This document shows, in pieces, positions 1-64,000 of a DNA stretch of 64,000 nt. The position numbers and the translations under genes are program-made. The DNA comes from Streptomyces soli (lineage in GTDB: Bacteria; Actinomycetota; Actinomycetes; Streptomycetales; Streptomycetaceae). The stretch lies in the NCBI RefSeq assembly GCF_003999195.1, contig NZ_RJVR01000303.1, positions 1 to 64,000 of the forward strand, given 5' to 3'. Position 1 is the first letter of the stretch. The number at the start of each line of letters is the position of its first letter. The notes beneath the pieces are model-generated. The model was not told where the DNA came from. It saw nothing but the letters and a program-made list of their open reading frames with translations, and did not search any database.

Positions 1-1
1 G

Positions 2-1174
2 ATACCAGTCCGCGCCGGGTCGTACTTCGCGTACGCGATCTCCGCCTCCGTGCTGCTGTCCGTCTTCGTGATGCCGCTGGCCGGGGCGATGGCGGACCGT
101 ACGGGTCGCAAGAAGCCGCTGATGGGTGTCTTCGCGTACATCGGGGCCGGGGCGACGATGGGGATGTTCTTCCTGTCCGGGGACCGGTATCTGCTGGGCG
201 GGGCGCTGCTGGTCACGGCGAATGTCGCCTACGCGGCGTCGGTGGTGATCTACAACTCCTTCCTGCCGCAGATCGCCGAGCCGGACGAGCGGGACGCGGT
301 CTCCTCGCGTGGCTGGGCCTTCGGCTACGCGGGCGGGTCGGTGGTGCTGGTGGCGAATCTGGTGCTGTTCCTCCAGCACGACGCCTTCGGGATGTCGGAG
401 GGGGTGGCGGTGCGGATCTGCCTGGCCTCGGCCGGGCTGTGGTGGGGCGCCTTCACGGTCATTCCGCTGCTGCGGCTGCGCGAGCGCGGGGTGCCCTCGC
501 CCTCCGCCGGTACCGGCGAGGGGGGCTCGCTGGGACAGGGCTTCCGGCAGCTCGCGGTGACCGTACGGGACATGCGCCGGTATCCGCTGACGCTGAGCTT
601 CCTGCTGGCGTACCTGGTCTACAACGACGGCGTGCAGACGGTGATCTCGCAGGCCTCGGTGTACGGCTCGGAGGAGCTGGGCCTGGGCCAGTCGACGCTG
701 ATCGCGGCCATTTTGCTGGTGCAGGTGCTGGCGGTGGCGGGCGCCCTGCTGCTGGGCAGGCTGGCCGCGCGGTACGGGGCGCGGCAGACCGTCCTCGGGT
801 CGCTGGTGGCGTGGACGGTGACGATCGGCGCGGGGTACTTCCTGCCGGCGGGTGAGCCGGTGTGGTTCTTCGTTCTGGCGGCGGCAATCGGGATGGTGCT
901 GGGCGGCAGCCAGGCGCTCTCGCGGTCGCTGTTCTCGCACATGGTGCCGCGCGGCAAGGAAGCCGAGTACTACTCGGTGTACGAGGTGAGCGATCGGGGC
1001 ACGAGTTGGCTGGGGCCGCTGCTCTTCGGGTTGACGTACCAGCTGACCGGTAGCTACCGGGACGCGATCATCTCGTTGGTGGCGTTCTTCGCGATCGGTT
1101 TCGTCCTGCTGGCGAGGGTGCCGGTGAGGCGGGCGGTGGCGGCCGCGGGGAATCCGGTCCCCGAGACGATTTAG
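2..1174 (+). CDS. MFS transporter, UMF1/Atg22-like (5' truncated by window edge)
   Basis: Integral-membrane major facilitator transporter; the substrate cannot be told. The frame is open from base 2 without a start codon, so the gene begins before the window. An early loop with GAMADRTGRKKPL is the MFS motif between helices 2 and 3. About ten hydrophobic segments follow, and the late segment GGSQALSRSLFSHMVPRGKE with the AEYYSVYEVSDRGTSW region is typical of the UMF1 (vacuole effluxer Atg22-like) branch. It ends with TAG at 1174. A GTG at position 50 could be taken for a start, but the upstream codons (AGSYFAYAISAS) continue the membrane protein. Family assignment is firm; function is not. 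Confidence 0.85.
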   Translation: MPVRAGSYFAYAISASVLLSVFVMPLAGAMADRTGRKKPLMGVFAYIGAGATMGMFFLSGDRYLLGGALLVTANVAYAASVVIYNSFLPQIAEPDERDAVSSRGWAFGYAGGSVVLVANLVLFLQHDAFGMSEGVAVRICLASAGLWWGAFTVIPLLRLRERGVPSPSAGTGEGGSLGQGFRQLAVTVRDMRRYPLTLSFLLAYLVYNDGVQTVISQASVYGSEELGLGQSTLIAAILLVQVLAVAGALLLGRLAARYGARQTVLGSLVAWTVTIGAGYFLPAGEPVWFFVLAAAIGMVLGGSQALSRSLFSHMVPRGKEAEYYSVYEVSDRGTSWLGPLLFGLTYQLTGSYRDAIISLVAFFAIGFVLLARVPVRRAVAAAGNPVPETI

Positions 1175-1396
1175 CCGCGCGGGCTGCGGGCCGGTAGTGT
1201 ACGCCGTTGGCCCGCCGGATGGACCGTTACTGCGCGTCAAGGACAGGAAGGCGCAGGGTGACATCTCTCGTCAGATGTGACAAAACGGGCGCCGATGGGT
1301 ACGAAAAGGGGCGGCACGACGGAAGGAAAAGCGCGGCGCGCCAGCGCCTCCTGACAAAGGTGGTGGTGGGCGACGGGCGGGCGCATGTCCCGAAAC

Positions 1397-1424
1397 GGGA
1401 ATCTTCACCGCCGACCGGACGTTG
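1397..1424 (+). promoter_or_regulatory. SigR-type promoter of rbpA
   Basis: GGGAAT at 1397-1402 is followed by exactly 18 bases and GTTG at 1421-1424. This is the -35/-10 arrangement of the Streptomyces thiol-oxidative-stress sigma factor SigR (GGGAAT-N18-GTT). Transcription would start near 1430, leaving a leader of about 55 nt before the rbpA ATG at 1486. From memory, rbpA of S. coelicolor is a SigR target, which fits. Seen: the motif and spacing. Inferred: its use in this strain. Confidence 0.8.
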
Positions 1425-1485
1425 ACCGGATGACGACGACAGCGACACCTGTCCTGTGGGCGACAAAGCCCGGGAGGCACGATTC

Positions 1486-1860
1486 ATGAGTGAGCGAGCT
1501 CTCCGCGGCACGCGACTCGGGGCGACGAGCTACGAGACCGACCGCGGCATCGATCTGGCACCGCGCCAGACCGTTGAGTACGCATGCCGGAACGGACATC
1601 GATTTGAGATGCCGTTCTCGGTTGAGGCCGAGATTCCGCCGGAGTGGGAGTGCCGCGCCTGTGGCCAGACCGCTCTACTGGTGGACGGAGAGGGCCCGGA
1701 GAAGAAAGAGACCAAGCCCGCGCGCACACACTGGGACATGCTCATGGAGCGCCGTACGCTCGAGGAGCTGGAGGAAGTGCTGGCCGAGCGCCTCGCTGTC
1801 CTGCGCTCCGGGGCCATGAACATCGCGGTGCATCCGCGCGACAACCGCAAGACCGCTTGA
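1486..1860 (+). CDS. rbpA: RNA polymerase-binding protein RbpA
   Basis: 124-residue actinobacterial RNA polymerase-binding protein that stabilises holoenzyme with the principal sigma factor and assists open-complex formation. The start is the ATG at 1486, preceded by GGGAGG about 9 nt upstream and giving MSERALRGTRLG; a GTG 30 nt further up is less likely. A central zinc-ribbon-like part shows YACRNGHRF and WECRACGQ, so three cysteines and a histidine are available. The C-terminal helix DMLMERRTLEELEEVLAERL matches the sigma-interacting region. The length equals the S. coelicolor protein. It is monocistronic, convergent with fxsA, and a SigR-like promoter lies upstream. Confidence 0.96.
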   Translation: MSERALRGTRLGATSYETDRGIDLAPRQTVEYACRNGHRFEMPFSVEAEIPPEWECRACGQTALLVDGEGPEKKETKPARTHWDMLMERRTLEELEEVLAERLAVLRSGAMNIAVHPRDNRKTA

Positions 1861-1867
1861 CGTGAGG

Positions 1868-1895
1868 TACGGGCCCGTGAGGGGCGGGCCCGGTA
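1868..1895. terminator. Hairpin between convergent rbpA and fxsA
   Basis: TACGGGCCCG (1868-1877) and CGGGCCCGGTA (1885-1895) pair with one bulged base around a 7-nt loop. It sits just after the rbpA stop and 31 bp before the fxsA stop, so it can serve as a bidirectional terminator. There is no long T tract, as is usual in streptomycetes. Confidence 0.55.
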
Positions 1896-1925
1896 TCGCT
1901 CTGCACCCCGGGACGGGGCACTGGA

Positions 1926-2525
1926 TCAGCGCCGCGACCCGGGGTTTTCGTCGTTCCCGGAAACGTCTCCGTCCCGCTCGACGACCTCGCCCTGGATGAC
2001 CTTGCCGTCGGGGCGGTGGATCCGTAGCTGCTCGTCCGCCGTACGGGCCTGCTGGAAGAGATCACCGAGCGTCCCGGGATCGTACGCCGCCCGGCGGCGG
2101 TCCAGGGCGCGTCCGCCGGCCTTGCGCAGCAGCGCCTGGGTCGGCGGGAAGAGGCACAGCAGGCCGACGGCGTCGGAGAGGAAGCCCGGCACCATCAGCA
2201 GCAGACCGCCGAGCATCGCCAGGCCGGCGCCCTGACCGCCCTTCTCTCGTGCCCCGTCCTCCGCGGGCCCGGTACCGGCGGCCGGCTGCATGGACTCGGC
2301 CAGGCTCCGCCACGCGCTGCGTCCGGCGCGCTTGACCGCCATCGCGCCGAAGACGAACCCCGCGACGAGCAGCAGCAGGACCGTGAAGCCTCCGGCGGCG
2401 CGGGCCACGACGGTCAGCAGCCAGATCTCCAGCACGGCCCAGGCGGCCACTGCCAGCGGCAGGATCGTACGGGCGCGGGACCGCCGCTGCTGGGGAGCCT
2501 GCGGGGGCGGGGCGGAAGTCGTCAT
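1926..2525 (-). CDS. fxsA: FxsA family membrane protein
   Basis: 199-residue cytoplasmic-membrane protein of the FxsA family, named after the E. coli protein that suppresses F exclusion of phage T7; its molecular role is not known. The ATG at 2525 gives MTTSAPPPQAPQQRRSRART. Hydrophobic segments follow at about residues 20-60 (LPLAVAAWAVLEIWLLTVVA, then VLLLLVAGFVFGAMAVKRAG), and a third at about 105-125 (LGGLLLMVPGFLSDAVGLLC) contains the family-typical PGFLSD. The C-terminal third is hydrophilic. It lies 22 bp downstream of ppm1 on the same strand and is probably co-transcribed with lnt-ppm1. Confidence 0.85.
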   Translation of the reverse strand: MTTSAPPPQAPQQRRSRARTILPLAVAAWAVLEIWLLTVVARAAGGFTVLLLLVAGFVFGAMAVKRAGRSAWRSLAESMQPAAGTGPAEDGAREKGGQGAGLAMLGGLLLMVPGFLSDAVGLLCLFPPTQALLRKAGGRALDRRRAAYDPGTLGDLFQQARTADEQLRIHRPDGKVIQGEVVERDGDVSGNDENPGSRR

Positions 2526-2547
2526 ACGATCAATTGTGCCTGGCCGC

Positions 2548-3321
2548 TCAGTAGCGGCGGTTGACGGCCCTGCCCACCTTGCCGACCCGGGAGGTGATCC
2601 CCCAGGCCCCGACCCGCCAGAACGCCTCGAGGACGATGGCACGACTCATCTTGCTGTCGCCGCGCTCGCGTTCCACGAAGGTGATCGGCACCTCCACCAC
2701 ATGGAAGCCGGCCTTGACCGCGCGCCAGGCCAGGTCGACCTGGAAGCAGTAGCCCGCCGAGGCAACCGCTTCGATGCCGAGGCCCTCCAGGGTCTCCTTG
2801 CGGAAGGCGCGGTAGCCGCCGGTGACGTCGCGGATCGGCACGTCGAGGAGGAGGCGGGAGTAGGTGCTGCCGCCGCGCGAGAGGATTTCGCGGGACCTGG
2901 GCCAGTTGACCACCCGGCCGCCGGGGATCCAGCGGGAGCCGAGGACGACGTCGGCGCCCTTGAGGGCGGTGAGCAGCCGGGGCAGTTCCTCGGGCTGGTG
3001 GGAGCCGTCGGCGTCCATCTCGACCAGCACGCCGTAGCCGTGGTCGATGCCCCAGCGGAAGCCCGCGAGGTAGGCGGCGCCGAGGCCTTCCTTGCCCTTA
3101 CGGTGCAGGACGTGCACCGCCTCGTCGGCGGCCGCGAGCTCGTCGGCGAGCTTGCCGGTGCCGTCGGGGCTGTTGTCGTCGGCGACCAGGATGTCCGCGT
3201 CGGGCACGGCCGAGCGGACCCGGGCGACGATCGGCTGGATGTTGTCGGCCTCGTTGTAGGTCGGGATGATCACCAACACTTTGCCGAGCGGGCTGAAGCT
3301 CCGCTGCCCCTCATCGCTCAC
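2548..3321 (-). CDS. ppm1: Polyprenol-phosphate mannosyltransferase (Ppm1-type GT2)
   Basis: 257-residue GT2 glycosyltransferase expected to move mannose from GDP-mannose to polyprenol phosphate, giving the donor for extracytoplasmic protein O-mannosylation. The N-terminus reads VLVIIPTYNEADNI; ADDNSPDGT and EMDADGSHQPEEL (DXD-type metal site) follow, and QVDLAWRAVKAGFHVVEVPI is typical of DPM synthases. The chosen GTG start at 3321 overlaps the lnt stop by 4 bp (GTGA), indicating translational coupling. In mycobacteria the Lnt-like and Ppm1 domains are fused; here they are separate adjacent genes, as in other streptomycetes. No C-terminal membrane domain is present. Confidence 0.92.
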   Translation of the reverse strand: MSDEGQRSFSPLGKVLVIIPTYNEADNIQPIVARVRSAVPDADILVADDNSPDGTGKLADELAAADEAVHVLHRKGKEGLGAAYLAGFRWGIDHGYGVLVEMDADGSHQPEELPRLLTALKGADVVLGSRWIPGGRVVNWPRSREILSRGGSTYSRLLLDVPIRDVTGGYRAFRKETLEGLGIEAVASAGYCFQVDLAWRAVKAGFHVVEVPITFVERERGDSKMSRAIVLEAFWRVGAWGITSRVGKVGRAVNRRY

Positions 3322-4985
3322 TGCTGCTGTCCCTTCGCTTCCGTACGTCCCCGCCTGCCGAGCGCGAAGGCTCCGGCGCAGGACAGGAGACCCACCATAG
3401 CGAGGGTCCATTCGGGAAGCTCGCCGACTCGGTCGGCGATCGTCATCTCGTCACGCAGCGGCACTTTCGCGCTGAGAACGTCCTGGGTGAACTCTTTGGT
3501 GCGCTGTTCGATCGTGCCGTCGGGCGAGACCACGGCACTGATGCCACTGGTGGCGGCGGCGACGACGGCACGGCCGTGCTCGACGGCCCGCAACCTGTAC
3601 ATCGCGAGCTGCTGCTCGGGCTGGCCGGTAAGACCGTAGGTGGCGTTGTTGGTCTGCACGACCAGGGCGCGAGCGCCGGCCTTGACGGTGTCGTGCACGA
3701 TCCCGTCATAGGCGACCTCGAAGCAGATCACGTCGCCGAGCTTCGCCCCGCCGATGTTGAGGACGCCGGTGCTCTTGCCGGGGTAGAAGTCGCGCTGGAT
3801 CTGGTCGAGCCGCTTGATGACCTTCGTCAGCTCCGTGCGGTACGGCACGTACTCGCCGAAGGGCACGGGGTGTTGCTTGGTGTAGGAGGCGCCGGGGCCG
3901 GTCACCGGGTCCCAGACGATGCCCTCGTTCTGGACGTGGGTCGCGTCCGGGCCGTCGACGAGCGCGCCGACGAGGATGGGTACGCCCATGGCCTGGACGG
4001 CCTCGGTGATGTCGGCGTACGTCTGGGGGTCGTTGAAGGGGTCGAGATCGGAGGAGTTCTCCGGCCAGATCACCAGGTCGGGCTTGGCGACCTTGCCCGC
4101 CTTGACGTCGGCGGCCAGTTTGAGGGTCGCCTGGACGTGGTTCTGGAGGATCTTCCGCGGGCGGCCCAGGAAGTGCATGCCGGGCTGCTGGACGTTGCCC
4201 TGGACGATGGCCACCTGGACGCTGTCGGTGGCGTTCGTGGGCACCGGGACGCCGTAGCCGGAGGCCAGGACGGCTCCGGCGAGGGCCGTGGCCCCGACGG
4301 CCGGGAGCGCGGCGCGGACGGTGCGGGGGTTGCCGCGGAGCCGGTACGCGGCCAGGGCGGCCGCCGCCAGCAGGCCGCCGGAGAGGGCGACGCCGAAGGT
4401 CACCAGCGGTGCGCCCCCGAGCGCGGCGAGCGGGGTGAAGGGCGAACCGGTGTTGGCGAAGGCCAGCCGGCCCCACGGGAAGCCACCGAACGGCTGCCGG
4501 TCACGGACCAGTTCCTCGGCAACCCACAGGCAGGCGCCCCACAGCGGCCAGGCCGGCAGCCGCGAGGTGACCGCGAGGCCGGCGCCCAGGGCGGCGATGA
4601 ACACCGCCTCGATGGCCGACAGGCCTACGACGGCGTCCCAGCCGACGACATGCAGCCACTGCAGCAGCCATACGAAGAACGGGAAGCCGAACGCGAAGCC
4701 GGTCCAGGCGCCCTGGCGGGCGGTGCGGCCCCGCACGAGGAGGGCGAGCCCGGCGACGGCGATCAGCGACAGCGGCCATATGTCGTACGGAGGGAAGGCG
4801 GCGGCCAGCGCGAGGCCCAGTACGGCGGCGACGGAGGAGCGGGGGGCTCCCCGGCGAGCGGCCTCGCGGGCTCGGCGGAGCCGGCCCGGGCGGCCGGGTG
4901 CCGGCCGCGGATCCGGCTCTCCGACGGGAGGCGTATCGGTCGCCGGGCCGGCGGGGGCCGGCGCGGTTTCGGGGCGCACGCGCAC
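3318..4985 (-). CDS. lnt: Apolipoprotein N-acyltransferase
   Basis: 555-residue membrane enzyme that N-acylates the lipid-modified cysteine of lipoproteins. A basic, proline-rich N-terminal extension (about 50 residues) precedes six or so membrane segments (residues 50-245). The periplasmic nitrilase-like domain carries the three catalytic residues in context: Glu in VIWPENSSDLDP, Lys in YTKQHPVPFGEY and Cys in GDVICFEVAYD. A last helix lies near the C-terminus (WTLAMVGLLSCAGAFALG). The start is GTG 4985 with AGGAAGG about 8 nt upstream; further GTG codons nearby leave a few residues uncertain. First gene of lnt-ppm1-fxsA. Confidence 0.93.
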   Translation of the reverse strand: MRVRPETAPAPAGPATDTPPVGEPDPRPAPGRPGRLRRAREAARRGAPRSSVAAVLGLALAAAFPPYDIWPLSLIAVAGLALLVRGRTARQGAWTGFAFGFPFFVWLLQWLHVVGWDAVVGLSAIEAVFIAALGAGLAVTSRLPAWPLWGACLWVAEELVRDRQPFGGFPWGRLAFANTGSPFTPLAALGGAPLVTFGVALSGGLLAAAALAAYRLRGNPRTVRAALPAVGATALAGAVLASGYGVPVPTNATDSVQVAIVQGNVQQPGMHFLGRPRKILQNHVQATLKLAADVKAGKVAKPDLVIWPENSSDLDPFNDPQTYADITEAVQAMGVPILVGALVDGPDATHVQNEGIVWDPVTGPGASYTKQHPVPFGEYVPYRTELTKVIKRLDQIQRDFYPGKSTGVLNIGGAKLGDVICFEVAYDGIVHDTVKAGARALVVQTNNATYGLTGQPEQQLAMYRLRAVEHGRAVVAAATSGISAVVSPDGTIEQRTKEFTQDVLSAKVPLRDEMTIADRVGELPEWTLAMVGLLSCAGAFALGRRGRTEAKGQQQ

Positions 4986-5507
4986 GGTCGCGGCCTTCCT
5001 TGCAGGTGGTGACTGTGTAGGTGACCGTACCTCGGATGGGGTTACGCGCGGGCCGGGGGTGGGTTCTTCCGGCTCCCCTCACTGGGGGGATCTGCGGAGA
5101 GGGGCCCGGAACGCCCTTCGGGCCGACCTGGGACCCGCTGGCTGCGGGTCGGCGACAAGGCCGTTGTCTACTGGGCGCCGGGTCCCTCCCCGGGTCACAC
5201 CTGCCGGCCGGCGGCACCTCGCCGTGAGGCGAGCCGCGCCCCGCGCCGCGAACACTGGACCTGGCTGCCAGTGGAGGCACGCCCGTGTGGCGCGGCCCCA
5301 CGGCCCAGCGGCGGTCGGCGGTTAGCGGAGGATCCCCGGTCGGACGTCCTGCGGTGGACCCGGCCGAAACTACTCGCCCCGCACCGTTCACTGTCAACAG
5401 CGGTTTGACCTGGTCCTTTTACTCAAATCAGCAGGTCAGTGCGGGCCTGTTGAGGCCGCTTTGGACGGCACTTGGGACACCGTTCGGCCGCATGCCGGAG
5501 CCCGGCG
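4986..5507. other. Intergenic region without a recognisable gene
   Basis: 520 bp between the 5' end of lnt and the 3' end of the amidohydrolase, both on the minus strand. Apart from the lnt ribosome binding site just upstream of 4985, I found no gene, RNA gene or strong hairpin. Around 5385-5450 the sequence is clearly less GC-rich (GTTTGACCTGGTCCTTTTAC), which may hold the lnt promoter. Confidence 0.5.
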
Positions 5508-7145
5508 TCACTCCTCCGGCCGTGCGAAGACCGTCTGTCCAGCGACAACGGTGCGCAGCGCGGTGGGCAGCGTGGTCCCGGGGGTCAGATCGGGCAGACC
5601 GGGGGTGCCGGAGCGCGGGTCGGTGGACCAGTTGGCGACCCGTTCGTCGGGGACTTGGACGACGAGGTCGCCGGTACGCCAGACCGCGTAGTCGGCGGGG
5701 GCGCCGGGTGCCAGGACGCCCGCGTCGTCGCGTCCGGCGGCGCGCCAGCCGCCCCGGGTGTGGGCGGTGAAGGCGGCGCGCACAGAGATGCGGTGGGCGG
5801 GGGTGCGGTGGAAGGCGGCGGCCCGGACGGTGCCCCAGGGGTCGAGCGGGGTGACCGGGCTGTCGGACCCGAGGGCGAGCGGCACGCCTGCCCGCACCAT
5901 CGCCGCGTACGGGTTGAGGGTGCGGGCCCGGTCGGCGCCCAGGCGCTGGGCGTACATGCCGTCCTCGCCGCCCCAGGTGGCGTCGAAGGCGGGTTGTACG
6001 GAGGCGACGAGACCGAGCTCCGCGAAGTCGGCGATGGTGTCCGGGGTCATCATCTCGGCGTGCTCGACGCGGTGGCGCAGGGATCGCACGCGGTCCAGGC
6101 CGGCGCGCTCGGCGGCCTTGCGTACGCCTTCGGTGACGGCGGCGACGGCCGCGTCACCGATGGCGTGGAAGCCGGCCTGGATCCCGGCCTCGGTGCACAG
6201 GGCGACGTGGTCAGCGATGGCGGCGGCGTCGAGGTAGCCGGTGCCGGTGTGGGCAGCGTCGGCGTAGGGGGCGTGCAGGCAGGCGGTGTGCGAGCCGAGC
6301 GAACCGTCGACGAAGAGGTCTCCCCCGGCCCCGATGGCGCCGAGGGCGCGGATCCGGTCGAGGTCGGTGTGGTTGGCGGCGGCCTCGGCCCAGTAGCCGA
6401 AGACGCGCGGACCGGGTTCCCCGGCGGCGAGCGCCAGCAGGCCCGTCAGGTCGTCCTCGGAGGAGATGTCGGGGCCCGCGCACTCATGGAGGGAGCCGAT
6501 GCCGAGCGAGGCGGCATGCCGCAGGGCGGCGCGCTGGGCCGCCTCGCGCTGGGCGGGCGTGACGGCCTCGTGGGCGGCGCGGCGTGCGGCGTGGTGGGCG
6601 TCACGAGTGAGTGGTCCGCCCTCCTCGTGGAAGCCGGCCAGGCCCCGGACTCCGGGCACCAGGTCGAGCAGCGCGGTGGTCACGACCGCCGAGTGCACGT
6701 CGGTACGCGTCAGGTACGCCGGCCGACCCCCCGTCGCGGCGTCCAGCTCGGCCCGCGTCGGCGGACGGCCCTCGGGCCACCGGGTCTCGTCCCAGCCATG
6801 GCCGAGCAGGACCCGGTGGCCGGGGTTGGCGGCCGCGTACGCGGTGGTCCGGGCGAGGGCGTCGGCGAGCGTCGCGGCGGCACCCAGGTCGAGGCCGGTG
6901 AGCGCGAGACCCGTAGAGGTGGTGTGCACATGCGCGTCGGCGAACGCCGGCGTGACCAGCGCGCCGGCCAGGTCCACGACCTCGTCCACCCCGGTGGCGA
7001 AGGAGTCCGCGGCGCCCTCGGAGCCGATCCAGGCGACGGTGTCGCCGTCGGTGACCATCGCGGTCGCGAACGGGTCGGCCGGACTGTAGACGAAGCCGCC
7101 GCGCAGCAGCACGGTTCCGCTCCGCTCGGGGGTGGCCTGGGTCAT
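5508..7145 (-). CDS. Amidohydrolase family protein (YtcJ-like, amidohydrolase 3 fold)
   Basis: 545-residue metal-dependent hydrolase acting on an unknown amide or related C-N bond. Metal-site motifs are visible in order: DAHVH (residue ~70), GFHAIGDAAV, HRVEHAEM and LGSDSPVTPLDPWGTVRAA near the C-terminus. Together they are diagnostic of the YtcJ/NfdA branch of the amidohydrolase superfamily. The start is the ATG at 7145 (MTQATPERSGTVLLRGGFVY). No signal peptide, so cytoplasmic. It lies 61 bp upstream of an Lrp-type gene that is read in the same direction from further upstream. Confidence 0.88.
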   Translation of the reverse strand: MTQATPERSGTVLLRGGFVYSPADPFATAMVTDGDTVAWIGSEGAADSFATGVDEVVDLAGALVTPAFADAHVHTTSTGLALTGLDLGAAATLADALARTTAYAAANPGHRVLLGHGWDETRWPEGRPPTRAELDAATGGRPAYLTRTDVHSAVVTTALLDLVPGVRGLAGFHEEGGPLTRDAHHAARRAAHEAVTPAQREAAQRAALRHAASLGIGSLHECAGPDISSEDDLTGLLALAAGEPGPRVFGYWAEAAANHTDLDRIRALGAIGAGGDLFVDGSLGSHTACLHAPYADAAHTGTGYLDAAAIADHVALCTEAGIQAGFHAIGDAAVAAVTEGVRKAAERAGLDRVRSLRHRVEHAEMMTPDTIADFAELGLVASVQPAFDATWGGEDGMYAQRLGADRARTLNPYAAMVRAGVPLALGSDSPVTPLDPWGTVRAAAFHRTPAHRISVRAAFTAHTRGGWRAAGRDDAGVLAPGAPADYAVWRTGDLVVQVPDERVANWSTDPRSGTPGLPDLTPGTTLPTALRTVVAGQTVFARPEE

Positions 7146-7206
7146 GTGGTGCTGCCTCGCAGAATTGCTTCGGGATTGTGCCGACCTACGAAGCCTAGGG
7201 CCTGAC

Positions 7207-7671
7207 TCAGATGCGCGGCGGGCGCGCTTCGTATGGGGTGGAGAGGACGACCGTGGTGCGGGTGGAGACGCCGGCGAGGGTGCGGATTCGGGCGAGGAGG
7301 TGTTCGAGTTCGCCGGGGGTGGCGACGCGGACCTTGAGGATGTAGTTCTCCTCGCCGGCGACGCTGTGGCAGGCCTCGATCTCGGGGACCTCGGCGAGGC
7401 GCTCGGCGATGTCGTCGGGCGCGCTGGGGTCGAAGGGCGCGACGGAGATGAACGCCGTCAGCGACAGGCCCACCGCTTCGGGGTCGACGATGGCGGCGTA
7501 GCCGCGGATCACCCCGCGCTGTTCCAGGCGGCGTACGCGCTGATGCACAGCCGAGGTGGACAGGCCCGTGGCCTTGCCCAGGTCGGTGTAGCTCATGCGC
7601 CCGTCAGCGACGAGAAGTTCCACGATGTGCCGGTCCAGCTCCTCCACAGCGCAAGAACCTACAGGGTCCAT
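7207..7671 (-). CDS. Lrp/AsnC family transcriptional regulator
   Basis: 154-residue feast/famine regulator. The N-terminal winged HTH is seen in ELDRHIVELLVADGRMSYTD and LGKATGLSTSAVHQRVRRLE (residues 11-50). The RAM ligand-binding domain follows with GLSLTAFISVAPFDP and ACHSVAGEENYILKVRV, and the ending TTVVLSTPYE is typical. ATG start at 7671. It is divergent from the zinc dehydrogenase gene at 7893, and the shared intergenic region has two GGATAT-type palindromes. It may regulate that dehydrogenase or the downstream amidohydrolase (inference). Confidence 0.92.
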   Translation of the reverse strand: MDPVGSCAVEELDRHIVELLVADGRMSYTDLGKATGLSTSAVHQRVRRLEQRGVIRGYAAIVDPEAVGLSLTAFISVAPFDPSAPDDIAERLAEVPEIEACHSVAGEENYILKVRVATPGELEHLLARIRTLAGVSTRTTVVLSTPYEARPPRI

Positions 7672-7680
7672 GGTCCCGTG

Positions 7681-7804
7681 GGATATCCGGGATCATCGGG
7701 TGATCGGCGGGTCCTGGCAGGCCGGCAGCAGGCGCCGGCCGCGGCGATCACGTCGGTCCGCCGCCTTGCCGTCCCGACCGAGCGGGGTTTATCTGGATAT
7801 ATCC
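7681..7804. promoter_or_regulatory. Two GGATAT(AT)CC palindromes between divergent lrp and dehydrogenase genes
   Basis: GGATATCC (7681-7688, 10 bp upstream of the lrp-type ATG) and GGATATATCC (7795-7804, about 90 bp upstream of the dehydrogenase ATG) are perfect, AT-centred palindromes in an otherwise very GC-rich spacer. Similar dyads flanking a divergent pair are what an autoregulating Lrp/AsnC protein would need. This is inference from position and symmetry only. Confidence 0.4.
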
Positions 7805-7892
7805 GGCGGTCATGAGGAGAGCCGACCCGCAGGATTCACGGTCCCGCGTGCCGCCGCCGACCGGAAGTACTCCTCACCGGAGGTGAGTGGAG

Positions 7893-9038
7893 ATGAAGGC
7901 GGTCGTCTACGAACACCCCTTCGACGTTGCCGTGAAGGAGGTGGAGGACCCTCGGATCCAGCACCCGAACGATGTGTTGGTACGCGTGACGTCGACGGCG
8001 ATCTGCGGATCCGATCTGCACATGTACGAGGGCCGCACCGCGGCCCAGCCGGGGATCGTGTTCGGGCACGAGAACCTCGGCGTGATCGAGGAGATCGGCT
8101 CGGGCGTGACCTCGCTCAAGCCGGGTGACCGGGTCGTCATGCCGTTCAACGTGGCCTGCGGCTTCTGCAAGAACTGCCTCGCCGGGTTCACCGGCTTCTG
8201 CCTGACGGTGAACCCCGGCTTCGCCGGCGGCGCCTACGGGTATGTGGCGATGGGTCCCTACACGGGCGGCCAGGCCGAGCATCTGCGCGTGCCGTACGCC
8301 GACTTCAACTGTCTGAAGCTGCCACCGGGCGACGAGTGGGAGACGGACTTCGTGCTGCTCGCCGACATCTTCCCGACCGGCTACCACGGCTGCGAGCTGG
8401 CCAAGGTGTCCCCGGGCGAGAGCGTTGCCGTCTACGGCGCCGGCCCGGTGGGCCTGATGGCTGCCTACTCGGCGCTGCTGCGCGGGGCGTCGAAGGTGTT
8501 CGTCGTGGACCGGGTGCCGGAGCGGCTGGCCAAGGCGGAGGAGATCGGGGCCATCCCGATCGACTTCACCCAGGCCGACCCGGCGGAGCAGATCCGCGAG
8601 CAGACCGACGGCGAGGGCACGGACAAGGGCGTGGACGCGGTCGGCTACCAGGCCCACTCCCGCGACGCCAGCCACGAGGAGCCGGCGGTCGTCCTCAACA
8701 CGCTCATTATGACGGTCCGGCCGACCGGCATGCTCGGTGTGCCGGGTCTGTACGTGCCCTCCGACCCGGGCGCACCGGACGAGCACGCCAAGCAGGGACA
8801 GCTGCTGGTCTCGATCGGCAAGATGTTCGAAAAGGGTCAGCGCATGGGTACCGGCCAGTGCAACGTGAAGCTGTACAACCGCCAGCTGCGCGACCTGATC
8901 ATCGCCGGTCGGGCCAAGCCGAGCTTCGTCGTCTCGCACGAACTGCCGCTGGATCAGGCGCCGATGGCGTACGACAAGTTCGACAAGCGGATCGAGGGTT
9001 TCACCAAGGTGGTGCTGCACCCCACGCTCGCCGCGTGA
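7893..9038 (+). CDS. Zinc-dependent alcohol dehydrogenase, glutathione-independent formaldehyde dehydrogenase-like
   Basis: 381-residue medium-chain dehydrogenase. The catalytic zinc segment is ICGSDLHMYEGR and GHENLGVI; the structural zinc lobe ACGFCKNCLAGFTGFC carries four cysteines. The NAD-binding Rossmann motif is AVYGAGPVGLMAAYSA (about residue 180). The insert EEPAVVLNTLIMTVRPTG and overall length point to the formaldehyde dehydrogenase/dismutase (FdhA-like) branch. The ATG at 7893 is chosen because GGAGG lies 9 nt upstream; a GTG two codons earlier is possible. It is followed by a strong hairpin and then glpF-glpK. The true substrate may be another aldehyde or alcohol. Confidence 0.9.
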   Translation: MKAVVYEHPFDVAVKEVEDPRIQHPNDVLVRVTSTAICGSDLHMYEGRTAAQPGIVFGHENLGVIEEIGSGVTSLKPGDRVVMPFNVACGFCKNCLAGFTGFCLTVNPGFAGGAYGYVAMGPYTGGQAEHLRVPYADFNCLKLPPGDEWETDFVLLADIFPTGYHGCELAKVSPGESVAVYGAGPVGLMAAYSALLRGASKVFVVDRVPERLAKAEEIGAIPIDFTQADPAEQIREQTDGEGTDKGVDAVGYQAHSRDASHEEPAVVLNTLIMTVRPTGMLGVPGLYVPSDPGAPDEHAKQGQLLVSIGKMFEKGQRMGTGQCNVKLYNRQLRDLIIAGRAKPSFVVSHELPLDQAPMAYDKFDKRIEGFTKVVLHPTLAA

Positions 9039-9072
9039 CCTCGGGGTCCACGGAGCGGGCGACCCTTCGTCA

Positions 9073-9110
9073 CGGCCTGTCGCGCCCCCGGCGGGGGGGG
9101 CGGCAGGCCG
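9073..9110 (+). terminator. Strong GC hairpin between dehydrogenase and glpF
   Basis: CGGCCTGTCGCGCCCCC and GGGGGGGCGGCAGGCCG are nearly complementary over about 17 bp with a very short loop. It lies 34 bp after the dehydrogenase stop and 38 bp before the glpF start, so it probably terminates or attenuates transcription between the two units. Confidence 0.6.
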
Positions 9111-9148
9111 GAGCCGGTCCTCGCGCGACTGGCAGGAAGTGGGAAGCC

Positions 9149-9997
9149 ATGGCGACACGTACCCGCCATTCAGGTCTGATCCGCGAGCTGTCGGCGGAGT
9201 TCGCCGGAACGATGGTTCTGATCCTGTTCGGCGCCGGGGTCGTGGCCCAGGTGGTCGCCGGCGGGGCCCTCACCAACCCGCCGGGAGGACTGGGCAACCA
9301 CGACAGCATCGCCTGGGCCTGGGGCCTGGGTGTCACTCTCGGCGTCTATGTGGCGGCGAGGATCAGCGGCGCCCATCTCAACCCGGCGGTGACCGTCACG
9401 CTGGCGGTCTTCAGGGGCTTCCCGTGGAAGAAGGTCGTCCCCTACGCCTTGGCCCAGACGGCCGGCGCGTTCGCCGCCGCCCTGCTGGTGCGCTGGAACT
9501 ACACCGAAGTCCTGGCCAAGGCCGACCCGGGTCACACCTTCAAGACGCAGTTCGTCTTCTCCACGCTGCCCGGCAACGGGTCAATCGCTGCCGGGGTGCA
9601 CGAGTGGGGCGCGTTCCGCGACCAGGTGATCGGCACGGCGATCCTGCTGATGGTGATCCTGGCCATCACCGACCTGCTGAACGCCCCGCCCGGCGCCAAC
9701 ATGGGGCCGTTCATCACCGGCCTGATCGTGGTGGCGATCGGCATGGCGTGGGGCACGAACGCCGGATACGCGATCAACCCGGCCCGTGACTTCGGGCCCC
9801 GGCTGGCCAGCTACCTCACCGGATACGGAACGGCCTGGCGTGATCAATGGGGCAACTTCTACTTCTGGGTGCCGATCGCCGGCCCGCTGGTCGGCGGCAT
9901 AGTCGGCGGCGTCGCCTACAACTTCTTCGTCGGGCGGTTCCTGCCCACCATGGCGCCCGAACCCCCGGGACGGGCCCCGACTCGCCCCGAGGCCTGA
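9149..9997 (+). CDS. glpF: Glycerol uptake facilitator (MIP/aquaglyceroporin)
   Basis: 282-residue membrane channel of the MIP family. Both pore half-helices are present: HLNPAVTV in the first half and the second NPA box in [11 protein letters not shown]. Asp after NPAR, rather than Ser, marks glycerol facilitators, not water channels. Six membrane segments can be placed between residues 15 and 265, and the C-terminus is a short proline-rich tail. The ATG at 9149 follows GGAAGTGGGAAG. It lies 89 bp before glpK and is presumably co-expressed with it. No glpD or glpR is adjacent. Confidence 0.94.
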
Positions 9998-10028
9998 CGG
10001 GCACGGGAACCGCCGGACCCGGACCACC

Positions 10029-10070
10029 CATCACCCCTCGCTCACCATCACCCCTCGCTCACCATCACCC
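10029..10070. repeat. 17-bp tandem repeat in the glpF-glpK spacer
   Basis: Two perfect tandem copies of CATCACCCCTCGCTCAC (10029-10045 and 10046-10062) are followed by a partial third (10063-10070), ending 16 bp before the glpK ATG. The array occupies the leader just upstream of the weak ribosome binding site AAGAGG. It could be a slippage product or a regulator-binding direct repeat. Confidence 0.85.
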
Positions 10071-10086
10071 ACAAGAGGCAGCAGCC

Positions 10087-11604
<1,518 letters not shown>

Positions 11605-11620
11605 CCGGAGGGACCCGCGG

Positions 11621-11654
11621 GACGCAGGATGTGACGAAGGCCACACCCTGCGTC
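11621..11654 (+). terminator. Terminator after glpK
   Basis: GACGCAGGATGTG (11621-11633) pairs at 12 of 13 positions with CACACCCTGCGTC (11642-11654) across an 8-nt loop; TTCGCT follows. It begins 16 bp after the glpK stop. Confidence 0.7.
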
Positions 11655-11774
11655 TTCGCTCGCGGGGATAGCCGCGATTACCCGGGGCGGCGGAAGGGAA
11701 GTGCTCGCTATGGTCGAGGCCGAGGCGCCCGGCCGGCCACACTGAGGGCGCCCTTCCTGAGGGGGAATGCATCT

Positions 11775-12224
11775 ATGCGCACCCATGCACGGCACAGTCG
11801 CGGCGGCGAACGGATGGACGCCGCGCTCGAGGAGGAGCACGAACGCATCCCGGCGTTCGAGCTGGTCACGGCGGAGGCGGAGGACGCCGAGGACGGTTTC
11901 GACGACGAGGGTTATGAGATCTACCGGGTGGCCTGCCCCGACTGCGCCCGCCCGATCGCGCTCCTCGCGGACGAGGACGTACTGCCGGAGCACGCGTTGT
12001 GCCCGACGCCGTGGAATCCCTTCGGCCTGACGGTCTGCCCCGGTTCGGGGCGTGCCGCGCGGGACGCCGAGCCCACCGCTGGGGAGGCGGACGAGGCCGA
12101 CGAGTCGGATTTCGGGGTGCTGCTGACGCTGCCGGCCGGGCTCGACTGGCGTACCCAGCCGTTCTCGCATGTGGGCGGCGCCGGATCGCGGCCGTTCCGG
12201 ATGCCGTTGCAGCGGGCGGCTTAG
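11775..12224 (+). CDS. Hypothetical protein with a short Cys pair
   Basis: 149-residue acidic, soluble protein that I do not recognise as a named family. The first 40 residues are very acidic (DAALEEEHERIPAFELVTAE). A CPDC pair followed by HALCPTPWNPFGLTVCPGSG looks like a degenerate zinc ribbon, and the C-terminus FGVLLTLPAGLDWRTQPFSH is hydrophobic. The ATG at 11775 has GAGGGGGA upstream; an internal ATG 39 nt later is possible. It is probably genuine because its stop is only 4 bp before a mobile-type repeat, as if the element landed in its 3' flank. Confidence 0.65.
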   Translation: MRTHARHSRGGERMDAALEEEHERIPAFELVTAEAEDAEDGFDDEGYEIYRVACPDCARPIALLADEDVLPEHALCPTPWNPFGLTVCPGSGRAARDAEPTAGEADEADESDFGVLLTLPAGLDWRTQPFSHVGGAGSRPFRMPLQRAA

Positions 12225-12228
12225 CTAG

Positions 12229-12429
12229 GAGGCCGCGCGAATAGGTGGGGTGGGTGAAGGAGCGGAGCGAGGGCCGAGTCTGGCAAGGCGGTGGGGGCAC
12301 TCTCCCCCGGACTCCGTCCGGGAGGACCCCCACCCAGCCGCCAGGCTGGGGGACGTCGTCGACCGACCACAACGCCGCCAGGCAAGAGCCATCGGCACGC
12401 GACGCCGCCCCACCTATTCGCGCTGCCTC
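12229..12429 (+). mobile_element. MITE-like palindromic element, copy A (201 bp)
   Basis: Non-coding element with imperfect terminal inverted repeats: left GAGGCCGCGCGAATAGGTGG, right reading inward GAGGCAGCGCGAATAGGTGG, flanked by TAG on the left and TAA on the right. The left arm (GTGAAGGAGCGGAGCGAGG, then GTCTGGCAAGGCGG) and right arm (CGACCGACCACAACGCCGCC) recur at the ends of copy C at 46149-46476, in opposite orientation. The middle holds GC hairpins such as CCCAGCC-GCCA-GGCTGGG. No transposase is encoded. It may also act as a terminator for the upstream gene. Confidence 0.8.
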
Positions 12430-12490
12430 TAAGCACGACCGCGGACTGTTCGGCGGTGCCGCGCCCCTGGTGGCGCGGCACCGTGGCGTT

Positions 12491-13672
12491 CTACGGGGCG
12501 CTCTCGGGCCCGGCGAGGTGGCGGGCGATGACCATCCGCTGGATCTGGTTGGTGCCCTCGACGATCTGCAGGACCTTGGCCTCGCGCATGTAGCGCTCCA
12601 CGGGGAAGTCCGCGGTGTAGCCGTAACCGCCGAGGAGTTGGACGGCGTCAGTGGTGACCTGCATCGCGGCGTCGGTGCAGAAGAGCTTGGCCATGGCGGC
12701 CTGGCGGGAGAACTCCCGGCCGGAGTCGCGCAGTCGGGCGGCGGCGAGATAGAGGGCGCGGCCGGCCTCGATCTTGGTGGCCATGTCGGCGAGCATGAAG
12801 CGCAGGCCCTGGAAGTCCACCAGCGGGCGGCCGAACTGGCGTCGGCCCATGGTGTATTCGAGGGCCTCGTCCAGGGCGCCCTGGGCGAGGCCGATGGCGC
12901 AGGCGGCGATGCCGAGGCGGCCGGAGTCGAGGGCGGACAGGGCGATGGTGAAGCCCTGGCCCTCGTCGCCGAGGCGGCGGGCGTCGGGGACGGTAACGCC
13001 GTCGAAGTGGACCTGGGAGGTGGGCGAGCCCTTCATGCCCATCTTCTTCTCGGGCCGGGCCGCCGACAGGCCCGCCGCGTCACCGGGAACGAGGAAGGCG
13101 GTGATGCCGCGCGGTCCTTCGGCCCCGGTGCGGGCGAGCACGGTGTAGAAGTCGGCGATGCCGCCGTGGGTGATCCAGGCCTTGGTTCCGTCGATGGACC
13201 AGGTGTCCGCGGCGCTGTCCCGGACGGCTCGGGTGCGCAGGGACGCCGCGTCGGAGCCGGAGGCGGGCTCGGAGAGGCAGTAGGCGCCCAGGAGGGAGCC
13301 GCCGAGCATGGCGGGCAGGTGCTCCGTGCGCTGTTCCTTGCTGCCGAAGTACGCCAGGGCGTGGCAGGCCAGGGTGTGGACGCTGACGCCGAGCCCGATG
13401 GTGAGCCGGGCGGCGGCAAGCTCCTCGAGGACCTGGAGGTAGACCTCGTAGGGCTGTCCTCCGCCGCCGTACTCCTCGGCGTAGGGCAGGCCCAGCAGAC
13501 CGGCCTGGCCGATGAGGGTGAAGGTGTCGCGCGGGAAGACGCCCGCGTCCTCCTCCTCGGCCGCCGAGGGTCGGATCTCCCGCTGTGCCAGCTCGCGTAC
13601 GAGCGCGAGCAGGTCGCGGGCCTCCTCGGTGGGCAGCTGTCGGTCCACCGGCGGTTGGCCGTCGTGAGACAT
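12491..13672 (-). CDS. Acyl-CoA dehydrogenase
   Basis: 393-residue FAD enzyme of fatty or amino-acid acyl-CoA beta-oxidation. The domains are ordered as in the family: N-terminal helices, the flavin segment YCLSEPASGSDAASLRT, the middle beta domain with KKMGMKGSPTSQVHFDGVTV, and the C-terminal helices ending QLLGGYGYTADFPVERYMRE and KVLQIVEGTNQIQRMVIARH. The putative base is the Glu of IVEGTN, as in medium- and short-chain enzymes. ATG start at 13672. Acyl-chain specificity cannot be read from sequence. It stands alone on the minus strand between copy A of the repeat and a divergent lipoprotein gene. Confidence 0.93.
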   Translation of the reverse strand: MSHDGQPPVDRQLPTEEARDLLALVRELAQREIRPSAAEEEDAGVFPRDTFTLIGQAGLLGLPYAEEYGGGGQPYEVYLQVLEELAAARLTIGLGVSVHTLACHALAYFGSKEQRTEHLPAMLGGSLLGAYCLSEPASGSDAASLRTRAVRDSAADTWSIDGTKAWITHGGIADFYTVLARTGAEGPRGITAFLVPGDAAGLSAARPEKKMGMKGSPTSQVHFDGVTVPDARRLGDEGQGFTIALSALDSGRLGIAACAIGLAQGALDEALEYTMGRRQFGRPLVDFQGLRFMLADMATKIEAGRALYLAAARLRDSGREFSRQAAMAKLFCTDAAMQVTTDAVQLLGGYGYTADFPVERYMREAKVLQIVEGTNQIQRMVIARHLAGPESAP

Positions 13673-13951
13673 GGCGGCGCTCTCCTCCCTGTCGGGGGCT
13701 GCGGCGACATCCGCTCAGGGTGTGGCGGGCGCGCCGTGGGTCGTGACCGTGTACCGATGGTCTCCCGCCGGGTCACGGCGCGGCCTGACCAGCAGCTGCG
13801 GCGCGATGAGTATGCCCGATCGGACGCGTCCCGCACGCGCGGGGACGCATTTTGGCATACGGGCGCTCCCGGGGCGCCGGATTCCCTCCGACCGGTCGCC
13901 GGAGGGCGTCGGCTGGCTAGCATCGGCCCCCGGTTAACGCAGGGAGGTCGT

Positions 13952-14335
13952 GTGACGCGCGTACGGTGGGCAGCGGTGGCGGCTGCGGGGCTGCTGGCGG
14001 CGGGCTGCGGGTCGTCGGCCGGCGGGCAGCAGGCCGACGGCGGGTCGGTGAAGCTGGAGCGGATCGCCAGTGCCATCGGCTGCACGGCCTCGGTGCAGAC
14101 CGACAGTGCGGAGCTGCGCCAGGGCAGTTGCAGTACGGCGAACCAGACGTACGTACTGCTCACCTTCGCCTCGGATAAGGGCCAGCGCGCCTGGCTGGAC
14201 GACGCGGAGCCGTACGGCGGCTCGTACCTGGTGGGCACCCGCTGGGTGGTCCAGGCGGAGACCGCGGCGCTGAAGCCGGTGCAGAAGCAGCTGGGCGGGT
14301 CGGTGGAGGCCGGGGCGGACCACAGCGGCCACTGA
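13952..14335 (+). CDS. Small secreted lipoprotein of unknown function
   Basis: 127-residue lipoprotein. The GTG start at 13952 follows AGGGAGG closely and gives VTRVRWAAVAAAGLLAAGCG: a short basic n-region, a hydrophobic core and a lipobox LAAGC with Cys at residue ~20. The mature part is small, with two further cysteines (IGCTAS, QGSCST) that may form a disulfide, and ends in DHSGH. It would be a substrate for Lgt and for the Lnt encoded at 3318-4985. Function unknown. Confidence 0.75.
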   Translation: MTRVRWAAVAAAGLLAAGCGSSAGGQQADGGSVKLERIASAIGCTASVQTDSAELRQGSCSTANQTYVLLTFASDKGQRAWLDDAEPYGGSYLVGTRWVVQAETAALKPVQKQLGGSVEAGADHSGH

Positions 14336-14360
14336 GGCCCTGCCGCCCCGGGCCCCGGCC

Positions 14361-14825
14361 TCAGACGTCCAGGTCGGCTTCGATGCGCTTGAGCTGGTGG
14401 CGTGCCATCGCCAGGTTGGCGCGTTCCCGGTCCAGGGCGAGATGCAGGAACAGGCCCTTGCCGGCCCTGCCGCTGACCAGCCGGATCAGGTGGTACTGGG
14501 AGCCGATCGTGATGAGGATGTCCTCGATCCCCTCCTTGATGTTGAGCATCTCCATGGTGCGCATCTTGGCCCCGACCACGTCGGTGTTGCCGGCTGCCGC
14601 GACCGTGAGGTCGAGGTCCTTGGTGCCGCCGAGGGTGCCCAGGGCCATGCCGCTGCCGTAGTCGACGAGGGCGACGCCGATGACGCCCTCGATGGAGGTC
14701 ATGGCGTCCTTCAACGCGGTTTCGGTGTTGGCTATCAGGGTCTCGCTTCCTTTTCGTTGCCTTACCGGTTGGCGGGCACCGGCCGCGGGGCGGCCGCGGC
14801 CGGTGCCGGGTGGTTGTGGAGTCAT
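14361..14825 (-). CDS. Roadblock/LC7 domain protein
   Basis: 154-residue protein with a C-terminal roadblock/LC7 domain (about residues 35-140): TALKDAMTSIEGVIGVALVD, then LGTLGGTKDLDLTVAAAGNT and EDILITIGSQYHLIRLVSGR. Such MglB-like proteins usually act as partners or GAPs of small GTPases, or as scaffolds. The ATG at 14825 overlaps the stop of the 44-residue ORF by ATGA. An upstream ATG at 14999 in the same frame would add a basic, low-complexity 58-residue leader and is less likely. Last gene of the signalling series; no GTPase gene is adjacent, unlike in conservons. Confidence 0.85.
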   Translation of the reverse strand: MTPQPPGTGRGRPAAGARQPVRQRKGSETLIANTETALKDAMTSIEGVIGVALVDYGSGMALGTLGGTKDLDLTVAAAGNTDVVGAKMRTMEMLNIKEGIEDILITIGSQYHLIRLVSGRAGKGLFLHLALDRERANLAMARHQLKRIEADLDV

Positions 14826-14956
14826 GTCCGCTCCTGGTGGTCGGGCGCGCCGTCGACGAGGTCGCCGATGCGCCCGCTGAATCGGCGGGCCTCCAGGTGG
14901 AGCCGGCCGACGTTGGTGTCGGGACCTGCCACAACGACCTCGGGTTGTACGGTCAT
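14822..14956 (-). CDS. 44-residue small protein, coupled to the roadblock gene
   Basis: Small ORF MTVQPEVVVAGPDTNVGRLH ... ending DGAPDHQERT. It has a good ribosome binding site (GGAAGGAGG just upstream of the ATG at 14956), and its TGA overlaps the ATG of the roadblock gene. No recognisable domain. Position, Shine-Dalgarno sequence and coupling argue that it is translated. An in-frame GTG at 15040 could extend it to 72 residues and would itself overlap the preceding 24-codon ORF. Confidence 0.55.
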   Translation of the reverse strand: MTVQPEVVVAGPDTNVGRLHLEARRFSGRIGDLVDGAPDHQERT

Positions 14957-15036
14957 CGGCTGCCTCCTTCCGGCGAGCTGTCTCAGAGCGCGCCTCCATG
15001 GCCGGTCCGGGAGGTCCGCGCGGGCGGGAAGTGCAC

Positions 15037-15114
15037 TCACAGGCGGGCCTCCAGCGCGTCGCGGATCCGGGTCAGCAGTGCGATGCGGCGTTGTTGGAGC
15101 AGTGGGGCGCTCAC
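15037..15114 (-). CDS. Possible 25-residue peptide ORF linking the phosphatase and the small protein
   Basis: A GTG at 15114 overlaps the TGA of the SpoIIE-domain gene (GTGA). It opens a short frame reading MSAPLLQQRRIALLTRIRDA plus LEARL, whose TGA again overlaps a GTG at 15040. The peptide is an amphipathic basic helix. It may be only a ribosome-handover device; evidence is the double 4-bp overlap. Confidence 0.35.
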   Translation of the reverse strand: MSAPLLQQRRIALLTRIRDALEARL

Positions 15115-17555
15115 AGGGCGACGGGGAGCGCCTGTTCGGCCCAGATGGTCTTGCCCCCGTACGACTGGCGGGTGCCCCATGCCTGGCAGAGCTGGGCGAC
15201 CAGGAGCAGGCCGCGGCCGCCCTCGTCGGAGAGCCTGGCGCGGCGCAGGTGGGGCGCGGTGTTGCTGCCGTCGGAGACCTCGCAGATCAGGGTGCGGTCG
15301 TGGATCAGCCGCAGTTGGATCGGGGCATCTCCGTAGCGGACGGCGTTGGTGACCAGTTCGCTGACCACCAGCTCCGTGGTGAACCCCGCCTCCTCCAGCC
15401 CCCAGGCGACAAGCTGCCCGACGGCGGCCTTGCGGGCCTCCGCGACGAACGAGGCCTCGGCGGGCAGGTCCCAGGTGGCCACCTGCTCCCGGTCGAGTAC
15501 CCGCGTACGGGCCACGAGCAGCGCGATGTCGTCGGTGGGGCGCTCCGGCAGCAGCGCCTCCAGGACCTGATCGCACACCGCCTCCAGGGTCGGCGCCGGC
15601 GTGGCGAGCACCTCGCGCAGCACAGCGAGCCCCAGGTCGGGATCACGGTCGCGGGACTCGATCAGACCGTTGGTGTAGAGCACCATGAGGCTGCCCTCGG
15701 GTACCTCCACCTCCGTCGACTCGAAGGGCAGTCCGCCCAGGCCGAGTGGCGGCCCGGCCGGGAGGTCGAGGAACTCCACGCTCTGCCTGCCGGTGGCGCC
15801 CGGAGTGACCAGGGCGGGTACGGGGTGGCCGGCCCGGGCGATGGCGCAGAGGCCGGTCACCGGGTCGTAGACCGCGTACAGGCAGGTGGCGCCGAGGTAG
15901 CCGGGGGACGCCGCGCTGTCGTCGTCCGGGTCGGTCTCGGCGGCGACCCTGGTGACCAGGTCGTCGAGGTGGGTGAGCAGCTCGTCCGGGGGGAGATCGA
16001 CGTCGGCGAGGGTGCGTACGGCGGTACGGAGCCGGCCCATGGTCGCGGAGGCCTGGATGCCGTGGCCGACGACGTCCCCGGCGACCAGGGCGACGCGGGC
16101 CCCGGACAGCGGGATGACGTCGAACCAGTCGCCGCCCACGCCGGCCGCCCCGCCGGCCGGGAGGTAGCGGGAGGCGACCTCGACGGCCGCCTGCCGGGGG
16201 ATCCTCTGGGGCAGGAGACTGCGCTGGAGGGTCAGCGCGGTGGTGCGCTCGCGGGTGTAGCGGCGGGCGTTGTCGATGCAGACGGCGGCTCTGGCGGTGA
16301 TCTCCGAGGCGAGCAGGATGTCGTCGTCCTCGAAGGGGTCCTCGCGCTGGTGACGGAAGAAGATGACCACGCCGAGCGTGGTGCCCCGGGCGCGCAGCGG
16401 CACGGCCATGATCGAGTGGACCCCGAACCGGCTGATCCGCTCCGCCCGGACCGGGTTCTCGGACACCCACTGCGCCAGGGCGGGGTCGGCGAGGCGCTGC
16501 ACGACGGGGCGGCCGGTCGCCAGGCACTCGGCAGGTGGGGAGAAGGCCGGGTAGGAGTCTGCGGCTCCCAGGGCGACGACGGCCTCGGGCGTGCCCTCGA
16601 GTACGGAGGCAAGGGCGACGCGGCGCAGCATCACCGACGACGGGGTGGGCCCGGTGTCGGGTTCGGCACCGCGGTAGATGCTCTCCAGCAGGTCGACGCT
16701 GGCGAAGTCGGACAGCGCGGGCACGGCGGCCTCGGCCAGCTCGCGCGCTGTGCGCTCGACGTCCAGGGTGGTGCCGATGCGCAGCCCGGCGTCGTTGAGC
16801 AACTGCAGCCGCTGCCGTGCCCCGTGCTGCTCGGTGATGTCGTGGGCGGCGAGGCATACGCCGCGGATAGTCCCGTCGGGCTCCTTCAGGGGGCTGAGGA
16901 AGACGTTCCAGGCGTGCTCGCGGCTCTCGCCGACCGTACGAAGGTAGATCTCGACGTAGCGCGGCTCGCCGTCCTGGAGCACCTGGGCCATGACCCGCTC
17001 GGTCTTGTCGCTCTGCGGATCCAGGATGATCTCCGACACCCGGAGGCCGCGCATGTCGTCCTCGCTGAGCGCCATGGCGCGTTGCATGTCCTCGTTGGCC
17101 CGCCGCAGGCGCAGCCGCGTGTCGTACAGCGCCATGGTGCAGCAGGGGGACTGGGTGAAGGCCTGCCGGCCCAGGCGGTCGTCCTCCGGGCGGGCCTGGG
17201 TGCCGGTCAGCGGCGACACGAGCAGCCACTCGGTGTCACCGCTGCCGGTGGTGCGGCGGTGGGCCAGCAGTCCGGTGTCGACGCGGTGGCCGTCGCGGTG
17301 GCGGAGCGCCACGCGGCCGTTCCACCTCGGGAGTTCCGCGAGCGAGCGGCGCTGCTCTTCGGAGGGCTCCTGGGCGAGGAGCCGGGCTGCGGGCCGCCCC
17401 ATCATCTCCCCGGCCTCGTGGCCCAACAGCCGGCGGGCCCCTTCGCTCCATTCCGTGATCCGGCCGTGGCCGTCCACGGTGACGCGAGCCGTACGGGCCG
17501 CGTCGACCAGGTCATCCGGCGGATTGCCGCCGTCCGTATCCTCGTATCGAGTCAT
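15111..17555 (-). CDS. PAS-PAS-GAF-SpoIIE phosphatase-HATPase multidomain regulator
   Basis: 814-residue cytoplasmic signalling protein. PAS at about 18-115 (VTVDGHGRITEWSEGARRLL), a second PAS at 135-245 (ending VCLAAHDITE), GAF at 250-435, a SpoIIE/PP2C phosphatase domain at 445-685 and an RsbW-type ATPase at 700-805 (SELVTNAVRYG, EVSDGSNTAP, EGGRGLLLVAQL). The phosphatase motifs GGDWFDV, GDVVGHG and RPTDDIALLVAR are intact, but the usual YTDG metal-ligand motif reads YTNG (Asn at residue 629). Both the anti-sigma-type kinase and the phosphatase that would counter it sit in one chain. ATG start; 85 bp after the GGDEF-EAL gene. Confidence 0.92.
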   Translation of the reverse strand: MTRYEDTDGGNPPDDLVDAARTARVTVDGHGRITEWSEGARRLLGHEAGEMMGRPAARLLAQEPSEEQRRSLAELPRWNGRVALRHRDGHRVDTGLLAHRRTTGSGDTEWLLVSPLTGTQARPEDDRLGRQAFTQSPCCTMALYDTRLRLRRANEDMQRAMALSEDDMRGLRVSEIILDPQSDKTERVMAQVLQDGEPRYVEIYLRTVGESREHAWNVFLSPLKEPDGTIRGVCLAAHDITEQHGARQRLQLLNDAGLRIGTTLDVERTARELAEAAVPALSDFASVDLLESIYRGAEPDTGPTPSSVMLRRVALASVLEGTPEAVVALGAADSYPAFSPPAECLATGRPVVQRLADPALAQWVSENPVRAERISRFGVHSIMAVPLRARGTTLGVVIFFRHQREDPFEDDDILLASEITARAAVCIDNARRYTRERTTALTLQRSLLPQRIPRQAAVEVASRYLPAGGAAGVGGDWFDVIPLSGARVALVAGDVVGHGIQASATMGRLRTAVRTLADVDLPPDELLTHLDDLVTRVAAETDPDDDSAASPGYLGATCLYAVYDPVTGLCAIARAGHPVPALVTPGATGRQSVEFLDLPAGPPLGLGGLPFESTEVEVPEGSLMVLYTNGLIESRDRDPDLGLAVLREVLATPAPTLEAVCDQVLEALLPERPTDDIALLVARTRVLDREQVATWDLPAEASFVAEARKAAVGQLVAWGLEEAGFTTELVVSELVTNAVRYGDAPIQLRLIHDRTLICEVSDGSNTAPHLRRARLSDEGGRGLLLVAQLCQAWGTRQSYGGKTIWAEQALPVAL

Positions 17556-17640
17556 TACGGTTCATCTCGCCCTCTCCCCCATCCTTCCCCTTCGACTCAT
17601 CCGGAACCGGAGTAATGGGGGTATCGGCGGGAAACCGGGC

Positions 17641-19791
17641 TCAGGTGCTGCTGGCGTCGACGAGCGAGAGGGCGTGCAGCCGCTCGGGCGGCCCGGGGCG
17701 GGCGTAGTACCAGCCCTGGGCGGTGTCGCAGCCCAGGACGCGCAGGTGCTCGGCCTGCAGTCCGGTCTCGACGCCTTCGACGGTCACCGAGAGGCCGAGG
17801 GTGTGGGCGAGCTGGACGATGCCGTCCACGATCTTGACGTCGACGGGGTCGACGGGCTGGTGCTGCATGCCCCGGGTGAAGGAGCGGTCCAGCTTCAGGG
17901 TGGTGATGGGCAGTTGGCGCAGCGACGCGAGGTTGGAGTAGCCGGTGCCGAAGTCGTCGAGGGCGATGTCAACGCCCAGTTCGGCGAACTGCCGCAAGGG
18001 GCGCAGCAGGTCCTCGTCGGCGCCGATCAGGGCGCTCTCGGTGACCTCCAGGCACAGCGCGGAGGGTTCGATGCCGGCCTCGGCGAGCGCGGCGACCGTC
18101 TCGGGGACCAGCCCGGGGTGGTGGAGCTGGGAGGGCGAGAGGTTGACGTTGACCCGCAGTGGGGGGCCGTCGAGGCCCGGGAACTGCCAGTCGCGGGCCT
18201 GTCGGGCGGCCTGCTCCAGCACCCAGCGGCCTAGCGGCACGATCAGCCCGGTGGCCTCGGCCAGCGGGATGAAGTGGTCGGGCCCGAGGGTGCCGTGGAC
18301 CGGGTGGCACCATCTGACCAGCGCTTCGGCGCCGCGTACGCTGCCGTCGGAGAGCCGGACCAGGGGCTGGTACTCGACGAAGAACTCCCCGCGCTCCAGG
18401 GCGGTCGGCAGCCGGTTGACCAGCCCGTGCCGGGTGATGGCGCGGGCGTCGGCGTCCGGGTCGGCCAGCGCGAAGCGGTTTCCGCCGGCGGCCTTGGCCC
18501 GGTACATGGTGATGTCGGCGCTGCGCAGTGCCTCGGCCGGGCCGAGCGCGCCGGCCGGGCCCTCGACGATGCCGATGCTGCAGCGGACGGACAACTCCCG
18601 GCCCTCGATACGGATCGGGGCGGCCAGGGCGCCCAGGATCAGGTCGGCCAGGGCGGTGACCTCGGAGCGGGCCTTCGGGTCGACCACGATGACGACGAAC
18701 TCGTCGCCGCCGAGCCTTGCGACCAGCTGCCCCGGCGAGGTGACGCAGGCCTGGAGCCGTTCGCCGACCGCGACCAGCAGCAGGTCGCCGACGGCGTGGC
18801 CCAGGCTGTCGTTGACGTCCTTGAAGCCGTCGAGGTCGAGGTAGCACAGGCCGATACGGGCGGCGCCGGTGCCGGGAGCCAGGGCCTCTTCGAGGCGTTC
18901 GAAGAACAGGGTGCGGTTGGCGAGGCCGGTGAGCGCGTCGTGGGTGGCCTCGAAGCGCAGCCGCTCGCGCAACAGCCGCTCCTCGGTGATGTCCTCCAGG
19001 AGGGCGAGCATGTACTGCGGGGTGCCGGCCGGGTCACGCAGCAGCGAGACGGCGAGATTGGTCCACAGCACGGTGCCGTCGGTGCGGTAGTAGGGCTTCT
19101 CGATGCTGTAGTGGTCGCGTTCGCCCCGGGCCACCTGGCGCTGCATGTCCCAGGTTCCGGGGCCGTCGTCGGGATGGCCCCAGTCGTTGACATTGCGGCT
19201 GCGTACGTGGTGCTCCAAGCCGCCGAACATGCGGGTGAGGGTGTCGTTGACCTCCAGAATGGAGCCGTCCATGCCGGCGATGCCGATGCCGATGGAGGCG
19301 CCCTGGAAGACGGCCCGGAAGCGGGCCTCGCTTTCGTGCAGGGCCTGTTCGGCCTCGGTGCGGGCGGCGAGGGCGGCGCGGGAGAGGGCCTCCTGTTCGG
19401 CGAGGGTGCGGTCGCGCAGGCTGCGGGCGTACCCGGCGGCCAGCCAGTGCTGGAGCCGGCCGCAGCGGGCGGCGGCCTCGTCGGCCGGCACGGCCTCACC
19501 GGGCGGGCAGTACAGCAGCAGGTAGGAGTCGATGACGCCGAGGATGCGGGGCAGCGCCTCGGGGTCGGTGCAGTGCGCGGCGACCAGCGCGGCCCCGGTG
19601 TCGCCGCCGAACCGGGGGTCGAACGGCTGGGCCCGCAGCGCCTCGCTGAGGCCGCCGGCCAGCCGGAGGAGGTACTCCTCGAACTCCGCGCGGGTCATCG
19701 AAGTGGCGGTGGCCGGGTAGATGGCCCGGCTCCAGATGGCCGCGAAGCGCCGCAGTCCGTCGGCCCTGTCCTCGGCCACCGAGGTCGTCAC
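17641..19791 (-). CDS. PAS-GGDEF-EAL cyclic di-GMP enzyme
   Basis: 716-residue protein predicted to make or break c-di-GMP. A roughly 150-residue N-terminal helical region with no family I recognise is followed by PAS (154-275), GGDEF (280-445; motif RLGGDEF intact at about 359-365) and EAL (460-705; AEALVRW intact at ~488, NVNLSPSQL, DDFGTGYSNL, KLDRSF and VEGVET present). Both catalytic sets look complete, so it could be bifunctional. The layout resembles CdgA-type proteins of Streptomyces. The GTG start at 19791 overlaps the methyltransferase stop by 4 bp; a longer frame starting in the methyltransferase is rejected. Confidence 0.93.
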   Translation of the reverse strand: MTTSVAEDRADGLRRFAAIWSRAIYPATATSMTRAEFEEYLLRLAGGLSEALRAQPFDPRFGGDTGAALVAAHCTDPEALPRILGVIDSYLLLYCPPGEAVPADEAAARCGRLQHWLAAGYARSLRDRTLAEQEALSRAALAARTEAEQALHESEARFRAVFQGASIGIGIAGMDGSILEVNDTLTRMFGGLEHHVRSRNVNDWGHPDDGPGTWDMQRQVARGERDHYSIEKPYYRTDGTVLWTNLAVSLLRDPAGTPQYMLALLEDITEERLLRERLRFEATHDALTGLANRTLFFERLEEALAPGTGAARIGLCYLDLDGFKDVNDSLGHAVGDLLLVAVGERLQACVTSPGQLVARLGGDEFVVIVVDPKARSEVTALADLILGALAAPIRIEGRELSVRCSIGIVEGPAGALGPAEALRSADITMYRAKAAGGNRFALADPDADARAITRHGLVNRLPTALERGEFFVEYQPLVRLSDGSVRGAEALVRWCHPVHGTLGPDHFIPLAEATGLIVPLGRWVLEQAARQARDWQFPGLDGPPLRVNVNLSPSQLHHPGLVPETVAALAEAGIEPSALCLEVTESALIGADEDLLRPLRQFAELGVDIALDDFGTGYSNLASLRQLPITTLKLDRSFTRGMQHQPVDPVDVKIVDGIVQLAHTLGLSVTVEGVETGLQAEHLRVLGCDTAQGWYYARPGPPERLHALSLVDASST

Positions 19792-20603
19792 GCCTTGCGC
19801 CCGACGCCCGCGAAGCCGGTGTAGATGACGGGATCGTCTTCGTCGTCGGTGCCGTCGGGACGCCACAGCGGCATCGCCACAACTCCGGGCTCGACCGGTT
19901 CGAAGCCGTCGAAGAAGCGCTCCACCTCGGTACGCGACCGCATGATCAGCGGCGAGCCGATGTTGCGGTAGACGCCCTCCACCTTGTCGCCCTCCTCGGG
20001 CTTGCGGGGGCCGCCGTCGGTGGAGGCGTGAGTGAGGATCAGCAGACTGCCGGGGGCGAGGGCGTCGCGCAGCTCGGCGACGGATTTGCTCGGTTCGTCC
20101 GCGTCCTCGAGGAAGTGCAGTACGGCGATGAGCAGGAGGGCCACCGGACGGCTGAGGTCGAGGAGGCGGCGGGCCGGCTCGCTGTCGAGGATGTCGCGCG
20201 GCGAGCGGAGGTCGGCCGAGACGATGTCGGCTCGTTCGTTGCCCTCCAGGACCGCCCGGCTGTGCGCGACGGCGACCGGGTCGTGGTCCACGTAGACGAC
20301 GGTGGCGCCGGGTCTCGCCGCCTGGGCCACCTCGTGGACATTGCCGAACGTGGGTATGCCGGAGCCTATGTCGAGGAACTGCGTCACGCCCTGGTCCACC
20401 GCGTATCTGACGGCGCGCCGCATGAACGCCCGGTTGGCCTGCATGATCTTCGGCAGTCCCGGAAAGGCCTCCATCGCCCGCCGACCCGCGTCCCGGTCGG
20501 CTTCGAAGTTGTGCGAGCCGCCCAGGTAGTAGTCGTAGATGCGGGACACGCTCGGTACCGACAGGTCGATACCTTGCGGTGCCCAGGCGGGACGTTCCAC
20601 CAT
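19788..20603 (-). CDS. SAM-dependent methyltransferase, DUF574/Methyltransf_19 family
   Basis: 271-residue predicted methyltransferase of the DUF574 family, common in actinomycetes. The N-terminal signature VPSVSRIYDYYLGGSHNFEA (residues ~16-35) is diagnostic. The SAM-binding part QFLDIGSGIPTFGNVHEVAQ and VVYVDHDPVAVAHSRA follows, and HFLEDADEP lies in the middle. The substrate is unknown for the family. First gene of the signalling operon and translationally coupled to the GGDEF-EAL gene (GTGA), which suggests a joint role. Confidence 0.92.
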   Translation of the reverse strand: MVERPAWAPQGIDLSVPSVSRIYDYYLGGSHNFEADRDAGRRAMEAFPGLPKIMQANRAFMRRAVRYAVDQGVTQFLDIGSGIPTFGNVHEVAQAARPGATVVYVDHDPVAVAHSRAVLEGNERADIVSADLRSPRDILDSEPARRLLDLSRPVALLLIAVLHFLEDADEPSKSVAELRDALAPGSLLILTHASTDGGPRKPEEGDKVEGVYRNIGSPLIMRSRTEVERFFDGFEPVEPGVVAMPLWRPDGTDDEDDPVIYTGFAGVGRKA

Positions 20604-20727
20604 CGGTGTCTCCAGCTCGTCAGGCGTTCGGAAGTGGCCAGGAGTGCCCAGTCAGGCTACTGATCGCCAGTTCGAGAGGGAATAAAAACCGGAAATATGA
20701 GATCCGTTTCAGTCAATGGACAAAGGC

Positions 20728-20763
20728 ATGTGCCTGCCCCCGCCGCCGCGGGGACAGGCACAT
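20728..20763 (-). terminator. Terminator of the Rpf/M23 gene
   Basis: 15-bp arms (plus-strand ATGTGCCTGCCCCCG and CGGGGACAGGCACAT) pair at 14 of 15 positions over a 6-nt loop. On the minus strand it starts about 20 bp after the stop at 20783 and is followed by GCCTTTGTCC. Confidence 0.8.
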
Positions 20764-20782
20764 GGATCTGGGTGAGCCTTGC

Positions 20783-22180
<1,398 letters not shown>

Positions 22181-22207
22181 CGCAGGCATCTGACCTGCGG
22201 GACTGTG

Positions 22208-22237
22208 AAGCTAGACGACGGCATCGCGACTGAGCAA
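22208..22237 (-). promoter_or_regulatory. Candidate promoter of the riboswitch-Rpf transcript
   Basis: On the minus strand TTGCTC (-35, 22237-22232), an 18-bp spacer and TAGCTT (-10, 22213-22208) would start transcription near 22201, just before a CCCGCAGG/CCTGCGGG hairpin and the riboswitch. Position fits; the hexamers are only moderately close to consensus. Confidence 0.45.
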
Positions 22238-22558
22238 GGCGCATAAACATGGGATCAAGAAAGCCGCAAATCGATCTTAGAATTCGATGACTTTGGGTGA
22301 GAAGTGTCCGCTCTGCGTGCACAGATCCCTGACGGTGAGTAATTCAATCAATCGGTGGAGTCACAAGGTGGCGCCAATATGGACGCACAGTGCTCACGGC
22401 ATTCCGTACGGTATTTCATGAGTGACGCCCGTCACCCGCGGGTAATTTGCCCGGAAGTGCATGGAAACGCCATGTCGGAGTGTGACTTGTGCATGACTAT
22501 CGGGCCAATTGTGACCCTGCATCGCACGCCTCCCACCGCCATGTCTAGGGTGTGGGCC

Positions 22559-23239
22559 ATGCCTCCTGCCCCGGTCCTGGTCTTCACCCGGACCACCGCC
22601 TACCGCCATGACTCCATCCCCGACGGCATCGCGGCCTTCCATGCGCTGGGCGCCGAGCACGGTTTCGGCGTCGAGGCCACCGAGGACCCGGAGGTTCTCG
22701 CGGACGGCCTCGGCTGCTGCCGGGCGGTGGTCTTCCTGTCAACCAGCGGTGAGGTCCTGACCCCGCGAGGCCGCGAGGCCCTGCGGGCGTACGCCGAGTC
22801 GGGCGGGGGCTTCATGGGCGTGCACGCAGCCGCGTGCACCGAGTACGACTGGCCGTACTACGGCGAGCTGCTCGGTGCCCGCTTCACCCGGCACCCGGAA
22901 CTGCAGCCCGGACTGGTCACCGTCGAGGACCACGGCCATCCAGCCACCGGACATCTTGGCCCGGTCTGGCCGTTCACCGACGAGTGGTACGACTTCGGGG
23001 CCAGCCCGCGCGGCTCGGTGCGGGTGCTGGCGTCGGCGGACGAGTCCTCGTACGACGGTGGCGGCATGGGCGCCGACCACCCGCTGGTGTGGTGCCGCGA
23101 CTCCGGCAGCACGGGCGGGGGCCGCACCTTCTATACCGCTCTCGGCCACTCTCCCGAGGCGTACGCGGACCCGATGTTCCGACAGCATTTGCTCGGCGGC
23201 CTGCGCTACGTGATGGATTCGCCGGAGCCGGGCCTGTAG
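22559..23239 (+). CDS. ThuA domain protein
   Basis: 226-residue ThuA-like protein with the class I glutamine amidotransferase-like fold, often tied to sugar (trehalose, trimethylamine or glycoside) use; no catalytic role is established. Typical segments are VLVFTRTTAYRHDSIPDGIA at the N-terminus, GGGFMGVHAAACTEYDWPYY in the middle, HPLVWCRD and FYTALGHSPEAY. I chose the ATG at 22559. A -10-like TAGGGT at 22546-22551 lies just upstream, so the transcript may be leaderless; the open frame continues upstream but shows no family similarity. Divergent from the riboswitch gene; 53 bp before the aldo/keto reductase. Confidence 0.9.
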   Translation: MPPAPVLVFTRTTAYRHDSIPDGIAAFHALGAEHGFGVEATEDPEVLADGLGCCRAVVFLSTSGEVLTPRGREALRAYAESGGGFMGVHAAACTEYDWPYYGELLGARFTRHPELQPGLVTVEDHGHPATGHLGPVWPFTDEWYDFGASPRGSVRVLASADESSYDGGGMGADHPLVWCRDSGSTGGGRTFYTALGHSPEAYADPMFRQHLLGGLRYVMDSPEPGL

Positions 23240-23292
23240 CCTCACAATCCCGCACATTTTCTTACATCAGCACCTGACCCAGGAGTTTTCGC

Positions 23293-24312
23293 GTGAGCTA
23301 CCTCGCGGCCGACGACCGATACGACTCCATGGAATACCGCCGCTGCGGCCGCAGCGGCGTCCGGCTGCCCGCCGTCTCGCTCGGCCTGTGGCACAACTTC
23401 GGGGACACCGCGCCGCTGGAGACCCAGCGCGCCATCCTGCGTCGCGCCGTCGACCGGGGCGTCGTCCACCTCGACCTCGCCAACAACTACGGCCCGCCGG
23501 CGGGCTCCGCCGAGGCCAACTTCGGCACCCACTTCCGCGCCGACTTCCGGCCGTACCGCGACGAGCTGTTCATCGCCACCAAGGCCGGCTACGACATGTG
23601 GCCCGGGCCGTACGGCGAGTGGGGTTCGCGCAAGTACCTGCTGGCCAGCCTCGACCAGTCGCTGGGCCGGATGGGCCTGGACTACGTCGACGTCTTCTAC
23701 TCGCACCGCTTCGACCCGGACACGCCCCTCGAAGAGACCATGGGCGCCCTGGCCACGGCAGTACAGCAGGGCAAGGCCCTGTACGCGGGTATCTCCAACT
23801 ACCCCGCCGAGCAGCACCGCCGGGCCGCGGAGATCCTGCGCGAGCTCGGCACTCCGCTGCTGATCCACCAGTCCGCGTACAACATGCTGTCGCGCGGCCT
23901 CGAGGAAGACGTCCTGGACGCGATCGGTGAGACCGGCACCAGCCTGATCGCCTTCTCACCGCTGGCACAGGGCCTGCTGACGGACCGCTACCTGCACGGC
24001 GTCCCGGAGGACTCCCGGATGGCCGTCGGCCACTTCCTCAAGCGCGACGCGCTGACGGAGGAGCGGCTGGCCCTTCTGCACGCGCTCAACAAGATCGCCG
24101 AGGGACGCGGACAGTCACTCGCGCAGCTCGCCCTGACGTGGGTACTGCGGGATCCGCGCGTGGTGTCGGTCCTCATCGGGGCGAGCAGCGTGGCGCAGCT
24201 CGACCAGAATCTGGCGGCGCTGGACGCGGATCCGCTGACGGACGAGGAGATCGCGGAGATCGACCGGATCTCGGCGGCCGGCGGGGTGGGGATCCCCGGA
24301 GGCGCGGCATAG
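23293..24312 (+). CDS. Aldo/keto reductase, YghZ/L-glyceraldehyde-3-phosphate reductase type
   Basis: 339-residue NADPH-dependent aldo/keto reductase. The catalytic tetrad is visible: Asp and Tyr in HLDLANNYGPP, Lys in FIATKAGYDMWPG and His in FYSHRFDPDT. MWPGPYGEWGSRKYL is characteristic of the YghZ/AKR14 group, which reduces L-glyceraldehyde 3-phosphate, methylglyoxal and similar toxic aldehydes. The cofactor part LIGASSVAQLDQNL lies near the C-terminus. The GTG start at 23293 follows AGGAG by 7 nt. It may form a unit with the ThuA gene and ends in a strong terminator. Confidence 0.93.
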   Translation: MSYLAADDRYDSMEYRRCGRSGVRLPAVSLGLWHNFGDTAPLETQRAILRRAVDRGVVHLDLANNYGPPAGSAEANFGTHFRADFRPYRDELFIATKAGYDMWPGPYGEWGSRKYLLASLDQSLGRMGLDYVDVFYSHRFDPDTPLEETMGALATAVQQGKALYAGISNYPAEQHRRAAEILRELGTPLLIHQSAYNMLSRGLEEDVLDAIGETGTSLIAFSPLAQGLLTDRYLHGVPEDSRMAVGHFLKRDALTEERLALLHALNKIAEGRGQSLAQLALTWVLRDPRVVSVLIGASSVAQLDQNLAALDADPLTDEEIAEIDRISAAGGVGIPGGAA

Positions 24313-24320
24313 AGCCTGTC

Positions 24321-24351
24321 GGGTGCGGGGGCGGCTGTCGCCCCCGCACCC
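24321..24351 (+). terminator. Strong terminator after aldo/keto reductase
   Basis: A perfect 13-bp stem (GGGTGCGGGGGCG / CGCCCCCGCACCC) with a 5-nt loop GCTGT is followed by ATCCTCTTT. It begins 9 bp after the stop codon. Confidence 0.88.
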
Positions 24352-25011
24352 ATCCTCTTTCGGTCGCCGCCTACTCGTAACGCCGGCCTGAACGCGCCGA
24401 GATGCGGTTGGACAGCCCGCGCGGGATGGCCTTGCTCAGACCGACGAGGGCCTTGGACTACCTTCAATGGCGGACGGTCACGCAGTACGGGAGACGCCAC
24501 GTCCTTCACCCGCCCGCCCTGCACTCCTTGGCGAACACGGTGAGCAGGTCCCGGGCCGGCGACGACGCGCCGACCGACGTCGCGACGAGGTGGGCTACGG
24601 CTGGGTCCACCAGCCTGGGCCACTGTCAGACCATCGGTTTCAGGAATCGGCGAACGCAGCAATGTGACCGCGCAGCCGCGTAACCTCCCTCGGCGTCAAA
24701 TTCGGGTCGGCCAGCTTGGCGTTGACTGCCTCGGGGACTCGGCGGGCGGGGTCGGTCCGGCAACCGTTGCGCACGCCTCTCAGGAAAAGGCCCCGCCCCC
24801 AGCGGGCAGCGAGTCCGGGGACATCGGCAGTGCCGACAGTCACCATGGTCATCGCCACGAGCACGGCGTAGCGCCCCGAACCGGGCCACCCGCAGCACCA
24901 CCGCGGGCGTAGCTGTCGTCCCCTCACCACGAGGAGACAGCACCGACCAGACAGACGGCACCACCACCCCCACGGGTGCTGGCCGGACACCCGTCCACGC
25001 CACCTGACCAG
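24352..25011. other. Gene-poor stretch with probable gene debris
   Basis: No intact gene is convincing here. On the minus strand, 24372-24458 reads SKAIPRGLSNRISARSGRRY then a stop, which looks like the conserved tail of a lost enzyme. A minus frame ending at 24640 closes with DPNLTPREVTRLRGHIAAFA, resembling the end of a regulator, but it lacks a plausible N-terminus. I take the stretch as remnants at the border of an accessory region. Confidence 0.4.
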
Positions 25012-25515
25012 TCAGCGCAAGACAGAAGCCCCGGCCCTCAGGCCAGGGAGGTTCACGAGGGTGCAGGCGCGGTCGACGGCGAAGGCGTAGCCCTGGATAC
25101 CGCAGCCGGCGATGACGCCGTCGGCGACACCGGAGACGTAGGAGTGGTGCCGGAACTCCTCGCGCTTGTGGATGTTGGAGATGTGGACCTCGATGATCAC
25201 CAGTCCGTCGCAAGCGGCGAGGGCGTCGCGCAGGGCGACGGAGGTGTGGCTGTAGCCGCCGGGGTTGATGACGACGGCCGCGTGGTTGAGCCGGGCCTCG
25301 TGGATCCAGTCGATCAGCTGGCCCTCGTGGTTGCTCTGCCGGCAGTCGGCGGTGAAGCCGTGGCGGGCGGCGGCGTCGACGACGAGTTTCTCGACGTCGG
25401 CGAGGGTGTCGGAGCCGTAGATCTCGGGCTGGCGCTGACCGAGGAGGTTGAGGTTGGGGCCGTTCAGGACGAGCACGGCGGGGGTGGCGGACTCGTCACG
25501 GGTGTTCGGCATCAT
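25012..25515 (-). CDS. aroQ: Type II 3-dehydroquinate dehydratase
   Basis: 167-residue dodecameric-type dehydratase interconverting 3-dehydroquinate and 3-dehydroshikimate. All family motifs are present: [20 protein letters not shown] with the catalytic Arg and Tyr, DWIHEA, the [13 protein letters not shown] loop, and [20 protein letters not shown] with the catalytic His. Start at ATG 25515 (a second ATG follows directly). A dedicated divergent TetR regulator and an operator over its promoter suggest an inducible catabolic role, quinate/shikimate to protocatechuate, feeding the pca genes; biosynthesis cannot be excluded. Confidence 0.95.
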
Positions 25516-25526
25516 TCACATCCACG

Positions 25527-25548
25527 TAATGTACGAACTGGTACGTTA
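25527..25548. promoter_or_regulatory. TetR-type operator between aroQ and tetR
   Basis: TAATGTAC-GAACTG-GTACGTTA: 8-bp half-sites match at 7 of 8 positions about a 6-bp centre. It sits 12 bp upstream of the aroQ ATG, overlapping where its -10 should be, so the divergent TetR protein would block aroQ. Confidence 0.65.
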
Positions 25549-25673
25549 GTAATACGCCACCGGGGTGCCATCTGTGAAGCCCCCGTGCCGCTCTACCCGG
25601 CCCCGGATCGCCGCAGGCCTCATCGCTCACCCTAAACTGGGCGGCACCGCACCAGCCGTACCCGAGGAGCCGC

Positions 25674-26339
25674 ATGTCAGCCGTCCCCCCGCCGACGCGC
25701 CCCGCCGGACGCATGCGCGACGCGGCACGGACGCAGGCCGAGATCCTCGATGTCGCGACGCAGGAGTTCGCCCGCCAGGGGTACGACGGAGCCCGGGTGG
25801 ACGAGATCGCGGCTCGCACCCGCACGACCAAGCGGATGATCTACTACTACTTCGGCGGCAAGGAGCAGCTCTTCACCGCCGTCCTGGAACGCGCCTACGC
25901 CGAGATCCGCCGCCAGGAACAGGAAGCCGACGTCGAGCACCTCGAGCCCCTCGCCGCGATCCGCAGGCTGGCCGAGCTGACCTTCGACCACCACGAGGCG
26001 CATCCGGACTTCATCCGCCTGGTCAGCATCGAGAACATCCACGATGCCTCGCACATGGCGGCCTCCCCCACGCTCAGCAAGCTCAACACGCCCGCGATCG
26101 ACGTCATCGGCCGGATCCTCGAAGCGGGCCGCGCCGAGGGCGTCTTCACCGCCGAGATCGACGCGGTCGACCTGCACATGATGATCAGCTCGTTCTGCTT
26201 CTTCCGGGTCGCCAACCGGCACACCTTCGGCTCCCTGTTCGGCCGCGACCTGGTCGCCGGCGGGACTCGGGAGCACTACCGTCGCATGCTCGGCGACATG
26301 GTCATCGCCTATCTGACCGCGCCGCCCGCATCGCACTGA
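25674..26339 (+). CDS. TetR/AcrR family regulator
   Basis: 221-residue repressor. The N-terminal HTH is clear: RTQAEILDVATQEFARQGYD, GARVDEIAARTRTTKRMIYY and YFGGKEQLFTAVLERAYAEI (residues ~18-75). The C-terminal ligand domain has no assigned ligand. The ATG at 25674 follows GAGGAG. It is divergent from aroQ across an imperfect palindrome, and its TGA overlaps the ATG of the downstream hutD-like gene (ATGA-type junction at 26337-26341). A dehydroquinate, shikimate or related aromatic ligand is inferred from context. Confidence 0.92.
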   Translation: MSAVPPPTRPAGRMRDAARTQAEILDVATQEFARQGYDGARVDEIAARTRTTKRMIYYYFGGKEQLFTAVLERAYAEIRRQEQEADVEHLEPLAAIRRLAELTFDHHEAHPDFIRLVSIENIHDASHMAASPTLSKLNTPAIDVIGRILEAGRAEGVFTAEIDAVDLHMMISSFCFFRVANRHTFGSLFGRDLVAGGTREHYRRMLGDMVIAYLTAPPASH

Positions 26340-26892
26340 TGGCGATACGGATCCTGCGGGCCTCGGAGCGCACGGCGACGGCCTGGAGGAACGGCGGCGG
26401 CTTGACCCGCGAGATCGCCGCGGGCCCGGCCGGGGCGGGCATGGCGGACTTCGACTGGCGGATCAGCCTCGCCGACGTCACGGAAAGCGGCCCCTTCTCC
26501 GGCTTCCGCGACGTCGACCGGATCATCACCACGGCCCAGGGCCAGGGCATGGAACTGTCCGTCGCCGGGGCACCGGCCGTCGTGGCCAAGCCCTTTGAGC
26601 CCTTCGCCTTCCCGGGCGATGCCGAGACCGGCTGCCGGCTGCCGGACGGCCCCGTCGTCAACCTCAACGTGATGACCCGGCGGGGGCGGGCCTCCGCCAC
26701 GGTCCGAACCATCCACGCCGGCCGCGACCGGGTCGCGTTGGAAGCGCCGCCCGGCGGAGCCGTACTCGCCGTCGCCCTCGCGGGCCGGCGGACCTCACGC
26801 CGCACGGCGTCCGCCTCGGCCGCTGGGACGCCGCCCTCCTGACCGACGGCTCCGCCGCGCTGCTCCGCACGCAGGCTGGAAGGCACCGGTAA
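26339..26892 (+). pseudogene. HutD family protein, C-terminal frameshift
   Basis: HutD/Ves-type cupin-like protein. From the ATG at 26339 the frame reads MAIRILRASERTATAWRNGG, then ISLADVTESGPFSGFRDVDR and VVNLNVMTRRGR, all typical. After VLAVALAG (near 26785) the frame leaves the family and stops at 26842 (167 residues). In another frame the expected tail continues: DLTPHGVRLGRWDAALLTDG then SAALLRT, ending at 26892. One extra base (or two lost) around 26781-26795 explains this. Either a real inactivation or a sequence error. Its start overlaps the tetR stop. Confidence 0.75.
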
Positions 26893-26992
26893 CAGCCACC
26901 TCAAGGCTGCTACCCGGCCTGAGGTGCTACCCGCTCAGGGCTGGAATGGCCGCCCAGCGCTACGGCACCGCAGGCATCGCAGCACGCCGATA

Positions 26993-27430
26993 GGCTGTCC
27001 ATGGCGCCGAACGCGCCGCGTACCGGGAGGCACTGGAACAGCGGGCCGAGCACCGCAGCAAAGCCGTCGTCGTCCGTGACGGTCGGCAGGTCCTGGTGCC
27101 CGCGCCGCGCGCCGACGAGATCCCAGCCCAGTGGCATGCACCCGGCGGCCAGGCCCGCGACCCCGCCACCGGACTGTCGCACGGCACCGTCATGAACCGG
27201 CTGCACTCGGCGGGAACCGCCGTGCGCACCCCGAGCGAAACCCGCCAGCTTCGCCTCGACAAGGGCCAGGAGGCAGCCCGGCGCCATCTCGCCGCGGAAC
27301 TGCGCGCCCGCTACGAAGCAGGCGCGACGGTCGCCGCCCTGGGATCCTCACCGTCTTCACCGCCAAACCCGGCAGCGAAAGCCACAACAGACTTGAGTTC
27401 CTGTCCGTCCTCGGCGACCAACTCGTCTGA
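26993..27430 (+). pseudogene. Remnant of a small helix-turn-helix protein
   Basis: An open frame without a good start reads AERAAYREALEQRAEHRSKA, then GLSHGTVMNRLHSAGTAVRT and RRHLAAELRARYEAGATVAA. The order of segments resembles HTH proteins built of RARYEAGATVAALA...LSHGTV repeats. It then runs out into unrelated sequence and stops. No ribosome binding site, and the N-terminus is not recognisable. Most likely a decayed gene. Confidence 0.4.
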
Positions 27431-27446
27431 CCCCGGCCCACGAGAG

Positions 27447-27707
27447 GCTGGCCGACGCATGGATTCACGTGGATGCCAATGGCGGTCTTGCTGGCTTGGC
27501 GGTCGCGCTCGAATTCGAAGATGCCCTCTTGGAGGAAGAGCGCCAGGCCGTGAGCGGCCGAGGCGATGCGTACGAGCAGGTCGAAAGCAGCATCCGGGTC
27601 GGGGGCGATACGGCCCGCGATGGGCATGAGGGTGTCGGAGAGGGCCTGGCTCGCCGCGACGAGTTCCGGGTAGCGGGCCTTGTCCAGGCCATGGGAGAAC
27701 GGCTACG
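27447..27707 (-). pseudogene. C-terminal fragment of a TetR-like regulator
   Basis: The minus strand reads DKARYPELVAASQALSDTLM and LLVRIASAAHGLALFLQEGI followed by FEFERDR, resembling the ligand domain of TetR proteins. No HTH domain precedes it, and the frame continues into unrelated sequence. Another minus frame at 27720-27790 (LRRLLFWRYLLAYQARYW) may belong to a different fragment. I read this as debris. Confidence 0.35.
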
Positions 27708-27974
27708 TGATCGACTGACCCAGTAGCGGGCCTGGTACGCCAGCAGATACCGCCAGAACAGCAGCCGGCGCAGGGTTGAGCCGGGCAAGAGCCGCGCGGA
27801 TTCGGCGCGGGTTTCCGCTTACGTCAGCGGGGGGCGGTCAAACGAAAACGGCGGCCGCTACGCCGAGCTCATCAGCCCATCCAGCCGAACTTGCCACATC
27901 ACCCGATTGCACGACTGGGGATGACAGCCCACGCATGGGCTGAAAAGACTGACGTTCACCGACCAACGGAGACG

Positions 27975-28005
27975 TCGTGCGTGGTCCCCCGTGGACCACG
28001 CACGA
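27975..28005. repeat. Perfect 13-bp inverted repeat upstream of the DUF305-YVTN gene
   Basis: TCGTGCGTGGTCC (27975-27987) and GGACCACGCACGA (27993-28005) are perfect complements around CCCGT. It lies 110 bp upstream of the start codon at 28116. It may be an operator or a transcript hairpin; there is no T tract. Confidence 0.85.
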
Positions 28006-28115
28006 ATACGGCGCCAAGATGCATGTGCTACCAGGCGGCCACCAGTGCGGAACCACAGCCGGGCAACGGTCAGACGTGTCCATACGCATGCCAGGCGGAT
28101 AGCAGGGAGAAACGC

Positions 28116-30017
28116 GTGAAGGGCAGCGCACTTCGCCGACTGGGTGTGGCCGGAACAGCGGGATTCCTCGCTTTGGGCCTGGTCGCGTGTCAGTCCGATG
28201 GGCCGGGGAGGGCCGCGTCACCGCATACTCACCCGTCGCCGGTGAGCGCGCACGGACCGTTCACGCAAGAGATGAACAAGAGCATGGAAGTCATGATGGA
28301 AGCCATGGCAGATTCCCCCATGACCGGCGATGCCGATCACGACTTCGCGGCCATGATGGTGCCGCATCACCAGGGGGCCATCGACATGGCCAAGGCGGTC
28401 CTGGAGCACGGTAAGGACCCTGTACTGCGGAGACTGGCCCAGGAGATCATCGTCACGCAGCAGCAGGAGATCGGGGTGATGAAGAGCCGGATGTCGTCGA
28501 GGCCCCCATCCGGCCCGTCGCCGGAGCCGATACGCAAGGGCAAGGAAGATGCAGCTCAGGGGGCCGATGCGGGATCAGACCCAGTGATCCCCATCTCCAG
28601 CCACGACCGCGTGTACACCGCCGACCAGACCTCGAACACCGTCTCGGTGATCGACCCCGCCGCCAACCGGCTCCTGGGCGTGATCCGTCTCGGTGACCCC
28701 GTGCCCGGTTCGCTCAGCCCGCTGTACAAGAACCAATTGCTGGTGCATGGCGGGGGCTTCTCTCCGGACCACAAGACCCTGGCCATCGTCTCCATCGGCT
28801 CCAACTCGGTCACACTGATTGACACAGCGACCAACAAAGTGAAGGGCGTTGTCTACATCGGCCGCTCACCGCACGAGGCGTTCTTCACGCCCGACGGCAA
28901 GGAACTATGGGCAACCGTCCGCGGGGAGGATTACGTGTCAGTGATCGATCCCGTGAGGATGAAAGAAAAGCGCCGCGTCAAGACGGCGAACGGACCGGGA
29001 ATGGTGATGTTCCGGCCGGATGGCCGATACGCCTTCGTGCCCTCGAGCTTCACCCCCGAAGTGAGCGTGGTGGACACCCGGACGTACCGGGTCGTGGCTC
29101 GAGTCCCCCAGGCCAGCCCCTTCTCACCCAATCTGGCCGTGAGCCGGGACGGGACCGAGGTCTGGTTCACGCTCAAAGACAGCGGCAAGACACAGGTGAT
29201 GAGCGCCCGTCCCCCCTTCCGCATCCTTGCGACGATCAACACCGGGCCGATCAGCAATCACGTCACGCTTGTCGACAACCAAGTAGGTAAGTTCGCTTAC
29301 GTGACGGTAGGCGGGGAAAACGTCGTAAAGGTCTACCGGCGCGGCAAGGTACCCGCCTTGGTGGCCACCATCCCCACCGGCAATCTGCCGCACGGCATCT
29401 GGGTCTCGGGCGACGGTACGCGGGTCTACGTCGGCCTCGAGAACCAGGACGCCGCGATCGCCATCGACACACTCAAGAACAAAGTGATCGCCACGATCCC
29501 CATCGGACAGCAGCCGCAGCAGTTGATCTACGTTCCCCAAGCCGTCCCATCCGGCACGGGTACGGCCAACCTGCAGCCCCTCGGGGTCGCGGGTCACGCC
29601 GGTCACCTCACGTTGAGCGCGCCGGAAGGCAGCCGCAGGCGGGCGCACGCGACCGTCTCCGTGAATGCGCTCGGCGCCCTGGACCTCCTCCAAGTCGCGG
29701 CCACAGGCCTGGATCCCGGAAAGAATTACACGCTCTGGCTCACGGAGAACCGGACAGCACCATTTGGCCACAAGGCAGCGCTCACCATGTTTACCGCAAA
29801 CGCTTCAGGCGCCCAGGTCGGCCAGGCAATCGGGCTGTTGCGCCAGGTGCTGACCCCTCCGAAGCCGGCGAAGTCCGCTGCCCGTCAGCGCTTCCTGATC
29901 ATCACACCGGCAGGCAGTAATGTGCCCGTGGCCATCCAGGAGCGCTACCGGCCCATGCCTCCCCCGCCGGGCGCGTCGCCAGAACCGGCGCCCGCAGCGG
30001 GTAGCGGAAAGCGGTGA
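28116..30017 (+). CDS. Lipoprotein with DUF305 domain fused to a YVTN beta-propeller
   Basis: 633-residue exported protein. The GTG at 28116, 5 nt after AGGGAGA, gives a signal with lipobox LVAC (Cys 25). Residues ~50-127 form a DUF305 domain (HDFAAMMVPHHQGAIDMAKA), a helical His/Met-rich fold found in proteins linked to copper. After a charged linker, residues ~160-475 contain repeated YVTN-type blades (VYTADQTSNTVSVIDPAANR; SVTLIDTATNKVKGVVYIGR; VYVGLENQDAAIAIDTLKNK). Residues ~495-610 form a beta-rich tail (GLDPGKNYTLWLTENRTAPF), and the end is proline-rich. I know of no function for this combination; metal or redox handling at the membrane surface is a guess. Confidence 0.88.
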   Translation: MKGSALRRLGVAGTAGFLALGLVACQSDGPGRAASPHTHPSPVSAHGPFTQEMNKSMEVMMEAMADSPMTGDADHDFAAMMVPHHQGAIDMAKAVLEHGKDPVLRRLAQEIIVTQQQEIGVMKSRMSSRPPSGPSPEPIRKGKEDAAQGADAGSDPVIPISSHDRVYTADQTSNTVSVIDPAANRLLGVIRLGDPVPGSLSPLYKNQLLVHGGGFSPDHKTLAIVSIGSNSVTLIDTATNKVKGVVYIGRSPHEAFFTPDGKELWATVRGEDYVSVIDPVRMKEKRRVKTANGPGMVMFRPDGRYAFVPSSFTPEVSVVDTRTYRVVARVPQASPFSPNLAVSRDGTEVWFTLKDSGKTQVMSARPPFRILATINTGPISNHVTLVDNQVGKFAYVTVGGENVVKVYRRGKVPALVATIPTGNLPHGIWVSGDGTRVYVGLENQDAAIAIDTLKNKVIATIPIGQQPQQLIYVPQAVPSGTGTANLQPLGVAGHAGHLTLSAPEGSRRRAHATVSVNALGALDLLQVAATGLDPGKNYTLWLTENRTAPFGHKAALTMFTANASGAQVGQAIGLLRQVLTPPKPAKSAARQRFLIITPAGSNVPVAIQERYRPMPPPPGASPEPAPAAGSGKR

Positions 30018-30029
30018 CGCCCGCTGGGG

Positions 30030-30408
30030 GCGCCTTGTCCACTGCTGTGGCTCGGGGCCGCTGCTGGACGCGGTGGAGGAGCGCTGCACCGCGCACACGG
30101 AGCGTTTCCAGGCGAAGGCGGCGGACCCGGAGGCCGCCTCGGACGCGTTCGAGCTGGTGCTTCAGCTTCCGGGCTGACGCTGACGGTGCCGCCGGGGCGC
30201 AGCATCCTGGACCACCGTTCAGGGCGCGGGTGTCCAGGTGCTGTACTCCCGCACGGAGGGCACCTGCGGCACCTGCGAGACCGACATCGTCGAGGGCGAG
30301 GCGGACCATCGGGACGCGGTGCTCACCGCCGAGGAGCAGGCCACGGGCGAGACCATGATGATCTGCGTGTCACGCTGCCGGGGTGCGCGGCTTGTCCTTG
30401 ACCTGTGA
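30030..30408 (+). pseudogene. C-terminal remnant of a phthalate-dioxygenase-reductase-like (VanB-type) ferredoxin reductase
   Basis: Fragments in different frames give the reductase end HCCGSGPLLDAVEERC, the linker AADPEAASDAFELVLQ, LTVPPGRSILD, and the plant-type 2Fe-2S ferredoxin tail EGTCGTCETDIVEGEADHRD with TMMICVSRC and ARLVLDL. At least two frameshifts (near 30170 and 30220) and loss of the whole FMN/NAD part make it dead. Vanillate demethylase reductases of this type produce protocatechuate, which fits the neighbouring pca genes, but the original substrate is unknown. Confidence 0.75.
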
Positions 30409-31041
30409 GTCCTCCGCCGCCCCGTCGTGCTGCCACTTGGGGTGATGGTCGCGGACCCACTGCGGGGTGACGAAGCCCGTACGCATCCCGAGGCGGGCCT
30501 CGGGATCGCGTGCGGCCATCCAGATGTGGCCGATGACGACCGCGCCGATGGCCAGCGCCAGCCAGTCGTGGACGAAGGTGGCGCCGGTGCGCAGGGTGAC
30601 CACCACCATGTTCGGGAACCACATCATCAGACCGGTGCCGATCATGACCAGCGCGGCACCGGCCGCGAAGGACGCGTACACCTTCTGGCCCGCGTTGAAC
30701 TTGCCCGCCAGGCGCAGTGATTCGGGCCTGCGGCGTATGGCGTCGCGCAGCCAGCTCCAGTCGTACGAGGCGAAGCGGTTGAGCAGCTTCAGGTTGTGGC
30801 GGAAGGCGCGGGAGGCGAGCCCGGCCAGGACCGGGACGGGGAGCATGATGCCCGCCCATTCGTGGACGGTGACCACCAGGCGGCGCCGGCCGACGATCTC
30901 GGCGAGCGCGGGCAGGTAGAGCATCGCGGCGGTGACCAGGCAGATCAGCATCAGGGCGGACGTGGTGCGGTGCACCCAGTGCTCGGCCGGGGTGAAGCGG
31001 CGGATACGGCGGCCGGTGGCCGCCTTGTCAGGTGGAGTCAT
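30370..31041 (-). CDS. Membrane cytochrome b (Ni/Fe-hydrogenase/formate dehydrogenase gamma type)
   Basis: 223-residue membrane protein with four helices and histidines placed for b-heme binding: FTPAEHWVHRTTSALML, VVTVHEWAGIMLPV, TFVHDWLALAIGAVVIGHIW. The ATG at 31041 overlaps the end of the upstream molybdopterin gene by 14 bp, so the two are co-translated and likely form a complex passing electrons between quinol and the periplasmic enzyme. Its 3' end overlaps the dead ferredoxin reductase fragment on the other strand by 39 bp. Confidence 0.87.
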   Translation of the reverse strand: MTPPDKAATGRRIRRFTPAEHWVHRTTSALMLICLVTAAMLYLPALAEIVGRRRLVVTVHEWAGIMLPVPVLAGLASRAFRHNLKLLNRFASYDWSWLRDAIRRRPESLRLAGKFNAGQKVYASFAAGAALVMIGTGLMMWFPNMVVVTLRTGATFVHDWLALAIGAVVIGHIWMAARDPEARLGMRTGFVTPQWVRDHHPKWQHDGAAEDSQVKDKPRTPAA

Positions 31042-31735
31042 CGCTGCGTCCGTTGGAGCGGCCGACCCAGGCGTCGACGTCGTAACCGTAGTGCTCCCAG
31101 TAGCCGGGCTCGACTCCCTTGGTGACCTCGATCCCGGACAGCCACTTGGCCGACTTGTAGAAGTACATCGGTGCGACATAGAGGCGAACGGGACCGCCGT
31201 GTGCATTCGTGACCGGCTGGCCCTGTATCTTGAGGGCGACGATGACGTCGTCGCGGCGGGCCTGCTTGAGGGTCAGGCTCTCGCTGTAGGCGCCGTCGAA
31301 GCAGGTGAAGCGGACGGCGGTGGCCTCGTCCCGTACGCCCGCCAGGTCCAGCAGGTGCGAGAGCTTCACGCCTTCGAACGGGGTGTTGTCCACCCGCCAT
31401 CCGGTGACGCACTGAACGTCGCGGACCATGCGGGTCTGCGGCATGGCACGCAGGTCGGAGAGCCGGTAGGTGGCCGCTTTGTCCACCAGGCCGCTCACCT
31501 TCAGCCGGTAGTCCGTCTCCGAGCGGTGCGGAATGGAGGACGCCACCGAGTAGAAGCGGAAGCCACCCCCGCCGGGCAGCAGACCGGTGACCCCGGTGGG
31601 GTCCTTGCTGCTGACCGCCGACAGCGCGGAGTCCAGGCCGCCCTGCAGTTTGGCCCCGAACGCGACACCCGCCGCGCCGAGCCCGATCATGCCGAGCATC
31701 ACGCGCCGGCCGACCGGCGCGCCGATTTCTTCCAT
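31028..31735 (-). CDS. Molybdopterin-dependent oxidoreductase, sulfite-oxidase fold
   Basis: 235-residue exported enzyme. The N-terminus has a twin-arginine-like signal (GAPVGRRVMLGMIGLGAAG). The molybdenum-ligating Cys is in MVRDVQCVTGWRVDN. PFEGVKLSHLLDLAG, LYVAPMYFYKSAKW and GYWEHYGYDVDAW are typical of the MsrP/YedY-like small sulfite-oxidase fold. Start at ATG 31735, upstream of the coupled cytochrome b gene. The substrate is unknown; methionine sulfoxide repair, as for MsrPQ, is one possibility, but the partner here is not MsrQ-like in length or motif. Confidence 0.88.
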   Translation of the reverse strand: MEEIGAPVGRRVMLGMIGLGAAGVAFGAKLQGGLDSALSAVSSKDPTGVTGLLPGGGGFRFYSVASSIPHRSETDYRLKVSGLVDKAATYRLSDLRAMPQTRMVRDVQCVTGWRVDNTPFEGVKLSHLLDLAGVRDEATAVRFTCFDGAYSESLTLKQARRDDVIVALKIQGQPVTNAHGGPVRLYVAPMYFYKSAKWLSGIEVTKGVEPGYWEHYGYDVDAWVGRSNGRSDDST

Positions 31736-31813
31736 ACCGCCCACACTAGACCTTGTTCCAGGGCTTCCCACGATCGCCCGAGGGCTGTAATGGGACGGTA
31801 AGGACCCGCCGGC

Positions 31814-33004
31814 TCAGCCGATGTGCAAGCCCGCGTAGTTCTCCGCGAGTTCGGCGGCCGCGTACGGGGACGAGGCGATCCGGTCGAGCTGGGAGATCTG
31901 CAGCCGGGTCTCGAACGCGCTCTGGTCCGGGTCGGTGTGCAGGGTGCTGGTCATGAAGTACGAGAAGTGCTCGGCGCGCCAGACACGCTTGAGGCAGGTG
32001 TCGGAGTACGCGTCGAGCAGTTCGGCGGAGCCGGTGTCCTTCAAGTTGGCGAAGGCCCTGGCCAGGACGATGACGTCGGCGGCGGCGAGGTTGAGGCCCT
32101 TGGCGCCGGTGGGCGGCACGATGTGCGCGGCGTCGCCGGCCAGGAAGACCCGGCCGTAGCTCATCGGCTCGGAGACGAAGCTGCGCATCGGCAGCACGCC
32201 CTTGGAGGTGATGGGACCTCGCTCCAGCGTCCAGTCACCGTCGATGGCGAAGCGGGCGTCGAGCTCGTCCCAGATCCGCTCGTCGGACCAGTCGGCCGGG
32301 TCGGTGCCGTTGGGGACCTGGAGGTAGAGCCGGCTGACGGACGGCGATCGCATGCTCAGCAGGGCGAAGCCGCGCGGCGAGTGGGCGTAGACCAGCTCGT
32401 CGCTGGACGGCGGGACATCAGCGAGGATCCCGAACCAGGAGTACGGGTAGACCCGCTCGTACGTCTTCTTGATGCTCTCCGGCACCGCGTCGCGGGCGAC
32501 GCCGTGGAAGCCGTCGCAGCCCACGACGTAGTCGCAGATGAGGGTCTTGTCCTGGCCCTCGTGGGTGTAGCGGATCACGGGCCGGTCGCCAGTCTTGATA
32601 TTCGCAGTGGCGCCCTCGACGGCCAGTACCTGGGCCTCGAAGAGCAGCGGGGCGCCGTCCTTGAGCTGCAGAGCTATCAGGTCCTTGCACACCTCGGTCT
32701 GGGCGTAGACCCAGACGCGGCGGCCGCCGGTGAGGGACGGGAAGTCGATGCGGTGCGCCTTGCGGTCCCAGCGCAGCTCGATGCCGTCGTGGACCAGGCC
32801 CTCGCGGTCGAGACGCTCGCCGGCGCCGGAGGAGCGCAGCACGTCCACCGTGGACTGCTCCAGGATGCCGGCGCGCTGGCGGTGCTCGACGTAGGCGCGG
32901 TCGCGGCTCTCCAGGACGACGCAGTCGATGCCGGAGTTGTGCAGCAGACGGGCGAGAAGCAGGCCCGCCGGGCCGCCGCCGATGATGCCGACGGTGGTGT
33001 GCAT
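31814..33004 (-). CDS. pobA: 4-hydroxybenzoate 3-monooxygenase
   Basis: 396-residue FAD monooxygenase making protocatechuate from 4-hydroxybenzoate with NAD(P)H and O2. The FAD fingerprint GIIGGGPAGLLLARLL is at the N-terminus; CDYVVGCDGFHGVARD is the NADPH/FAD DG motif; GDAAHIVPPTGAKGLNLAAAD is the second FAD motif with the active-site Pro-rich loop. Length and motifs match PHBH closely. ATG start at 33004, only 5 bp after the pcaL stop, so it is the last gene of the pca operon. Confidence 0.96.
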   Translation of the reverse strand: MHTTVGIIGGGPAGLLLARLLHNSGIDCVVLESRDRAYVEHRQRAGILEQSTVDVLRSSGAGERLDREGLVHDGIELRWDRKAHRIDFPSLTGGRRVWVYAQTEVCKDLIALQLKDGAPLLFEAQVLAVEGATANIKTGDRPVIRYTHEGQDKTLICDYVVGCDGFHGVARDAVPESIKKTYERVYPYSWFGILADVPPSSDELVYAHSPRGFALLSMRSPSVSRLYLQVPNGTDPADWSDERIWDELDARFAIDGDWTLERGPITSKGVLPMRSFVSEPMSYGRVFLAGDAAHIVPPTGAKGLNLAAADVIVLARAFANLKDTGSAELLDAYSDTCLKRVWRAEHFSYFMTSTLHTDPDQSAFETRLQISQLDRIASSPYAAAELAENYAGLHIG

Positions 33005-33009
33005 GAGGA

Positions 33010-34167
33010 TCAGTGCCCCTCTTCTTCGAGGATCCGGTTGGCGATGGCGAAAGCGGCGTTGGCCGCGGGCACCCCGCAGTAGATGGCCGACTGGAGCAGG
33101 ACTTCCTGGATCTCGTCGGGGGTGAGGCCGTTGCGCAGCGCGGCGCGGACATGCATGGCCAGCTCTTCGTGGTGGCCGTGCGCAACCAGCGCGGTGAGGG
33201 TGATGCAGCTTCGGGTCTTACGGCTCAGGCCGGGCCGGGTCCAGATCTCGCCCCACGCGTAGCGGGTGATGAAGTCCTGGAACACCGATGTGAAGGCGGT
33301 GGTGCGGGCCACGGCCCGGTCGACATGCGCGTCGCCCAGGACCGCCCGGCGGACCGCCATTCCGGCGCCGTACCTCGCGCCGTCGTCGTTGGGGCGGCCC
33401 GGGTTGGCGGCGAAGTCGCCGAGCAGCGCGGCCAGTACGGGCGCGGGGCGCTCGACGTTGGCCAGGTGGGACGCGTGCGCGACCTCGGTGAGGCTCGCCC
33501 CCAGGATCCCGTCGGCCAGCTCACGCGCGTGGGCCGGCGGCGTCGCCGGATCCTCGCGGCCCGCGATCACGATGGTCGGCGCGCTGATCTCCGGCAGCTC
33601 CGCGCGCAGGTCGAACGCGGCCAGCGCGTCGCAACACGCCGCGTACGCCTCCGCGTCGGCGGCCCGCATGTCGGCCACCAGTGCCTCGGCGGCCGGTTCG
33701 CCCACGAAGTCCGGCGTGAACCAGCGGCCTGCGGCGGAGTCCGCGACCGGGTCGGTCCCCTTCGCCCGGACCAAGGCGGCGCGCTCCTGCCAGCCCGCCG
33801 GCTCCCCGAACCAGGCTGACGTGCACAGCAGCGCGAGGCTGCGGACCCGGTCCGGGTGGTTGACGGCGAGCCACGTCCCGACGGCTCCCCCGAGCGACAC
33901 GCCGGCGTACGCGAACGTCCCGATCCCGAGGCTGTCGGCGAGCTCCAGGACCAACCGCCCGAGGTCAGCGACGGTAGCTCCCGCCTGGACGAGCTGCGCC
34001 GGCGAGTCGCCGTGGCCCGGCAGGTCATAGCGGACCACGCGATGCGTGCGCGCCAGCGCGGGGACCTGGGCGTCCCAAACGGCGAGCGACGTGCCGAGCG
34101 AGGGGCCCAGGATGAGCGGCGGGGCGGCCTCGCCGCCGTCCACGCGGTGGTGCAGCAGGGTGGTCAT
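33010..34167 (-). CDS. pcaL: PcaL: fused 3-oxoadipate enol-lactonase and 4-carboxymuconolactone decarboxylase
   Basis: 385-residue two-domain enzyme of the protocatechuate branch. Residues 1-250 are an alpha/beta hydrolase with nucleophile elbow AGVSLGGAVG (Ser 91); residues ~260-385 are the carboxymuconolactone decarboxylase (SRKTRSCITLTALVAHGHHE, GLTPDEIQEVLLQSAIYCGV). The fusion is usual in actinomycetes. Decarboxylase follows lactonase in the chain although it acts first. Start ATG 34167; separated from pcaB by a 520-bp spacer that contains palindromic repeats, unlike the tight junctions elsewhere in the operon. Confidence 0.95.
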   Translation of the reverse strand: MTTLLHHRVDGGEAAPPLILGPSLGTSLAVWDAQVPALARTHRVVRYDLPGHGDSPAQLVQAGATVADLGRLVLELADSLGIGTFAYAGVSLGGAVGTWLAVNHPDRVRSLALLCTSAWFGEPAGWQERAALVRAKGTDPVADSAAGRWFTPDFVGEPAAEALVADMRAADAEAYAACCDALAAFDLRAELPEISAPTIVIAGREDPATPPAHARELADGILGASLTEVAHASHLANVERPAPVLAALLGDFAANPGRPNDDGARYGAGMAVRRAVLGDAHVDRAVARTTAFTSVFQDFITRYAWGEIWTRPGLSRKTRSCITLTALVAHGHHEELAMHVRAALRNGLTPDEIQEVLLQSAIYCGVPAANAAFAIANRILEEEGH

Positions 34168-34687
34168 ACGCTCTCCTCGGGCCGATCTCTGGCACTGCCC
34201 TCACGGGCGCTTCGCGCCCTTCGGGCGGGTGAGTCGGGGGCGCCGTCTGCGCCGCCGGTCGGTGGGTCGTTGCGGTCTCGCGGGCGGCTGCACCCCCGTG
34301 ACCAGGGGTTTTCTCTCCCCGCACCCGCACCTTCCCGAAACCGGGGGCTCCGCCCCCTGGATCCCCCCGGGTTGGGCGTTTGCCTCGGGCGGGACGGGCT
34401 GGCCCAACCCGCCCGCACCCGGCGACGGGCTCGCACCACGACGGTGGGTGTCCGAGGGTGCGTCGGCGGCCTGAGGCCCGTGGCCGGGTTGTGCCAGCCT
34501 CCCCAAAAGCTTCCTTTGGGTGGGGGTCCTCCCCCTGGCTTCGCCGGGGGCACCCCCACCGGCCGAAGGCTGGTGGGGGCACCTCCCGGCCGAAGGTTGG
34601 GGGAGAGTGCCCCCACCCCCAGCCTTCGGCCGGGAGGTGCCCCTATCTCGCTCCGCTCGCCTTGCGGAACGCCTTCCCACAACCCGG
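34168..34687. other. 520-bp pcaB-pcaL spacer, no gene
   Basis: No coding signal. The first part has hairpins (CGGGCGCTTCGCGCCCTTCG near 34203, GGGGGCTCCGCCCCC near 34346) and the last part the repeat module described separately. All other junctions in the operon are from a few bases of overlap to 11 bp, so this spacer looks like inserted material. Confidence 0.7.
34518..34672. repeat. Palindromic repeat module D, pcaB-pcaL spacer
   Basis: Bases 34518-34579 are identical over 62 nt to 46243-46304 inside element C. The following bases form nested hairpins (GGGGGCACCTCCCGGCCGAAGG with its complement CCTTCGGCCGGGAGGTGCCCC at about 34635-34655), ending in CTCGCTCCGCTCGCCTTGCGG, like the end of module E and the arm of element A. 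No terminal GAGGCCGCGCGAAT repeat is seen, so this is a partial or internal module. Confidence 0.75.
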
Positions 34688-36097
34688 TCATGGCTCGGCG
34701 CGCCGCAGGGCGCGGTCGACGAGGGCTGCTGCGGAGCCCAAGTAGGTGAGGGGGTCGGTGAGTTCGCGGAGGCGCTCCTTGGGGAGGACGCCGGCGAGCG
34801 CGGGCTCTTCGAGAAGCGCTTCGTCGAGTTCGAGGCCCTCCTCGACCGCGCGGCGGGCAGCCCGGGCGAGGGCGGATTTGGCCTCGCCGCGGCCGATCAG
34901 GGCGGTGAAGGCCGCGGCGAGGTGCTCGGAGACGATGAGGCCTTCCGTGGCGTCGAGGTTGTCGCGCATGCGGTGGGGGTGCACGCGGAGGCCTTCGACG
35001 AGTTCGGCGGCGTCGCGGGAGGCGCCGCCGACGAGGCGAAGGGCTTCGCGGAGGGGCTGCCATTCGGCGTGCCAGGCACCGGCGGGGCGTTCGTCCTCGG
35101 CGGCGAGGGAGCCGAAGAGGACGGAGGCGAGGGCGGGGACCTGGCGGGCGGCGGCGGAGATGAGGGTGGCGCGGACGGGGTTGGCCTTGTGGGGCATGGC
35201 GGAGGAGCCGCCGCCGGTGCCTTCGGAGAGTTCGCCGATCTCGGTGCGGGACAGCAGTAGCACGTCGGCCGCGATCTTGCCGAGGGCGCCCGCCGCGAAG
35301 GCCAGTGCACCGCCGAGGTCCGCGATGGGGGTACGCAGTGTGTGCCAGGGCAGCGCGGGCTCGGCGAGGCCGGTCTCGGCGGCGTAGGCGGCGAGCAGCA
35401 GGACGCCGACGTCGCCCTCGGGGGCCACCCCGTAGGCCTCGGCGAAGGCCTGGAAGGCGGCCAATGTGCCTGCCGCTCCGCCGAGTTGGGCCGGGAGGGA
35501 GGCGCGGACGGCGGCGAGGCGGTCGCGGGCGTCGAGCACCAGGGCCCGCCAGCCGGCCGCCTTCAGCCCGAACGTGGTGGGGACGGCGTGTTGCGTCAGG
35601 GTGCGGCCGGGCAGCGGCGTGTCGCGGTGCTCGGCGGCGAGCCGGCCCAGCGCGTCGGCCGCGCGGTCGAGGTCGATCAGCACCGGCGCCAGGGCGCGGG
35701 AGGCGACCAACATGACTGCCGTGTCCAGGATGTCCTGGCTGGTCGCGCCGCGGTGGACGTAGGCGCCCGCTTCCGCGTCGCGCTCGGCGGCGGCCGCCGT
35801 GAGGTCGGCGATCAGCGGGATGACCGGGTTGCCGCCGGCGCGGGCGCGCAGCGCCAGGTCCCGTACGTCGTAGCGGCCGGTGTCGGCGGCCGCCTCCGTG
35901 ACGGCAGCCGCCGCCGAGGCCGGGGCGAGGCCCAGCGCTGCCTGGGCGCGGGTGAGCGCGGCCTCGGCGTCGAGCATGGCGCGTACGTACGCGGCGTCGC
36001 CCGTGGCAGCTTCGGCCTCGGACCCGGCCCGCACCGGTGAGAGCAGGCCGAAGTCCTCGGCGGGGTCAGTCGAAGGCAAGGAAGACCGTCTCCTCAT
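34688..36097 (-). CDS. pcaB: 3-carboxy-cis,cis-muconate cycloisomerase
   Basis: 469-residue fumarase/aspartase-superfamily enzyme closing carboxymuconate to the lactone. Signatures are GDAAYVRAMLDAEAALTRAQ near the N-terminus, HRGATSQDILDTAVML (catalytic His region) and the superfamily signature GGSSAMPHKANPVRA. The stop is at 34688. The start is uncertain: ATG 36097 overlaps pcaG by 32 bp, whereas a TTG at 36079 has AGGAG about 10 nt upstream and fits the shorter N-terminus of relatives. Confidence 0.93.
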   Translation of the reverse strand: MRRRSSLPSTDPAEDFGLLSPVRAGSEAEAATGDAAYVRAMLDAEAALTRAQAALGLAPASAAAAVTEAAADTGRYDVRDLALRARAGGNPVIPLIADLTAAAAERDAEAGAYVHRGATSQDILDTAVMLVASRALAPVLIDLDRAADALGRLAAEHRDTPLPGRTLTQHAVPTTFGLKAAGWRALVLDARDRLAAVRASLPAQLGGAAGTLAAFQAFAEAYGVAPEGDVGVLLLAAYAAETGLAEPALPWHTLRTPIADLGGALAFAAGALGKIAADVLLLSRTEIGELSEGTGGGSSAMPHKANPVRATLISAAARQVPALASVLFGSLAAEDERPAGAWHAEWQPLREALRLVGGASRDAAELVEGLRVHPHRMRDNLDATEGLIVSEHLAAAFTALIGRGEAKSALARAARRAVEEGLELDEALLEEPALAGVLPKERLRELTDPLTYLGSAAALVDRALRRAEP

Positions 36098-36647
36098 GCA
36101 CACCGTCGTACTGCAGACGGATGTCGAAACGAAGGACCCCCGGGGCGCTGCCGGTGTCCGGCGTGGCGAGCAGCGTGTCCCGGCGCTCGGGGCTCAGCGA
36201 GGCGAGCAGCGGGTCGGCCGTCGGGTCGGTCAGCTCGGGCAGGTAGGCCCGGGTGTACAGGTGGTGTAGCAGGCCGCGCGCGAAGACGATGAGCGACAGG
36301 TACGGGGCTCCGCCCGGCGGCAGCGTACGGATGACGTAGTGGCCGTCGGCGTCGGTGGCGATGCGGCCGAAGCCGGTGAAGGCGACGCCGTCGCGGCCGA
36401 TGATCTCGCCCTTGACGGGGTCGCGGCGCAGCGAGCCGGGGGCGCCGGTGCGGGAGCCGTCGGGGGCGGGCTGCCAGACCTCGACGATGGCGTCGGGGAT
36501 GGGCAGGCCGGCGCCATCGTAGACGTAGCCGTGGACGGTGACGGTGTCCGGGTGGCCGGTGGGCGCGATGTCGCCGCCCTTGGCGAAGGGGAGGGCGTAG
36601 CCGTAGAAGGGGCCTACGGTCTGCGAGGGGGTGGGGGCGAGAGACAT
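36066..36647 (-). CDS. pcaG: Protocatechuate 3,4-dioxygenase alpha subunit
   Basis: 193-residue alpha subunit of the intradiol ring-cleaving dioxygenase. It starts MSLAPTPSQTVGPFYGYALP and contains VWQPAPDGSRTG, FTGFGRIATDADGHYVIRTL and PPGGAPYLSLIVFARGLLHH. As in the family, it lacks the full set of iron ligands, which the beta subunit provides. Its ATG shares one base with the pcaH stop (TGATG at 36645-36649), ensuring equal synthesis of both subunits. Confidence 0.95.
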   Translation of the reverse strand: MSLAPTPSQTVGPFYGYALPFAKGGDIAPTGHPDTVTVHGYVYDGAGLPIPDAIVEVWQPAPDGSRTGAPGSLRRDPVKGEIIGRDGVAFTGFGRIATDADGHYVIRTLPPGGAPYLSLIVFARGLLHHLYTRAYLPELTDPTADPLLASLSPERRDTLLATPDTGSAPGVLRFDIRLQYDGVHEETVFLAFD

Positions 36648-37420
36648 CAGCGGCCCTCCTCGATCCAGGTGGCGGCGGGACCGTCGAGGACGATGTCCCA
36701 GCGGTAGCCGAGCGACCATTCGGGGGTGGACAGGTCGTGGTCGTAGGCGGCGACCAGGCGAGCCCGCGCGGACTCGTCGGTGACGGACTGCAGGATGGGG
36801 TCGTACGCGAAGAGCGGGTCTCCGGGGAAGTACATCTGGGTGACCAGGCGCTGGGTGAACGCCGTGCCGAAGAGCGAGAAGTGGATGTGCGCCGGGCGCC
36901 AGGCGTTGACGTGGTTGCGCCACGGGTAGGCGCCGGGCTTGATGGTGACGAACTCGTACTCGCCGTCTGTGCCGGTCAGGGTGCGGCCGACGCCGGTGAA
37001 GTTGGGGTCGAGCGGGGCCGGGTGGTCGTCGCGCTGGTGGGCGTAACGACCGGAGGCGTTGGCCTGCCAGATCTCGATGAGCTGCCCACGAACCGCTCGC
37101 CCCTCGCGGTCGAGGATGCGGCCGGTGACCTTGATGCGCTCGCCGAGGGGCTCGCCGTGGTGCTGCCTGGTGAGGTCGTGGTCGAAGGCGGTGATGTCGG
37201 TGACGCCGAAGGCCGGGCCGGTCAGTTCGACGGCCTCGGGGTCGCCGTTGACGGCGACCAGCGGCTGCTTGGGGTGGCGCAGGACGCTGCTGCGGTACGG
37301 GGCGTAGCCGCGGCTGGGGTGGTTCTCCACGGGCGCGCCGTCCGCGACGCGCTTGGCGTACGCCTCGCGCTCATCGGCGATCTCGGCGCTGATGTCGCCC
37401 TGGGTGAGGGGGGTGGTCAT
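36647..37420 (-). CDS. pcaH: Protocatechuate 3,4-dioxygenase beta subunit
   Basis: 257-residue catalytic subunit binding Fe(III). The dioxygenase signature covers GRILDREGRAVRGQLIEIWQ. Iron ligands are visible as Tyr in ASGRYAHQRDDH, Tyr in KPGAYPWRNHVN, and two His in RPAHIHFSLFG. ATG start at 37420, 11 bp after the pcaF stop. Directly coupled to pcaG. It opens the protocatechuate ring between C3 and C4. Confidence 0.96.
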   Translation of the reverse strand: MTTPLTQGDISAEIADEREAYAKRVADGAPVENHPSRGYAPYRSSVLRHPKQPLVAVNGDPEAVELTGPAFGVTDITAFDHDLTRQHHGEPLGERIKVTGRILDREGRAVRGQLIEIWQANASGRYAHQRDDHPAPLDPNFTGVGRTLTGTDGEYEFVTIKPGAYPWRNHVNAWRPAHIHFSLFGTAFTQRLVTQMYFPGDPLFAYDPILQSVTDESARARLVAAYDHDLSTPEWSLGYRWDIVLDGPAATWIEEGR

Positions 37421-37431
37421 GCGGGTCTTTC

Positions 37432-38715
37432 CTACCTTTCCAGGACGAGGGCGAGGCCTTGGCCGACGCCGATGCAGAGGGTGGCCACACCGGTGCCGGA
37501 GCCCGCTGCCTTGAGCTGGTGGGCGACGGAGCCGGCCAGGCGGGCTCCGGAGGCGCCGAGCGGGTGGCCGATGGCGATGGCGCCGCCGCGCGGGTTGAGG
37601 ATCGCCGGGTCGAACTCGGGCCATTCGGCGACGCAGCCCAGCACCTGGGCGGCGAAGGCCTCGTTGAGCTCCAGCGTGGTGAGGTCGTCGAAGGTCTTGC
37701 CGGCGCGGGCCAGGGCACGGTTCACGGCCTCGACGGGGGCGAGGCCGAAGTAGTGCGGCTCGATGGCGGACACACCGGTGGCGGAGACGCGGGCGAGCGG
37801 CTCGCGGCCGGTGGCCTTGAGGCCTTCCTCGTCGACGAGCAGCAGGGCGGCGGCGCCGTCGTTGAGCGGGGAGGCGTTGCCGGGGGTGACCGTGCCTCCC
37901 CCAGCCTCCGGCCGGTGGGGTCCTCCCCCAGCCGCCAGGCTGGGGGAGGACCCCGACCTCGCTTCGCTCGCCTTCCGGAAGGACGGCTTGAGCTTGGCCA
38001 TGGCGGCCAGGGAGGCGTCCGCGCGGACGGACTCGTCGCGGGCGAAGACGACCGGGTCACCCTTGCGCTGCGGGATGGGGACCGGGACCGCCTCGTCGTC
38101 GAACAGGCCCTGGTCCCAGGCCTGGGCGGCCTTGCGATGCGAGGCGAGGGCGAACTCGTCCTGCTGCTCGCGGGTGATCTTGTGCTTCTCGGCGATCAGT
38201 TCGGCGCTCTCGCCGAGCGGCACCGTCCACTGCGGGTCCATCTTCGGGTTGACCATGCGCCAGCCGAGGGTGGTGGAGTACAGCTCGGTGTGCCCGGCCG
38301 GGAAGGGCCGGTCGTTCTTCGGCAGGACGTACGGGGCCCGGGTCATCGACTCGACGCCGCCGGCCACGGCGATGGACAGGTCGCCGAGCGCGATGGCGCG
38401 GGCGGCCTGGATGACGGCTTCGAGACCTGAGGCGCACAGCCGGTTGACGGTGACGCCGGGGACGGTGACCGGGAGCCCGGCGAGCAGCCCGGCCATGCGG
38501 CCGACGTTGCGGTTCTCCTCGCCGGCGCCGTTGGCGTTGCCGAAGTAGACGTCGCCGATGCGGGCCGGGTCCAGGCCGGGGGTACGGGCCAGCAGTTCGC
38601 GGATGGCGTGAGCGGCCAGGTCGTCCGGGCGGACCGAGGACAGGGAGCCGTTGTACTTGCCGACCGGGGTGCGGACGGCGTCGACGATGTAGACGTCACG
38701 CGGGCGGAAACTCAT
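37432..38715 (-). CDS. pcaF: Beta-ketoadipyl-CoA thiolase with an in-frame repeat-derived insertion
   Basis: 427-residue thiolase cleaving 3-oxoadipyl-CoA to succinyl-CoA and acetyl-CoA. The acyl-accepting Cys is in [10 protein letters not shown] (Cys 94), with [22 protein letters not shown] and the second Cys in [10 protein letters not shown] near the end, so all catalytic residues are present. Family members are about 400 residues. The excess lies between LKPSFRK (248) and [14 protein letters not shown] (274), where about 24 residues ([16 protein letters not shown]...) are encoded by a palindromic repeat. The start overlaps the pcaJ stop (ATGA). Activity after the insertion is uncertain, but the frame is kept. 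Confidence 0.94.
37896..37971. repeat. Palindromic repeat module E inside pcaF
   Basis: Contains a perfect 17-bp stem, GGGGTCCTCCCCCAGCC (37917-37933) and GGCTGGGGGAGGACCCC (37938-37954), loop GCCA, followed by GACCTCGCTTCGCTCGCC, the same end motif as module D and the arm of element A. It lies within the coding sequence and adds a whole number of codons (about 24). Confidence 0.85.
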
Positions 38716-39359
38716 CGGACGATCCCTTCGGCGATGCGGACCTTGGCGGCCGTCTTCTGCTCGATCTCCTCGAGGGCGACGCCGGGGGCGGTCTCGACCA
38801 GCACCAGGCCGTCATCGGTGACGTCCAGGACACCCAGGTCGGTGATGATCCGGTCGACGCAGGCCTTGCCGGTGAGCGGGAGCTCGCACTTCTCCAGGAT
38901 CTTGGGGCTGCCGTCCTTGGCGGTGTGGGTCATGGTGACGATGACCCGGCGGGCGCCGTGCACCAGGTCCATGGCGCCGCCGATGCCGGTGACCATCTTC
39001 CCAGGGATGGCCCAGTTGGCGAGGTCGCCGTCGGCGGAGACCTGCATGGCGCCGAGCACGGCGGCGTCGATATGGCCGCCGCGGATCATGCCGAAGGACA
39101 GGGCCGAGTCGAAGAACGAGGCGCCGGGCAGGACCGTGACGGTCTCCTTGCCGGCGTTGATCAGGTCCGGGTCGAGGTCGTCCTCGTGCGGGAAGGGTCC
39201 GGTGCCGAGGATGCCGTTCTCCGACTCGAGGATGACGTGGACGCCCTCGGGGAGGTGGTTGGGGATCAGGGTGGGGAGGCCGATGCCGAGGTTGACGTAC
39301 TCGCCGTCGCGCAGTTCCCGGGCCGCGCGGGCGGCCATGTCGTCTCGCGTCCAGGCCAT
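38712..39359 (-). CDS. pcaJ: 3-oxoadipate CoA-transferase subunit B
   Basis: 215-residue beta subunit of the succinyl-CoA:3-oxoadipate CoA-transferase. The catalytic Glu is in [16 protein letters not shown], a signature of the family; [20 protein letters not shown] and [20 protein letters not shown] follow. Its ATG shares a base with the pcaI stop, and its stop overlaps the pcaF start, so translation is coupled across pcaI-J-F. Confidence 0.95.
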
Positions 39360-40129
39360 CAGACCTGCACCTCCCTGGGCGTGACGGTGATCTTCTCGAT
39401 CTTCTTGTCGGCGGCCTGCGCGGGGGTGAGCGCCACCACGCGCTGGACGAAGATTCCCGGCAGATGGACCTGGTCCGGGTCGAGCTCGCCGGGCTCGACC
39501 AGCTCCTCGACCTCGGCGATGGTGATCCGGCCCGCCATGGCGGCGAGCGGGTTGAAGTTGCGGCTGGACTTGTTGAAGACCAGGTTGCCGTGCCGGTCGC
39601 CCCTGGCGGCCCGTACGAGGGCGAAGTCGGTGGTGATGCCGCGCTCGAGGACGTATTCGGTGCCGTCGAACTCGCGGACTTCCTTGGGCGGGGAGGCTAG
39701 GGCGACGCCGCCGTTGCCGTCGTAGCGCCACGGCAGGCCGCCGTCGGCGACCTGGGTGCCGACGCCGGCCGGGGTGAAGAAGGCGGGGATGCCGCAGCCG
39801 CCGGCGCGCAGCCGCTCGGCGAGAGTGCCCTGCGGGATCAGTTCGAGCTCCAGCTCACCGCCCAGGTACTGGCGGGCGAACTCCTTGTTCCCGCCGATGT
39901 AGCTGCCGGTGACGCGGACTATGCGGCCCGCGGAGAGCAGCACGGCAAGGCCTGAGTCCATGGCGCCGCAGTTGTTGGACACCACGCTCAGGCCGCTGAC
40001 GCCCTTGTCGCGCACGGCGTCGATCAGCGTGTTCGGGACGCCGCTGAGACCGAAGCCGCCGACTGCGATCGACGCTCCGTCATGGACATCAGCCACGGCC
40101 TCTTCGGCCGAAGCGACCACCTTGTCCAT
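39359..40129 (-). CDS. pcaI: 3-oxoadipate CoA-transferase subunit A
   Basis: 256-residue alpha subunit. The CoA-transferase signature [20 protein letters not shown] lies near the N-terminus; [20 protein letters not shown] and [20 protein letters not shown] follow. First gene of the pca-pob operon, ATG at 40129. A perfect palindrome lies 35 bp upstream. The larger frame beginning further upstream is not coding. Confidence 0.95.
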
Positions 40130-40163
40130 TCGTCGCCCTCTCCTGTTAGCTCTTGTTCGTACA

Positions 40164-40179
40164 GTGAACTTTAGTTCAC
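40164..40179. promoter_or_regulatory. Palindromic operator between pcaI and the IclR gene
   Basis: GTGAACT-TT-AGTTCAC is a perfect 16-bp dyad in an AT-richer stretch (TTAGTTCACAATAGCTTACG). It is 35 bp upstream of the pcaI ATG and 127 bp from the regulator start, well placed for IclR-family control of the divergent promoters. Confidence 0.7.
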
Positions 40180-40248
40180 AATAGCTTACGTCAGAGTCTG
40201 ATCCGAAGGCATCTGCCCTGTCAACGCTTTGCGCCAGTACTGTTTCTC

Positions 40249-40275
40249 CCCCAGACTCCGTCCGGGGGTCCCCCA
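40249..40275. repeat. Palindromic repeat module B just upstream of the IclR gene
   Basis: CTCCCCCAGACTCCGTCCGG followed by GGGTCCCCC matches, as reverse complement, the GGACGGAGTCTGGGGGAG part of element C and resembles the same segment of element A. It ends about 30 bp before the IclR-type ATG and would form a hairpin in its leader. Confidence 0.7.
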
Positions 40276-40305
40276 TCACTCCTTGATCTCTTGTGGAGAG
40301 AGCAG

Positions 40306-41970
40306 ATGACGCCTCCCGTCACCGCCGAGGTGGCGCCGCCGCAGGAGGCCGTGGGCCCGCTGATCCGGGGCCTCGCGGTACTCCGCGAACTCGCCGCCGC
40401 CGACGGACGGCGTTCGGTGGGCGATCTCGTACGGGCCACGGGCCTGGCCCGGTCCACCGTCGACCGGGTGGTCAGCACCCTGGCCAGGACCGGATACCTG
40501 CGGGTCGAGGGCCGGGACGCGGTGCTCGCTCCCCGGCTGATGGAGCTGGGCAACGCCTATCTCTCGGCCTGCCGGCTGCCCGATCTGCTCGGCCCGCTCG
40601 CCGACTCCCTCGCCGACAGCCTCGACGAGTCGGTGTCGATCGCCGTCCCCGACCAGGACGGAGTGCGCTTCGCCCACCAGGCCACCCGGCGCCGGGCCAT
40701 GTCGCTCACCTTCCGCATCGGTGACCTGCTGCCCGCCGAGCGCGGCGCACCGGGTGCGCTGTTCGCCGCCGACTGGACCGGCGAGGACTGGGAGCGGTGG
40801 CACCTCCGGCGCGCGGCGGACCCGACGGACAGCGGCTTCCCCGCGGTGCCGCCGCACGGGCGCGCCGACGCGGCCGGCTCCTTCGAGCGGCGTACGGCCG
40901 ACGCGCGGGAGCAGGGCTGGTCGGCGGACGACCAGTTGATCGAGCCCGGCCTGGTCGCGGTCGCGATGCCGGTACGGGACAGCCGAGGGCGCCCGGTGTG
41001 CGCGGTGAGCGTGGTCAGCCACACCAGCCGGCACAGCGCGGAATCGCTGCGCGAGGCGGTCCTCCCACGGTTGCGCGAGACGGTCGGCGCCATGGAGGCC
41101 GCGCTGTCCGCCGGCGCCGAACCCGCCGCTCCCCCGGCGGCCGGCTCGGCTCCCGCCGCCTGGACCCGCGCCTCCAAGCAGGAACTGGGCCCGGAGTTCG
41201 TGGAGTCCCTCGCGCGCGGCCTCACCGTCCTGACCGCCTTCGACCAGGGCCACGCCGAGCTGCCGCTGACCGCCGTCGCCGAGGCCACCGGGCTCGCCCG
41301 GGCCACCGCCCGGCGCTCACTGATCACCCTGGAGCACCTGGACTACGTCGCCCACGACGGACGGCTCTTCCGGCCGACCCCGCGCATCCTGGAGCTGGGC
41401 TTCGCCCACCTCTCCGCGCTCACCCTCCCCCAGATCACCCAGCCGCACCTGGTCGAGCTGGTCGGGCAGGTACACGAGTCCGCGTCGATGGCCGTCCTGT
41501 CCGGCGACGACATCCAGTACGTGGCGCGCGTCCCCACGGTGCGCATCATGAGCGTCAACATCACGGTCGGCACCCGCTTTCCCGCGTACGCCACCGCCAT
41601 GGGCCGCGTACTCCTGTCCGGCCTGCCCGCGCACGAGCGGGCCGAGCGGCTGGCCCGTACGGAGCTGAAGCCGCTCACCCGGCACACCGTCACCTCGGCG
41701 GACAGGCTCGCGGCCATCCTGGAACGGGCCGAGCGGGAGGGATACGTACTCGTCGACGAGGAGCTGGAGGAGGGGCTGCGGTCGATCGCCGTCCCGGTGC
41801 ACGACCGCACCGGGAGGGTCGTGGCAGCAGTGAACGTCTCGACGCACGCCAGCCGCAGCACCGCCGAGCACGCCCGCGAGGACCTGCTGCCGCCGCTGCG
41901 GGCGACGGCGGCGCGCATCGAGGCCGACATGCAGATCGCGGGGCGCTACGGGCGGATCACCCCGGCCTGA
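40306..41970 (+). CDS. Double-length IclR family regulator (two IclR units in tandem), likely pca regulator
   Basis: 554-residue protein made of two complete IclR units. Unit 1: HTH RSVGDLVRATGLARSTVDRV (residues ~35-55) and effector domain to ~265. A proline/alanine linker follows. Unit 2: HTH LPLTAVAEATGLARATARRS at ~325 and an effector domain with the typical SGDDIQYVARVPTVRIMSVN, GTRFPAYATAMGRVLLSGLP and RSIAVPVHDRTG. The ATG at 40306 follows GGAGAG. Divergent from pcaI; unit 2 resembles PcaR/PobR-type regulators of beta-ketoadipate genes. The pca operon of S. coelicolor is, from memory, controlled by a MarR protein (PcaV) instead. Confidence 0.9.
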   Translation: MTPPVTAEVAPPQEAVGPLIRGLAVLRELAAADGRRSVGDLVRATGLARSTVDRVVSTLARTGYLRVEGRDAVLAPRLMELGNAYLSACRLPDLLGPLADSLADSLDESVSIAVPDQDGVRFAHQATRRRAMSLTFRIGDLLPAERGAPGALFAADWTGEDWERWHLRRAADPTDSGFPAVPPHGRADAAGSFERRTADAREQGWSADDQLIEPGLVAVAMPVRDSRGRPVCAVSVVSHTSRHSAESLREAVLPRLRETVGAMEAALSAGAEPAAPPAAGSAPAAWTRASKQELGPEFVESLARGLTVLTAFDQGHAELPLTAVAEATGLARATARRSLITLEHLDYVAHDGRLFRPTPRILELGFAHLSALTLPQITQPHLVELVGQVHESASMAVLSGDDIQYVARVPTVRIMSVNITVGTRFPAYATAMGRVLLSGLPAHERAERLARTELKPLTRHTVTSADRLAAILERAEREGYVLVDEELEEGLRSIAVPVHDRTGRVVAAVNVSTHASRSTAEHAREDLLPPLRATAARIEADMQIAGRYGRITPA

Positions 41971-41975
41971 CCCGG

Positions 41976-42003
41976 GGCCCTGCGGCACGCGGGCCGCAGG
42001 GCC
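41976..42003. terminator. Bidirectional terminator between the IclR and nitroreductase genes
   Basis: GGCCCTGCGGC (41976-41986) and GCCGCAGGGCC (41993-42003) are perfect complements over a 6-nt loop, placed 6 bp after the IclR stop and 19 bp from the convergent nitroreductase stop. Confidence 0.8.
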
Positions 42004-42021
42004 GGGGGGATGGCGGCTCCG

Positions 42022-42621
42022 TCAGCCGATGCCGAGCGGGGTCTGCCAGGAGCCGGCGAAGAAGGTCTCGTCCAGCGGACGGCGCGCCCGGGTCTCGGTC
42101 TCGCGGGCCCGCAGCGTCTCGTCGGGCAGCCGGTCGGCCTCGGCCAGCGCGCCGAGGGCGATGACGGCGAGCGGCCGGAAGCCCTCGGGGATGTCGAAGG
42201 ACGCGGCGAGCCGCTCGGGCACGAAGCCGCCCATCTGGTGGGCATGCAGGCCCTCCGCGTGCGCCTGGACCGTGAGTTGGGCGACGGCGAGGCCGGTGTC
42301 GTACGCGGCCGTCGCGTTGGGCGAGCCGTCCTCCAGCCGTTCGGCGGTGACCGCGGCGATGAGGACGGAAGCGTTGCCGGCCCAGACCTGGTTGAAGCCG
42401 ATCAGGGCGTTGTGCACTGCCTTGTACGTCTCGTCGCCGCGCCGTCCGACGATGAAGCGCCACGGCTGGATGTTGCGCGCCGACGCGGCCCAGCGGGCCG
42501 CCTCGAGCAGGGATGCGAGCTGCCCGTCGGTGATCTCGTAGGAGGGGTCGAAGGAGCGCGGGCTCCAGCGCTCGGCGAGCAGCGGGTGCACGGGGGCGGA
42601 GGTGACGGCGCTACGGGACAT
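42022..42621 (-). CDS. Nitroreductase family protein
   Basis: 199-residue FMN oxidoreductase. The N-terminal FMN contact ERWSPRSFDPSYEITDGQLA and SARNIQPWRFIV are family signatures, and HAEGLHAHQMGGFVPERLAA and FRPLAVIALGAL complete the fold. Substrate unknown (nitroaromatics, quinones or related). ATG 42621; convergent with the IclR gene; 141 bp downstream of the Bcr/CflA-type efflux gene on the same strand. Confidence 0.9.
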   Translation of the reverse strand: MSRSAVTSAPVHPLLAERWSPRSFDPSYEITDGQLASLLEAARWAASARNIQPWRFIVGRRGDETYKAVHNALIGFNQVWAGNASVLIAAVTAERLEDGSPNATAAYDTGLAVAQLTVQAHAEGLHAHQMGGFVPERLAASFDIPEGFRPLAVIALGALAEADRLPDETLRARETETRARRPLDETFFAGSWQTPLGIG

Positions 42622-42762
42622 TCGGATGACTCCTGGGGGGATGATCGGTGTTCGGGGTGTTCAAGGTTGTTCGGGCGGTTGCGTGTTCGGGTGGGGACTC
42701 GCTGCGATCAGCGGCAGCATGGCGTCCGGCTATTCCCGTCGGCCACGCCTACCGCCGGGATT

Positions 42763-44043
42763 TCACGCGGCTGCAACAGTGCGGGGGGATTCCTGGAATT
42801 CGCCGTGCCCCTGCCAGGGCCGGGCCAGTAGGGTCAGCGACAGTGCGGCGCAGGCCAGCGCGCCGAGCATGATGGCCGCCATCGGCGTCGCACTGCTGGT
42901 GCCGAACAGCCCCACCAGCGGCGAGGCGAGCGCCCCGAGCAGGAACTGGGTACCGCCGAGCAATGCCGACGCCGTACCGGGTGCGTGCCGGCCCAGTGTC
43001 TGACCCAGGCTCATGCTGGCCGGGAAGACCATCCCGATGCCCGCCAGAGCGACGAACAGGCAGCACCAGGTGCCCGCGAGGCTGCTGCCGACGGTGGCGA
43101 TCAACAGCACCTGTCCGATGACACCGGCCGCCGCTACCGACACGCCGAGGGTCAGCAGCGTGTTCATCCGCATCCGGCGGGCCAGCACGCCGAACGTCCC
43201 GCCGGCCAGCAGCATGCCGAGCGCGTTGACCGCGAAGATCAGGCTGTACTGGGTCGCCGAGACGCCGTAGATGTTCTCGAAGACGAAGCTGGAGCCCGAG
43301 ATGTACGTGAAGAGGGCGGCGGTGCCGAAGCCCAGCGTCAGCACATGGCCCACGAACGTACGGCGGCCGAGCAGTCGGCCCATGGCCCGGAAGGTGCTGC
43401 CGAGACCAACCGCCCGCCGCCGCGCCGGCGGCAGCGACTCGGGCACCTTGGCCAGAACGGCCAGGAGCAGCAGGACACCAGCCGCTGTGAGCACGAAGAA
43501 GGTGGCCCGCCAGGTGGAGACGGACAAAATCGCGCCGCCGACGACGGGCGCCGCGACCGGTGCGATGCCCAGAACCATGGAGAGCATGGAGAAATACCGG
43601 GGAATGTCCGCGCCATGGAACCAGTCGGTGATCACCGCGCGGGCCAGCACCATGCCCGCCGCGCCCGCGACGCCTTCGAGGAAGCGGGCCCCGATCAGGA
43701 CCTGGACGTTGGGCGCGACGGCGCAGAGGAAGGAGAGCGCGGCGAAGGCGGCGGTGCCGGATATGAGCAGCCTGCGGCGGCCGAGGCCGTCGCTGAGCGG
43801 GCCGATGAGGATCTGCCCGAGGACCGCGCCGGCCAGGAAGGCCGTCATCGACAGCTGTACGGCGGAAGCGCTCGCGTGCAGGGAGCTGCCCATCTCCGGG
43901 AAGCCGGGTACGTACATGTCGGTGGACAGCGGAGCGACCGCCGTCAGGGCACCGAGTACAGCGATCAGCGCGGCGACCCGCTTGGGCGGGGCTGCGGGGG
44001 ACGATGTCGTTGAGCCTTCGGTGGTGGTCTGAGCGGCTACCAT
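42763..44043 (-). CDS. MFS multidrug efflux transporter, Bcr/CflA type
   Basis: 426-residue 12-helix drug:H+ antiporter. PLSTDMYVPGFPEMGSSL in helix 1 and QILIGPLSDGLGRRRLLISG between helices 2 and 3 are hallmarks of the Bcr/CflA (DHA1) group; VLARAVITDWFHG and PVVGGAIL follow. A divergent MarR gene starts 45 bp away and is the likely repressor. The start is ATG 44043; later starts are possible because the first 20 residues are hydrophilic. Confidence 0.9.
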   Translation of the reverse strand: MVAAQTTTEGSTTSSPAAPPKRVAALIAVLGALTAVAPLSTDMYVPGFPEMGSSLHASASAVQLSMTAFLAGAVLGQILIGPLSDGLGRRRLLISGTAAFAALSFLCAVAPNVQVLIGARFLEGVAGAAGMVLARAVITDWFHGADIPRYFSMLSMVLGIAPVAAPVVGGAILSVSTWRATFFVLTAAGVLLLLAVLAKVPESLPPARRRAVGLGSTFRAMGRLLGRRTFVGHVLTLGFGTAALFTYISGSSFVFENIYGVSATQYSLIFAVNALGMLLAGGTFGVLARRMRMNTLLTLGVSVAAAGVIGQVLLIATVGSSLAGTWCCLFVALAGIGMVFPASMSLGQTLGRHAPGTASALLGGTQFLLGALASPLVGLFGTSSATPMAAIMLGALACAALSLTLLARPWQGHGEFQESPRTVAAA

Positions 44044-44088
44044 CGAAGAAGCGTATCTAATAGTCTACTGGTTAACAAAGTCGGAGCG

Positions 44089-44604
44089 ATGAGCCGCACC
44101 TCCCCTCCCCCTCCCTTCACCGTGCACACGCCGCGCGAGCAATGGGCCGCCGCGCGGCCGGAGCTCGACACCTCCCCGATGGATGTCATCGGCCCCATCA
44201 AGCGCATCCACTGGCTGTACGAGGCCGCGCTGGAGCCGCTGTACGAGGCCGCGCCGGTCACCGCGCCCGAACTGGACGTCCTGGTGCAGTTGCGGCACAG
44301 CGACGAGCCGCTCATCGCCCGGCGGATCGCCGACCGGATGCGGTGCTCGCGGGCCGCGATCAGCAAGACGCTGGCCAAGCTGGAGAAGCGCGGCTTCATC
44401 GCACGCGAGCCCAATCCCGCGGACCGCCGGGCCGCCCTCGTCACGATCACCGAGGCCGGGGCGGAGGCGATCGACGCGATGTTCCCCCGTCAACTCGCGG
44501 TCGAGGCAGACCTGCTGGCCGGCCTCGGCCCGGACCGGGACCGGGTCATTGCCGCGCTCAATTTGCTGGCCGCCGCACTGGAGCGCCGCGCGGCGGGCGG
44601 ATGA
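44089..44604 (+). CDS. MarR family regulator
   Basis: 171-residue winged-HTH repressor. The DNA-binding core is IARRIADRMRCSRAAISKTL and AKLEKRGFIAREPNPADRRA, followed by ALVTITEAGAEAIDAMF, the typical MarR wing and dimer helix. ATG 44089. The 45-bp divergent spacer to the efflux gene is AT-rich (TATCTAATAGTCTACTGGTTAA) and should hold both promoters and the operator. Presumed control of the Bcr/CflA exporter. Confidence 0.9.
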   Translation: MSRTSPPPPFTVHTPREQWAAARPELDTSPMDVIGPIKRIHWLYEAALEPLYEAAPVTAPELDVLVQLRHSDEPLIARRIADRMRCSRAAISKTLAKLEKRGFIAREPNPADRRAALVTITEAGAEAIDAMFPRQLAVEADLLAGLGPDRDRVIAALNLLAAALERRAAGG

Positions 44605-44611
44605 TGTACTC

Positions 44612-44950
44612 ATGCTCGACGCCGACGACGTACGCCGAATCGCCCTGTCCCTGCCGCAGACGGTGGAGAAGGAACGCTGGAACCACCCCACCTTCGACGT
44701 GGCCGGACGGATGTTCGCCACCGTCCCCGACGACAGGACGTCCTTCGCGGTGCGCTGCCCCAAGGTGGACCGGGAGGAGCTGATCGCCTCCGAGCCGGAC
44801 AAGTTCTGGGTACCGCCGCACGAGGCGCACTCCTCCTGGGTACGGGCCCGGCTGGCCGCGCTCGAGGACGAGAAGGAGCTCTACGACATCCTGGTCGACT
44901 CCTGGCACCAGGCCGCCCCCGACGACCTCGCGGACCGGCACCTGCCGTAG
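44612..44950 (+). CDS. MmcQ/YjbR family DNA-binding-like protein
   Basis: 112-residue protein of the MmcQ/YjbR (CyaY-like fold) family: MLDADDVRRIALSLPQTVEK, then WNHPTFDVAGRMFATVPDD and FWVPPHEAHSSWVRARL. Function unknown. ATG 44612 lies 7 bp after the marR stop, suggesting co-transcription. Convergent with the FadR-like gene 20 bp away. Confidence 0.85.
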   Translation: MLDADDVRRIALSLPQTVEKERWNHPTFDVAGRMFATVPDDRTSFAVRCPKVDREELIASEPDKFWVPPHEAHSSWVRARLAALEDEKELYDILVDSWHQAAPDDLADRHLP

Positions 44951-44970
44951 GGCGATCGGCCCGTCACCCG

Positions 44971-45780
44971 TCAGTTCTCCCCCGGCTCGTTGAGGGCCAC
45001 ATCGCTTGCCAGCAACGACGCCATCAACTGGGAGAACCTCGGGTCGGAGGAGGTCATCTCCTTGCCGCGCGGCGTTTTCTGGATACGTTCGACCACGCGC
45101 TGGTGATACTTCTGGACCAACTCCACGGCGCGGTCCGCGTCGCGTTTCTCCAGCGCTTCCACGATCTCCATCCGGGCCCCGTAGAGGGTCCCCGCGATCC
45201 GTTCGAGTTTCCCGCCCGACATCTCGACGGCGAGCCCGATCTGGACCTCGGTGATGAACCGGCACAGCGAGATCAGCAGCGGGTGGTGGGAGAGCCCGGC
45301 CAGCATGTGGAAGTAGTTCTTGAGCTTGGCCGCCGCCTGGTCGACGCTGTCCGTGTCGAGGGCCGCCGTGCGCTCGGCGGCCTGCCGCAGCAGCGCGATC
45401 TCCTCGTCGGTGGCCCGTTCCGCAGCGAGTCGGACCGCGTAGGTATTGAGCACGGCGAGCAGTCCGAAGACATCGCGGGCGTTCATGTTGCCGAACTGCA
45501 CGACCGCCGCGATGGATACGGCAATGAGCGTGTCGCTCTGTGCCGTCACGGTGCTGCCGCTGCCGTTCCTGGAGGAGACCAGCCCCATCGCCGTGAGCAC
45601 CCGGATCGCCTCACGAATGGTCGGGCCGCTGACGCCGTACTGCGCGGCCAGTTCACGCTCGGACGGCAGCTTCGCGCCGTGCGGAAGCGTGCCGCTGAGG
45701 ATCTGCCCCCGGAGGTCTTCCAGAATCTGGTCGGCGACCCTTTTCCGGTAGATCTTTCCGGGCTGCTGGTTCATGGTCAT
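44971..45780 (-). CDS. GntR family regulator, FadR subfamily
   Basis: 269-residue regulator. The N-terminal winged HTH reads VADQILEDLRGQILSGTLPH, GAKLPSERELAAQYGVSGPT and IREAIRVLTAMGLVSSRNGS. The C-terminal all-helical FCD domain (residues ~100-235) has metal-binding His candidates (LSHHPLL). ATG 45780, or the ATG two codons later. The gene reads away from the benzoylformate/benzaldehyde genes and the broken FAH gene upstream of it, which it may once have regulated. Confidence 0.9.
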   Translation of the reverse strand: MTMNQQPGKIYRKRVADQILEDLRGQILSGTLPHGAKLPSERELAAQYGVSGPTIREAIRVLTAMGLVSSRNGSGSTVTAQSDTLIAVSIAAVVQFGNMNARDVFGLLAVLNTYAVRLAAERATDEEIALLRQAAERTAALDTDSVDQAAAKLKNYFHMLAGLSHHPLLISLCRFITEVQIGLAVEMSGGKLERIAGTLYGARMEIVEALEKRDADRAVELVQKYHQRVVERIQKTPRGKEMTSSDPRFSQLMASLLASDVALNEPGEN

Positions 45781-45813
45781 CGTTCGGCCTTTCCGGGCGC
45801 TAAATCCTCCTGA

Positions 45814-45832
45814 TAGCTTGATGTCAAGGCTA
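45814..45832. promoter_or_regulatory. Dyad upstream of the FadR-like gene
   Basis: TAGCTTGATGTCAAGGCTA: TTGA-TG-TCAA core extended by TAGC and GGCTA. It lies 34-52 bp upstream of the regulator ATG. Probable autoregulatory operator (inference from symmetry). Confidence 0.5.
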
Positions 45833-45858
45833 ACAGTGTGCTTGCCTTTATGGGAAAA

Positions 45859-47167
45859 CTAATGGTCTGTCTTCAGCTTCTCTTGAGCCGTTTCCCGCAC
45901 CACCGTGTTCTCGATGGCCGAGGCCCTCGACTTCGCCGCGCAGCTTGTCGCCGGGCGGGGTACCCGTCGAGAGCACGTCGCCCGGAGCCAGGGTGAGCGC
46001 GGCGGTCAGCCAGCTCAGTTGCTCCTGCGGAACATCTGCGCAGAACTCCCGTCCTGCCGAAGCTCGCCATTGACCCGGTAACGTATACGCAGGTCATGCG
46101 GGCCGGGAATCTCGTTCGCGGTCACGAACCAGGGCCCGACGATACTAAGAGGCCGCGCGAATGGGTGGGGCGGCGTCGCGTGTCGATGGGCGGCGCCTGG
46201 CGGCGTTGTCGTCGGTCGATGACGTCCCCCAGCCTGGCGGCTGGGTGGGGGTCCTCCCCCTGGCTTCGCCGGGGGCACCCCCACCGGCCGAAGGCTGGTG
46301 GGGGTCCCCCCGGACGGAGTCTGGGGGAGAGTGCTACCACCGCGTCGCGTCCCTCTCCCCCAGCCCTGGCGGCTGGTGGGGGTCCCCCCGGCCGAAGGCC
46401 GGGGGGACCCCCACCGCCTTGCCAGACTTGCCCCTCGCCCCGCTCCTTCACCCACCCCACCTATTCGCGCGGCCTCTAAAGGTGTCGAATCCCTTCGCGC
46501 GGTCTATCCGGTTGTTGTCCAGCGCGCTGACATCCCTGGCGCCCGCGTCGCAGAATCCGACGTAGCCGGCCACCGCCTTCATGGCGGAATCGAGGCCGGG
46601 GTTCCGCGCGCGGCTCCTGATCACCACGCCGAGTTCCATCTCCGGATCGACTTGCCGACTCAGGTTCGGGTAAATCAGGTTGTCGTGCGGCCCTGCCAGC
46701 GAACTCGGCGCCTTCAGGCAGCCCTGCGCGTTCCGCCGCGGATAACCTTCCGGCGGCGATGCGGGTGCGGGCGACACTGACGACGCGGCATCGTGCCGCC
46801 GCTGCGGGTAGTTCGCCATCATCCCCCAGATGGTGTGCGGACGCCCGACCGGCGGGCCCAGCAACGCCTCCTCGCAGGACCAGGTGCAGCCCTCGTCTCC
46901 GTCCAACTCGCCGCTGTCGGCACTCGTAAGCGCCCGGTCGAGCACCCGCCGGAGGACCGTGAGGCGCGGATCGACCTGGAGCAGGGTGGGGAGTCTTCCC
47001 GAGATCTCGGCCTGCGTCCGCGCGAGGGCATCCTCCCGGCGGGCGCCGCCTTGCACGAGTTGCCGCGCATAGGTCGCCTGGACATCGAGCAGCCGGTCCG
47101 GGACGACGCCGGGGAGGCAGAGCCGGCTGGTCAACGTCAGCTCGGTGTCCGGCCGTACGGCCCGCAA
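45859..47167 (-). pseudogene. Fumarylacetoacetate hydrolase family gene, interrupted by element C and further decayed
   Basis: N-terminal part 47167-46480 reads [53 protein letters not shown] and the FAH core DPEMELGVVIRSRARN ... AKGFDTF. It resumes after the insertion at 46145 with SIVGPWFVTANEIPGPHDLR and VNGELRQDGSS, then ELSWLTAALTLAPGDVLSTG. Besides the 328-bp insertion there is a small deletion near 46030 and a frameshift near 45905 before the last codons (IENTVVRETAQEKLKTDH, stop 45859-45861). The N-terminus seems cut where a fragment of a dehydrogenase on the other strand begins. Clearly non-functional. Confidence 0.85.
46149..46476 (-). mobile_element. MITE-like palindromic element, copy C (328 bp)
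   Basis: Terminal inverted repeats GAGGCCGCGCGAATGGGTGG (left) and, inward from the right, GAGGCCGCGCGAATAGGTGG; flanked on both sides by TAA. End sequences match element A at 12229-12429 in the opposite orientation (e.g. GGTGAAGGAGCGGGGCGAGG; CGACAACGCCGCCAGGCG). The middle is a chain of GC hairpins, one of which (46243-46304) is identical to module D. No protein is encoded. It interrupts the FAH gene between the codons for DTF and IVG. Confidence 0.88.
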
Positions 47168-47460
47168 GGGAGCCGGTGTCTACAGCGCCACCAAGCACGC
47201 GGTGAACGCCTTCAGCGAGTCGCTGCGACAGGAGGTCGCCGGCCGGCACGTACGGGTGTGCGTGCTGGAGCCGGGCGCGGTGGCCACTGAGCTCTTCCGC
47301 CATCGCACGCCCGAGGTCCAAAGCGAACACGCCCCCGAGGCCGGGCGGTTCGAAGCGGCTCGGGCCCGAGGATGTCGCCGACACCATCGGATACGTGACC
47401 CGTCCCCGCCATGTCGCCATGAGCGAAGTGCTCATGCGCCCCAGCGAGCAGGAACGCTGA
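47160..47460 (+). pseudogene. C-terminal remnant of a short-chain dehydrogenase
   Basis: Reads [20 protein letters not shown] with the catalytic YxxxK, then [20 protein letters not shown]. After a frameshift near 47350 it continues [20 protein letters not shown] and [14 protein letters not shown], stop at 47460. The coenzyme-binding N-terminal half is missing; the fragment begins exactly where the FAH pseudogene on the other strand starts, suggesting a deletion junction. Confidence 0.8.
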
Positions 47461-47468
47461 CGGTCGGC

Positions 47469-48926
47469 TCAGAAAGGGTAGACCGCCGCTTCCGCCCGCG
47501 CCGTGATCCACCGCGTCTCGGTGAACGCCTCGATGTTGGCCACACCCCCGAACCGGGAGCCGGTGCCGGAGGCCGCGACGCCTCCGAAGGGCGCGACCGC
47601 CTCGTCGTTGACGGTCTGGTCGTTGATGTGGACCAGGCCGGTGGGGATGCGCTCGGCGAGTTCGAGGCCCCTCATCACATCGCGGGTGAGGATGCCCAGC
47701 GACAGTCCGTACTCACTGGCCGTCGCCAGGGACACCGCCTCGTCCACGTGTCCGAACGTACGGATGGGCGCGACCGGGCCGAAGACCTCCTCCGTATATG
47801 CCGGGGAGGAGTCGGTGACGCCGGTCAGGACCGTCGGGCGGTAGAAGAGGTCCTCGTACGTGCCGCCGGCGGCCAGCCTGGCGCCGCCCTCGACGCTTGC
47901 CTGCACCAGGTGGTGGATCTTGTCGCGCTGGCCCGCGTCGATGATGGGGCCGAGCGCGACCGGCTCCTTGGCAGGATCGCCGACCGGCAGGTGTTCAGCC
48001 TTCTCGACGAGCCGTTCGGTGTACTCGTCGGCTATCGACTCATGGACGAGGTGGCGCCCGGTGGTCATGCACACCTGGCCCTGGTGGAAGAAGGAGCCCC
48101 AGGCGGCGATGGACGCGGCGCGCTCCAAGTCGGCGTCGGGCAGCACGATCAGTGCGGAGTTGCCGCCCAGTTCCAGGTGGGCGCGCTTGAGGTGGTGGGC
48201 GGCGGCCGCGCCGACCTTCCGGCCGGCCGCGGTGGAGCCGGTGAAGGAGATGACCCGCACCCGCGGATCGGCGACGAGCGCCGCACCGGCCTCCGCGCCA
48301 CCGGGTACCAGGCACAGCACGCCCTCGGGAAGTCCGGCCTCCTCGAACACCCGCATGATCGACACGCCGCCGCCGACCGCGGTGCGCGCGTCCGGCTTGA
48401 GCACCACCGAGTTGCCCAGCGCCAGGGCCGGGGCGACGGAGCGGATGGCCAGGATCAGGGGCACGTTGAAGGGGGCGATCACGCCGACCACCCCGGCGGG
48501 TACCCGGCGCACCATGCTCAGGCGCGGCTCGGCGGACTGCAGCAGGTCGCCGACCGGCCGGGAGACCAGCGCCGCCGCCTCGTAGCACTCCTGGGCGGCG
48601 GTCGCCGTCTCGAAGGCGGCCTTTCCCTGGATACTCCCCGCCTCGCGGATCAACCAGTCCTGGATCTCATCGGCCCTCTCGAGGAACAGGTCCCCGGCCC
48701 GGCGGAGCACCGCGGCCCGCTCGGTGTAGGGGGCCCGCGCCCAGGCCGGCTGGGCCTCCGCAGCCCGGCACGCGGCGCGTGCCACGTCGTCCGCGTCCGC
48801 GCGGCCGATGTGTTCCAGGGTGTCGCCCGTGGCGGGTTCCGTGACGGCGTGGGATCCGCCCGTAGCAGGTGACCAGCCGCCGATGTTGACTTTGCCGGAC
48901 CAGATCGTGGGGTCGAGAAGAGGCAT
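47469..48926 (-). CDS. Aldehyde dehydrogenase, benzaldehyde dehydrogenase type
   Basis: 485-residue NAD(P)-dependent dehydrogenase. The general-base motif [17 protein letters not shown] and the catalytic Cys in [20 protein letters not shown] are intact, as are [33 protein letters not shown] and EVFGPVAPI. Length and the [11 protein letters not shown] context fit benzaldehyde/vanillin dehydrogenases. ATG 48926 is 34 bp after the benzoylformate decarboxylase stop, so the two probably work in sequence: aryl-glyoxylate to aryl-aldehyde to benzoate or 4-hydroxybenzoate. Confidence 0.9.
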
Positions 48927-48960
48927 CGCAAAAGCTCTTTCTGCAGAGGGTGAATGACGG

Positions 48961-50577
48961 TCAGGGGTGGAACTCGGGGTCCGGTGCGACAGCCACCTCG
49001 AGGACGACGGGCTCGGTGCGGGAGCCCAGGGTGGGCACGATGTCGTCGAGGGCAGCGAGCAGTTCCGAGTACTGCGTGATTTTCCGGGCGGGGCACCCCA
49101 GCGCCACCGCCAGACCGCTCACGCTCACCTGTTCGAAAGCGGGCCACGGTGCTTTGCCACCGTGCTGCTCGGCGAGCCGGTCCATGATCGCGTAGCGTCC
49201 GTTGGCAAGGACAACGAAGACAACACCGACGCCGTAGTGCACGGCGGTCCACAGCGACTGCATCTGGTAGAGGGAAGAGCCGTCGCCGACGACCGCCACG
49301 ACCGGGCGCCGGGGCTGCCCCATCCGTACGCCGACGGCCGCTGGCATGGCGAAGCCGAGGCCGCCCATGGCGGCGCTGAGAAATCCGAGCGGCCGCCGGG
49401 CGGGCAGCAGCGCGTGCAGGTCGGGGCGGGAGGACGGGGTCTCCTCCACGATCACGGTGTCGGCGGGCAGGCTGCTCGCCAGCGCGGCCAGGACGTGTGC
49501 GGCCCGCAGCGGTTGTCCGGGATCCGGCGGCGAGGCCGGGACCTGCGCCGGGGTGGGCGGCCGCACGGACCGCGGCTCGCCGGACTCACGGGGCGGGACG
49601 CGCCGCGCGAGCCGGTCACAGAAGTCGGGCAGCGGGGTGACGACCGCCAGGTCGGCCGGCGCCCGGTGGGCCTCGGCGGGGTCGTCGGTGACCACGGCGA
49701 CCCGCGTACCGGGCCCGGTCAACCGCCCTTGCCCGTACGGGTACTGGCGCAGGAAGGGCGCGCCGACGACGAGCACCAGGTCGTTCGGCGCCAGGGCCTC
49801 GCGCAACCGGGTGCGGTCGGCGGGGAGGTGACCCGCGAACAGGTGGTGGTCCTGCGGGAATCCAGCCCGCGAGCCGAACGGCTCCTGCCACACCGGGCAG
49901 TCGAGGCGTTCGGCGAGCGCGGTCAGCGCCGCCCACGCCTCGGCGCTGTCGGTGCCCGCGCCCACGACGAGGGCGGGGGCCTCGGCCCGGGCGAGCAGCC
50001 CGGCGACCTCGGCGACCGCCGCCGGGTCGGCGGTGGTCGCGTGGCGCAGGACGGCGGGCGCGGGGACGGGCAGTTCCTCGGCCGGTTCCGCCCAGTCGTT
50101 CATCGGGACGATCACCAGTGCCGGGCCGCGCCCGGTGCGGGCGGCATGCACAGCCCGGCCGATCGCGCCCGGCACGTCCTGGGCCCGCGCCGGGGTCTCC
50201 ACACTCACCGGGTAGTCACCGGCCAGTCCTTCGAGGCGCCCGGCGAGGAACGGCTCCTGGGCGAGGTGGCGACGGTCCTGCTGACCGACGAGGACCACCA
50301 GCGGGACCCGGTTGACCCGCGCCGTGGCGAGCGCGCCCACGGCGTTGCCCAGACCAGCCGTGGTGTGCAGCAGGACGAGTGCCGGCTCGCCGCGCGCGAT
50401 CGCCCAGCCCGTGGCCGCCCCGACGACCGACCCTTCGTGGAGGGCAAGGACGAAGTCCAGGTCGTCGGGGAGGTCGGACAGGAACGACACCTCGGTCGAG
50501 CCGGGGTTGGCGAACATGGTGGTCAGCCCATGCAGACGCAGCACATCGAACGAGGCATCACGAACAGTACGCATCAC
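48961..50577 (-). CDS. mdlC: Thiamine diphosphate-dependent benzoylformate decarboxylase
   Basis: 538-residue ThDP enzyme. Compared from memory with the Pseudomonas enzyme, active-site Ser (FANPGSTEVSF, Ser 27), cofactor Glu (ALHEGSVVG, Glu 48) and first His (LLHTTAGLGNA, His 71) are all present with a one-residue offset. The segment that should carry the second active-site His reads GAPFLRQYPYGQG, with Tyr instead. The ThDP/Mg motif is VVGDGSSLYQMQSLW ... LANGRYAIM. The C-terminal FEQVSVSGLAVALG is typical. ATG 50577 or the next ATG. Coupled context with the aldehyde dehydrogenase supports the role; the substrate may be a ring-substituted benzoylformate. Confidence 0.87.
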   Translation of the reverse strand: MMRTVRDASFDVLRLHGLTTMFANPGSTEVSFLSDLPDDLDFVLALHEGSVVGAATGWAIARGEPALVLLHTTAGLGNAVGALATARVNRVPLVVLVGQQDRRHLAQEPFLAGRLEGLAGDYPVSVETPARAQDVPGAIGRAVHAARTGRGPALVIVPMNDWAEPAEELPVPAPAVLRHATTADPAAVAEVAGLLARAEAPALVVGAGTDSAEAWAALTALAERLDCPVWQEPFGSRAGFPQDHHLFAGHLPADRTRLREALAPNDLVLVVGAPFLRQYPYGQGRLTGPGTRVAVVTDDPAEAHRAPADLAVVTPLPDFCDRLARRVPPRESGEPRSVRPPTPAQVPASPPDPGQPLRAAHVLAALASSLPADTVIVEETPSSRPDLHALLPARRPLGFLSAAMGGLGFAMPAAVGVRMGQPRRPVVAVVGDGSSLYQMQSLWTAVHYGVGVVFVVLANGRYAIMDRLAEQHGGKAPWPAFEQVSVSGLAVALGCPARKITQYSELLAALDDIVPTLGSRTEPVVLEVAVAPDPEFHP

Positions 50578-50629
50578 AGCAGCGCTTTCTCATCGTAAGG
50601 AGCCGGCAATGTCGTTTCGGGTCGGCGCG

Positions 50630-50970
50630 TCAGCTGACGTCCCGCTCGTCCTTCGGATCCTCGAACTGGATCGCGTTGCCCAGGACATCGGCAGTAGTCG
50701 AAGTTGTCCGGGTCGGTCTCCGGCACCTCGACCGGCGGGAGACCGAGCAGGTAGAGCTCCGTCTCCTCGGTCGCGGTGATCCGCAGTTCTTCGGTGGCGT
50801 CGACCTGCAGCGCGGCCAGCTTGCCGATCTCCTGCGCCTCCACGGTGGCGGTGCCGGAGAGGGACCACCAGCAGACGCCGGGCGTTCGGGTCCGTCGAGA
50901 CCCAATCGGCGTTGGCGTCGATCTTGATCATCTCGATCCAGACGCCGCGCTCGGAGAACGAGCCCATGAA
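50630..50970 (-). pseudogene. Cupin-domain gene remnant
   Basis: Three frames must be joined to read a cupin tail: MGSFSERGVWIEMIKIDANA DWVS, then TATVEAQEIGKLAALQVDAT with EETELYLLGLPPVEVPETDP, then VLGNAIQFEDPKDERDVS and a stop. No N-terminal half exists; the first codons overlap the end of the upstream oxidoreductase gene in another frame. At least two frameshifts, near 50705 and 50860. Confidence 0.75.
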
Positions 50971-51926
50971 CTTGCGCTCGAAATGCGCAGAGCGAGCTTC
51001 CCTACGGCGCCGGCGGCGAGCGCCTCGAAGGCCGCGTCGATCCGGTCGAAGTCGTACGCGGCGGTCGCCGGGGAGTCCTGCAGGCTGTGTTCTGCCAGCT
51101 CGGCGAGCCGGTGCAGGACCCTCGCGTTGACCTCCGGGCGTACGTTCACCGCGGGGATGCCCTGCATTGCCTGGGGGTCGGCGGCGCGCAGTGTCGATGC
51201 GGCCCGGCCGCCGGGGGCCAGCGTCCCAACGACGAGCGGGGTGAACGCGGCAGGGTCCCGGTCGATCAGATCAATCACGGCCGTCACCCCGTCCGGGTGC
51301 CTCCCCCGCACCGTCAGGGCGACATCCTCGGCGGCCCAGTCGACGGTCTCGGCGGCCCCCATCTTGCGGACGTGGTCCTCCTCGGGGCCGGGCCGGGCCG
51401 TCGCGATGACCTGGACACCCTGAGCCGCGGCGAACTGCGTCGCGAAGCTGCCCACCCCACCGCTCCCCCCGACGACGAGCAGCGTGTCCCCCTCCCCGAC
51501 CCGGACCGCGTCCAGGCAGCAGGCGGCGGTCACTCCGGCGAGGCCGAGCACCCCGGCCGTCGGGTCGTCGACCGTGGCCGGTACGGCGGCCAGCTGGTCC
51601 TGCGGGACGGCCAGGAACTCGGCGAACGAGCCGGTCCGCACGATGTTTCCGTGCACCAGGCCGAACACCCGGTCTCCGGGGGACAGCCCCGTGACACCCG
51701 GCCCGGTCTCCGCCACGACACCGGCGAAGTCGGTGCCGAGAATCGCCGGGAAGACGTACTGCTTGTAGCGTCTGGCACGTCCGCCGGCGATGTTGGCGTC
51801 CAGGGGGTTGACCGAGGAGGCGCGCACCTGGACCAGGACCTCTCCCTCACCGGGGGTGGGTCTGGGGACGTCCACGATCCGGGGGCGGGAGTCGAAACCC
51901 TCCAGCTGGTATGCCCGCATGCTCAT
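50928..51926 (-). CDS. NADP-dependent quinone oxidoreductase (MDR family)
   Basis: 332-residue medium-chain reductase without catalytic zinc. It begins MSMRAYQLEGFDSRPRIVDV, with VRASSVNPLDANIAGGRARR and the cofactor motif LLVVGGSGGVGSFATQFAAA. Family members end around GKLALRI; here the last ~15 residues (SSASSWARSPSAASGSR) are read from another frame of the cupin remnant, so a deletion has replaced the natural stop with a short foreign tail. The enzyme core is complete. 64 bp downstream of the MFS gene. Confidence 0.88.
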   Translation of the reverse strand: MSMRAYQLEGFDSRPRIVDVPRPTPGEGEVLVQVRASSVNPLDANIAGGRARRYKQYVFPAILGTDFAGVVAETGPGVTGLSPGDRVFGLVHGNIVRTGSFAEFLAVPQDQLAAVPATVDDPTAGVLGLAGVTAACCLDAVRVGEGDTLLVVGGSGGVGSFATQFAAAQGVQVIATARPGPEEDHVRKMGAAETVDWAAEDVALTVRGRHPDGVTAVIDLIDRDPAAFTPLVVGTLAPGGRAASTLRAADPQAMQGIPAVNVRPEVNARVLHRLAELAEHSLQDSPATAAYDFDRIDAAFEALAAGAVGKLALRISSASSWARSPSAASGSR

Positions 51927-51990
51927 GGCGTGCTCTCATTTCTTGATTCGACGGGGGACCGCGGCCGGCGCGGCAAGCGGCGCGGCAGAC

Positions 51991-53505
51991 CTACCTACCG
52001 GCTGCCGGCGCGGCAGACGGTGCCTCTTCCCGGGGCTCGCGGTCGGTGTCTTCCGAGGCCTCGCGGGTGCCCCACTGCTTGGTCCGCACGAGCCCCACCA
52101 CGGCAACCAGCGAGGCCAGGAACGCCATGCAGGCGGGAATCGCCAGGCCTGCGGCGACGGCGTCAGCGAAGTTCCCGCGGTTGCCGGCGAGCGCGGAGAA
52201 GAAGACCGAGGTGGCGATCGGAATGCCGATGGCGGAGCCGATCTTGACGCCGACCTGATAGGTCCCGCCGGCCGTACTCGCGTCGGTCCTGGGGATGTCA
52301 TACAGGCCCAGGCTCTGGTTGGAGGAGATGACGAAGCCGGCGCCGAGACCGCAGACGAGCAGCCCGGGGGCCAGGACGACGGCGATGTTGCCGCCGTTCG
52401 AGTTCAAGGACAGCAGGGAGGTGGCGGCGAGCCCGGCCGTCATCATCAGACAGCCGGCCACGACCATCCGTCGGCCGTAGCGGGGTACCAGACGCCCGCT
52501 GATCAGTGCTCCGGCCATCGAACCGATCGGGAAGAGCAGGGTACCCAGCGAGGACTGCAGGGCGGAGTAGTGCAGCCCGGCCTGGAAGTAGAGCTGGAGG
52601 AGGATGAAGATCGGCGGGAACGCCGCGTAGAAGAACAGGCAGGTGATGAAGGAGAAGGAGAAACTGGGCAGGACGAGCAGCCGGGGCTTGATCATCGGGT
52701 GCTCACCGCGCCGGTCCAGCGACCGCTCCCACAGCACGAAGGCGGCCAGCAGGACGGCCCCGACGCCCAGCAGCCACCACGGGGGGGTCATACCTTTGTC
52801 GCCGTTCTCGGCGAGCGGCAGCACGATCGCGATGAGCGCCAGAGCCAGCAGCGCCATGCCCCCGAAGTCGACCTTGCTCCTGCCCCCGCCCCTGTGCGGT
52901 GTCTGCGGCAGCCGCCGGTAGCCGAGGACGAGGGAGATCAAGCTGATCGGCATGCCCAGGAAGAAGACATAGCGAAAACCGTTCTGTTGGCCGAAGCCGT
53001 CGACGGTCTGCCCCGCGATCAGGGGACCCCACGCGGTGGACATGGCCACGATCGCGGCATACACACCGAACGCCTTGCTCCGCCCCTTGCCGGTGAAGAG
53101 CTGCTGCATGAGCCCGACGACCTGCGGGATGACGAGACTGCCGGCGATGCCCATGACGAAGCGGGAGCCGACCAACCAGCTGCCGTTCGGCGCCAGCGCG
53201 CAGGACAGGGAGGCCAGCAGGAAGAGCACCATGCCGATGACGAACATGCGCCGCCGGCCGAAGTCGTCGCCCAGCCGTCCGGCGGGAACCAGGGTCACCG
53301 CGCCGGCCAGTGAGAACCCGGCGGTGGCCCACGTCACCTGGGTCGGCGACATGTGCAGGGCCGCCTGCATCGTCGGGAGGATCGCGTTCATCATGCTCGT
53401 GTCGTACATGACCATGAACGCGCCAACGAGACCGATGGACAGCACCCGCCATCGTGTGGGGTCGGGTTGATTTGTAGTGGTTTGCGCTGATGCCATCGTT
53501 GCCAT
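51991..53505 (-). CDS. MFS transporter, DHA2/EmrB-QacA type
   Basis: 504-residue 14-helix transporter. Helix 1 holds FMVMYDTSMMNAILPTMQAA, the motif after helix 2 is GRLGDDFGRRRMFVIGM, and motif C in helix 5 is GVYAAIVAMSTAWGPLIAGQ. Typical exporter of drugs or aromatic compounds. ATG 53505 or 53496. Same strand and close to the quinone oxidoreductase; a perfect palindrome about 195 bp upstream may be its operator, although no regulator gene is adjacent. Confidence 0.9.
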   Translation of the reverse strand: MATMASAQTTTNQPDPTRWRVLSIGLVGAFMVMYDTSMMNAILPTMQAALHMSPTQVTWATAGFSLAGAVTLVPAGRLGDDFGRRRMFVIGMVLFLLASLSCALAPNGSWLVGSRFVMGIAGSLVIPQVVGLMQQLFTGKGRSKAFGVYAAIVAMSTAWGPLIAGQTVDGFGQQNGFRYVFFLGMPISLISLVLGYRRLPQTPHRGGGRSKVDFGGMALLALALIAIVLPLAENGDKGMTPPWWLLGVGAVLLAAFVLWERSLDRRGEHPMIKPRLLVLPSFSFSFITCLFFYAAFPPIFILLQLYFQAGLHYSALQSSLGTLLFPIGSMAGALISGRLVPRYGRRMVVAGCLMMTAGLAATSLLSLNSNGGNIAVVLAPGLLVCGLGAGFVISSNQSLGLYDIPRTDASTAGGTYQVGVKIGSAIGIPIATSVFFSALAGNRGNFADAVAAGLAIPACMAFLASLVAVVGLVRTKQWGTREASEDTDREPREEAPSAAPAAGR

Positions 53506-53699
53506 CGGCTTTCCTTTCGGTTATTCCCCTGGCTCGACTCGCACGGTCGGCAGCCGGCGTCAGCTGTCAGCCGGCCTTGGCGCCGCATCTCCGCGGGCTT
53601 TGCGACGTGCCGCCGTCCCGGCATGCGGCGGCACATTGTCGTTCGACCAGTCGCTTTAATGCCGTCGCCGCCTTGCCCGAGCGGTCTACGTCACAGAAA

Positions 53700-53715
53700 A
53701 GGAAGCTAGCTTCCT
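53700..53715. promoter_or_regulatory. Perfect 16-bp palindrome AGGAAGCT-AGCTTCCT
   Basis: A perfect dyad without spacer, in the upstream region of the MFS gene (start 53505) and set in a stretch (TAGTAGGTAGGCGTCAAGG) that could hold the promoter. Such sites are typical TetR or MarR operators. The cognate regulator is not next to it. Confidence 0.6.
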
Positions 53716-53820
53716 AGTAGGTAGGCGTCAAGGAGTCCTGCAAGCATCTGCATGAGTTCTCATCTCCGCCCGGGCCTGCCGCAGGCCGGAGGACCCGGCC
53801 GCCCGGCGGTGGCCACGCCA

Positions 53821-53857
53821 GAAGGGCCGGACTCAGTGGGACTGAGTCCGGCCCTTC
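53821..53857 (-). terminator. Strong terminator (perfect 17-bp stem)
   Basis: GAAGGGCCGGACTCAGT and ACTGAGTCCGGCCCTTC form a perfect 17-bp stem with loop GGG. It is downstream of the truncated dehydrogenase gene (minus strand), whose terminator it presumably was. Confidence 0.85.
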
Positions 53858-54001
53858 ATCGTTGTCGTGCACCGCTCACAAAAGGCGGCCGCCCGGTCAG
53901 GCCGGGGCGATCACGCCCGCCGGATGCCGGCCACCACGTCAGGATGAACGCCGAAGTGACCCAGGCGACCTGGGAGCCGGATGACCCGAAGGCGGAGGGC
54001 C

Positions 54002-54180
54002 AGTGACGTCATCACGCCGCCGGCCTTCTCCACCAGCGCCACCGTATCGGCGTCCGCCTCCAGGTTGATATCGCAGCCGAATACCTTTGCCCCTTCGGCG
54101 GCGAAAACCTGTGCGGCACCTCTGCCGATTCCTGCCCTGGTACCGCTGATGAAGGCGATTTTTCCGGTCAGCCGTCCCAT
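54002..54180 (-). pseudogene. N-terminal remnant of a short-chain dehydrogenase
   Basis: ATG 54180 starts MGRLTGKIAFISGTRAGIGR, the Rossmann GxxxGxG motif, then GAAQVFAAEGAKVFGCDINL and VEKAGGVMTS. After about 60 residues the similarity stops and the frame runs into unrelated codons up to a stop at 53911. The catalytic half is gone, while its terminator at 53821-53857 remains. Confidence 0.75.
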
Positions 54181-54309
54181 GCCGTGCCCTTCGTCCCTTC
54201 GCCGCCGGACTGCGGCCCCAGCGTAAATTCGCTGTCTTTTGGCGGACAAGACATTCCGGGGCGAAGGGCCATCGGGGCTTGGCATGGCTGGTATGCGGTG
54301 AGGGACGGC

Positions 54310-55683
54310 TCAGCGGATGCCGAGTTCCGCGAGTGCGCGCCGCTGCGCCGTGGACGGCCTGAGCGGCCAGTAGAGGTAGCAGACCCCACCGCTGCCGCTG
54401 CGGACCTGGCCGCTGGCGTTGTAGCGCTTGGTCCTCAGCCAGATCGTCTCGAACTGCGACCTCTTGTACACATGCCGCACGGCCGTGTCGTCGGCGCTCG
54501 CCGGGTCGTTGGCGATGACGTCGCCGTCCTCAGTGAAGCCGACGATGCTCATCAGGTGGCCGGAGGTGCCGTAGCCGGCGCCGTCGAGTTCGGTGGCGAG
54601 GAAGGACTGGGACGTTATCACCGGGATGCCGGCGCCGATGAGCTTCTCGACGTCGTTGAGGGTGTGCAGCCGGGTGATGATCGCGTTCATGTCGCGGTAC
54701 GTGGCCGCGTAGGCGGCGTTGAAGGGCCAGTTGCCGCAGCCCTGGTACTGGTAGTCGTAGATGTAGCGGGCGGCGTGGTCGACCTGGGGGTCGGTGTAGG
54801 CGGCGTCGACCCAGGCGAGCTGCTCGGCGGTGGGGCCCCGTCCCCAGTACTGGAGGACCATCGCGGAGGAGGTGGGGCTGCACCAGGCCTCGCCGCCGTT
54901 GTCGTACTGCGGGTACTGGCCCTTGTGGATCTCCTGGGAGAAGCGCGGCACCGGCAGCTCGACGCCGCGGCCCTCGCCGGGGACGGAGGCGGGCACGGTG
55001 AAGCGGTCGGGGATGTCGGAGGCCATCGCACCGATCCGCCAGACGGTGGGGGTGAGGCGGGTGCCGGGCTTGCGGTAGAGGGTCAGGCGCAGCCGGTACG
55101 AGGCGAGGCGCAGACCGCTCGCGGTGTCATCGATGGAGAAGGTGTCGGTCCAGATGCTGCTCTTGCCGTCGCTCTGGTCGTCCACCGAGGTGCGGCGGAT
55201 GTCGTCGTCACCGGCCGCCCACCGGCCGAGTACGTACCAGGGGGTGGCGGTGCCGTCGGTGTAGGTGCCGCTGACCTCGGTCTGGATCCAGGTGCCGGCG
55301 GGGGTGTCGGCGTTCCAGGAAGCGACCAACTCGCTCGCGGGGTGCGGCGGGGTGTGCACCGGTGAGGTCCAGGTGGCCGTCTCCCAGGTGGCGGTGGTCT
55401 TGGTGTGCGGGTCGGTGTAGTCGGTGGTGCCGGTGGCATGGACGATGACGAGGCCCGGGCGCGGGTGTTCCGCGGCTCGGGTGCCGTGGGCGTCGCCGCA
55501 GCGCAAGTCGGAATCGCCGGTCCAGGCGTGGTAGTCCACAGGCGCCTCCTCCGTGGCGGCGGAGCTGTCGTCGGCCGCGGTGCTCACGTCCGCGCGCGGT
55601 GTCGCGAAGGCGGGCGTCGCGGTGGCGGCCGCGGCGGCGATCGCGGCGGCCAGGACGGTACGGCGGGGTGTGGATCTTGTCAT
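54310..55683 (-). CDS. Secreted C39-like cysteine peptidase
   Basis: 457-residue exported protein. The signal peptide MTRSTPRRTVLAAAIAAAAA ends after TPAFA (Tat-like basic start). Residues ~45-235 form a beta-rich domain with no family I recognise (WTSPVHTPPHPASELVASWN). Residues ~240-430 form a C39-like peptidase with catalytic Cys in GGEAWCSPTSSAMVLQYWG, His in GTSGHLMSIVGFTEDGDVI and Asp/Asn in ANDPAS. ATG at 55683. It stands alone; substrate unknown, but its neighbours are also surface proteins. Confidence 0.87.
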   Translation of the reverse strand: MTRSTPRRTVLAAAIAAAAATATPAFATPRADVSTAADDSSAATEEAPVDYHAWTGDSDLRCGDAHGTRAAEHPRPGLVIVHATGTTDYTDPHTKTTATWETATWTSPVHTPPHPASELVASWNADTPAGTWIQTEVSGTYTDGTATPWYVLGRWAAGDDDIRRTSVDDQSDGKSSIWTDTFSIDDTASGLRLASYRLRLTLYRKPGTRLTPTVWRIGAMASDIPDRFTVPASVPGEGRGVELPVPRFSQEIHKGQYPQYDNGGEAWCSPTSSAMVLQYWGRGPTAEQLAWVDAAYTDPQVDHAARYIYDYQYQGCGNWPFNAAYAATYRDMNAIITRLHTLNDVEKLIGAGIPVITSQSFLATELDGAGYGTSGHLMSIVGFTEDGDVIANDPASADDTAVRHVYKRSQFETIWLRTKRYNASGQVRSGSGGVCYLYWPLRPSTAQRRALAELGIR

Positions 55684-55939
55684 GGGCGGTTCCCCCTGTC
55701 GTGGGCGGTGTCGGCAGGTGCACAACTATCGCCGCAGTGCAGGCCTTTCGACCAGAGTTCCGGGGTGGCCCGGACGTGTTCATTGGTGGAGACCAATGAC
55801 ACTCAGCGAATGGACACCCGGCGAATTTGTCAAGGACGACGCCACCACTTCGATTCCATTCATCATATTGCCTGACAACCTGACCGCTTTGACGGAGTGT
55901 CACCGCGCCCCTTCCAGAATCGGGTGAGACAAAGGGGTC

Positions 55940-57085
55940 ATGAGACGAGGTGCCATCACCACCAGACGTACGGCCATCGCCGGGTTGGCTTTGCTCCTCG
56001 CCGGGAGTGCCACCGGCTGGGAACAACCGGCCGCGGCCGGGTCACCGGTGCCGGACGGCGGCTGCAGTTCCTCCGTTCCTTTCCGGTCCGGGACGCACGG
56101 ATATCACACCTTCCGCATTCCGGCCGTCATCCGGATCGGAAAACGTACGGTGCTCGCCTTCGCCGAGGGGCGCCGGAACTCGGCCGCCGACCAGGGCGAC
56201 ATCGACACCGTCCTGAGGCGGTCGTCCGACGGCGGCTGCACCTGGGGGCCGCTCCAGGTCGTCGCCTCCGGTCGCGGCAGCACCCTCGGCAATCCGACGC
56301 CGGTCGCCGACCCGCGCACCGGCCGGATCGCCCTGCTGCTGTGCCGCACGGTCGGCGACGGATACGTCAACCTGGCACGCAACCGGCAGGTCTACGTCAC
56401 CTCCAGCACCGACGGCGGTGCCACCTGGGCCCGGCCACGCGACATCACCTCCCAGGTCAAGCCCGCCAACTGGAGCTGGTACGCGACCGGGCCCGGCCAC
56501 GCCATCGCCCTGCGGCACGGCCCGTACGCCGGGCGACTCCTGGCCCCCGCCAACCACATGGCCACGACCGCCACCGGGGAGGTGTACGGCGCCCACTCCC
56601 TCTACAGCGACGACGGCGGCACGACCTGGCGCATCGGCTACATCCAGCAGGACCCCAGCGAGTGGATCAACCTCAACGAGAACTCCCTGGCCGAACTCCC
56701 CGACGGCCGCGTGTACATCAACGCGCGCGACGAGGGCGGCTTCTCCGATGCGACCCGCGCCGACGGGTACAGCTGGGACGGCGGGCTCACCGTGCAGGGC
56801 TTATTGCCGCAGAACGGCCTGATGGGAGCCGTGGTGCAGGGCGCGGTGCTGCAGACCAGCGGCGGGGCGCTGCTCTACTCGGCGCCCGCCGACCCGGTCC
56901 GGCGTGCCCGGATGGCGGTGCGCGTCAGCCAGGACGGCGGCATCTCCTGGACGACCGGCTGGACCGTCTCCCAGCGCCCGGCCGGTTACTCCGATCTGGT
57001 GGAGCTGGAAGAGGGCAGGGTCGGCCTGCTCTACGAGACGGGAGCGACCTCCCCGTACGAGACGATCACCTTCGCCCGCCGGTGA
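55940..57085 (+). CDS. Secreted sialidase (GH33-type)
   Basis: 381-residue exo-alpha-sialidase with a signal peptide (RRTAIAGLALLLAGSATG). The FRIP motif is HTFRIPAVI (arginine of the triad). Four Asp-boxes are seen: SSDGGCTWG, STDGGATWA, SDDGGTTWR and SQDGGISWT. LAFAEGRRNSAADQGDIDTV holds the acid/base Asp region, and LLYETGATSPYETITFA the C-terminal end with the nucleophilic Tyr region. It releases sialic acids outside the cell. ATG 55940; a stretch of lower GC upstream. No sialic-acid uptake genes are nearby, so the role may be in surface or host-glycan trimming. Confidence 0.92.
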   Translation: MRRGAITTRRTAIAGLALLLAGSATGWEQPAAAGSPVPDGGCSSSVPFRSGTHGYHTFRIPAVIRIGKRTVLAFAEGRRNSAADQGDIDTVLRRSSDGGCTWGPLQVVASGRGSTLGNPTPVADPRTGRIALLLCRTVGDGYVNLARNRQVYVTSSTDGGATWARPRDITSQVKPANWSWYATGPGHAIALRHGPYAGRLLAPANHMATTATGEVYGAHSLYSDDGGTTWRIGYIQQDPSEWINLNENSLAELPDGRVYINARDEGGFSDATRADGYSWDGGLTVQGLLPQNGLMGAVVQGAVLQTSGGALLYSAPADPVRRARMAVRVSQDGGISWTTGWTVSQRPAGYSDLVELEEGRVGLLYETGATSPYETITFARR

Positions 57086-57184
57086 TGTGTGCGGCGCTGT
57101 GCGGCTGAACGGGTGGAGTCGCATGTCCGAACGTCACACCGGTCGTTGTGCAGGTCCCATTCGCGATCTTCGAAGGAGAACGCA

Positions 57185-57436
57185 ATGAACCGTTTTGTGA
57201 AGGCAGTGGCGCTGACCGCCGTCGCCGGCGCCACAACGATGGGCACCGCCAGTGGCGCCCTCGCCCACGACCACGGCGGCGCCTCCGCCCGCGCCGCGGC
57301 CATCGGATCCCCCGGTTTCCTCAGCGGCAACGTCATCCAGGTGCCGATCAGCATCCCGATCAACGTGTGCGGGAACAGCGTGAACGTGGTGGCGCTGCTC
57401 AACCCGACGGTCGGCAATTTCTGCATGAACAAGTGA
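57185..57436 (+). CDS. Short chaplin
   Basis: 83-residue hydrophobic surface protein. Signal peptide 1-27 (cleavage after GALA). The chaplin domain follows: IGSPGFLSGNVIQVPISIPI, NVCGNSVNVVALLNPTVGN and FCMNK. The two cysteines (62 and 80) form the conserved disulfide. No sortase signal, so it is one of the short chaplins that assemble into amyloid fibrils on aerial hyphae. ATG 57185 follows GAAGGAGAAC. Alone between the sialidase gene and a terminator. Confidence 0.95.
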   Translation: MNRFVKAVALTAVAGATTMGTASGALAHDHGGASARAAAIGSPGFLSGNVIQVPISIPINVCGNSVNVVALLNPTVGNFCMNK

Positions 57437-57475
57437 ACCGGCGCCTCTGAGAAAGGGGCGCGGCGTATTGCCCTC

Positions 57476-57507
57476 AGGGGCGTCCGGGAATACTTCCGGG
57501 CGCCCCT
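57476..57507 (+). terminator. Terminator after the chaplin gene
   Basis: AGGGGCGTCCGG and CCGGGCGCCCCT pair over 12 positions (one G-U) around GAATACTT; about 40 bp after the chaplin stop. Confidence 0.75.
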
Positions 57508-57634
57508 CGGGCATTTCGCCAAGCGGGTGATGCGATAACCGCCCGATGCGCGTGTCGGGCTATTCCATCTGATTACCGGGTGATCCTGAGGGCGGATGTA
57601 AGCCCCGACAGCGCCACCCGAACGAAGGAGAACG

Positions 57635-57901
57635 ATGGAATCCGTCTACGACGTGATGGTCCGTCAGCTCACCGAATACTTCGGCGTTCCACAGGAGCAG
57701 ATCAGTCCGGACGCGACCTTCGAGGAGATGGAAGTCGACTCCCTCGCGCAGGTCGAACTCGCCACGATGCTGGAGGACACCCTCGGCGTGGCCCTTCCGC
57801 AAGGCCGCCAGGACTTCACGCTCGGCGAGGCGGCGGCGTTCCTGGAGCGGGCGGCGGGCGGCGAGGCCGCCCGTTCGGCTCTGATGGGGGCCGCCAAGTG
57901 A
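57635..57901 (+). CDS. Acyl carrier protein
   Basis: 88-residue acyl carrier protein. The phosphopantetheine site is EMEVDSLAQVELATML (Ser 36, DSL motif). It starts MESVYDVMVRQLTEYFGVPQ with AAGGAGAACG upstream and ends in an alanine-rich tail. It differs from a housekeeping fatty-acid ACP in its context: its stop overlaps the start of a ketosynthase gene (GTGA). Partner of that enzyme in a small lipid or polyketide pathway. Confidence 0.93.
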   Translation: MESVYDVMVRQLTEYFGVPQEQISPDATFEEMEVDSLAQVELATMLEDTLGVALPQGRQDFTLGEAAAFLERAAGGEAARSALMGAAK

Positions 57902-59133
57902 GGGCCCGGGTCACGGACATCGCTGTCACCGGTATCGGCCTGGTCACTCCGGCCGGGATCGGCCTCGAGCCGTCCTGGGAAGGGCTGTGCAAGGGCGAGG
58001 GGCTGGCCGCCACCGACGAGGCACTGGCCGGGCTGCCGGTCGACTTCTCCTGCGCCGTCCCCGGGTTCGACGGCGGGGCGCTGCTGGGCAGAAGGCTGAC
58101 CTGGCGGATCGACAAGTTCATCCAGCTCGCCATGGTCGCCGCCCGTGAGGCGGTCGCCGACGCCCGGCTGGACACGGCCACCTGGGACGGCCCCCGGGTG
58201 GCCGTCGTGCTCGGTGTCGCGAGCAACGGCGGCGACCGCTGGCCCATCGAGTACGGCAACCTGGGCAACGGCCGCGTCGAGTCCATCTCCCCCGCCACAC
58301 TGCCCCGTTCGCTGCCCAACATGGTGGCCGGCGAGGTCTCCGCGGACCTCCAGGCGGTCGGGCCCTGCCTGACCACCTCGACCGCCTGCGCCTCCGGGGC
58401 CACCGCCATCGGCACCGCCCGCGACCTGCTGCGGGCGGGGGCCTGCGACATCGCGATCACCGGAGGCACCGACTGCGCCCGGGTCGAGATGGGCTCCGCC
58501 GCCTTCTACCGGATGCGGGCCCTGTCGATGCGCGGCCACGACCCGGCCGGCGCCTCGCGGCCGTTCGACGCGGACCGCGACGGCTTCGTGCTGAGCGAGG
58601 GCGCGGGGGTCCTCGTCATGGAGCGCCCCGAGTACGCCCGGGCGCGCGGTGCCCGGATCCGTGGCTACGTGTCCGGGTACGGAGCCTCCAGCGACGGTTA
58701 CCACCACACCCGCCCCGACCCCACCGGTAACGGTGCCCGGCGCGCCACGCTGGCGGCGCTGGCCGACGCGGGCGCCGAGCCGTCCGACGTGGACCACGTC
58801 AACGCGCACGGCACGTCGACCCCGCTCAACGACCGCAGCGAGGCGACCATGCTGGCCTCGGTGTTCGGGACCCGTACGCCTCCTCCCGTGACCTCGGTCA
58901 AGGGGTCGATCGGGCATACCTTGGGGGCCGCGGGCGCCATCGACGCGGCGATCACCGTGCTGTCCCTGGAGCGCCAGCTGATCGTGCCGACCGCCAATCT
59001 CGACCGGCTGGACGACGGCATGGATCTGGACGTCGTCACGAAGGTGCCCCGCGCGCACCGCATGCAGGGCGCGCTGAGCAACTCCTTCGGTTTCGGCGGG
59101 CAGAACGCCGTGCTGTTCTTCCGTGCCGCCTGA
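57898..59133 (+). CDS. Beta-ketoacyl-ACP synthase, FabF/KAS II-like
   Basis: 411-residue condensing enzyme. The catalytic triad is complete: Cys 164 in TTSTACASGATA, His 304 in VNAHGTSTPLND and His 340 in VKGSIGHTLGAAGAID. GTG start 57898 overlapping the ACP stop. Length and motifs match single-domain KAS II, not a chain-length-factor or modular PKS. It sits between a dedicated ACP and an MMPL exporter, with no ketoreductase, dehydratase or acyltransferase nearby, so it must borrow partners from fatty-acid synthesis. Confidence 0.94.
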   Translation: MRARVTDIAVTGIGLVTPAGIGLEPSWEGLCKGEGLAATDEALAGLPVDFSCAVPGFDGGALLGRRLTWRIDKFIQLAMVAAREAVADARLDTATWDGPRVAVVLGVASNGGDRWPIEYGNLGNGRVESISPATLPRSLPNMVAGEVSADLQAVGPCLTTSTACASGATAIGTARDLLRAGACDIAITGGTDCARVEMGSAAFYRMRALSMRGHDPAGASRPFDADRDGFVLSEGAGVLVMERPEYARARGARIRGYVSGYGASSDGYHHTRPDPTGNGARRATLAALADAGAEPSDVDHVNAHGTSTPLNDRSEATMLASVFGTRTPPPVTSVKGSIGHTLGAAGAIDAAITVLSLERQLIVPTANLDRLDDGMDLDVVTKVPRAHRMQGALSNSFGFGGQNAVLFFRAA

Positions 59134-59139
59134 CGCCGC

Positions 59140-61326
59140 GTGACCCGCAACCCGCGGCTCGTGCTGCTGTTCGCCGCCGTGCTGACCGCTCTGCTCGGGA
59201 CGGTCGGCACGGGCACGCACGACCGCCTGGCCAACGGCGGCTACACGGCCTCCGGCACCGAATCGGCACGCGCCAACCAGCTCCTCGCCGCCCGCTTCGG
59301 TGCCGGAAACCCCGACCTGGTCCTGCTGGTACGGGCGCGCGGAGGCGTCGACTCCCCCGCCGCGCGCGAGCAGGGCCGCCGCCTGGCCGCCAAGGTCGCC
59401 GCCGCGCCCGGGGTGGACGCCGTGCACGCGTACTGGCCCGCCAAGACCCCGGGGCTGCGGTCGAAGGACGGCCACGAGGCTCTGATCACGGCGGATCTGT
59501 CCGGCGAGGACAAGGACGCCGCGCGGACCGCGAAGAGCCTGGTGCCCGGGCTCACCGGCAGCCGTGGTGTGCTCACCGTCTCCGCGACCGGGCCCGCCTG
59601 GGTGAGCGTCGAGGCCGGGCGGATCAGCGAGCAGGACCTGGTGAAGGCCGAACTCTTCGCGGCGCCGATCACCCTGCTCATCCTGGTCGTGGCGCTCCGC
59701 TCGCTGCTCGCCGCCCTGCTGCCACTGGCGATCGGCGCGGTGTCCGTCGTCGGCACGGTCGCCCTGCTGCGGCTGCTGACCTACGCGATGCCGGTCTCGG
59801 TCTTCGCGATGAACCTCACCAGCGCGCTCGGCTTCGGCCTCGCGGTGGACTACGGCCTCTTCCTCGTGACCCGCTACCGGGAGGAACTGCGGGCCGGGGC
59901 CGCCCCGGAGGAGGCGGTCACCCGCACCGCGCGCACCGCGGGGCGGACGGTGGCCGTGTCGGCCTGCACGGTGGCCCTGTCGATGTCGGCGCTGCTGGTG
60001 CTGCCGCTGCCCTTCCTGCGGTCCATGGCCTGCGCCGGCATCGCGGTGGCGCTGCTCGCCGCGGCCGCCGCCACGGTGATCGTCCCCGCGCTGCTGGCGG
60101 TCGTCGGCCCCCGCATCGGCCGCTCCGGGCGCCCGGACAGCCCGTTGTGGCGAGCCGTGGCCCGGGCGGTGACCCGGCGGCCGGTCTATTACGGTGCCGG
60201 GTGCGCGCTGGCTCTCGTACTGCTGGCGACGCCGTTCGGGCACGTACGGTTCGGGCTGACGGACGAGCGGGCGCTGCCGGCGGACGCGTCGGCCCACACC
60301 ACGGCGCGGGAGATCCGGGAGCACTTCGAAAACCCTGCGGAGCAGCAGGTGACGGTGGTGCTGCCCGGGGCGAAGGGGCCCGGCGTGAGCGCCTACGCGC
60401 GCCGGGTGTTCTGGCTGGACGGGGCGAGAGGGGTCATCAGGACCGATGTGCCGGGGCGCGGGACGCTGCTGAGCGTGACGGGCCCCGGGGATCCGCAGTC
60501 ACCGGCCGCCCAGCGGCTGGTGCGTGACCTGCGGGCCCTTCCGGCGCCCGGGGAACGGCTGGTGGCCGGGCGTGCCGCGCTGCTGGCCGACACGCGGGCT
60601 GCGGTGGCGGACCGGCTTCCGGTGGCGGCGGGCATCGTGCTCGTCACCACGTGGGCGATGCTCTTCCTGCTCACCGGCAGTCTGCTGCTGCCGTTCAAGG
60701 CACTGGTCGTGGGGGCGCTCAGCCTCACCGCGAGCTTCGGGCTGATGGTGTACGTCTTCCAGGACGGCCATCTGCGCGGCCTGGTGGGCGACTTCGCGGT
60801 GACCGGAGCGCTGGATCTGACGATGCCGCTGCTGATGTTCGCCATCGCCTTCGGGCTCGCGATCGACTACGAGATCTTCCTGCTGTCCCGGGTACGGGAG
60901 CGCTACGTCCTCGGCGGCGACAACCGCGAGGCCGTCGTGGAGGGCGTGGCCCGCACCGGGCGCCTGGTGACCACGGCGGCGCTGGCCGTGGCTGTGGTCA
61001 CGGGAGCGCTGGCGACCTCGGGGATCACGGTGCTCAAGCTGCTGGGCACCGGGCTCGCCGTCGCCGTGCTGGTGGACGCCACGCTGGTGCGCGGCATCCT
61101 GGTGCCCGCCTTCATGACCGTGGCGGGCCGGGCCAACTGGTGGGCGCCCGCGCCCCTGGCCCGGCTCCACGCACGGTTCGCCCAAGGAATTGAGAGGGGT
61201 CAGGAAGGCGAAGGACCCGCCGTCATCTCCTCGGCGACGGCCGCCGCGAAGGAGTCGACGTCCTCCTCGGTGGTGTCGAACGAGCACATCCAGCGGACCT
61301 CGCTGCTGGCCTCGTCCCAGAAGTAG
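59140..61326 (+). CDS. MMPL family lipid/RND transporter
   Basis: 728-residue membrane protein with two MMPL halves. Helix 1 is LVLLFAAVLTALLGTVG; the paired transmembrane motifs GFGLAVDYGLFLVTRYREEL and AFGLAIDYEIFLLSRVRERY carry the proton-relay Asp-Tyr. The large loops at ~30-180 and ~380-480 face outside. GTG start 59140, 6 bp after the ketosynthase. The last ~40 residues (after FAQGIERG) are hydrophilic and overlap the convergent threonine aldolase gene by 127 bp, so the natural stop may have been lost. Likely exports the product of the ACP-ketosynthase pair. Confidence 0.91.
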   Translation: MTRNPRLVLLFAAVLTALLGTVGTGTHDRLANGGYTASGTESARANQLLAARFGAGNPDLVLLVRARGGVDSPAAREQGRRLAAKVAAAPGVDAVHAYWPAKTPGLRSKDGHEALITADLSGEDKDAARTAKSLVPGLTGSRGVLTVSATGPAWVSVEAGRISEQDLVKAELFAAPITLLILVVALRSLLAALLPLAIGAVSVVGTVALLRLLTYAMPVSVFAMNLTSALGFGLAVDYGLFLVTRYREELRAGAAPEEAVTRTARTAGRTVAVSACTVALSMSALLVLPLPFLRSMACAGIAVALLAAAAATVIVPALLAVVGPRIGRSGRPDSPLWRAVARAVTRRPVYYGAGCALALVLLATPFGHVRFGLTDERALPADASAHTTAREIREHFENPAEQQVTVVLPGAKGPGVSAYARRVFWLDGARGVIRTDVPGRGTLLSVTGPGDPQSPAAQRLVRDLRALPAPGERLVAGRAALLADTRAAVADRLPVAAGIVLVTTWAMLFLLTGSLLLPFKALVVGALSLTASFGLMVYVFQDGHLRGLVGDFAVTGALDLTMPLLMFAIAFGLAIDYEIFLLSRVRERYVLGGDNREAVVEGVARTGRLVTTAALAVAVVTGALATSGITVLKLLGTGLAVAVLVDATLVRGILVPAFMTVAGRANWWAPAPLARLHARFAQGIERGQEGEGPAVISSATAAAKESTSSSVVSNEHIQRTSLLASSQK

Positions 61327-62291
61327 AAGCGGTAGCTCTTCTGCAGCCGCTCGCTGACCTCGCGCGGCAGGATCGCGAAGACCGCGTTGGCCTGGACGGG
61401 CCGGACGACGGTGACGCCCTCGATGCCGCGTACGGCCGCCGCCAGGCGCTGGGCCATGGCGTTGGCGTGGCCCGCACTGCGCAGCCAGAGGTCACCGGCG
61501 AGCAGCGCCTCGAACTGCACCGATACGAAGCGCATCTTGGAGGCGAGCTGCATGGACAGCTTGCGCAGGTGCTTCATGGCGCGCACCCGGTCCGGGTTGA
61601 GGACGACGACGCACTCGCCGAACAGCAGACCGTTCTTGGTGCCGCCGAAGGACAGGATGTCCACGCCCGCGTCGGTGGTGAACTCCGCCAGCGGCACACC
61701 GAGGGTGGCGGCGGCGTTGGCGATCCGCGAGCCGTCGAGGTGGACGGTGAGTCCGCGCTCGTGGGCGTGGTCGCAGATCGCCCTGATCTCCTCGGGCGTG
61801 TAGCAGGTGCCGAGTTCGGTGGTCTGGGTGATCGAGACGACCTGCGGCTGGGCGCGGTGCTCGTCGTCGAAGCCCCAGGCCTCGCGGTCGATCAGCTCGG
61901 GGGTGAGCTTGCCGTCCGGAGTGGGGACGGTGAGCAGCTTCAGGCCGCCGACGCGCTCGGGCGCGCCGCATTCGTCGACGTTGATGTGGGCGGAGGCGGC
62001 GCAGATGACCGCGCCCCACCGTTCGGTGACCGACTGCAGGCCGACGACGTTGGCGCCGGTGCCGTTGAAGACGGGGAAGGCCTCGGCCCGGGGGCCGAAG
62101 TGGCGGCGGAAGACCTCCTGGAGGTGCCCGGTGTAGTCGTCCTCGCCGTAGGCGACCTGGTGGCCTCCGTTGGCGAGGGCGACCGCGGCCAGGATCTCGG
62201 GGTGGACGCCCGCGTAGTTGTCGCTGGCGAAGCCGCGTACGTCGGGGTCGTGATGCCGCACGGCATCGGTTACGGGTGCGGGGTGAGCCAC
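61200..62291 (-). CDS. Low-specificity L-threonine aldolase
   Basis: 363-residue PLP fold-type I enzyme cleaving L-threonine to glycine and acetaldehyde. It begins with GFASDNYAGVHPEILAAVAL and YGEDDYTGHLQEVF; the ring-stacking part is INVDECGAPERVGG, the Asp is in TVHLDGSRIANAA and the PLP Lys in LSFGGTKNGLLFGECVVV. The GTG start at 62291 overlaps the SDR stop by 22 bp. Last gene of the DUF6421-SDR-aldolase operon. Its 3' end overlaps the MMPL gene on the other strand. Confidence 0.92.
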   Translation of the reverse strand: MAHPAPVTDAVRHHDPDVRGFASDNYAGVHPEILAAVALANGGHQVAYGEDDYTGHLQEVFRRHFGPRAEAFPVFNGTGANVVGLQSVTERWGAVICAASAHINVDECGAPERVGGLKLLTVPTPDGKLTPELIDREAWGFDDEHRAQPQVVSITQTTELGTCYTPEEIRAICDHAHERGLTVHLDGSRIANAAATLGVPLAEFTTDAGVDILSFGGTKNGLLFGECVVVLNPDRVRAMKHLRKLSMQLASKMRFVSVQFEALLAGDLWLRSAGHANAMAQRLAAAVRGIEGVTVVRPVQANAVFAILPREVSERLQKSYRFYFWDEASSEVRWMCSFDTTEEDVDSFAAAVAEEMTAGPSPS

Positions 62292-63055
62292 AGGCGCTTT
62301 CCGTTCACTGCTTGGGCGGGACGCGTCCACACGTCGGCGATGGCGTCGGCCAGGTCGGTCACATCGGTAAAGCCGGCGAACTTGGCATTGGGCCGCTGCC
62401 GGCGCATCTCGTCGTGCACCAGGGCCTTGATGATCAGGACGGCGGCGGCCGCGGTCGGGTGCTCCGGATCGCCGAGCTTGCGAAAGGAGTCGCCGAGGGC
62501 GAGCGTCCAGGCCTCGGCGGCGGCCTTGGCGGCGGCGTACGCGGCGTTGCCGGCGGTCGGCTGGGTGGCGCCGGCCGCGCTGACGAGGACGTACCGCCCG
62601 TGGGGGCTGCGCAGCAGGCTGTCGTGGAAGGCCAGCGAGGTGTGCTGGACGGTGCGGATCAGCAGCTTCTCCAGGAAGTCCCAGTCCGCGAGGTCGGTCT
62701 CGGGGAAGGAGGCCGAGCCGCGCCAGCCGCCGACCAGGTGGACCATGCCGTCGACGCGGCCGAGGTCCTTCTCGATCCTGGCCGCCCATTCACGGGTGGC
62801 GTTCAGGTCCAGCAGGTCGACGACGTCGCCGGTGATGGCTCCGCCGCCGGCGTCGTAGCGGGCCAGATCCACGGCCTCGGCGAGCCGGTCGGGGCTGGCG
62901 TCGCCGGCCACGACATGGGCACCGGCCCGGGCCAGCCGCTGCAGGGTGGCGCGTCCGGCGGGGCCGCCGGCGCCGGCCACCACGATCACGGCGCCTTCGA
63001 GCGGGCGCGAACCCCCCGGGTCGGTTTCGGTCATCTTCTCCACCGCCTCCTTCAC
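62270..63055 (-). CDS. Short-chain dehydrogenase/reductase
   Basis: 261-residue SDR. The cofactor motif is VIVVAGAGGPAGRATLQRLA, with VDGMVHLVGGWRG (NAG-like position), and LVSAAGATQPTAGNAAYAAA KAAAEAW holds the active Ser and YxxxK. The GTG start 63055 overlaps the DUF6421 stop by 4 bp; an ATG at 63034 is an alternative. Substrate unknown. Central gene of the coupled three-gene operon. Confidence 0.9.
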   Translation of the reverse strand: MKEAVEKMTETDPGGSRPLEGAVIVVAGAGGPAGRATLQRLARAGAHVVAGDASPDRLAEAVDLARYDAGGGAITGDVVDLLDLNATREWAARIEKDLGRVDGMVHLVGGWRGSASFPETDLADWDFLEKLLIRTVQHTSLAFHDSLLRSPHGRYVLVSAAGATQPTAGNAAYAAAKAAAEAWTLALGDSFRKLGDPEHPTAAAAVLIIKALVHDEMRRQRPNAKFAGFTDVTDLADAIADVWTRPAQAVNGKRLWLTPHP

Positions 63056-64000
63056 GCTGCCACCTGCCGCCTGTCACCGGCGGTGATCCCCTTGGTCGAG
63101 GCGATCACATCGCGCAGCTTCTTGGCCAGGGCCTCGTAGAACATACTGAGCGGAAACTCGTCCGGCAGCACGTCGTCCACGAGTTTGCGCGGCAGCTGGT
63201 TCAGGTCCAGGGCGTCCGGGCCCTTGGCCCAGACCGAGCCGGGGTGCGGGGAGAGATAGGTCGCGACGAGGTCGTAGGCGGCGAACCAGTGCACCAGCTT
63301 GGGGCGGTCGATGCCGTCCCGGTAGAGGGACTCGATGTCGGCGCACAGCTGGTTGGTCACCTGCGGGGCGCGCTGCCAGTCGATGTGCAGCTTGTTGTCA
63401 GTCCAGCGTACGGCCTCGTGCTTGTGCAGGTACGCGAAGAGCAGCTGGCCGCCGAGGCCGTCGTAGTTGCGGACCCGGTCGCCGGTGACCGGGAAGCGGA
63501 AGAGCCGGTCGAAGAGGATCGCGTACTGGACGTAGCGGCCCATGGAGTGGTCCTCGGCCTCCAGCTTCACGGCCTCCTTGAAGGTGGTGAGGTCGCAGCG
63601 CAGCTCCTCCAGGCCGTACATCCAGAACGGCTGGCGCTGCTTGATCATGAAGGGGTCGAAGGGCAGGTCGCCGTGGCTGTGGGTGCGGTCGTGGATCATG
63701 TCCCACAGCACGAAGGTCTGCTGGGTGAGCTCCTGGTCGTCCAGCAGGGCGGCGGCGTCCTGCGGAAGCTGCAGGCCCAGGGCGTCCACGGCGGCCTGGG
63801 TGACCTTGCGGAAGCGGGCGGCCTCGCGGTCGCAGAAAATGCCGCCCCAGGTGAAGCGCTCGGGGGCCTCGCGGACGGCGACGGTCTCCGGGAACAGGAC
63901 GGCGGAGTTGGTGTCGTAGCCCGGGGTGAAGTCCTGGAAGGCGATCGGCACGAAGAGCGGGTTGTCGTACCGGGTGCGCTCCAGTTCCGACAGCCAGTCC
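63052..64000 (-). CDS. DUF6421 family protein (N-terminus beyond the window)
   Basis: C-terminal 315 residues of a conserved actinobacterial protein of unknown function. The frame is open to base 64000 (DWLSELERTRYDNPLFVPIA), so the gene starts outside. Conserved-looking His-rich parts are FVLWDMIHDRTHSHGDLPFD, KLEAEDHSMGRYVQYAI and KLVHWFAAYDLVATYLSPHP; an HDRTHSHGD cluster suggests a metal-binding site. Its stop overlaps the SDR start (GTGA). Confidence 0.85.
   Translation of the reverse strand, partial: DWLSELERTRYDNPLFVPIAFQDFTPGYDTNSAVLFPETVAVREAPERFTWGGIFCDREAARFRKVTQAAVDALGLQLPQDAAALLDDQELTQQTFVLWDMIHDRTHSHGDLPFDPFMIKQRQPFWMYGLEELRCDLTTFKEAVKLEAEDHSMGRYVQYAILFDRLFRFPVTGDRVRNYDGLGGQLLFAYLHKHEAVRWTDNKLHIDWQRAPQVTNQLCADIESLYRDGIDRPKLVHWFAAYDLVATYLSPHPGSVWAKGPDALDLNQLPRKLVDDVLPDEFPLSMFYEALAKKLRDVIASTKGITAGDRRQVAA

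Follow-up and report, generated by a model that had tools for sequence, protein, structure and literature searches.

Probable IS5-mobilised MITEs of the Streptomycetaceae, with a conserved folded core and apparently exchanged ends

MITEs are usually regarded as deletion derivatives of one transposon, and the RUP and Correia elements, which are small repeats of comparable form, duplicate TA on insertion. BOX, in Streptococcus pneumoniae and S. suis, is a non-coding composite repeat whose ends are fixed and whose internal modules vary in number; S. suis has the same middle module within two different sets of ends, a folded RNA is predicted, and RUP of pneumococcus is a small repeat linked to IS630 (PMC3049150). 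The two elements described in the present paper, A and C, lie in a window of 64,000 nt (the whole stretch of DNA analysed) and belong to a family that resembles BOX in layout, with fixed ends around variable modules and different ends around one middle, but differs from it in its IS5-type TIRs (terminal inverted repeats), its TWA or CTAG targets, its covarying core of ~100 nt, its roughly four end groups and its hosts, the Streptomycetaceae. With RUP and Correia elements it has in common a size of about 100–160 bp, inverted repeats, a folded interior and many copies, but the duplication is of 3 bp (TWA). We consider it highly probable that A and C are non-autonomous MITEs mobilised by an IS5-type transposase, with a 3-bp TWA duplication, a conserved core and exchanged ends.

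Element C (46149–46476, plus strand) is a complete copy of 328 bp with TAA on either side (46146–46148 and 46477–46479), a B-type TIR at 46149–46170 (plus) and an A-type TIR at 46455–46476 (minus). Element A (12229–12429, minus strand), also complete, measures 201 bp and has its A-type TIR at 12229–12250 (plus) and its B end at the right (12408–12429, minus), the latter with one substitution (GAGGCA). It begins 5 bp past the stop codon of an ORF at 11043–12224. Its flanks, TAG at 12226–12228 and TAA at 12430–12432, agree at two of three bases only, which is a point against our preferred explanation. The initial annotation had placed both elements at these positions, in opposite orientation and with shared terminal inverted repeats, and this description holds: the TIRs of A and C are near-identical (GAGGCCGCGCGAATRGGTGGGG), and the TIR 20-mer occurs four times in the window as against 0.08 expected from shuffling. 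Internal to the TIRs the two ends are unlike, end A reading GGTGGGTGAAGGAGC and end B GGCGGCGTCGCGTGC, as is the case in nearly every copy. The TA-containing flanks that it listed (A, TAG/TAA; C, TAA/TAA) are likewise present, but the duplicated target is the 3-bp TTA/TAA and not TA.

The family extends well beyond these two copies. The genome to which the window belongs, that of an Actinacidiphila related to A. oryziradicis, has the 22-nt end 36+36 times; A. oryziradicis has it 69+70 times, corresponding to about 70 insertions, as against about 15 in Streptomyces corynorhini. The distribution among relatives is patchy, in that among 35 genomes of the genus one further relative has 3+3 ends and the remaining 32 have none. 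Complete copies are non-coding, 52–360 bp in length and bounded by 22-bp TIRs; nearly identical copies are carried at different loci, and a minimal form of 29 bp was found at 19 loci. There were no matches to the TIR pattern in viral contigs and none to the core in phages. The TIR string was absent from the literature searched, in which we found no paper on comparable Streptomyces MITEs.

An exact 3-bp target duplication flanks 62 of the 83 complete copies, mostly TTA (29) or TAA (29), with CTA, TGA and TAT as rarer forms; GTA, TCA and ATA duplications were also observed. A duplication of 4 bp was considered and rejected for the family, as it fits just one of the 83 copies. The sites orthologous to that of A in relatives are empty. 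Element C, in turn, splits a (pseudo)gene of the FAA-hydrolase family, the 5′ part of which lies at 46480–47178 (minus strand, start approximate) and the frame of which resumes beyond C at 46017–46148 (minus strand, end approximate, with a frameshift following). Excision in silico of C together with one TAA restores this frame and raises the FAA_hydrolase match from 56 to 104 bits. The copy number, the 3-bp duplications, the empty sites and the frame restored without C together identify A and C as MITEs, and bear out the earlier proposal of a mobile non-coding family with tens of copies and matching ends; neither of the outcomes that were to count against it, only two copies or an absence of empty sites in relatives, was found.

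The copies rarely fall in genes: 2 of 74 lie within coding-like ORFs, compared with 50% for positions drawn at random and 17% for TWA sites, and 15 of 83 sit exactly on the stop codon of such an ORF, compared with 6.5% of control TAA. A TTA/TAA target in a GC-rich genome would restrict insertion largely to intergenic DNA and stop codons, and explains why the MITEs avoid genes.

The target sequences also bear on the transposase. The initial annotation had proposed mobilisation by an IS630/Tc1-type enzyme with a TA duplication, and both TTA and TAA do contain TA, with RUP as an IS630-linked precedent. However, the exact duplications are of 3 bp and divide evenly between TTA and TAA regardless of the orientation of the element, so that a TA model needs an extra base that switches ends at random, and duplications such as TGA/TGA and TCA/TCA, which have no shared TA, cannot be produced by TA duplication at all. 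In addition, the matching TIR is that of an IS5-family element, located on a Streptomyces plasmid (NZ_CP109164.1, NBC_01727) from a species other than that of the window. In this element GAGGCCGCGCGAATAGG stands immediately after TTA, its first 17 bases being identical with the MITE TIR (17/17, at one end), and adjoins a transposase gene of the IS5 family (NF033580, 168 bits; PF13340 and PF01609). Given the TWA duplication and the same 17 bases after TTA in an IS5 element, we judge the IS630/Tc1 reading to be wrong, with very little probability left to it, and IS5-type transposases to be most likely, on these sequence grounds, to move the MITEs.

A full-length transposon with the same ends, which the initial annotation had suggested looking for, was thus found in part, at one end of the plasmid element; the right end of that element has diverged, which leaves the analysis without an intact IS that matches perfectly at both ends. 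A Pfam search (PF13359, PF01609 and PF13340) of the window's own genome turned up no autonomous element whose ends are exactly those of the MITEs. Related IS5 genes in that genome were recognised after this search, by way of the plasmid element: they belong to the same clade, are 52% and 49% identical, have TTA followed by GAGCGACCGAGGATAGG (GAG..ATAGG ends) and have 11 of 17 TIR bases in common with the MITE. One own-genome IS5 element (L391) has TAA on both sides and the TIR GAGGGCGATACG, and TTA/TTA flanks were likewise seen (L469, 770-bp degenerate relative); the target duplication of the MITEs is therefore of the same kind as that of IS5-family elements (TNA type). We infer that the mobiliser in the window's host belongs to this clade. 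Two other candidates were discarded, namely a long TIR pair of 1.8 kb in A. oryziradicis (L196), which proved to be two separate remnants flanking host genes, and an S. atratus IS5 as carrier of the GACCG ends of the MITEs of that species, the sole intact end of which is of the GAGG type. The MITEs, unlike the IS5 family, are without coding sequence; the transposase (PF13340 plus DDE_Tnp_1; NF033580) would presumably act in trans, recognising the ~22-bp TIRs of A and C and inserting the elements at TTA/TAA with duplication of 3 bp.

Between the TIRs sits a conserved folded core of ~100 nt (about 159 bp including the ends), the tip of which, in the window's genome, has given way to arrays of GC hairpins, an independent repeat. 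The left arm of the core is recognisable in C at 46172–46224 (plus strand, 53 nt, 92% identity with the 159-bp core) and in A at 12354–12406 (minus strand, 53 nt, 83%), and the right arm in C at 46408–46446 (plus strand, 39 nt, 87%). In place of the apical hairpin are the GC-hairpin modules, at 12293–12353 in A and as a longer array at 46225–46407 in C, and this variable array in the apical position accounts for the differing GC-hairpin middles already remarked on in the initial annotation. Constant ends thus surround variable internal modules, as in a BOX-like composite. The modules, like REP/BIME sequences, are short dispersed intergenic palindromes; they are dispersed independently in the same genomes (the window's own has 101 matches) and also form paired arrays elsewhere, a pattern that speaks for palindromes mobilised by a RAYT (Y1) transposase or multiplied through recombination. 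As an account of the whole elements this is extremely improbable, since they are bounded by TIRs and flanked by TWA duplications, features not known to arise from Y1 transposition, and no RAYT/Y1 gene was recognised, on reading the ORFs by eye, between the two paired arrays inspected (G012). A REP/BIME-type origin may nevertheless apply to the hairpin modules alone.

The core itself is common to other Streptomyces elements, in which it is about 76–99% identical between TIR types; it was found with different TIRs in 36 Streptomyces plasmid records, and was absent from the IS loci compared. Its carriers fall into about four unrelated terminal-repeat groups with two types of target, TWA and CTAG, although CTAG is self-complementary and a duplication there is inseparable from the target motif. 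One of these groups, with CTAG flanks, resembles the ends of IS1648-like IS5 elements, the counterpart being IS1648 of S. coelicolor SCP2. As the same core rides within MITEs with differing TIRs, the lineage has probably swapped its ends repeatedly while retaining its middle, conceivably by template switching or by insertion inside another element. Alternatively, the TIRs of a single lineage could have diverged fast together with their transposases, without any exchange. Within groups the subterminal bases do resemble one another (GGCGGCGTCGCGGGG for both GAGG and GACCG types), and the GG..GGATCATG types can be arranged as a graded series; the GGGGTG, GGCCTG and GGTCTT types are 70–85% alike, and GAGG and GACCG 75% (gapped), so that some TIR types may be distant relatives and independent end changes fewer than the sequences. 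Between groups, however, the TIRs match no better than shuffles while the cores remain about 80–89% identical, the target class shifts from TWA to CTAG, and S. corynorhini holds two TIR types with similar cores in one genome. Divergence without exchange is thus rather unlikely, and repeated exchange of ends remains our preferred reading. A folded middle within several unrelated end pairs would imply that inheritance can follow the interior and not the ends, and what this interior does becomes directly testable.

One such role, additional to and compatible with mobilisation by IS5-type transposases, would be that of a functional structured RNA, transcribed from the strand that runs counter to the B-to-A reading, maintained by selection and travelling as a passenger in different MITEs. 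We put this forward tentatively, as a model that we lean against, in which both the transcription of the core and its function are inferred. The core has no counterpart in Rfam 15: in six loci nothing matched over an element at E≤1, and in the window nothing did so at the gathering threshold. A slightly more doubtful form of the proposal is that the core is an uncatalogued one-strand structured RNA, a passenger of the Streptomycetaceae that would repeatedly adopt the TIRs of whichever IS5-type transposon is locally active. The core covaries at 16 pairs, with 106 cells in which both sides have changed, a result reached in none of 500 shuffles, although related core sequences are not independent and self-correction of palindromes, with a hairpin as template, may yield part of the covariation. 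On the minus strand, departures comprise 79 G-U and 12 C-A cells, when a strand-neutral DNA palindrome should give equal numbers, but counted by pair columns the excess is just 10 to 7, and the structure was chosen on that strand. The consensus fold is more stable on the minus strand (−43.3 kcal/mol) than on the plus strand (−22.3 kcal/mol), and the core contains two invariant stretches, GCAAGG and a GACGACAACGC-like motif.

Elements A and C, annotated initially at 12229-12429 and 46149-46476 in opposite orientation and with differing GC-rich middles, were borne out by our analysis as copies of one MITE family. They share 22-bp inverted ends (GAGGCCGCGCGAATRGGTGGGG); the 20-mer of these ends is present at four places in the window, where chance would give 0.08. 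The site of A is uninterrupted in relatives, providing the empty site expected of a mobile element, and removal of C together with one TAA, with joining of the flanks, restores a continuous FAA_hydrolase match (104 bits, versus 56 with the element present) in what is a pseudogene, disrupted additionally by a frameshift. As for the proposal that the elements encode nothing, there is no recognizable gene inside either, but ORFs of 120-170 codons overlap both, as is usual for DNA this GC-rich (these were assessed at the level of ORFs).

Many copies with matching ends would support mobility, and they are present in the genome carrying the window, where the 22-mer end (at most two mismatches) is found at 36 forward and 36 reverse places. 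A first-pass extraction yielded 27 complete copies of 58-360 bp, a set that does not include element A; of the unpaired ends examined, most belong to copies that are truncated or that lie at the edge of a contig. Copies can be oriented, because in nearly all of them the B end (GGCGGCGTCGCGTGC) differs from the A end (GGTGGGTGAAGGAGC and variants). Three of 35 genus genomes carry the family: this one, G028, apparently A. oryziradicis (69+70 ends), and G029 (3+3). At the family level, 8 of 396 genomes matched, among them the Streptomyces-side genome G404, which has a GAGGTCGCGCGGATAGG variant some 160 bp long; the single matches in G199, G260 and G336 reflect chance or elements of another kind. 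GTDB contigs gave at least 80 loci when scanned, with carriers that include Actinacidiphila oryziradicis NEAU-C40, Streptomyces corynorhini AC230 and a Marmoricola MAG contig (JAOPYE010000038.1), the last with one element at the contig end in a host outside Streptomycetaceae, where mis-binning is possible. In TIR variants (e.g. L067, L068, L126 and the G404 loci), substitutions often occur at both ends within one copy, suggesting arm-to-arm correction or matching to a transposase.

The TA duplication proposed along with IS630/Tc1-type mobilization is excluded by exact 3-bp duplications in 62 of 83 complete copies (TTA 29, TAA 29, CTA 2, TAT 1 and TGA 1); a 4-bp flank match was found in one of the 83. 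TNA-type duplications are possible in IS5-family elements of these genomes, for example L391 of the same genome (TAA, TIR GAGGGCGATACG). On plasmid NZ_CP109164.1 (locus L468), TTA is followed by GAGGCCGCGCGAATAGGGGCGG, a MITE end, from position 2505; its first 17 bases are identical to the MITE end (20/22 overall), and directly inside it lies an IS5 transposase gene (2527-3369), the product of which matches NF033580 (168 bits), PF13340 and PF01609. The opposite end of this IS5 element is diverged, and NBC_01450 holds a degenerate relative of 770 bp with TTA on both sides. Two transposase genes of this clade, 52% and 49% identical, lie in the window's own genome with TTA+GAGCGACCGAGGATAGG. We infer that the L468 clade mobilizes the MITEs of this genome.

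With coding-like frames defined by length and codon-position GC, independently of annotation, 2 of 74 copies lie inside such ORFs, where the share is 50% for random positions and 17% for TWA (TTA or TAA) sites, and 15 of 83 lie exactly at the stop codon of one, compared with 6.5% for control TAA.

The conserved middle, or core, is also found between quite different ends. The 159-bp form without extra hairpins matched 21 Streptomyces plasmid records and the core-only query 36. Elements bearing the core have TAA or TTA flanks with the TIR GACCGACCGGCAATTGGGG and CTAG flanks with GGGGTGTCGTTTGGATC and GGCCTGTCCGGCGGATCATG; further TIRs around it are GGTCTTTCGTTTGGATC, GTCGTCAAAGTCCCGTC and GTCCTGTCTGGAGTTCC. 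Between TIR types, in gapped alignments of hand-chosen representatives, core identity is 0.76-0.99 and TIR identity mostly at shuffle level. S. corynorhini has the core in both a GAGG-type and a GGCCTC/GGTCTT-type element, the core of the latter sharing 90% identity with the core of a same-type plasmid element, and GGGCCTGTCCGGCSGATCTCC elements with parts of the core also occur in the window's genome and A. oryziradicis. The GGCCTGTCCGG end resembles IS5-family ends, including IS1648 of SCP2; within the compared IS loci the core was not found, save for MITE copies near them. BOX elements of S. suis are likewise composite, with shared middle modules and different ends, and BOX elements differ in length according to their internal modules (PMC3049150); given this precedent, we file the present family, which differs in being IS5-type, as IS5-type MITEs of BOX-like modular make-up.

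The core also has a predicted fold that covaries. Across 24 cores, 34 pairs are formed at a level of 95%, with both-side changes in 16 pairs (106 cells), a level reached by 0 of 500 shuffles; in the inner hairpin (NNNNGCTCCGCNNNN) four of seven pairs covary. Of the two strands, the minus strand gives the more stable consensus (-43.3 versus -22.3 kcal/mol), and departures there comprise 79 G-U and 12 C-A cells. This asymmetry is a hint of RNA, not proof, as counting by columns reduces it to 10 against 7 and that strand had served for choosing the structure. No Rfam family matched an element; elsewhere in the window, 21961-22142 (minus strand) is a c-di-AMP riboswitch (RF00379, 62.6 bits).

GC-hairpin arrays of the type TCCCCCAGCCTTCGGCCGGGGGGAC mostly take the place of the core's apical part in the window's genome, and in the 192-bp S. 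corynorhini copies a different hairpin is inserted in the same part. The GC-hairpin unit is an independent repeat: it has 101 matches in this genome, two relatives that lack the MITE have 67 and 40, and within the window it also lies outside any recognized element (37902-37957 and 40248-40275). The same modules are found inside a third palindromic repeat at 34483-34688 (ends CCGGGTTGTG and CACAACCCGG), similar to one on contig C39 of the same genome, and in G012 and G001 (L352-L359) GC hairpins build longer composite intergenic repeats, in inverted pairs flanking host genes.

Finally, a 29-bp form, GAGGCCGCGCGAATAGGTGGGGCGGCCTC, is present, exactly or nearly so, at 19 loci in three genomes (that of the window, A. 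oryziradicis and S. corynorhini). It is the product expected from deletion between GCGGC repeats near both ends and may have arisen recurrently in this way; exact 3-bp flank repeats are found at 11 of the 19 loci, and the form may instead be mobile independently, in which case its size would be remarkably small for a transposable unit. In A. oryziradicis (L202, approx. 1067-1300), a 29-bp minimal element lies at the CTAG border of another element, which bears the core and has ends GAGCCTGTCGGGTGA, one element being inserted at the edge of another.

Follow-up and report, generated by a model that had tools for sequence, protein, structure and literature searches.

The window, that is, the whole stretch of 64,000 nucleotides of Streptomyces soli DNA that was analysed, contains a complete gene for a lipoprotein of 633 amino acids, which starts with GTG at 28116, immediately preceded by the ribosome-binding site GGGAG, and ends with a TGA stop codon at 30017. 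The features of the locus are the following.

27975..28005, no strand: perfect 13-bp inverted repeat with a 5-nt loop, 111-141 nt upstream of the gene (sequence)
28116..30017, plus strand: complete lipoprotein gene (open frame, ribosome-binding site, lipobox, Pfam, NCBIfam, AlphaFold2)
28116..28193, plus strand: lipoprotein signal peptide with lipobox LVAC and Cys26 (sequence)
28248..28484, plus strand: DUF305/CopM-like domain, residues 45-123 (PF03713, NF049983)
28581..29588, plus strand: seven-bladed YVTN propeller, residues 156-491 (TIGR02276, AlphaFold2, Foldseek match to 1l0q)
28746..28748, plus strand: H211, start of the innermost strand of the first complete blade (conserved in 42/43; AlphaFold2)
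28872..28874, plus strand: H253, innermost strand of blade 2 (43/43; AlphaFold2)
29259..29261, plus strand: H382, innermost strand of blade 5 (43/43; AlphaFold2)
29391..29393, plus strand: H426, innermost strand of blade 6 (43/43; AlphaFold2)
29577..29960, plus strand: C-terminal Greek-key β-sandwich, residues 488-615 (AlphaFold2, Foldseek)

Domain architecture of the encoded lipoprotein

The lipobox LVAC and Cys26 support the claim of an earlier note on this DNA that the product is an exported lipoprotein, and Pfam, NCBIfam and AlphaFold2 agree with its further claim that a single chain combines, in this order, a DUF305 domain, a seven-bladed YVTN propeller and a third β domain with its core at about residues 495-610. 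The AlphaFold2 model of the whole chain, built from a 30-row alignment from which rows from plasmid records were left out, has a pLDDT of 84 and a pTM of 0.74; the linker between the DUF305 domain and the propeller is flexible and modelled with low confidence (pLDDT <50).

The N-terminal domain matches Pfam PF03713 at residues 45-123 (E 4.5e-17; 62.9 bits at a gathering cut-off of 27). The earlier note had made its reading depend on the presence of a DUF305 fold at residues 50-127, and the model places the three helices of this fold at residues 48-128. In the NCBIfam profile for CopM (NF049983), the domain scores 84.7 bits, under the curated cut-off of 90, and the DUF305 proteins that are encoded separately next to a propeller (see below) score 85.0-90.1 bits. 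Seven residues, M57, M60, M64, M81, H84, H85 and M91, are invariant, being present in 27-28 of the 28 DUF305 rows of the alignment. CopM of Synechocystis is a copper-binding copper-resistance protein (PMC4335983); conserved methionines and histidines in a DUF305 domain are common to both proteins, but CopM contains two DUF305 domains and lacks a propeller.

The third domain, modelled alone, reaches a pLDDT of 80 and comes structurally closest to Cu/Zn superoxide dismutases (3km1: TM 0.64, rmsd 3.0 Å, Foldseek E 5.7e-3). The copper-ligand motif of the Cu/Zn superoxide dismutases is HGFHxH; it is missing here, the likely equivalent stretch after GLxPG being KNYTLWL. An RskA-like identity of this domain was considered and set aside: the RskA_C profile gives 14.5 bits vs a Pfam cut-off of 29.4, with weak matches in 3 of 23 members, hhalign reports a probability of 61% over 27 columns, and structurally a SOD-like fold matches better. 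The domain is treated here as a putative SOD-like or Ig-like sandwich.

Conserved histidines in the propeller

The YVTN repeats are recognized by TIGR02276 in 5 stretches (E 1.1e-34), and several propeller families in Pfam match as well. In the model, the propeller consists of seven blades with a velcro closure in which the last innermost strand joins three N-terminal strands, and the top PDB matches in Foldseek are YVTN-type propellers, namely, the archaeal S-layer protein 1l0q (E 1.4e-24), the hydrazine synthase β subunit and YncE. Although the fold and the repeat sequence are shared with the YncE/YVTN propellers (3vgz, 1l0q) and with hydrazine synthase beta, the NCBIfam equivalog cut-offs are far from reached (44.6 bits vs 400 for YncE, NF052280), membership in the hydrazine synthase beta family also being rejected on its cut-off, and 1l0q lacks the histidine set described below. 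The likeness to L-NosZ, the lactonase-type nitrous-oxide reductase, is weak and confined to the repeats (NF052460; 48.5 bits vs a cut-off of 700); the present family differs in having only four conserved histidines and a third domain that the fold search does not identify as a cupredoxin.

Across an alignment of 43 propellers, H211, H253, H382 and H426 are the only conserved histidines (H163 and H219 are variable), and all four persist even in relatives with 37-40% identity. They occupy the same position in the YVTN register, eight residues before the final glycine of the repeat, in blades 1, 2, 5 and 6 (the register of H382, whose blade carries an insertion, was placed by alignment), and in the AlphaFold2 model (positions 186, 228, 357 and 401) DSSP places them at or near the starts of the innermost strands. 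In blade 7, the equivalent position is taken by Q468. The residues M296 in blade 3 and N339 in blade 4, which are conserved in the close family, lie one residue past this position, so a seven-membered metal ring is not established, and the candidate ring was reduced to the four histidines, along with Q468, after the register was checked. The earlier note had suggested searching the predicted propeller pore for metal ligands; sequence and model do offer possible ligands.

Further invariant polar residues of the propeller are E254, R269 and N381. The positions aligned with the four histidines contain no histidine in archaeal 1l0q or in a paralogue from the same genome (L003). Three distant propellers (L041-L043) keep all four histidines but neither M296 nor N339; two of these, L041 and L043, which come from the window's genus, lack DUF305 and have C-terminal cysteine clusters (DCCCC, ECCC) and ECF sigma-like genes nearby. 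The predicted placement of the histidines at the starts of the innermost strands makes catalysis by the propeller plausible. The other use that the earlier note saw for the propeller, docking, finds no support.

Phyletic spread and phylogeny

A genome scan identified relatives at 26 loci. The three domains are encoded in one frame in other Streptomyces (L009, L010, L040), in Streptosporangiaceae (L012, L015, L018), in another metagenome-assembled genome (MAG) of Actinomycetes (L013) and in Verrucomicrobiota MAGs (L011, L014, L016, L017, L019). Hence the fusion is neither confined to one strain nor an artefact of the annotation of two genes, a possibility raised in the earlier note: the window and 12 other loci each have a single uninterrupted frame. 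In one more Streptomyces locus (L031:1097-2657), the fusion is broken over two frames, through either pseudogenization or a sequencing error.

In Acidobacteriota, Pseudomonadota and Deinococcota, the DUF305 domain and the propeller with its C-terminal domain are encoded by separate adjacent genes; the hosts of these split pairs include Acidobacteriota, Burkholderiaceae, Rhizobiales, Caulobacter, sphingomonads, Enterobacterales and Deinococcus. The DUF305 gene mostly comes first, the order being the opposite in Deinococcus and some Acidobacteriota. Judging from these comparisons, the gene in the window joins a widespread exported gene pair in a Rosetta-stone fusion; the view of the fusion as an oddity of one chain gives way to that of a conserved two-gene unit, the fusion of which recurs in other genomes. 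The earlier description of DUF305 proteins as otherwise small and often encoded near copper genes is right in that fused DUF305 is uncommon, but too narrow, a propeller gene next door being common.

In the propeller tree, 12 of the 13 fused sequences group in a single supported clade (100/96). The exception, from a Verrucomicrobiota MAG (L017), is placed outside it on weak forks, which fits either one fusion event or two. The fused homologs are 61-81% identical to the window protein across phyla, and the spread is patchy: the 35 genomes examined from the window's genus include 2 with the fused form and 3 with a distant propeller, and among 397 genomes sampled from the phylum, with at most three candidates scored per genome, only the copy from the window itself was detected. 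Together, the patchy distribution and the cross-phylum identity suggest horizontal transfer. The fused loci that were compared have no common neighbours, which implies that the protein travels alone, and sigma-factor and sulfite genes are mostly missing from them.

Flanking sequences and gene neighbourhoods

The perfect 13-bp inverted repeat upstream of the gene, reported earlier, was confirmed, with arms at 27975-27987 and 27993-28005. It has no second match in the genome at up to 3 mismatches, and no such repeat was found 5' of the homologs tested, so nothing ties it to the gene; the idea that it serves as an operator of the lipoprotein gene was dropped, given the lack of conservation. Nor is it unusual in its surroundings, since the window holds other perfect repeats of like size (19 in overlapping counts, against 0 in mononucleotide shuffles).

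The notion that the gene is flanked by debris applies on the downstream side, where a frame-broken remnant of a 2Fe-2S ferredoxin-type gene (30037-30405, plus strand; Fer2 E 8.4e-6) lies directly 3' of the gene, but not upstream, where 27096-27630 contains no convincing gene and shows weak HTH-like similarity only. Aromatic-catabolism genes are located near the remnant, which probably represents the terminal part of a degraded oxygenase reductase. On the minus strand, facing the lipoprotein gene, a cytochrome b561 gene overlaps a gene for a sulfite-oxidase-type molybdopterin oxidoreductase (30370-31771). It is possible that the latter (Oxidored_molyb; 31028-31771) is a functional partner of the lipoprotein; these two neighbours occur in no other fused locus.

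By raw count in the 15 annotated plasmid loci, which represent the top of the match list and are partly related to each other, ECF sigma and anti-sigma genes are found near the pair in 8, a sulfite-oxidase-type molybdoenzyme in 6 and a TDT transporter in 4. ECF-like genes are also present near four loci of the genome scan (L022, L025, L027, L033). Some loci have CopD, plastocyanin-type or cytochrome neighbours; on a Deinococcus plasmid (L036, 8701-9928), a plastocyanin/azurin-type copper protein and a CHRD-domain protein adjoin the split pair. The genes that recur beside the pair are those for ECF factors and sulfite metabolism, not those for copper efflux.

A 2019 study of the sulfite-oxidising enzymes of Starkeya novella described a DUF305 gene and a YVTN propeller gene 12 bp apart, with the genes for RpoE1 and its anti-sigma factor next to them; RpoE1 activates the promoters of duf305 and sorA, and expression of the propeller gene is high on tetrathionate (PMC6527743). 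By this published description, the gene set Snov_0990-0993 is the same as in the split loci: the DUF305 gene (Snov_0990) is followed by the YVTN gene (Snov_0991), and, unlike the fused chain, these are two sigma-controlled genes (PMC6527743). The RpoE1/RpoE4 system of S. meliloti responds to sulfite (PMC3511301). No function is assigned to the DUF305-propeller pair in the literature we found. The neighbour genes and the published expression data point to sulfite/tetrathionate stress, and copper resistance is probably not the main story.

Possible function of the DUF305-propeller pair

The persistent pairing of the two domains, together with their fusion, makes a joint function likely, the combination of a Cu(I)-chaperone-type domain and a propeller with invariant histidines suggests loading of a copper site, and the sulfur-stress context points to the class of substrate. 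The DUF305 domain and the propeller probably cooperate in a metal-dependent device. We propose that the gene encodes, in a single chain, the pair consisting of an exported DUF305 metallochaperone of the CopM type and a YVTN propeller. The Met/His set of DUF305 would bind Cu(I) and pass it to the four-histidine site of the propeller, which would act as a copper-dependent oxidoreductase, in the manner of SELENBP1/methanethiol oxidase, with a sulfur oxyanion or thiol that builds up under sulfite/tetrathionate stress as its substrate; the SOD-like sandwich may be a structural or docking module. In Streptomyces, the device would be lipid-anchored outside the membrane and would operate in the absence of the sigma-factor genes with which the split pair is associated in other organisms. 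For this handover of Cu(I) from DUF305 to a propeller copper site acting on sulfur oxyanions or thiols, we estimate a probability of about 0.4.

In SELENBP1, histidines of the propeller channel are needed for copper-dependent thiol oxidation and some of them also for copper content (PMC10362175). This precedent shows, by analogy, that such copper-thiol chemistry is possible in a propeller. The resemblance consists in a propeller fold with histidines that, in SELENBP1, serve a copper-dependent activity on sulfur compounds; the histidine motifs of SELENBP1, HH and HXXH, are not those seen here, and no Pfam or NCBIfam match to the selenium-binding-protein family was obtained at E up to 1.

The same conserved metal-type residues of DUF305 are compatible with a protein that sequesters copper or silver, in which DUF305 and the propeller histidines would bind toxic metal at the cell surface, with no catalysis. 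CopM, as a copper-resistance protein, is a precedent, and the CopD, plastocyanin-type or cytochrome genes that adjoin some loci would fit. However, a propeller with an invariant histidine set plus E254, R269 and N381 exceeds what sequestration needs, the recurrent neighbours are not copper-efflux genes, and the inducing condition in print is tetrathionate; we consider this reading unlikely.

We give similarly little credence to a role of the pair as an extracytoplasmic sensor of copper or sulfur species that regulates an ECF sigma factor through the anti-sigma factor encoded next to it. The frequent co-location with ECF sigma and anti-sigma genes could be read this way, secreted proteins of rpoE1-like operons have been proposed as regulators (PMC3511301), and the third domain is weakly similar to RskA_C. 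Yet the fused genes mostly lack sigma or anti-sigma neighbours, the Starkeya pair is itself controlled by the sigma factor, and the RskA_C similarity is the short match described above. Least probable of the three is a propeller for non-metal docking (of polysaccharide, peptide or protein), with DUF305 as an accessory and the histidines stabilising the fold, because, even though propellers of the YVTN type frequently occur at the cell surface, the top structural match is 1l0q and the chain has a lipid anchor, the four histidines are invariant here and missing from generic YVTN proteins, and the CopM-type partner is persistently paired.

Conclusions

DUF305 proteins tend to be regarded as copper-binding proteins that act alone. 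Their recurrent pairing with a propeller that has an invariant histidine set, an association confirmed by fusion, provides a candidate client for many of them, turning a 'domain of unknown function' into a testable model of a chaperone and its enzyme. The connection with ECF-controlled responses to sulfite and tetrathionate suggests a first substrate class. More tentatively than the copper handover itself, the pair may represent a new class of copper propeller enzymes that come with their own built-in or operon-encoded metallochaperone, have spread horizontally over at least 5 phyla, and act in the cell envelope to detoxify or oxidise a sulfur oxyanion or thiol.
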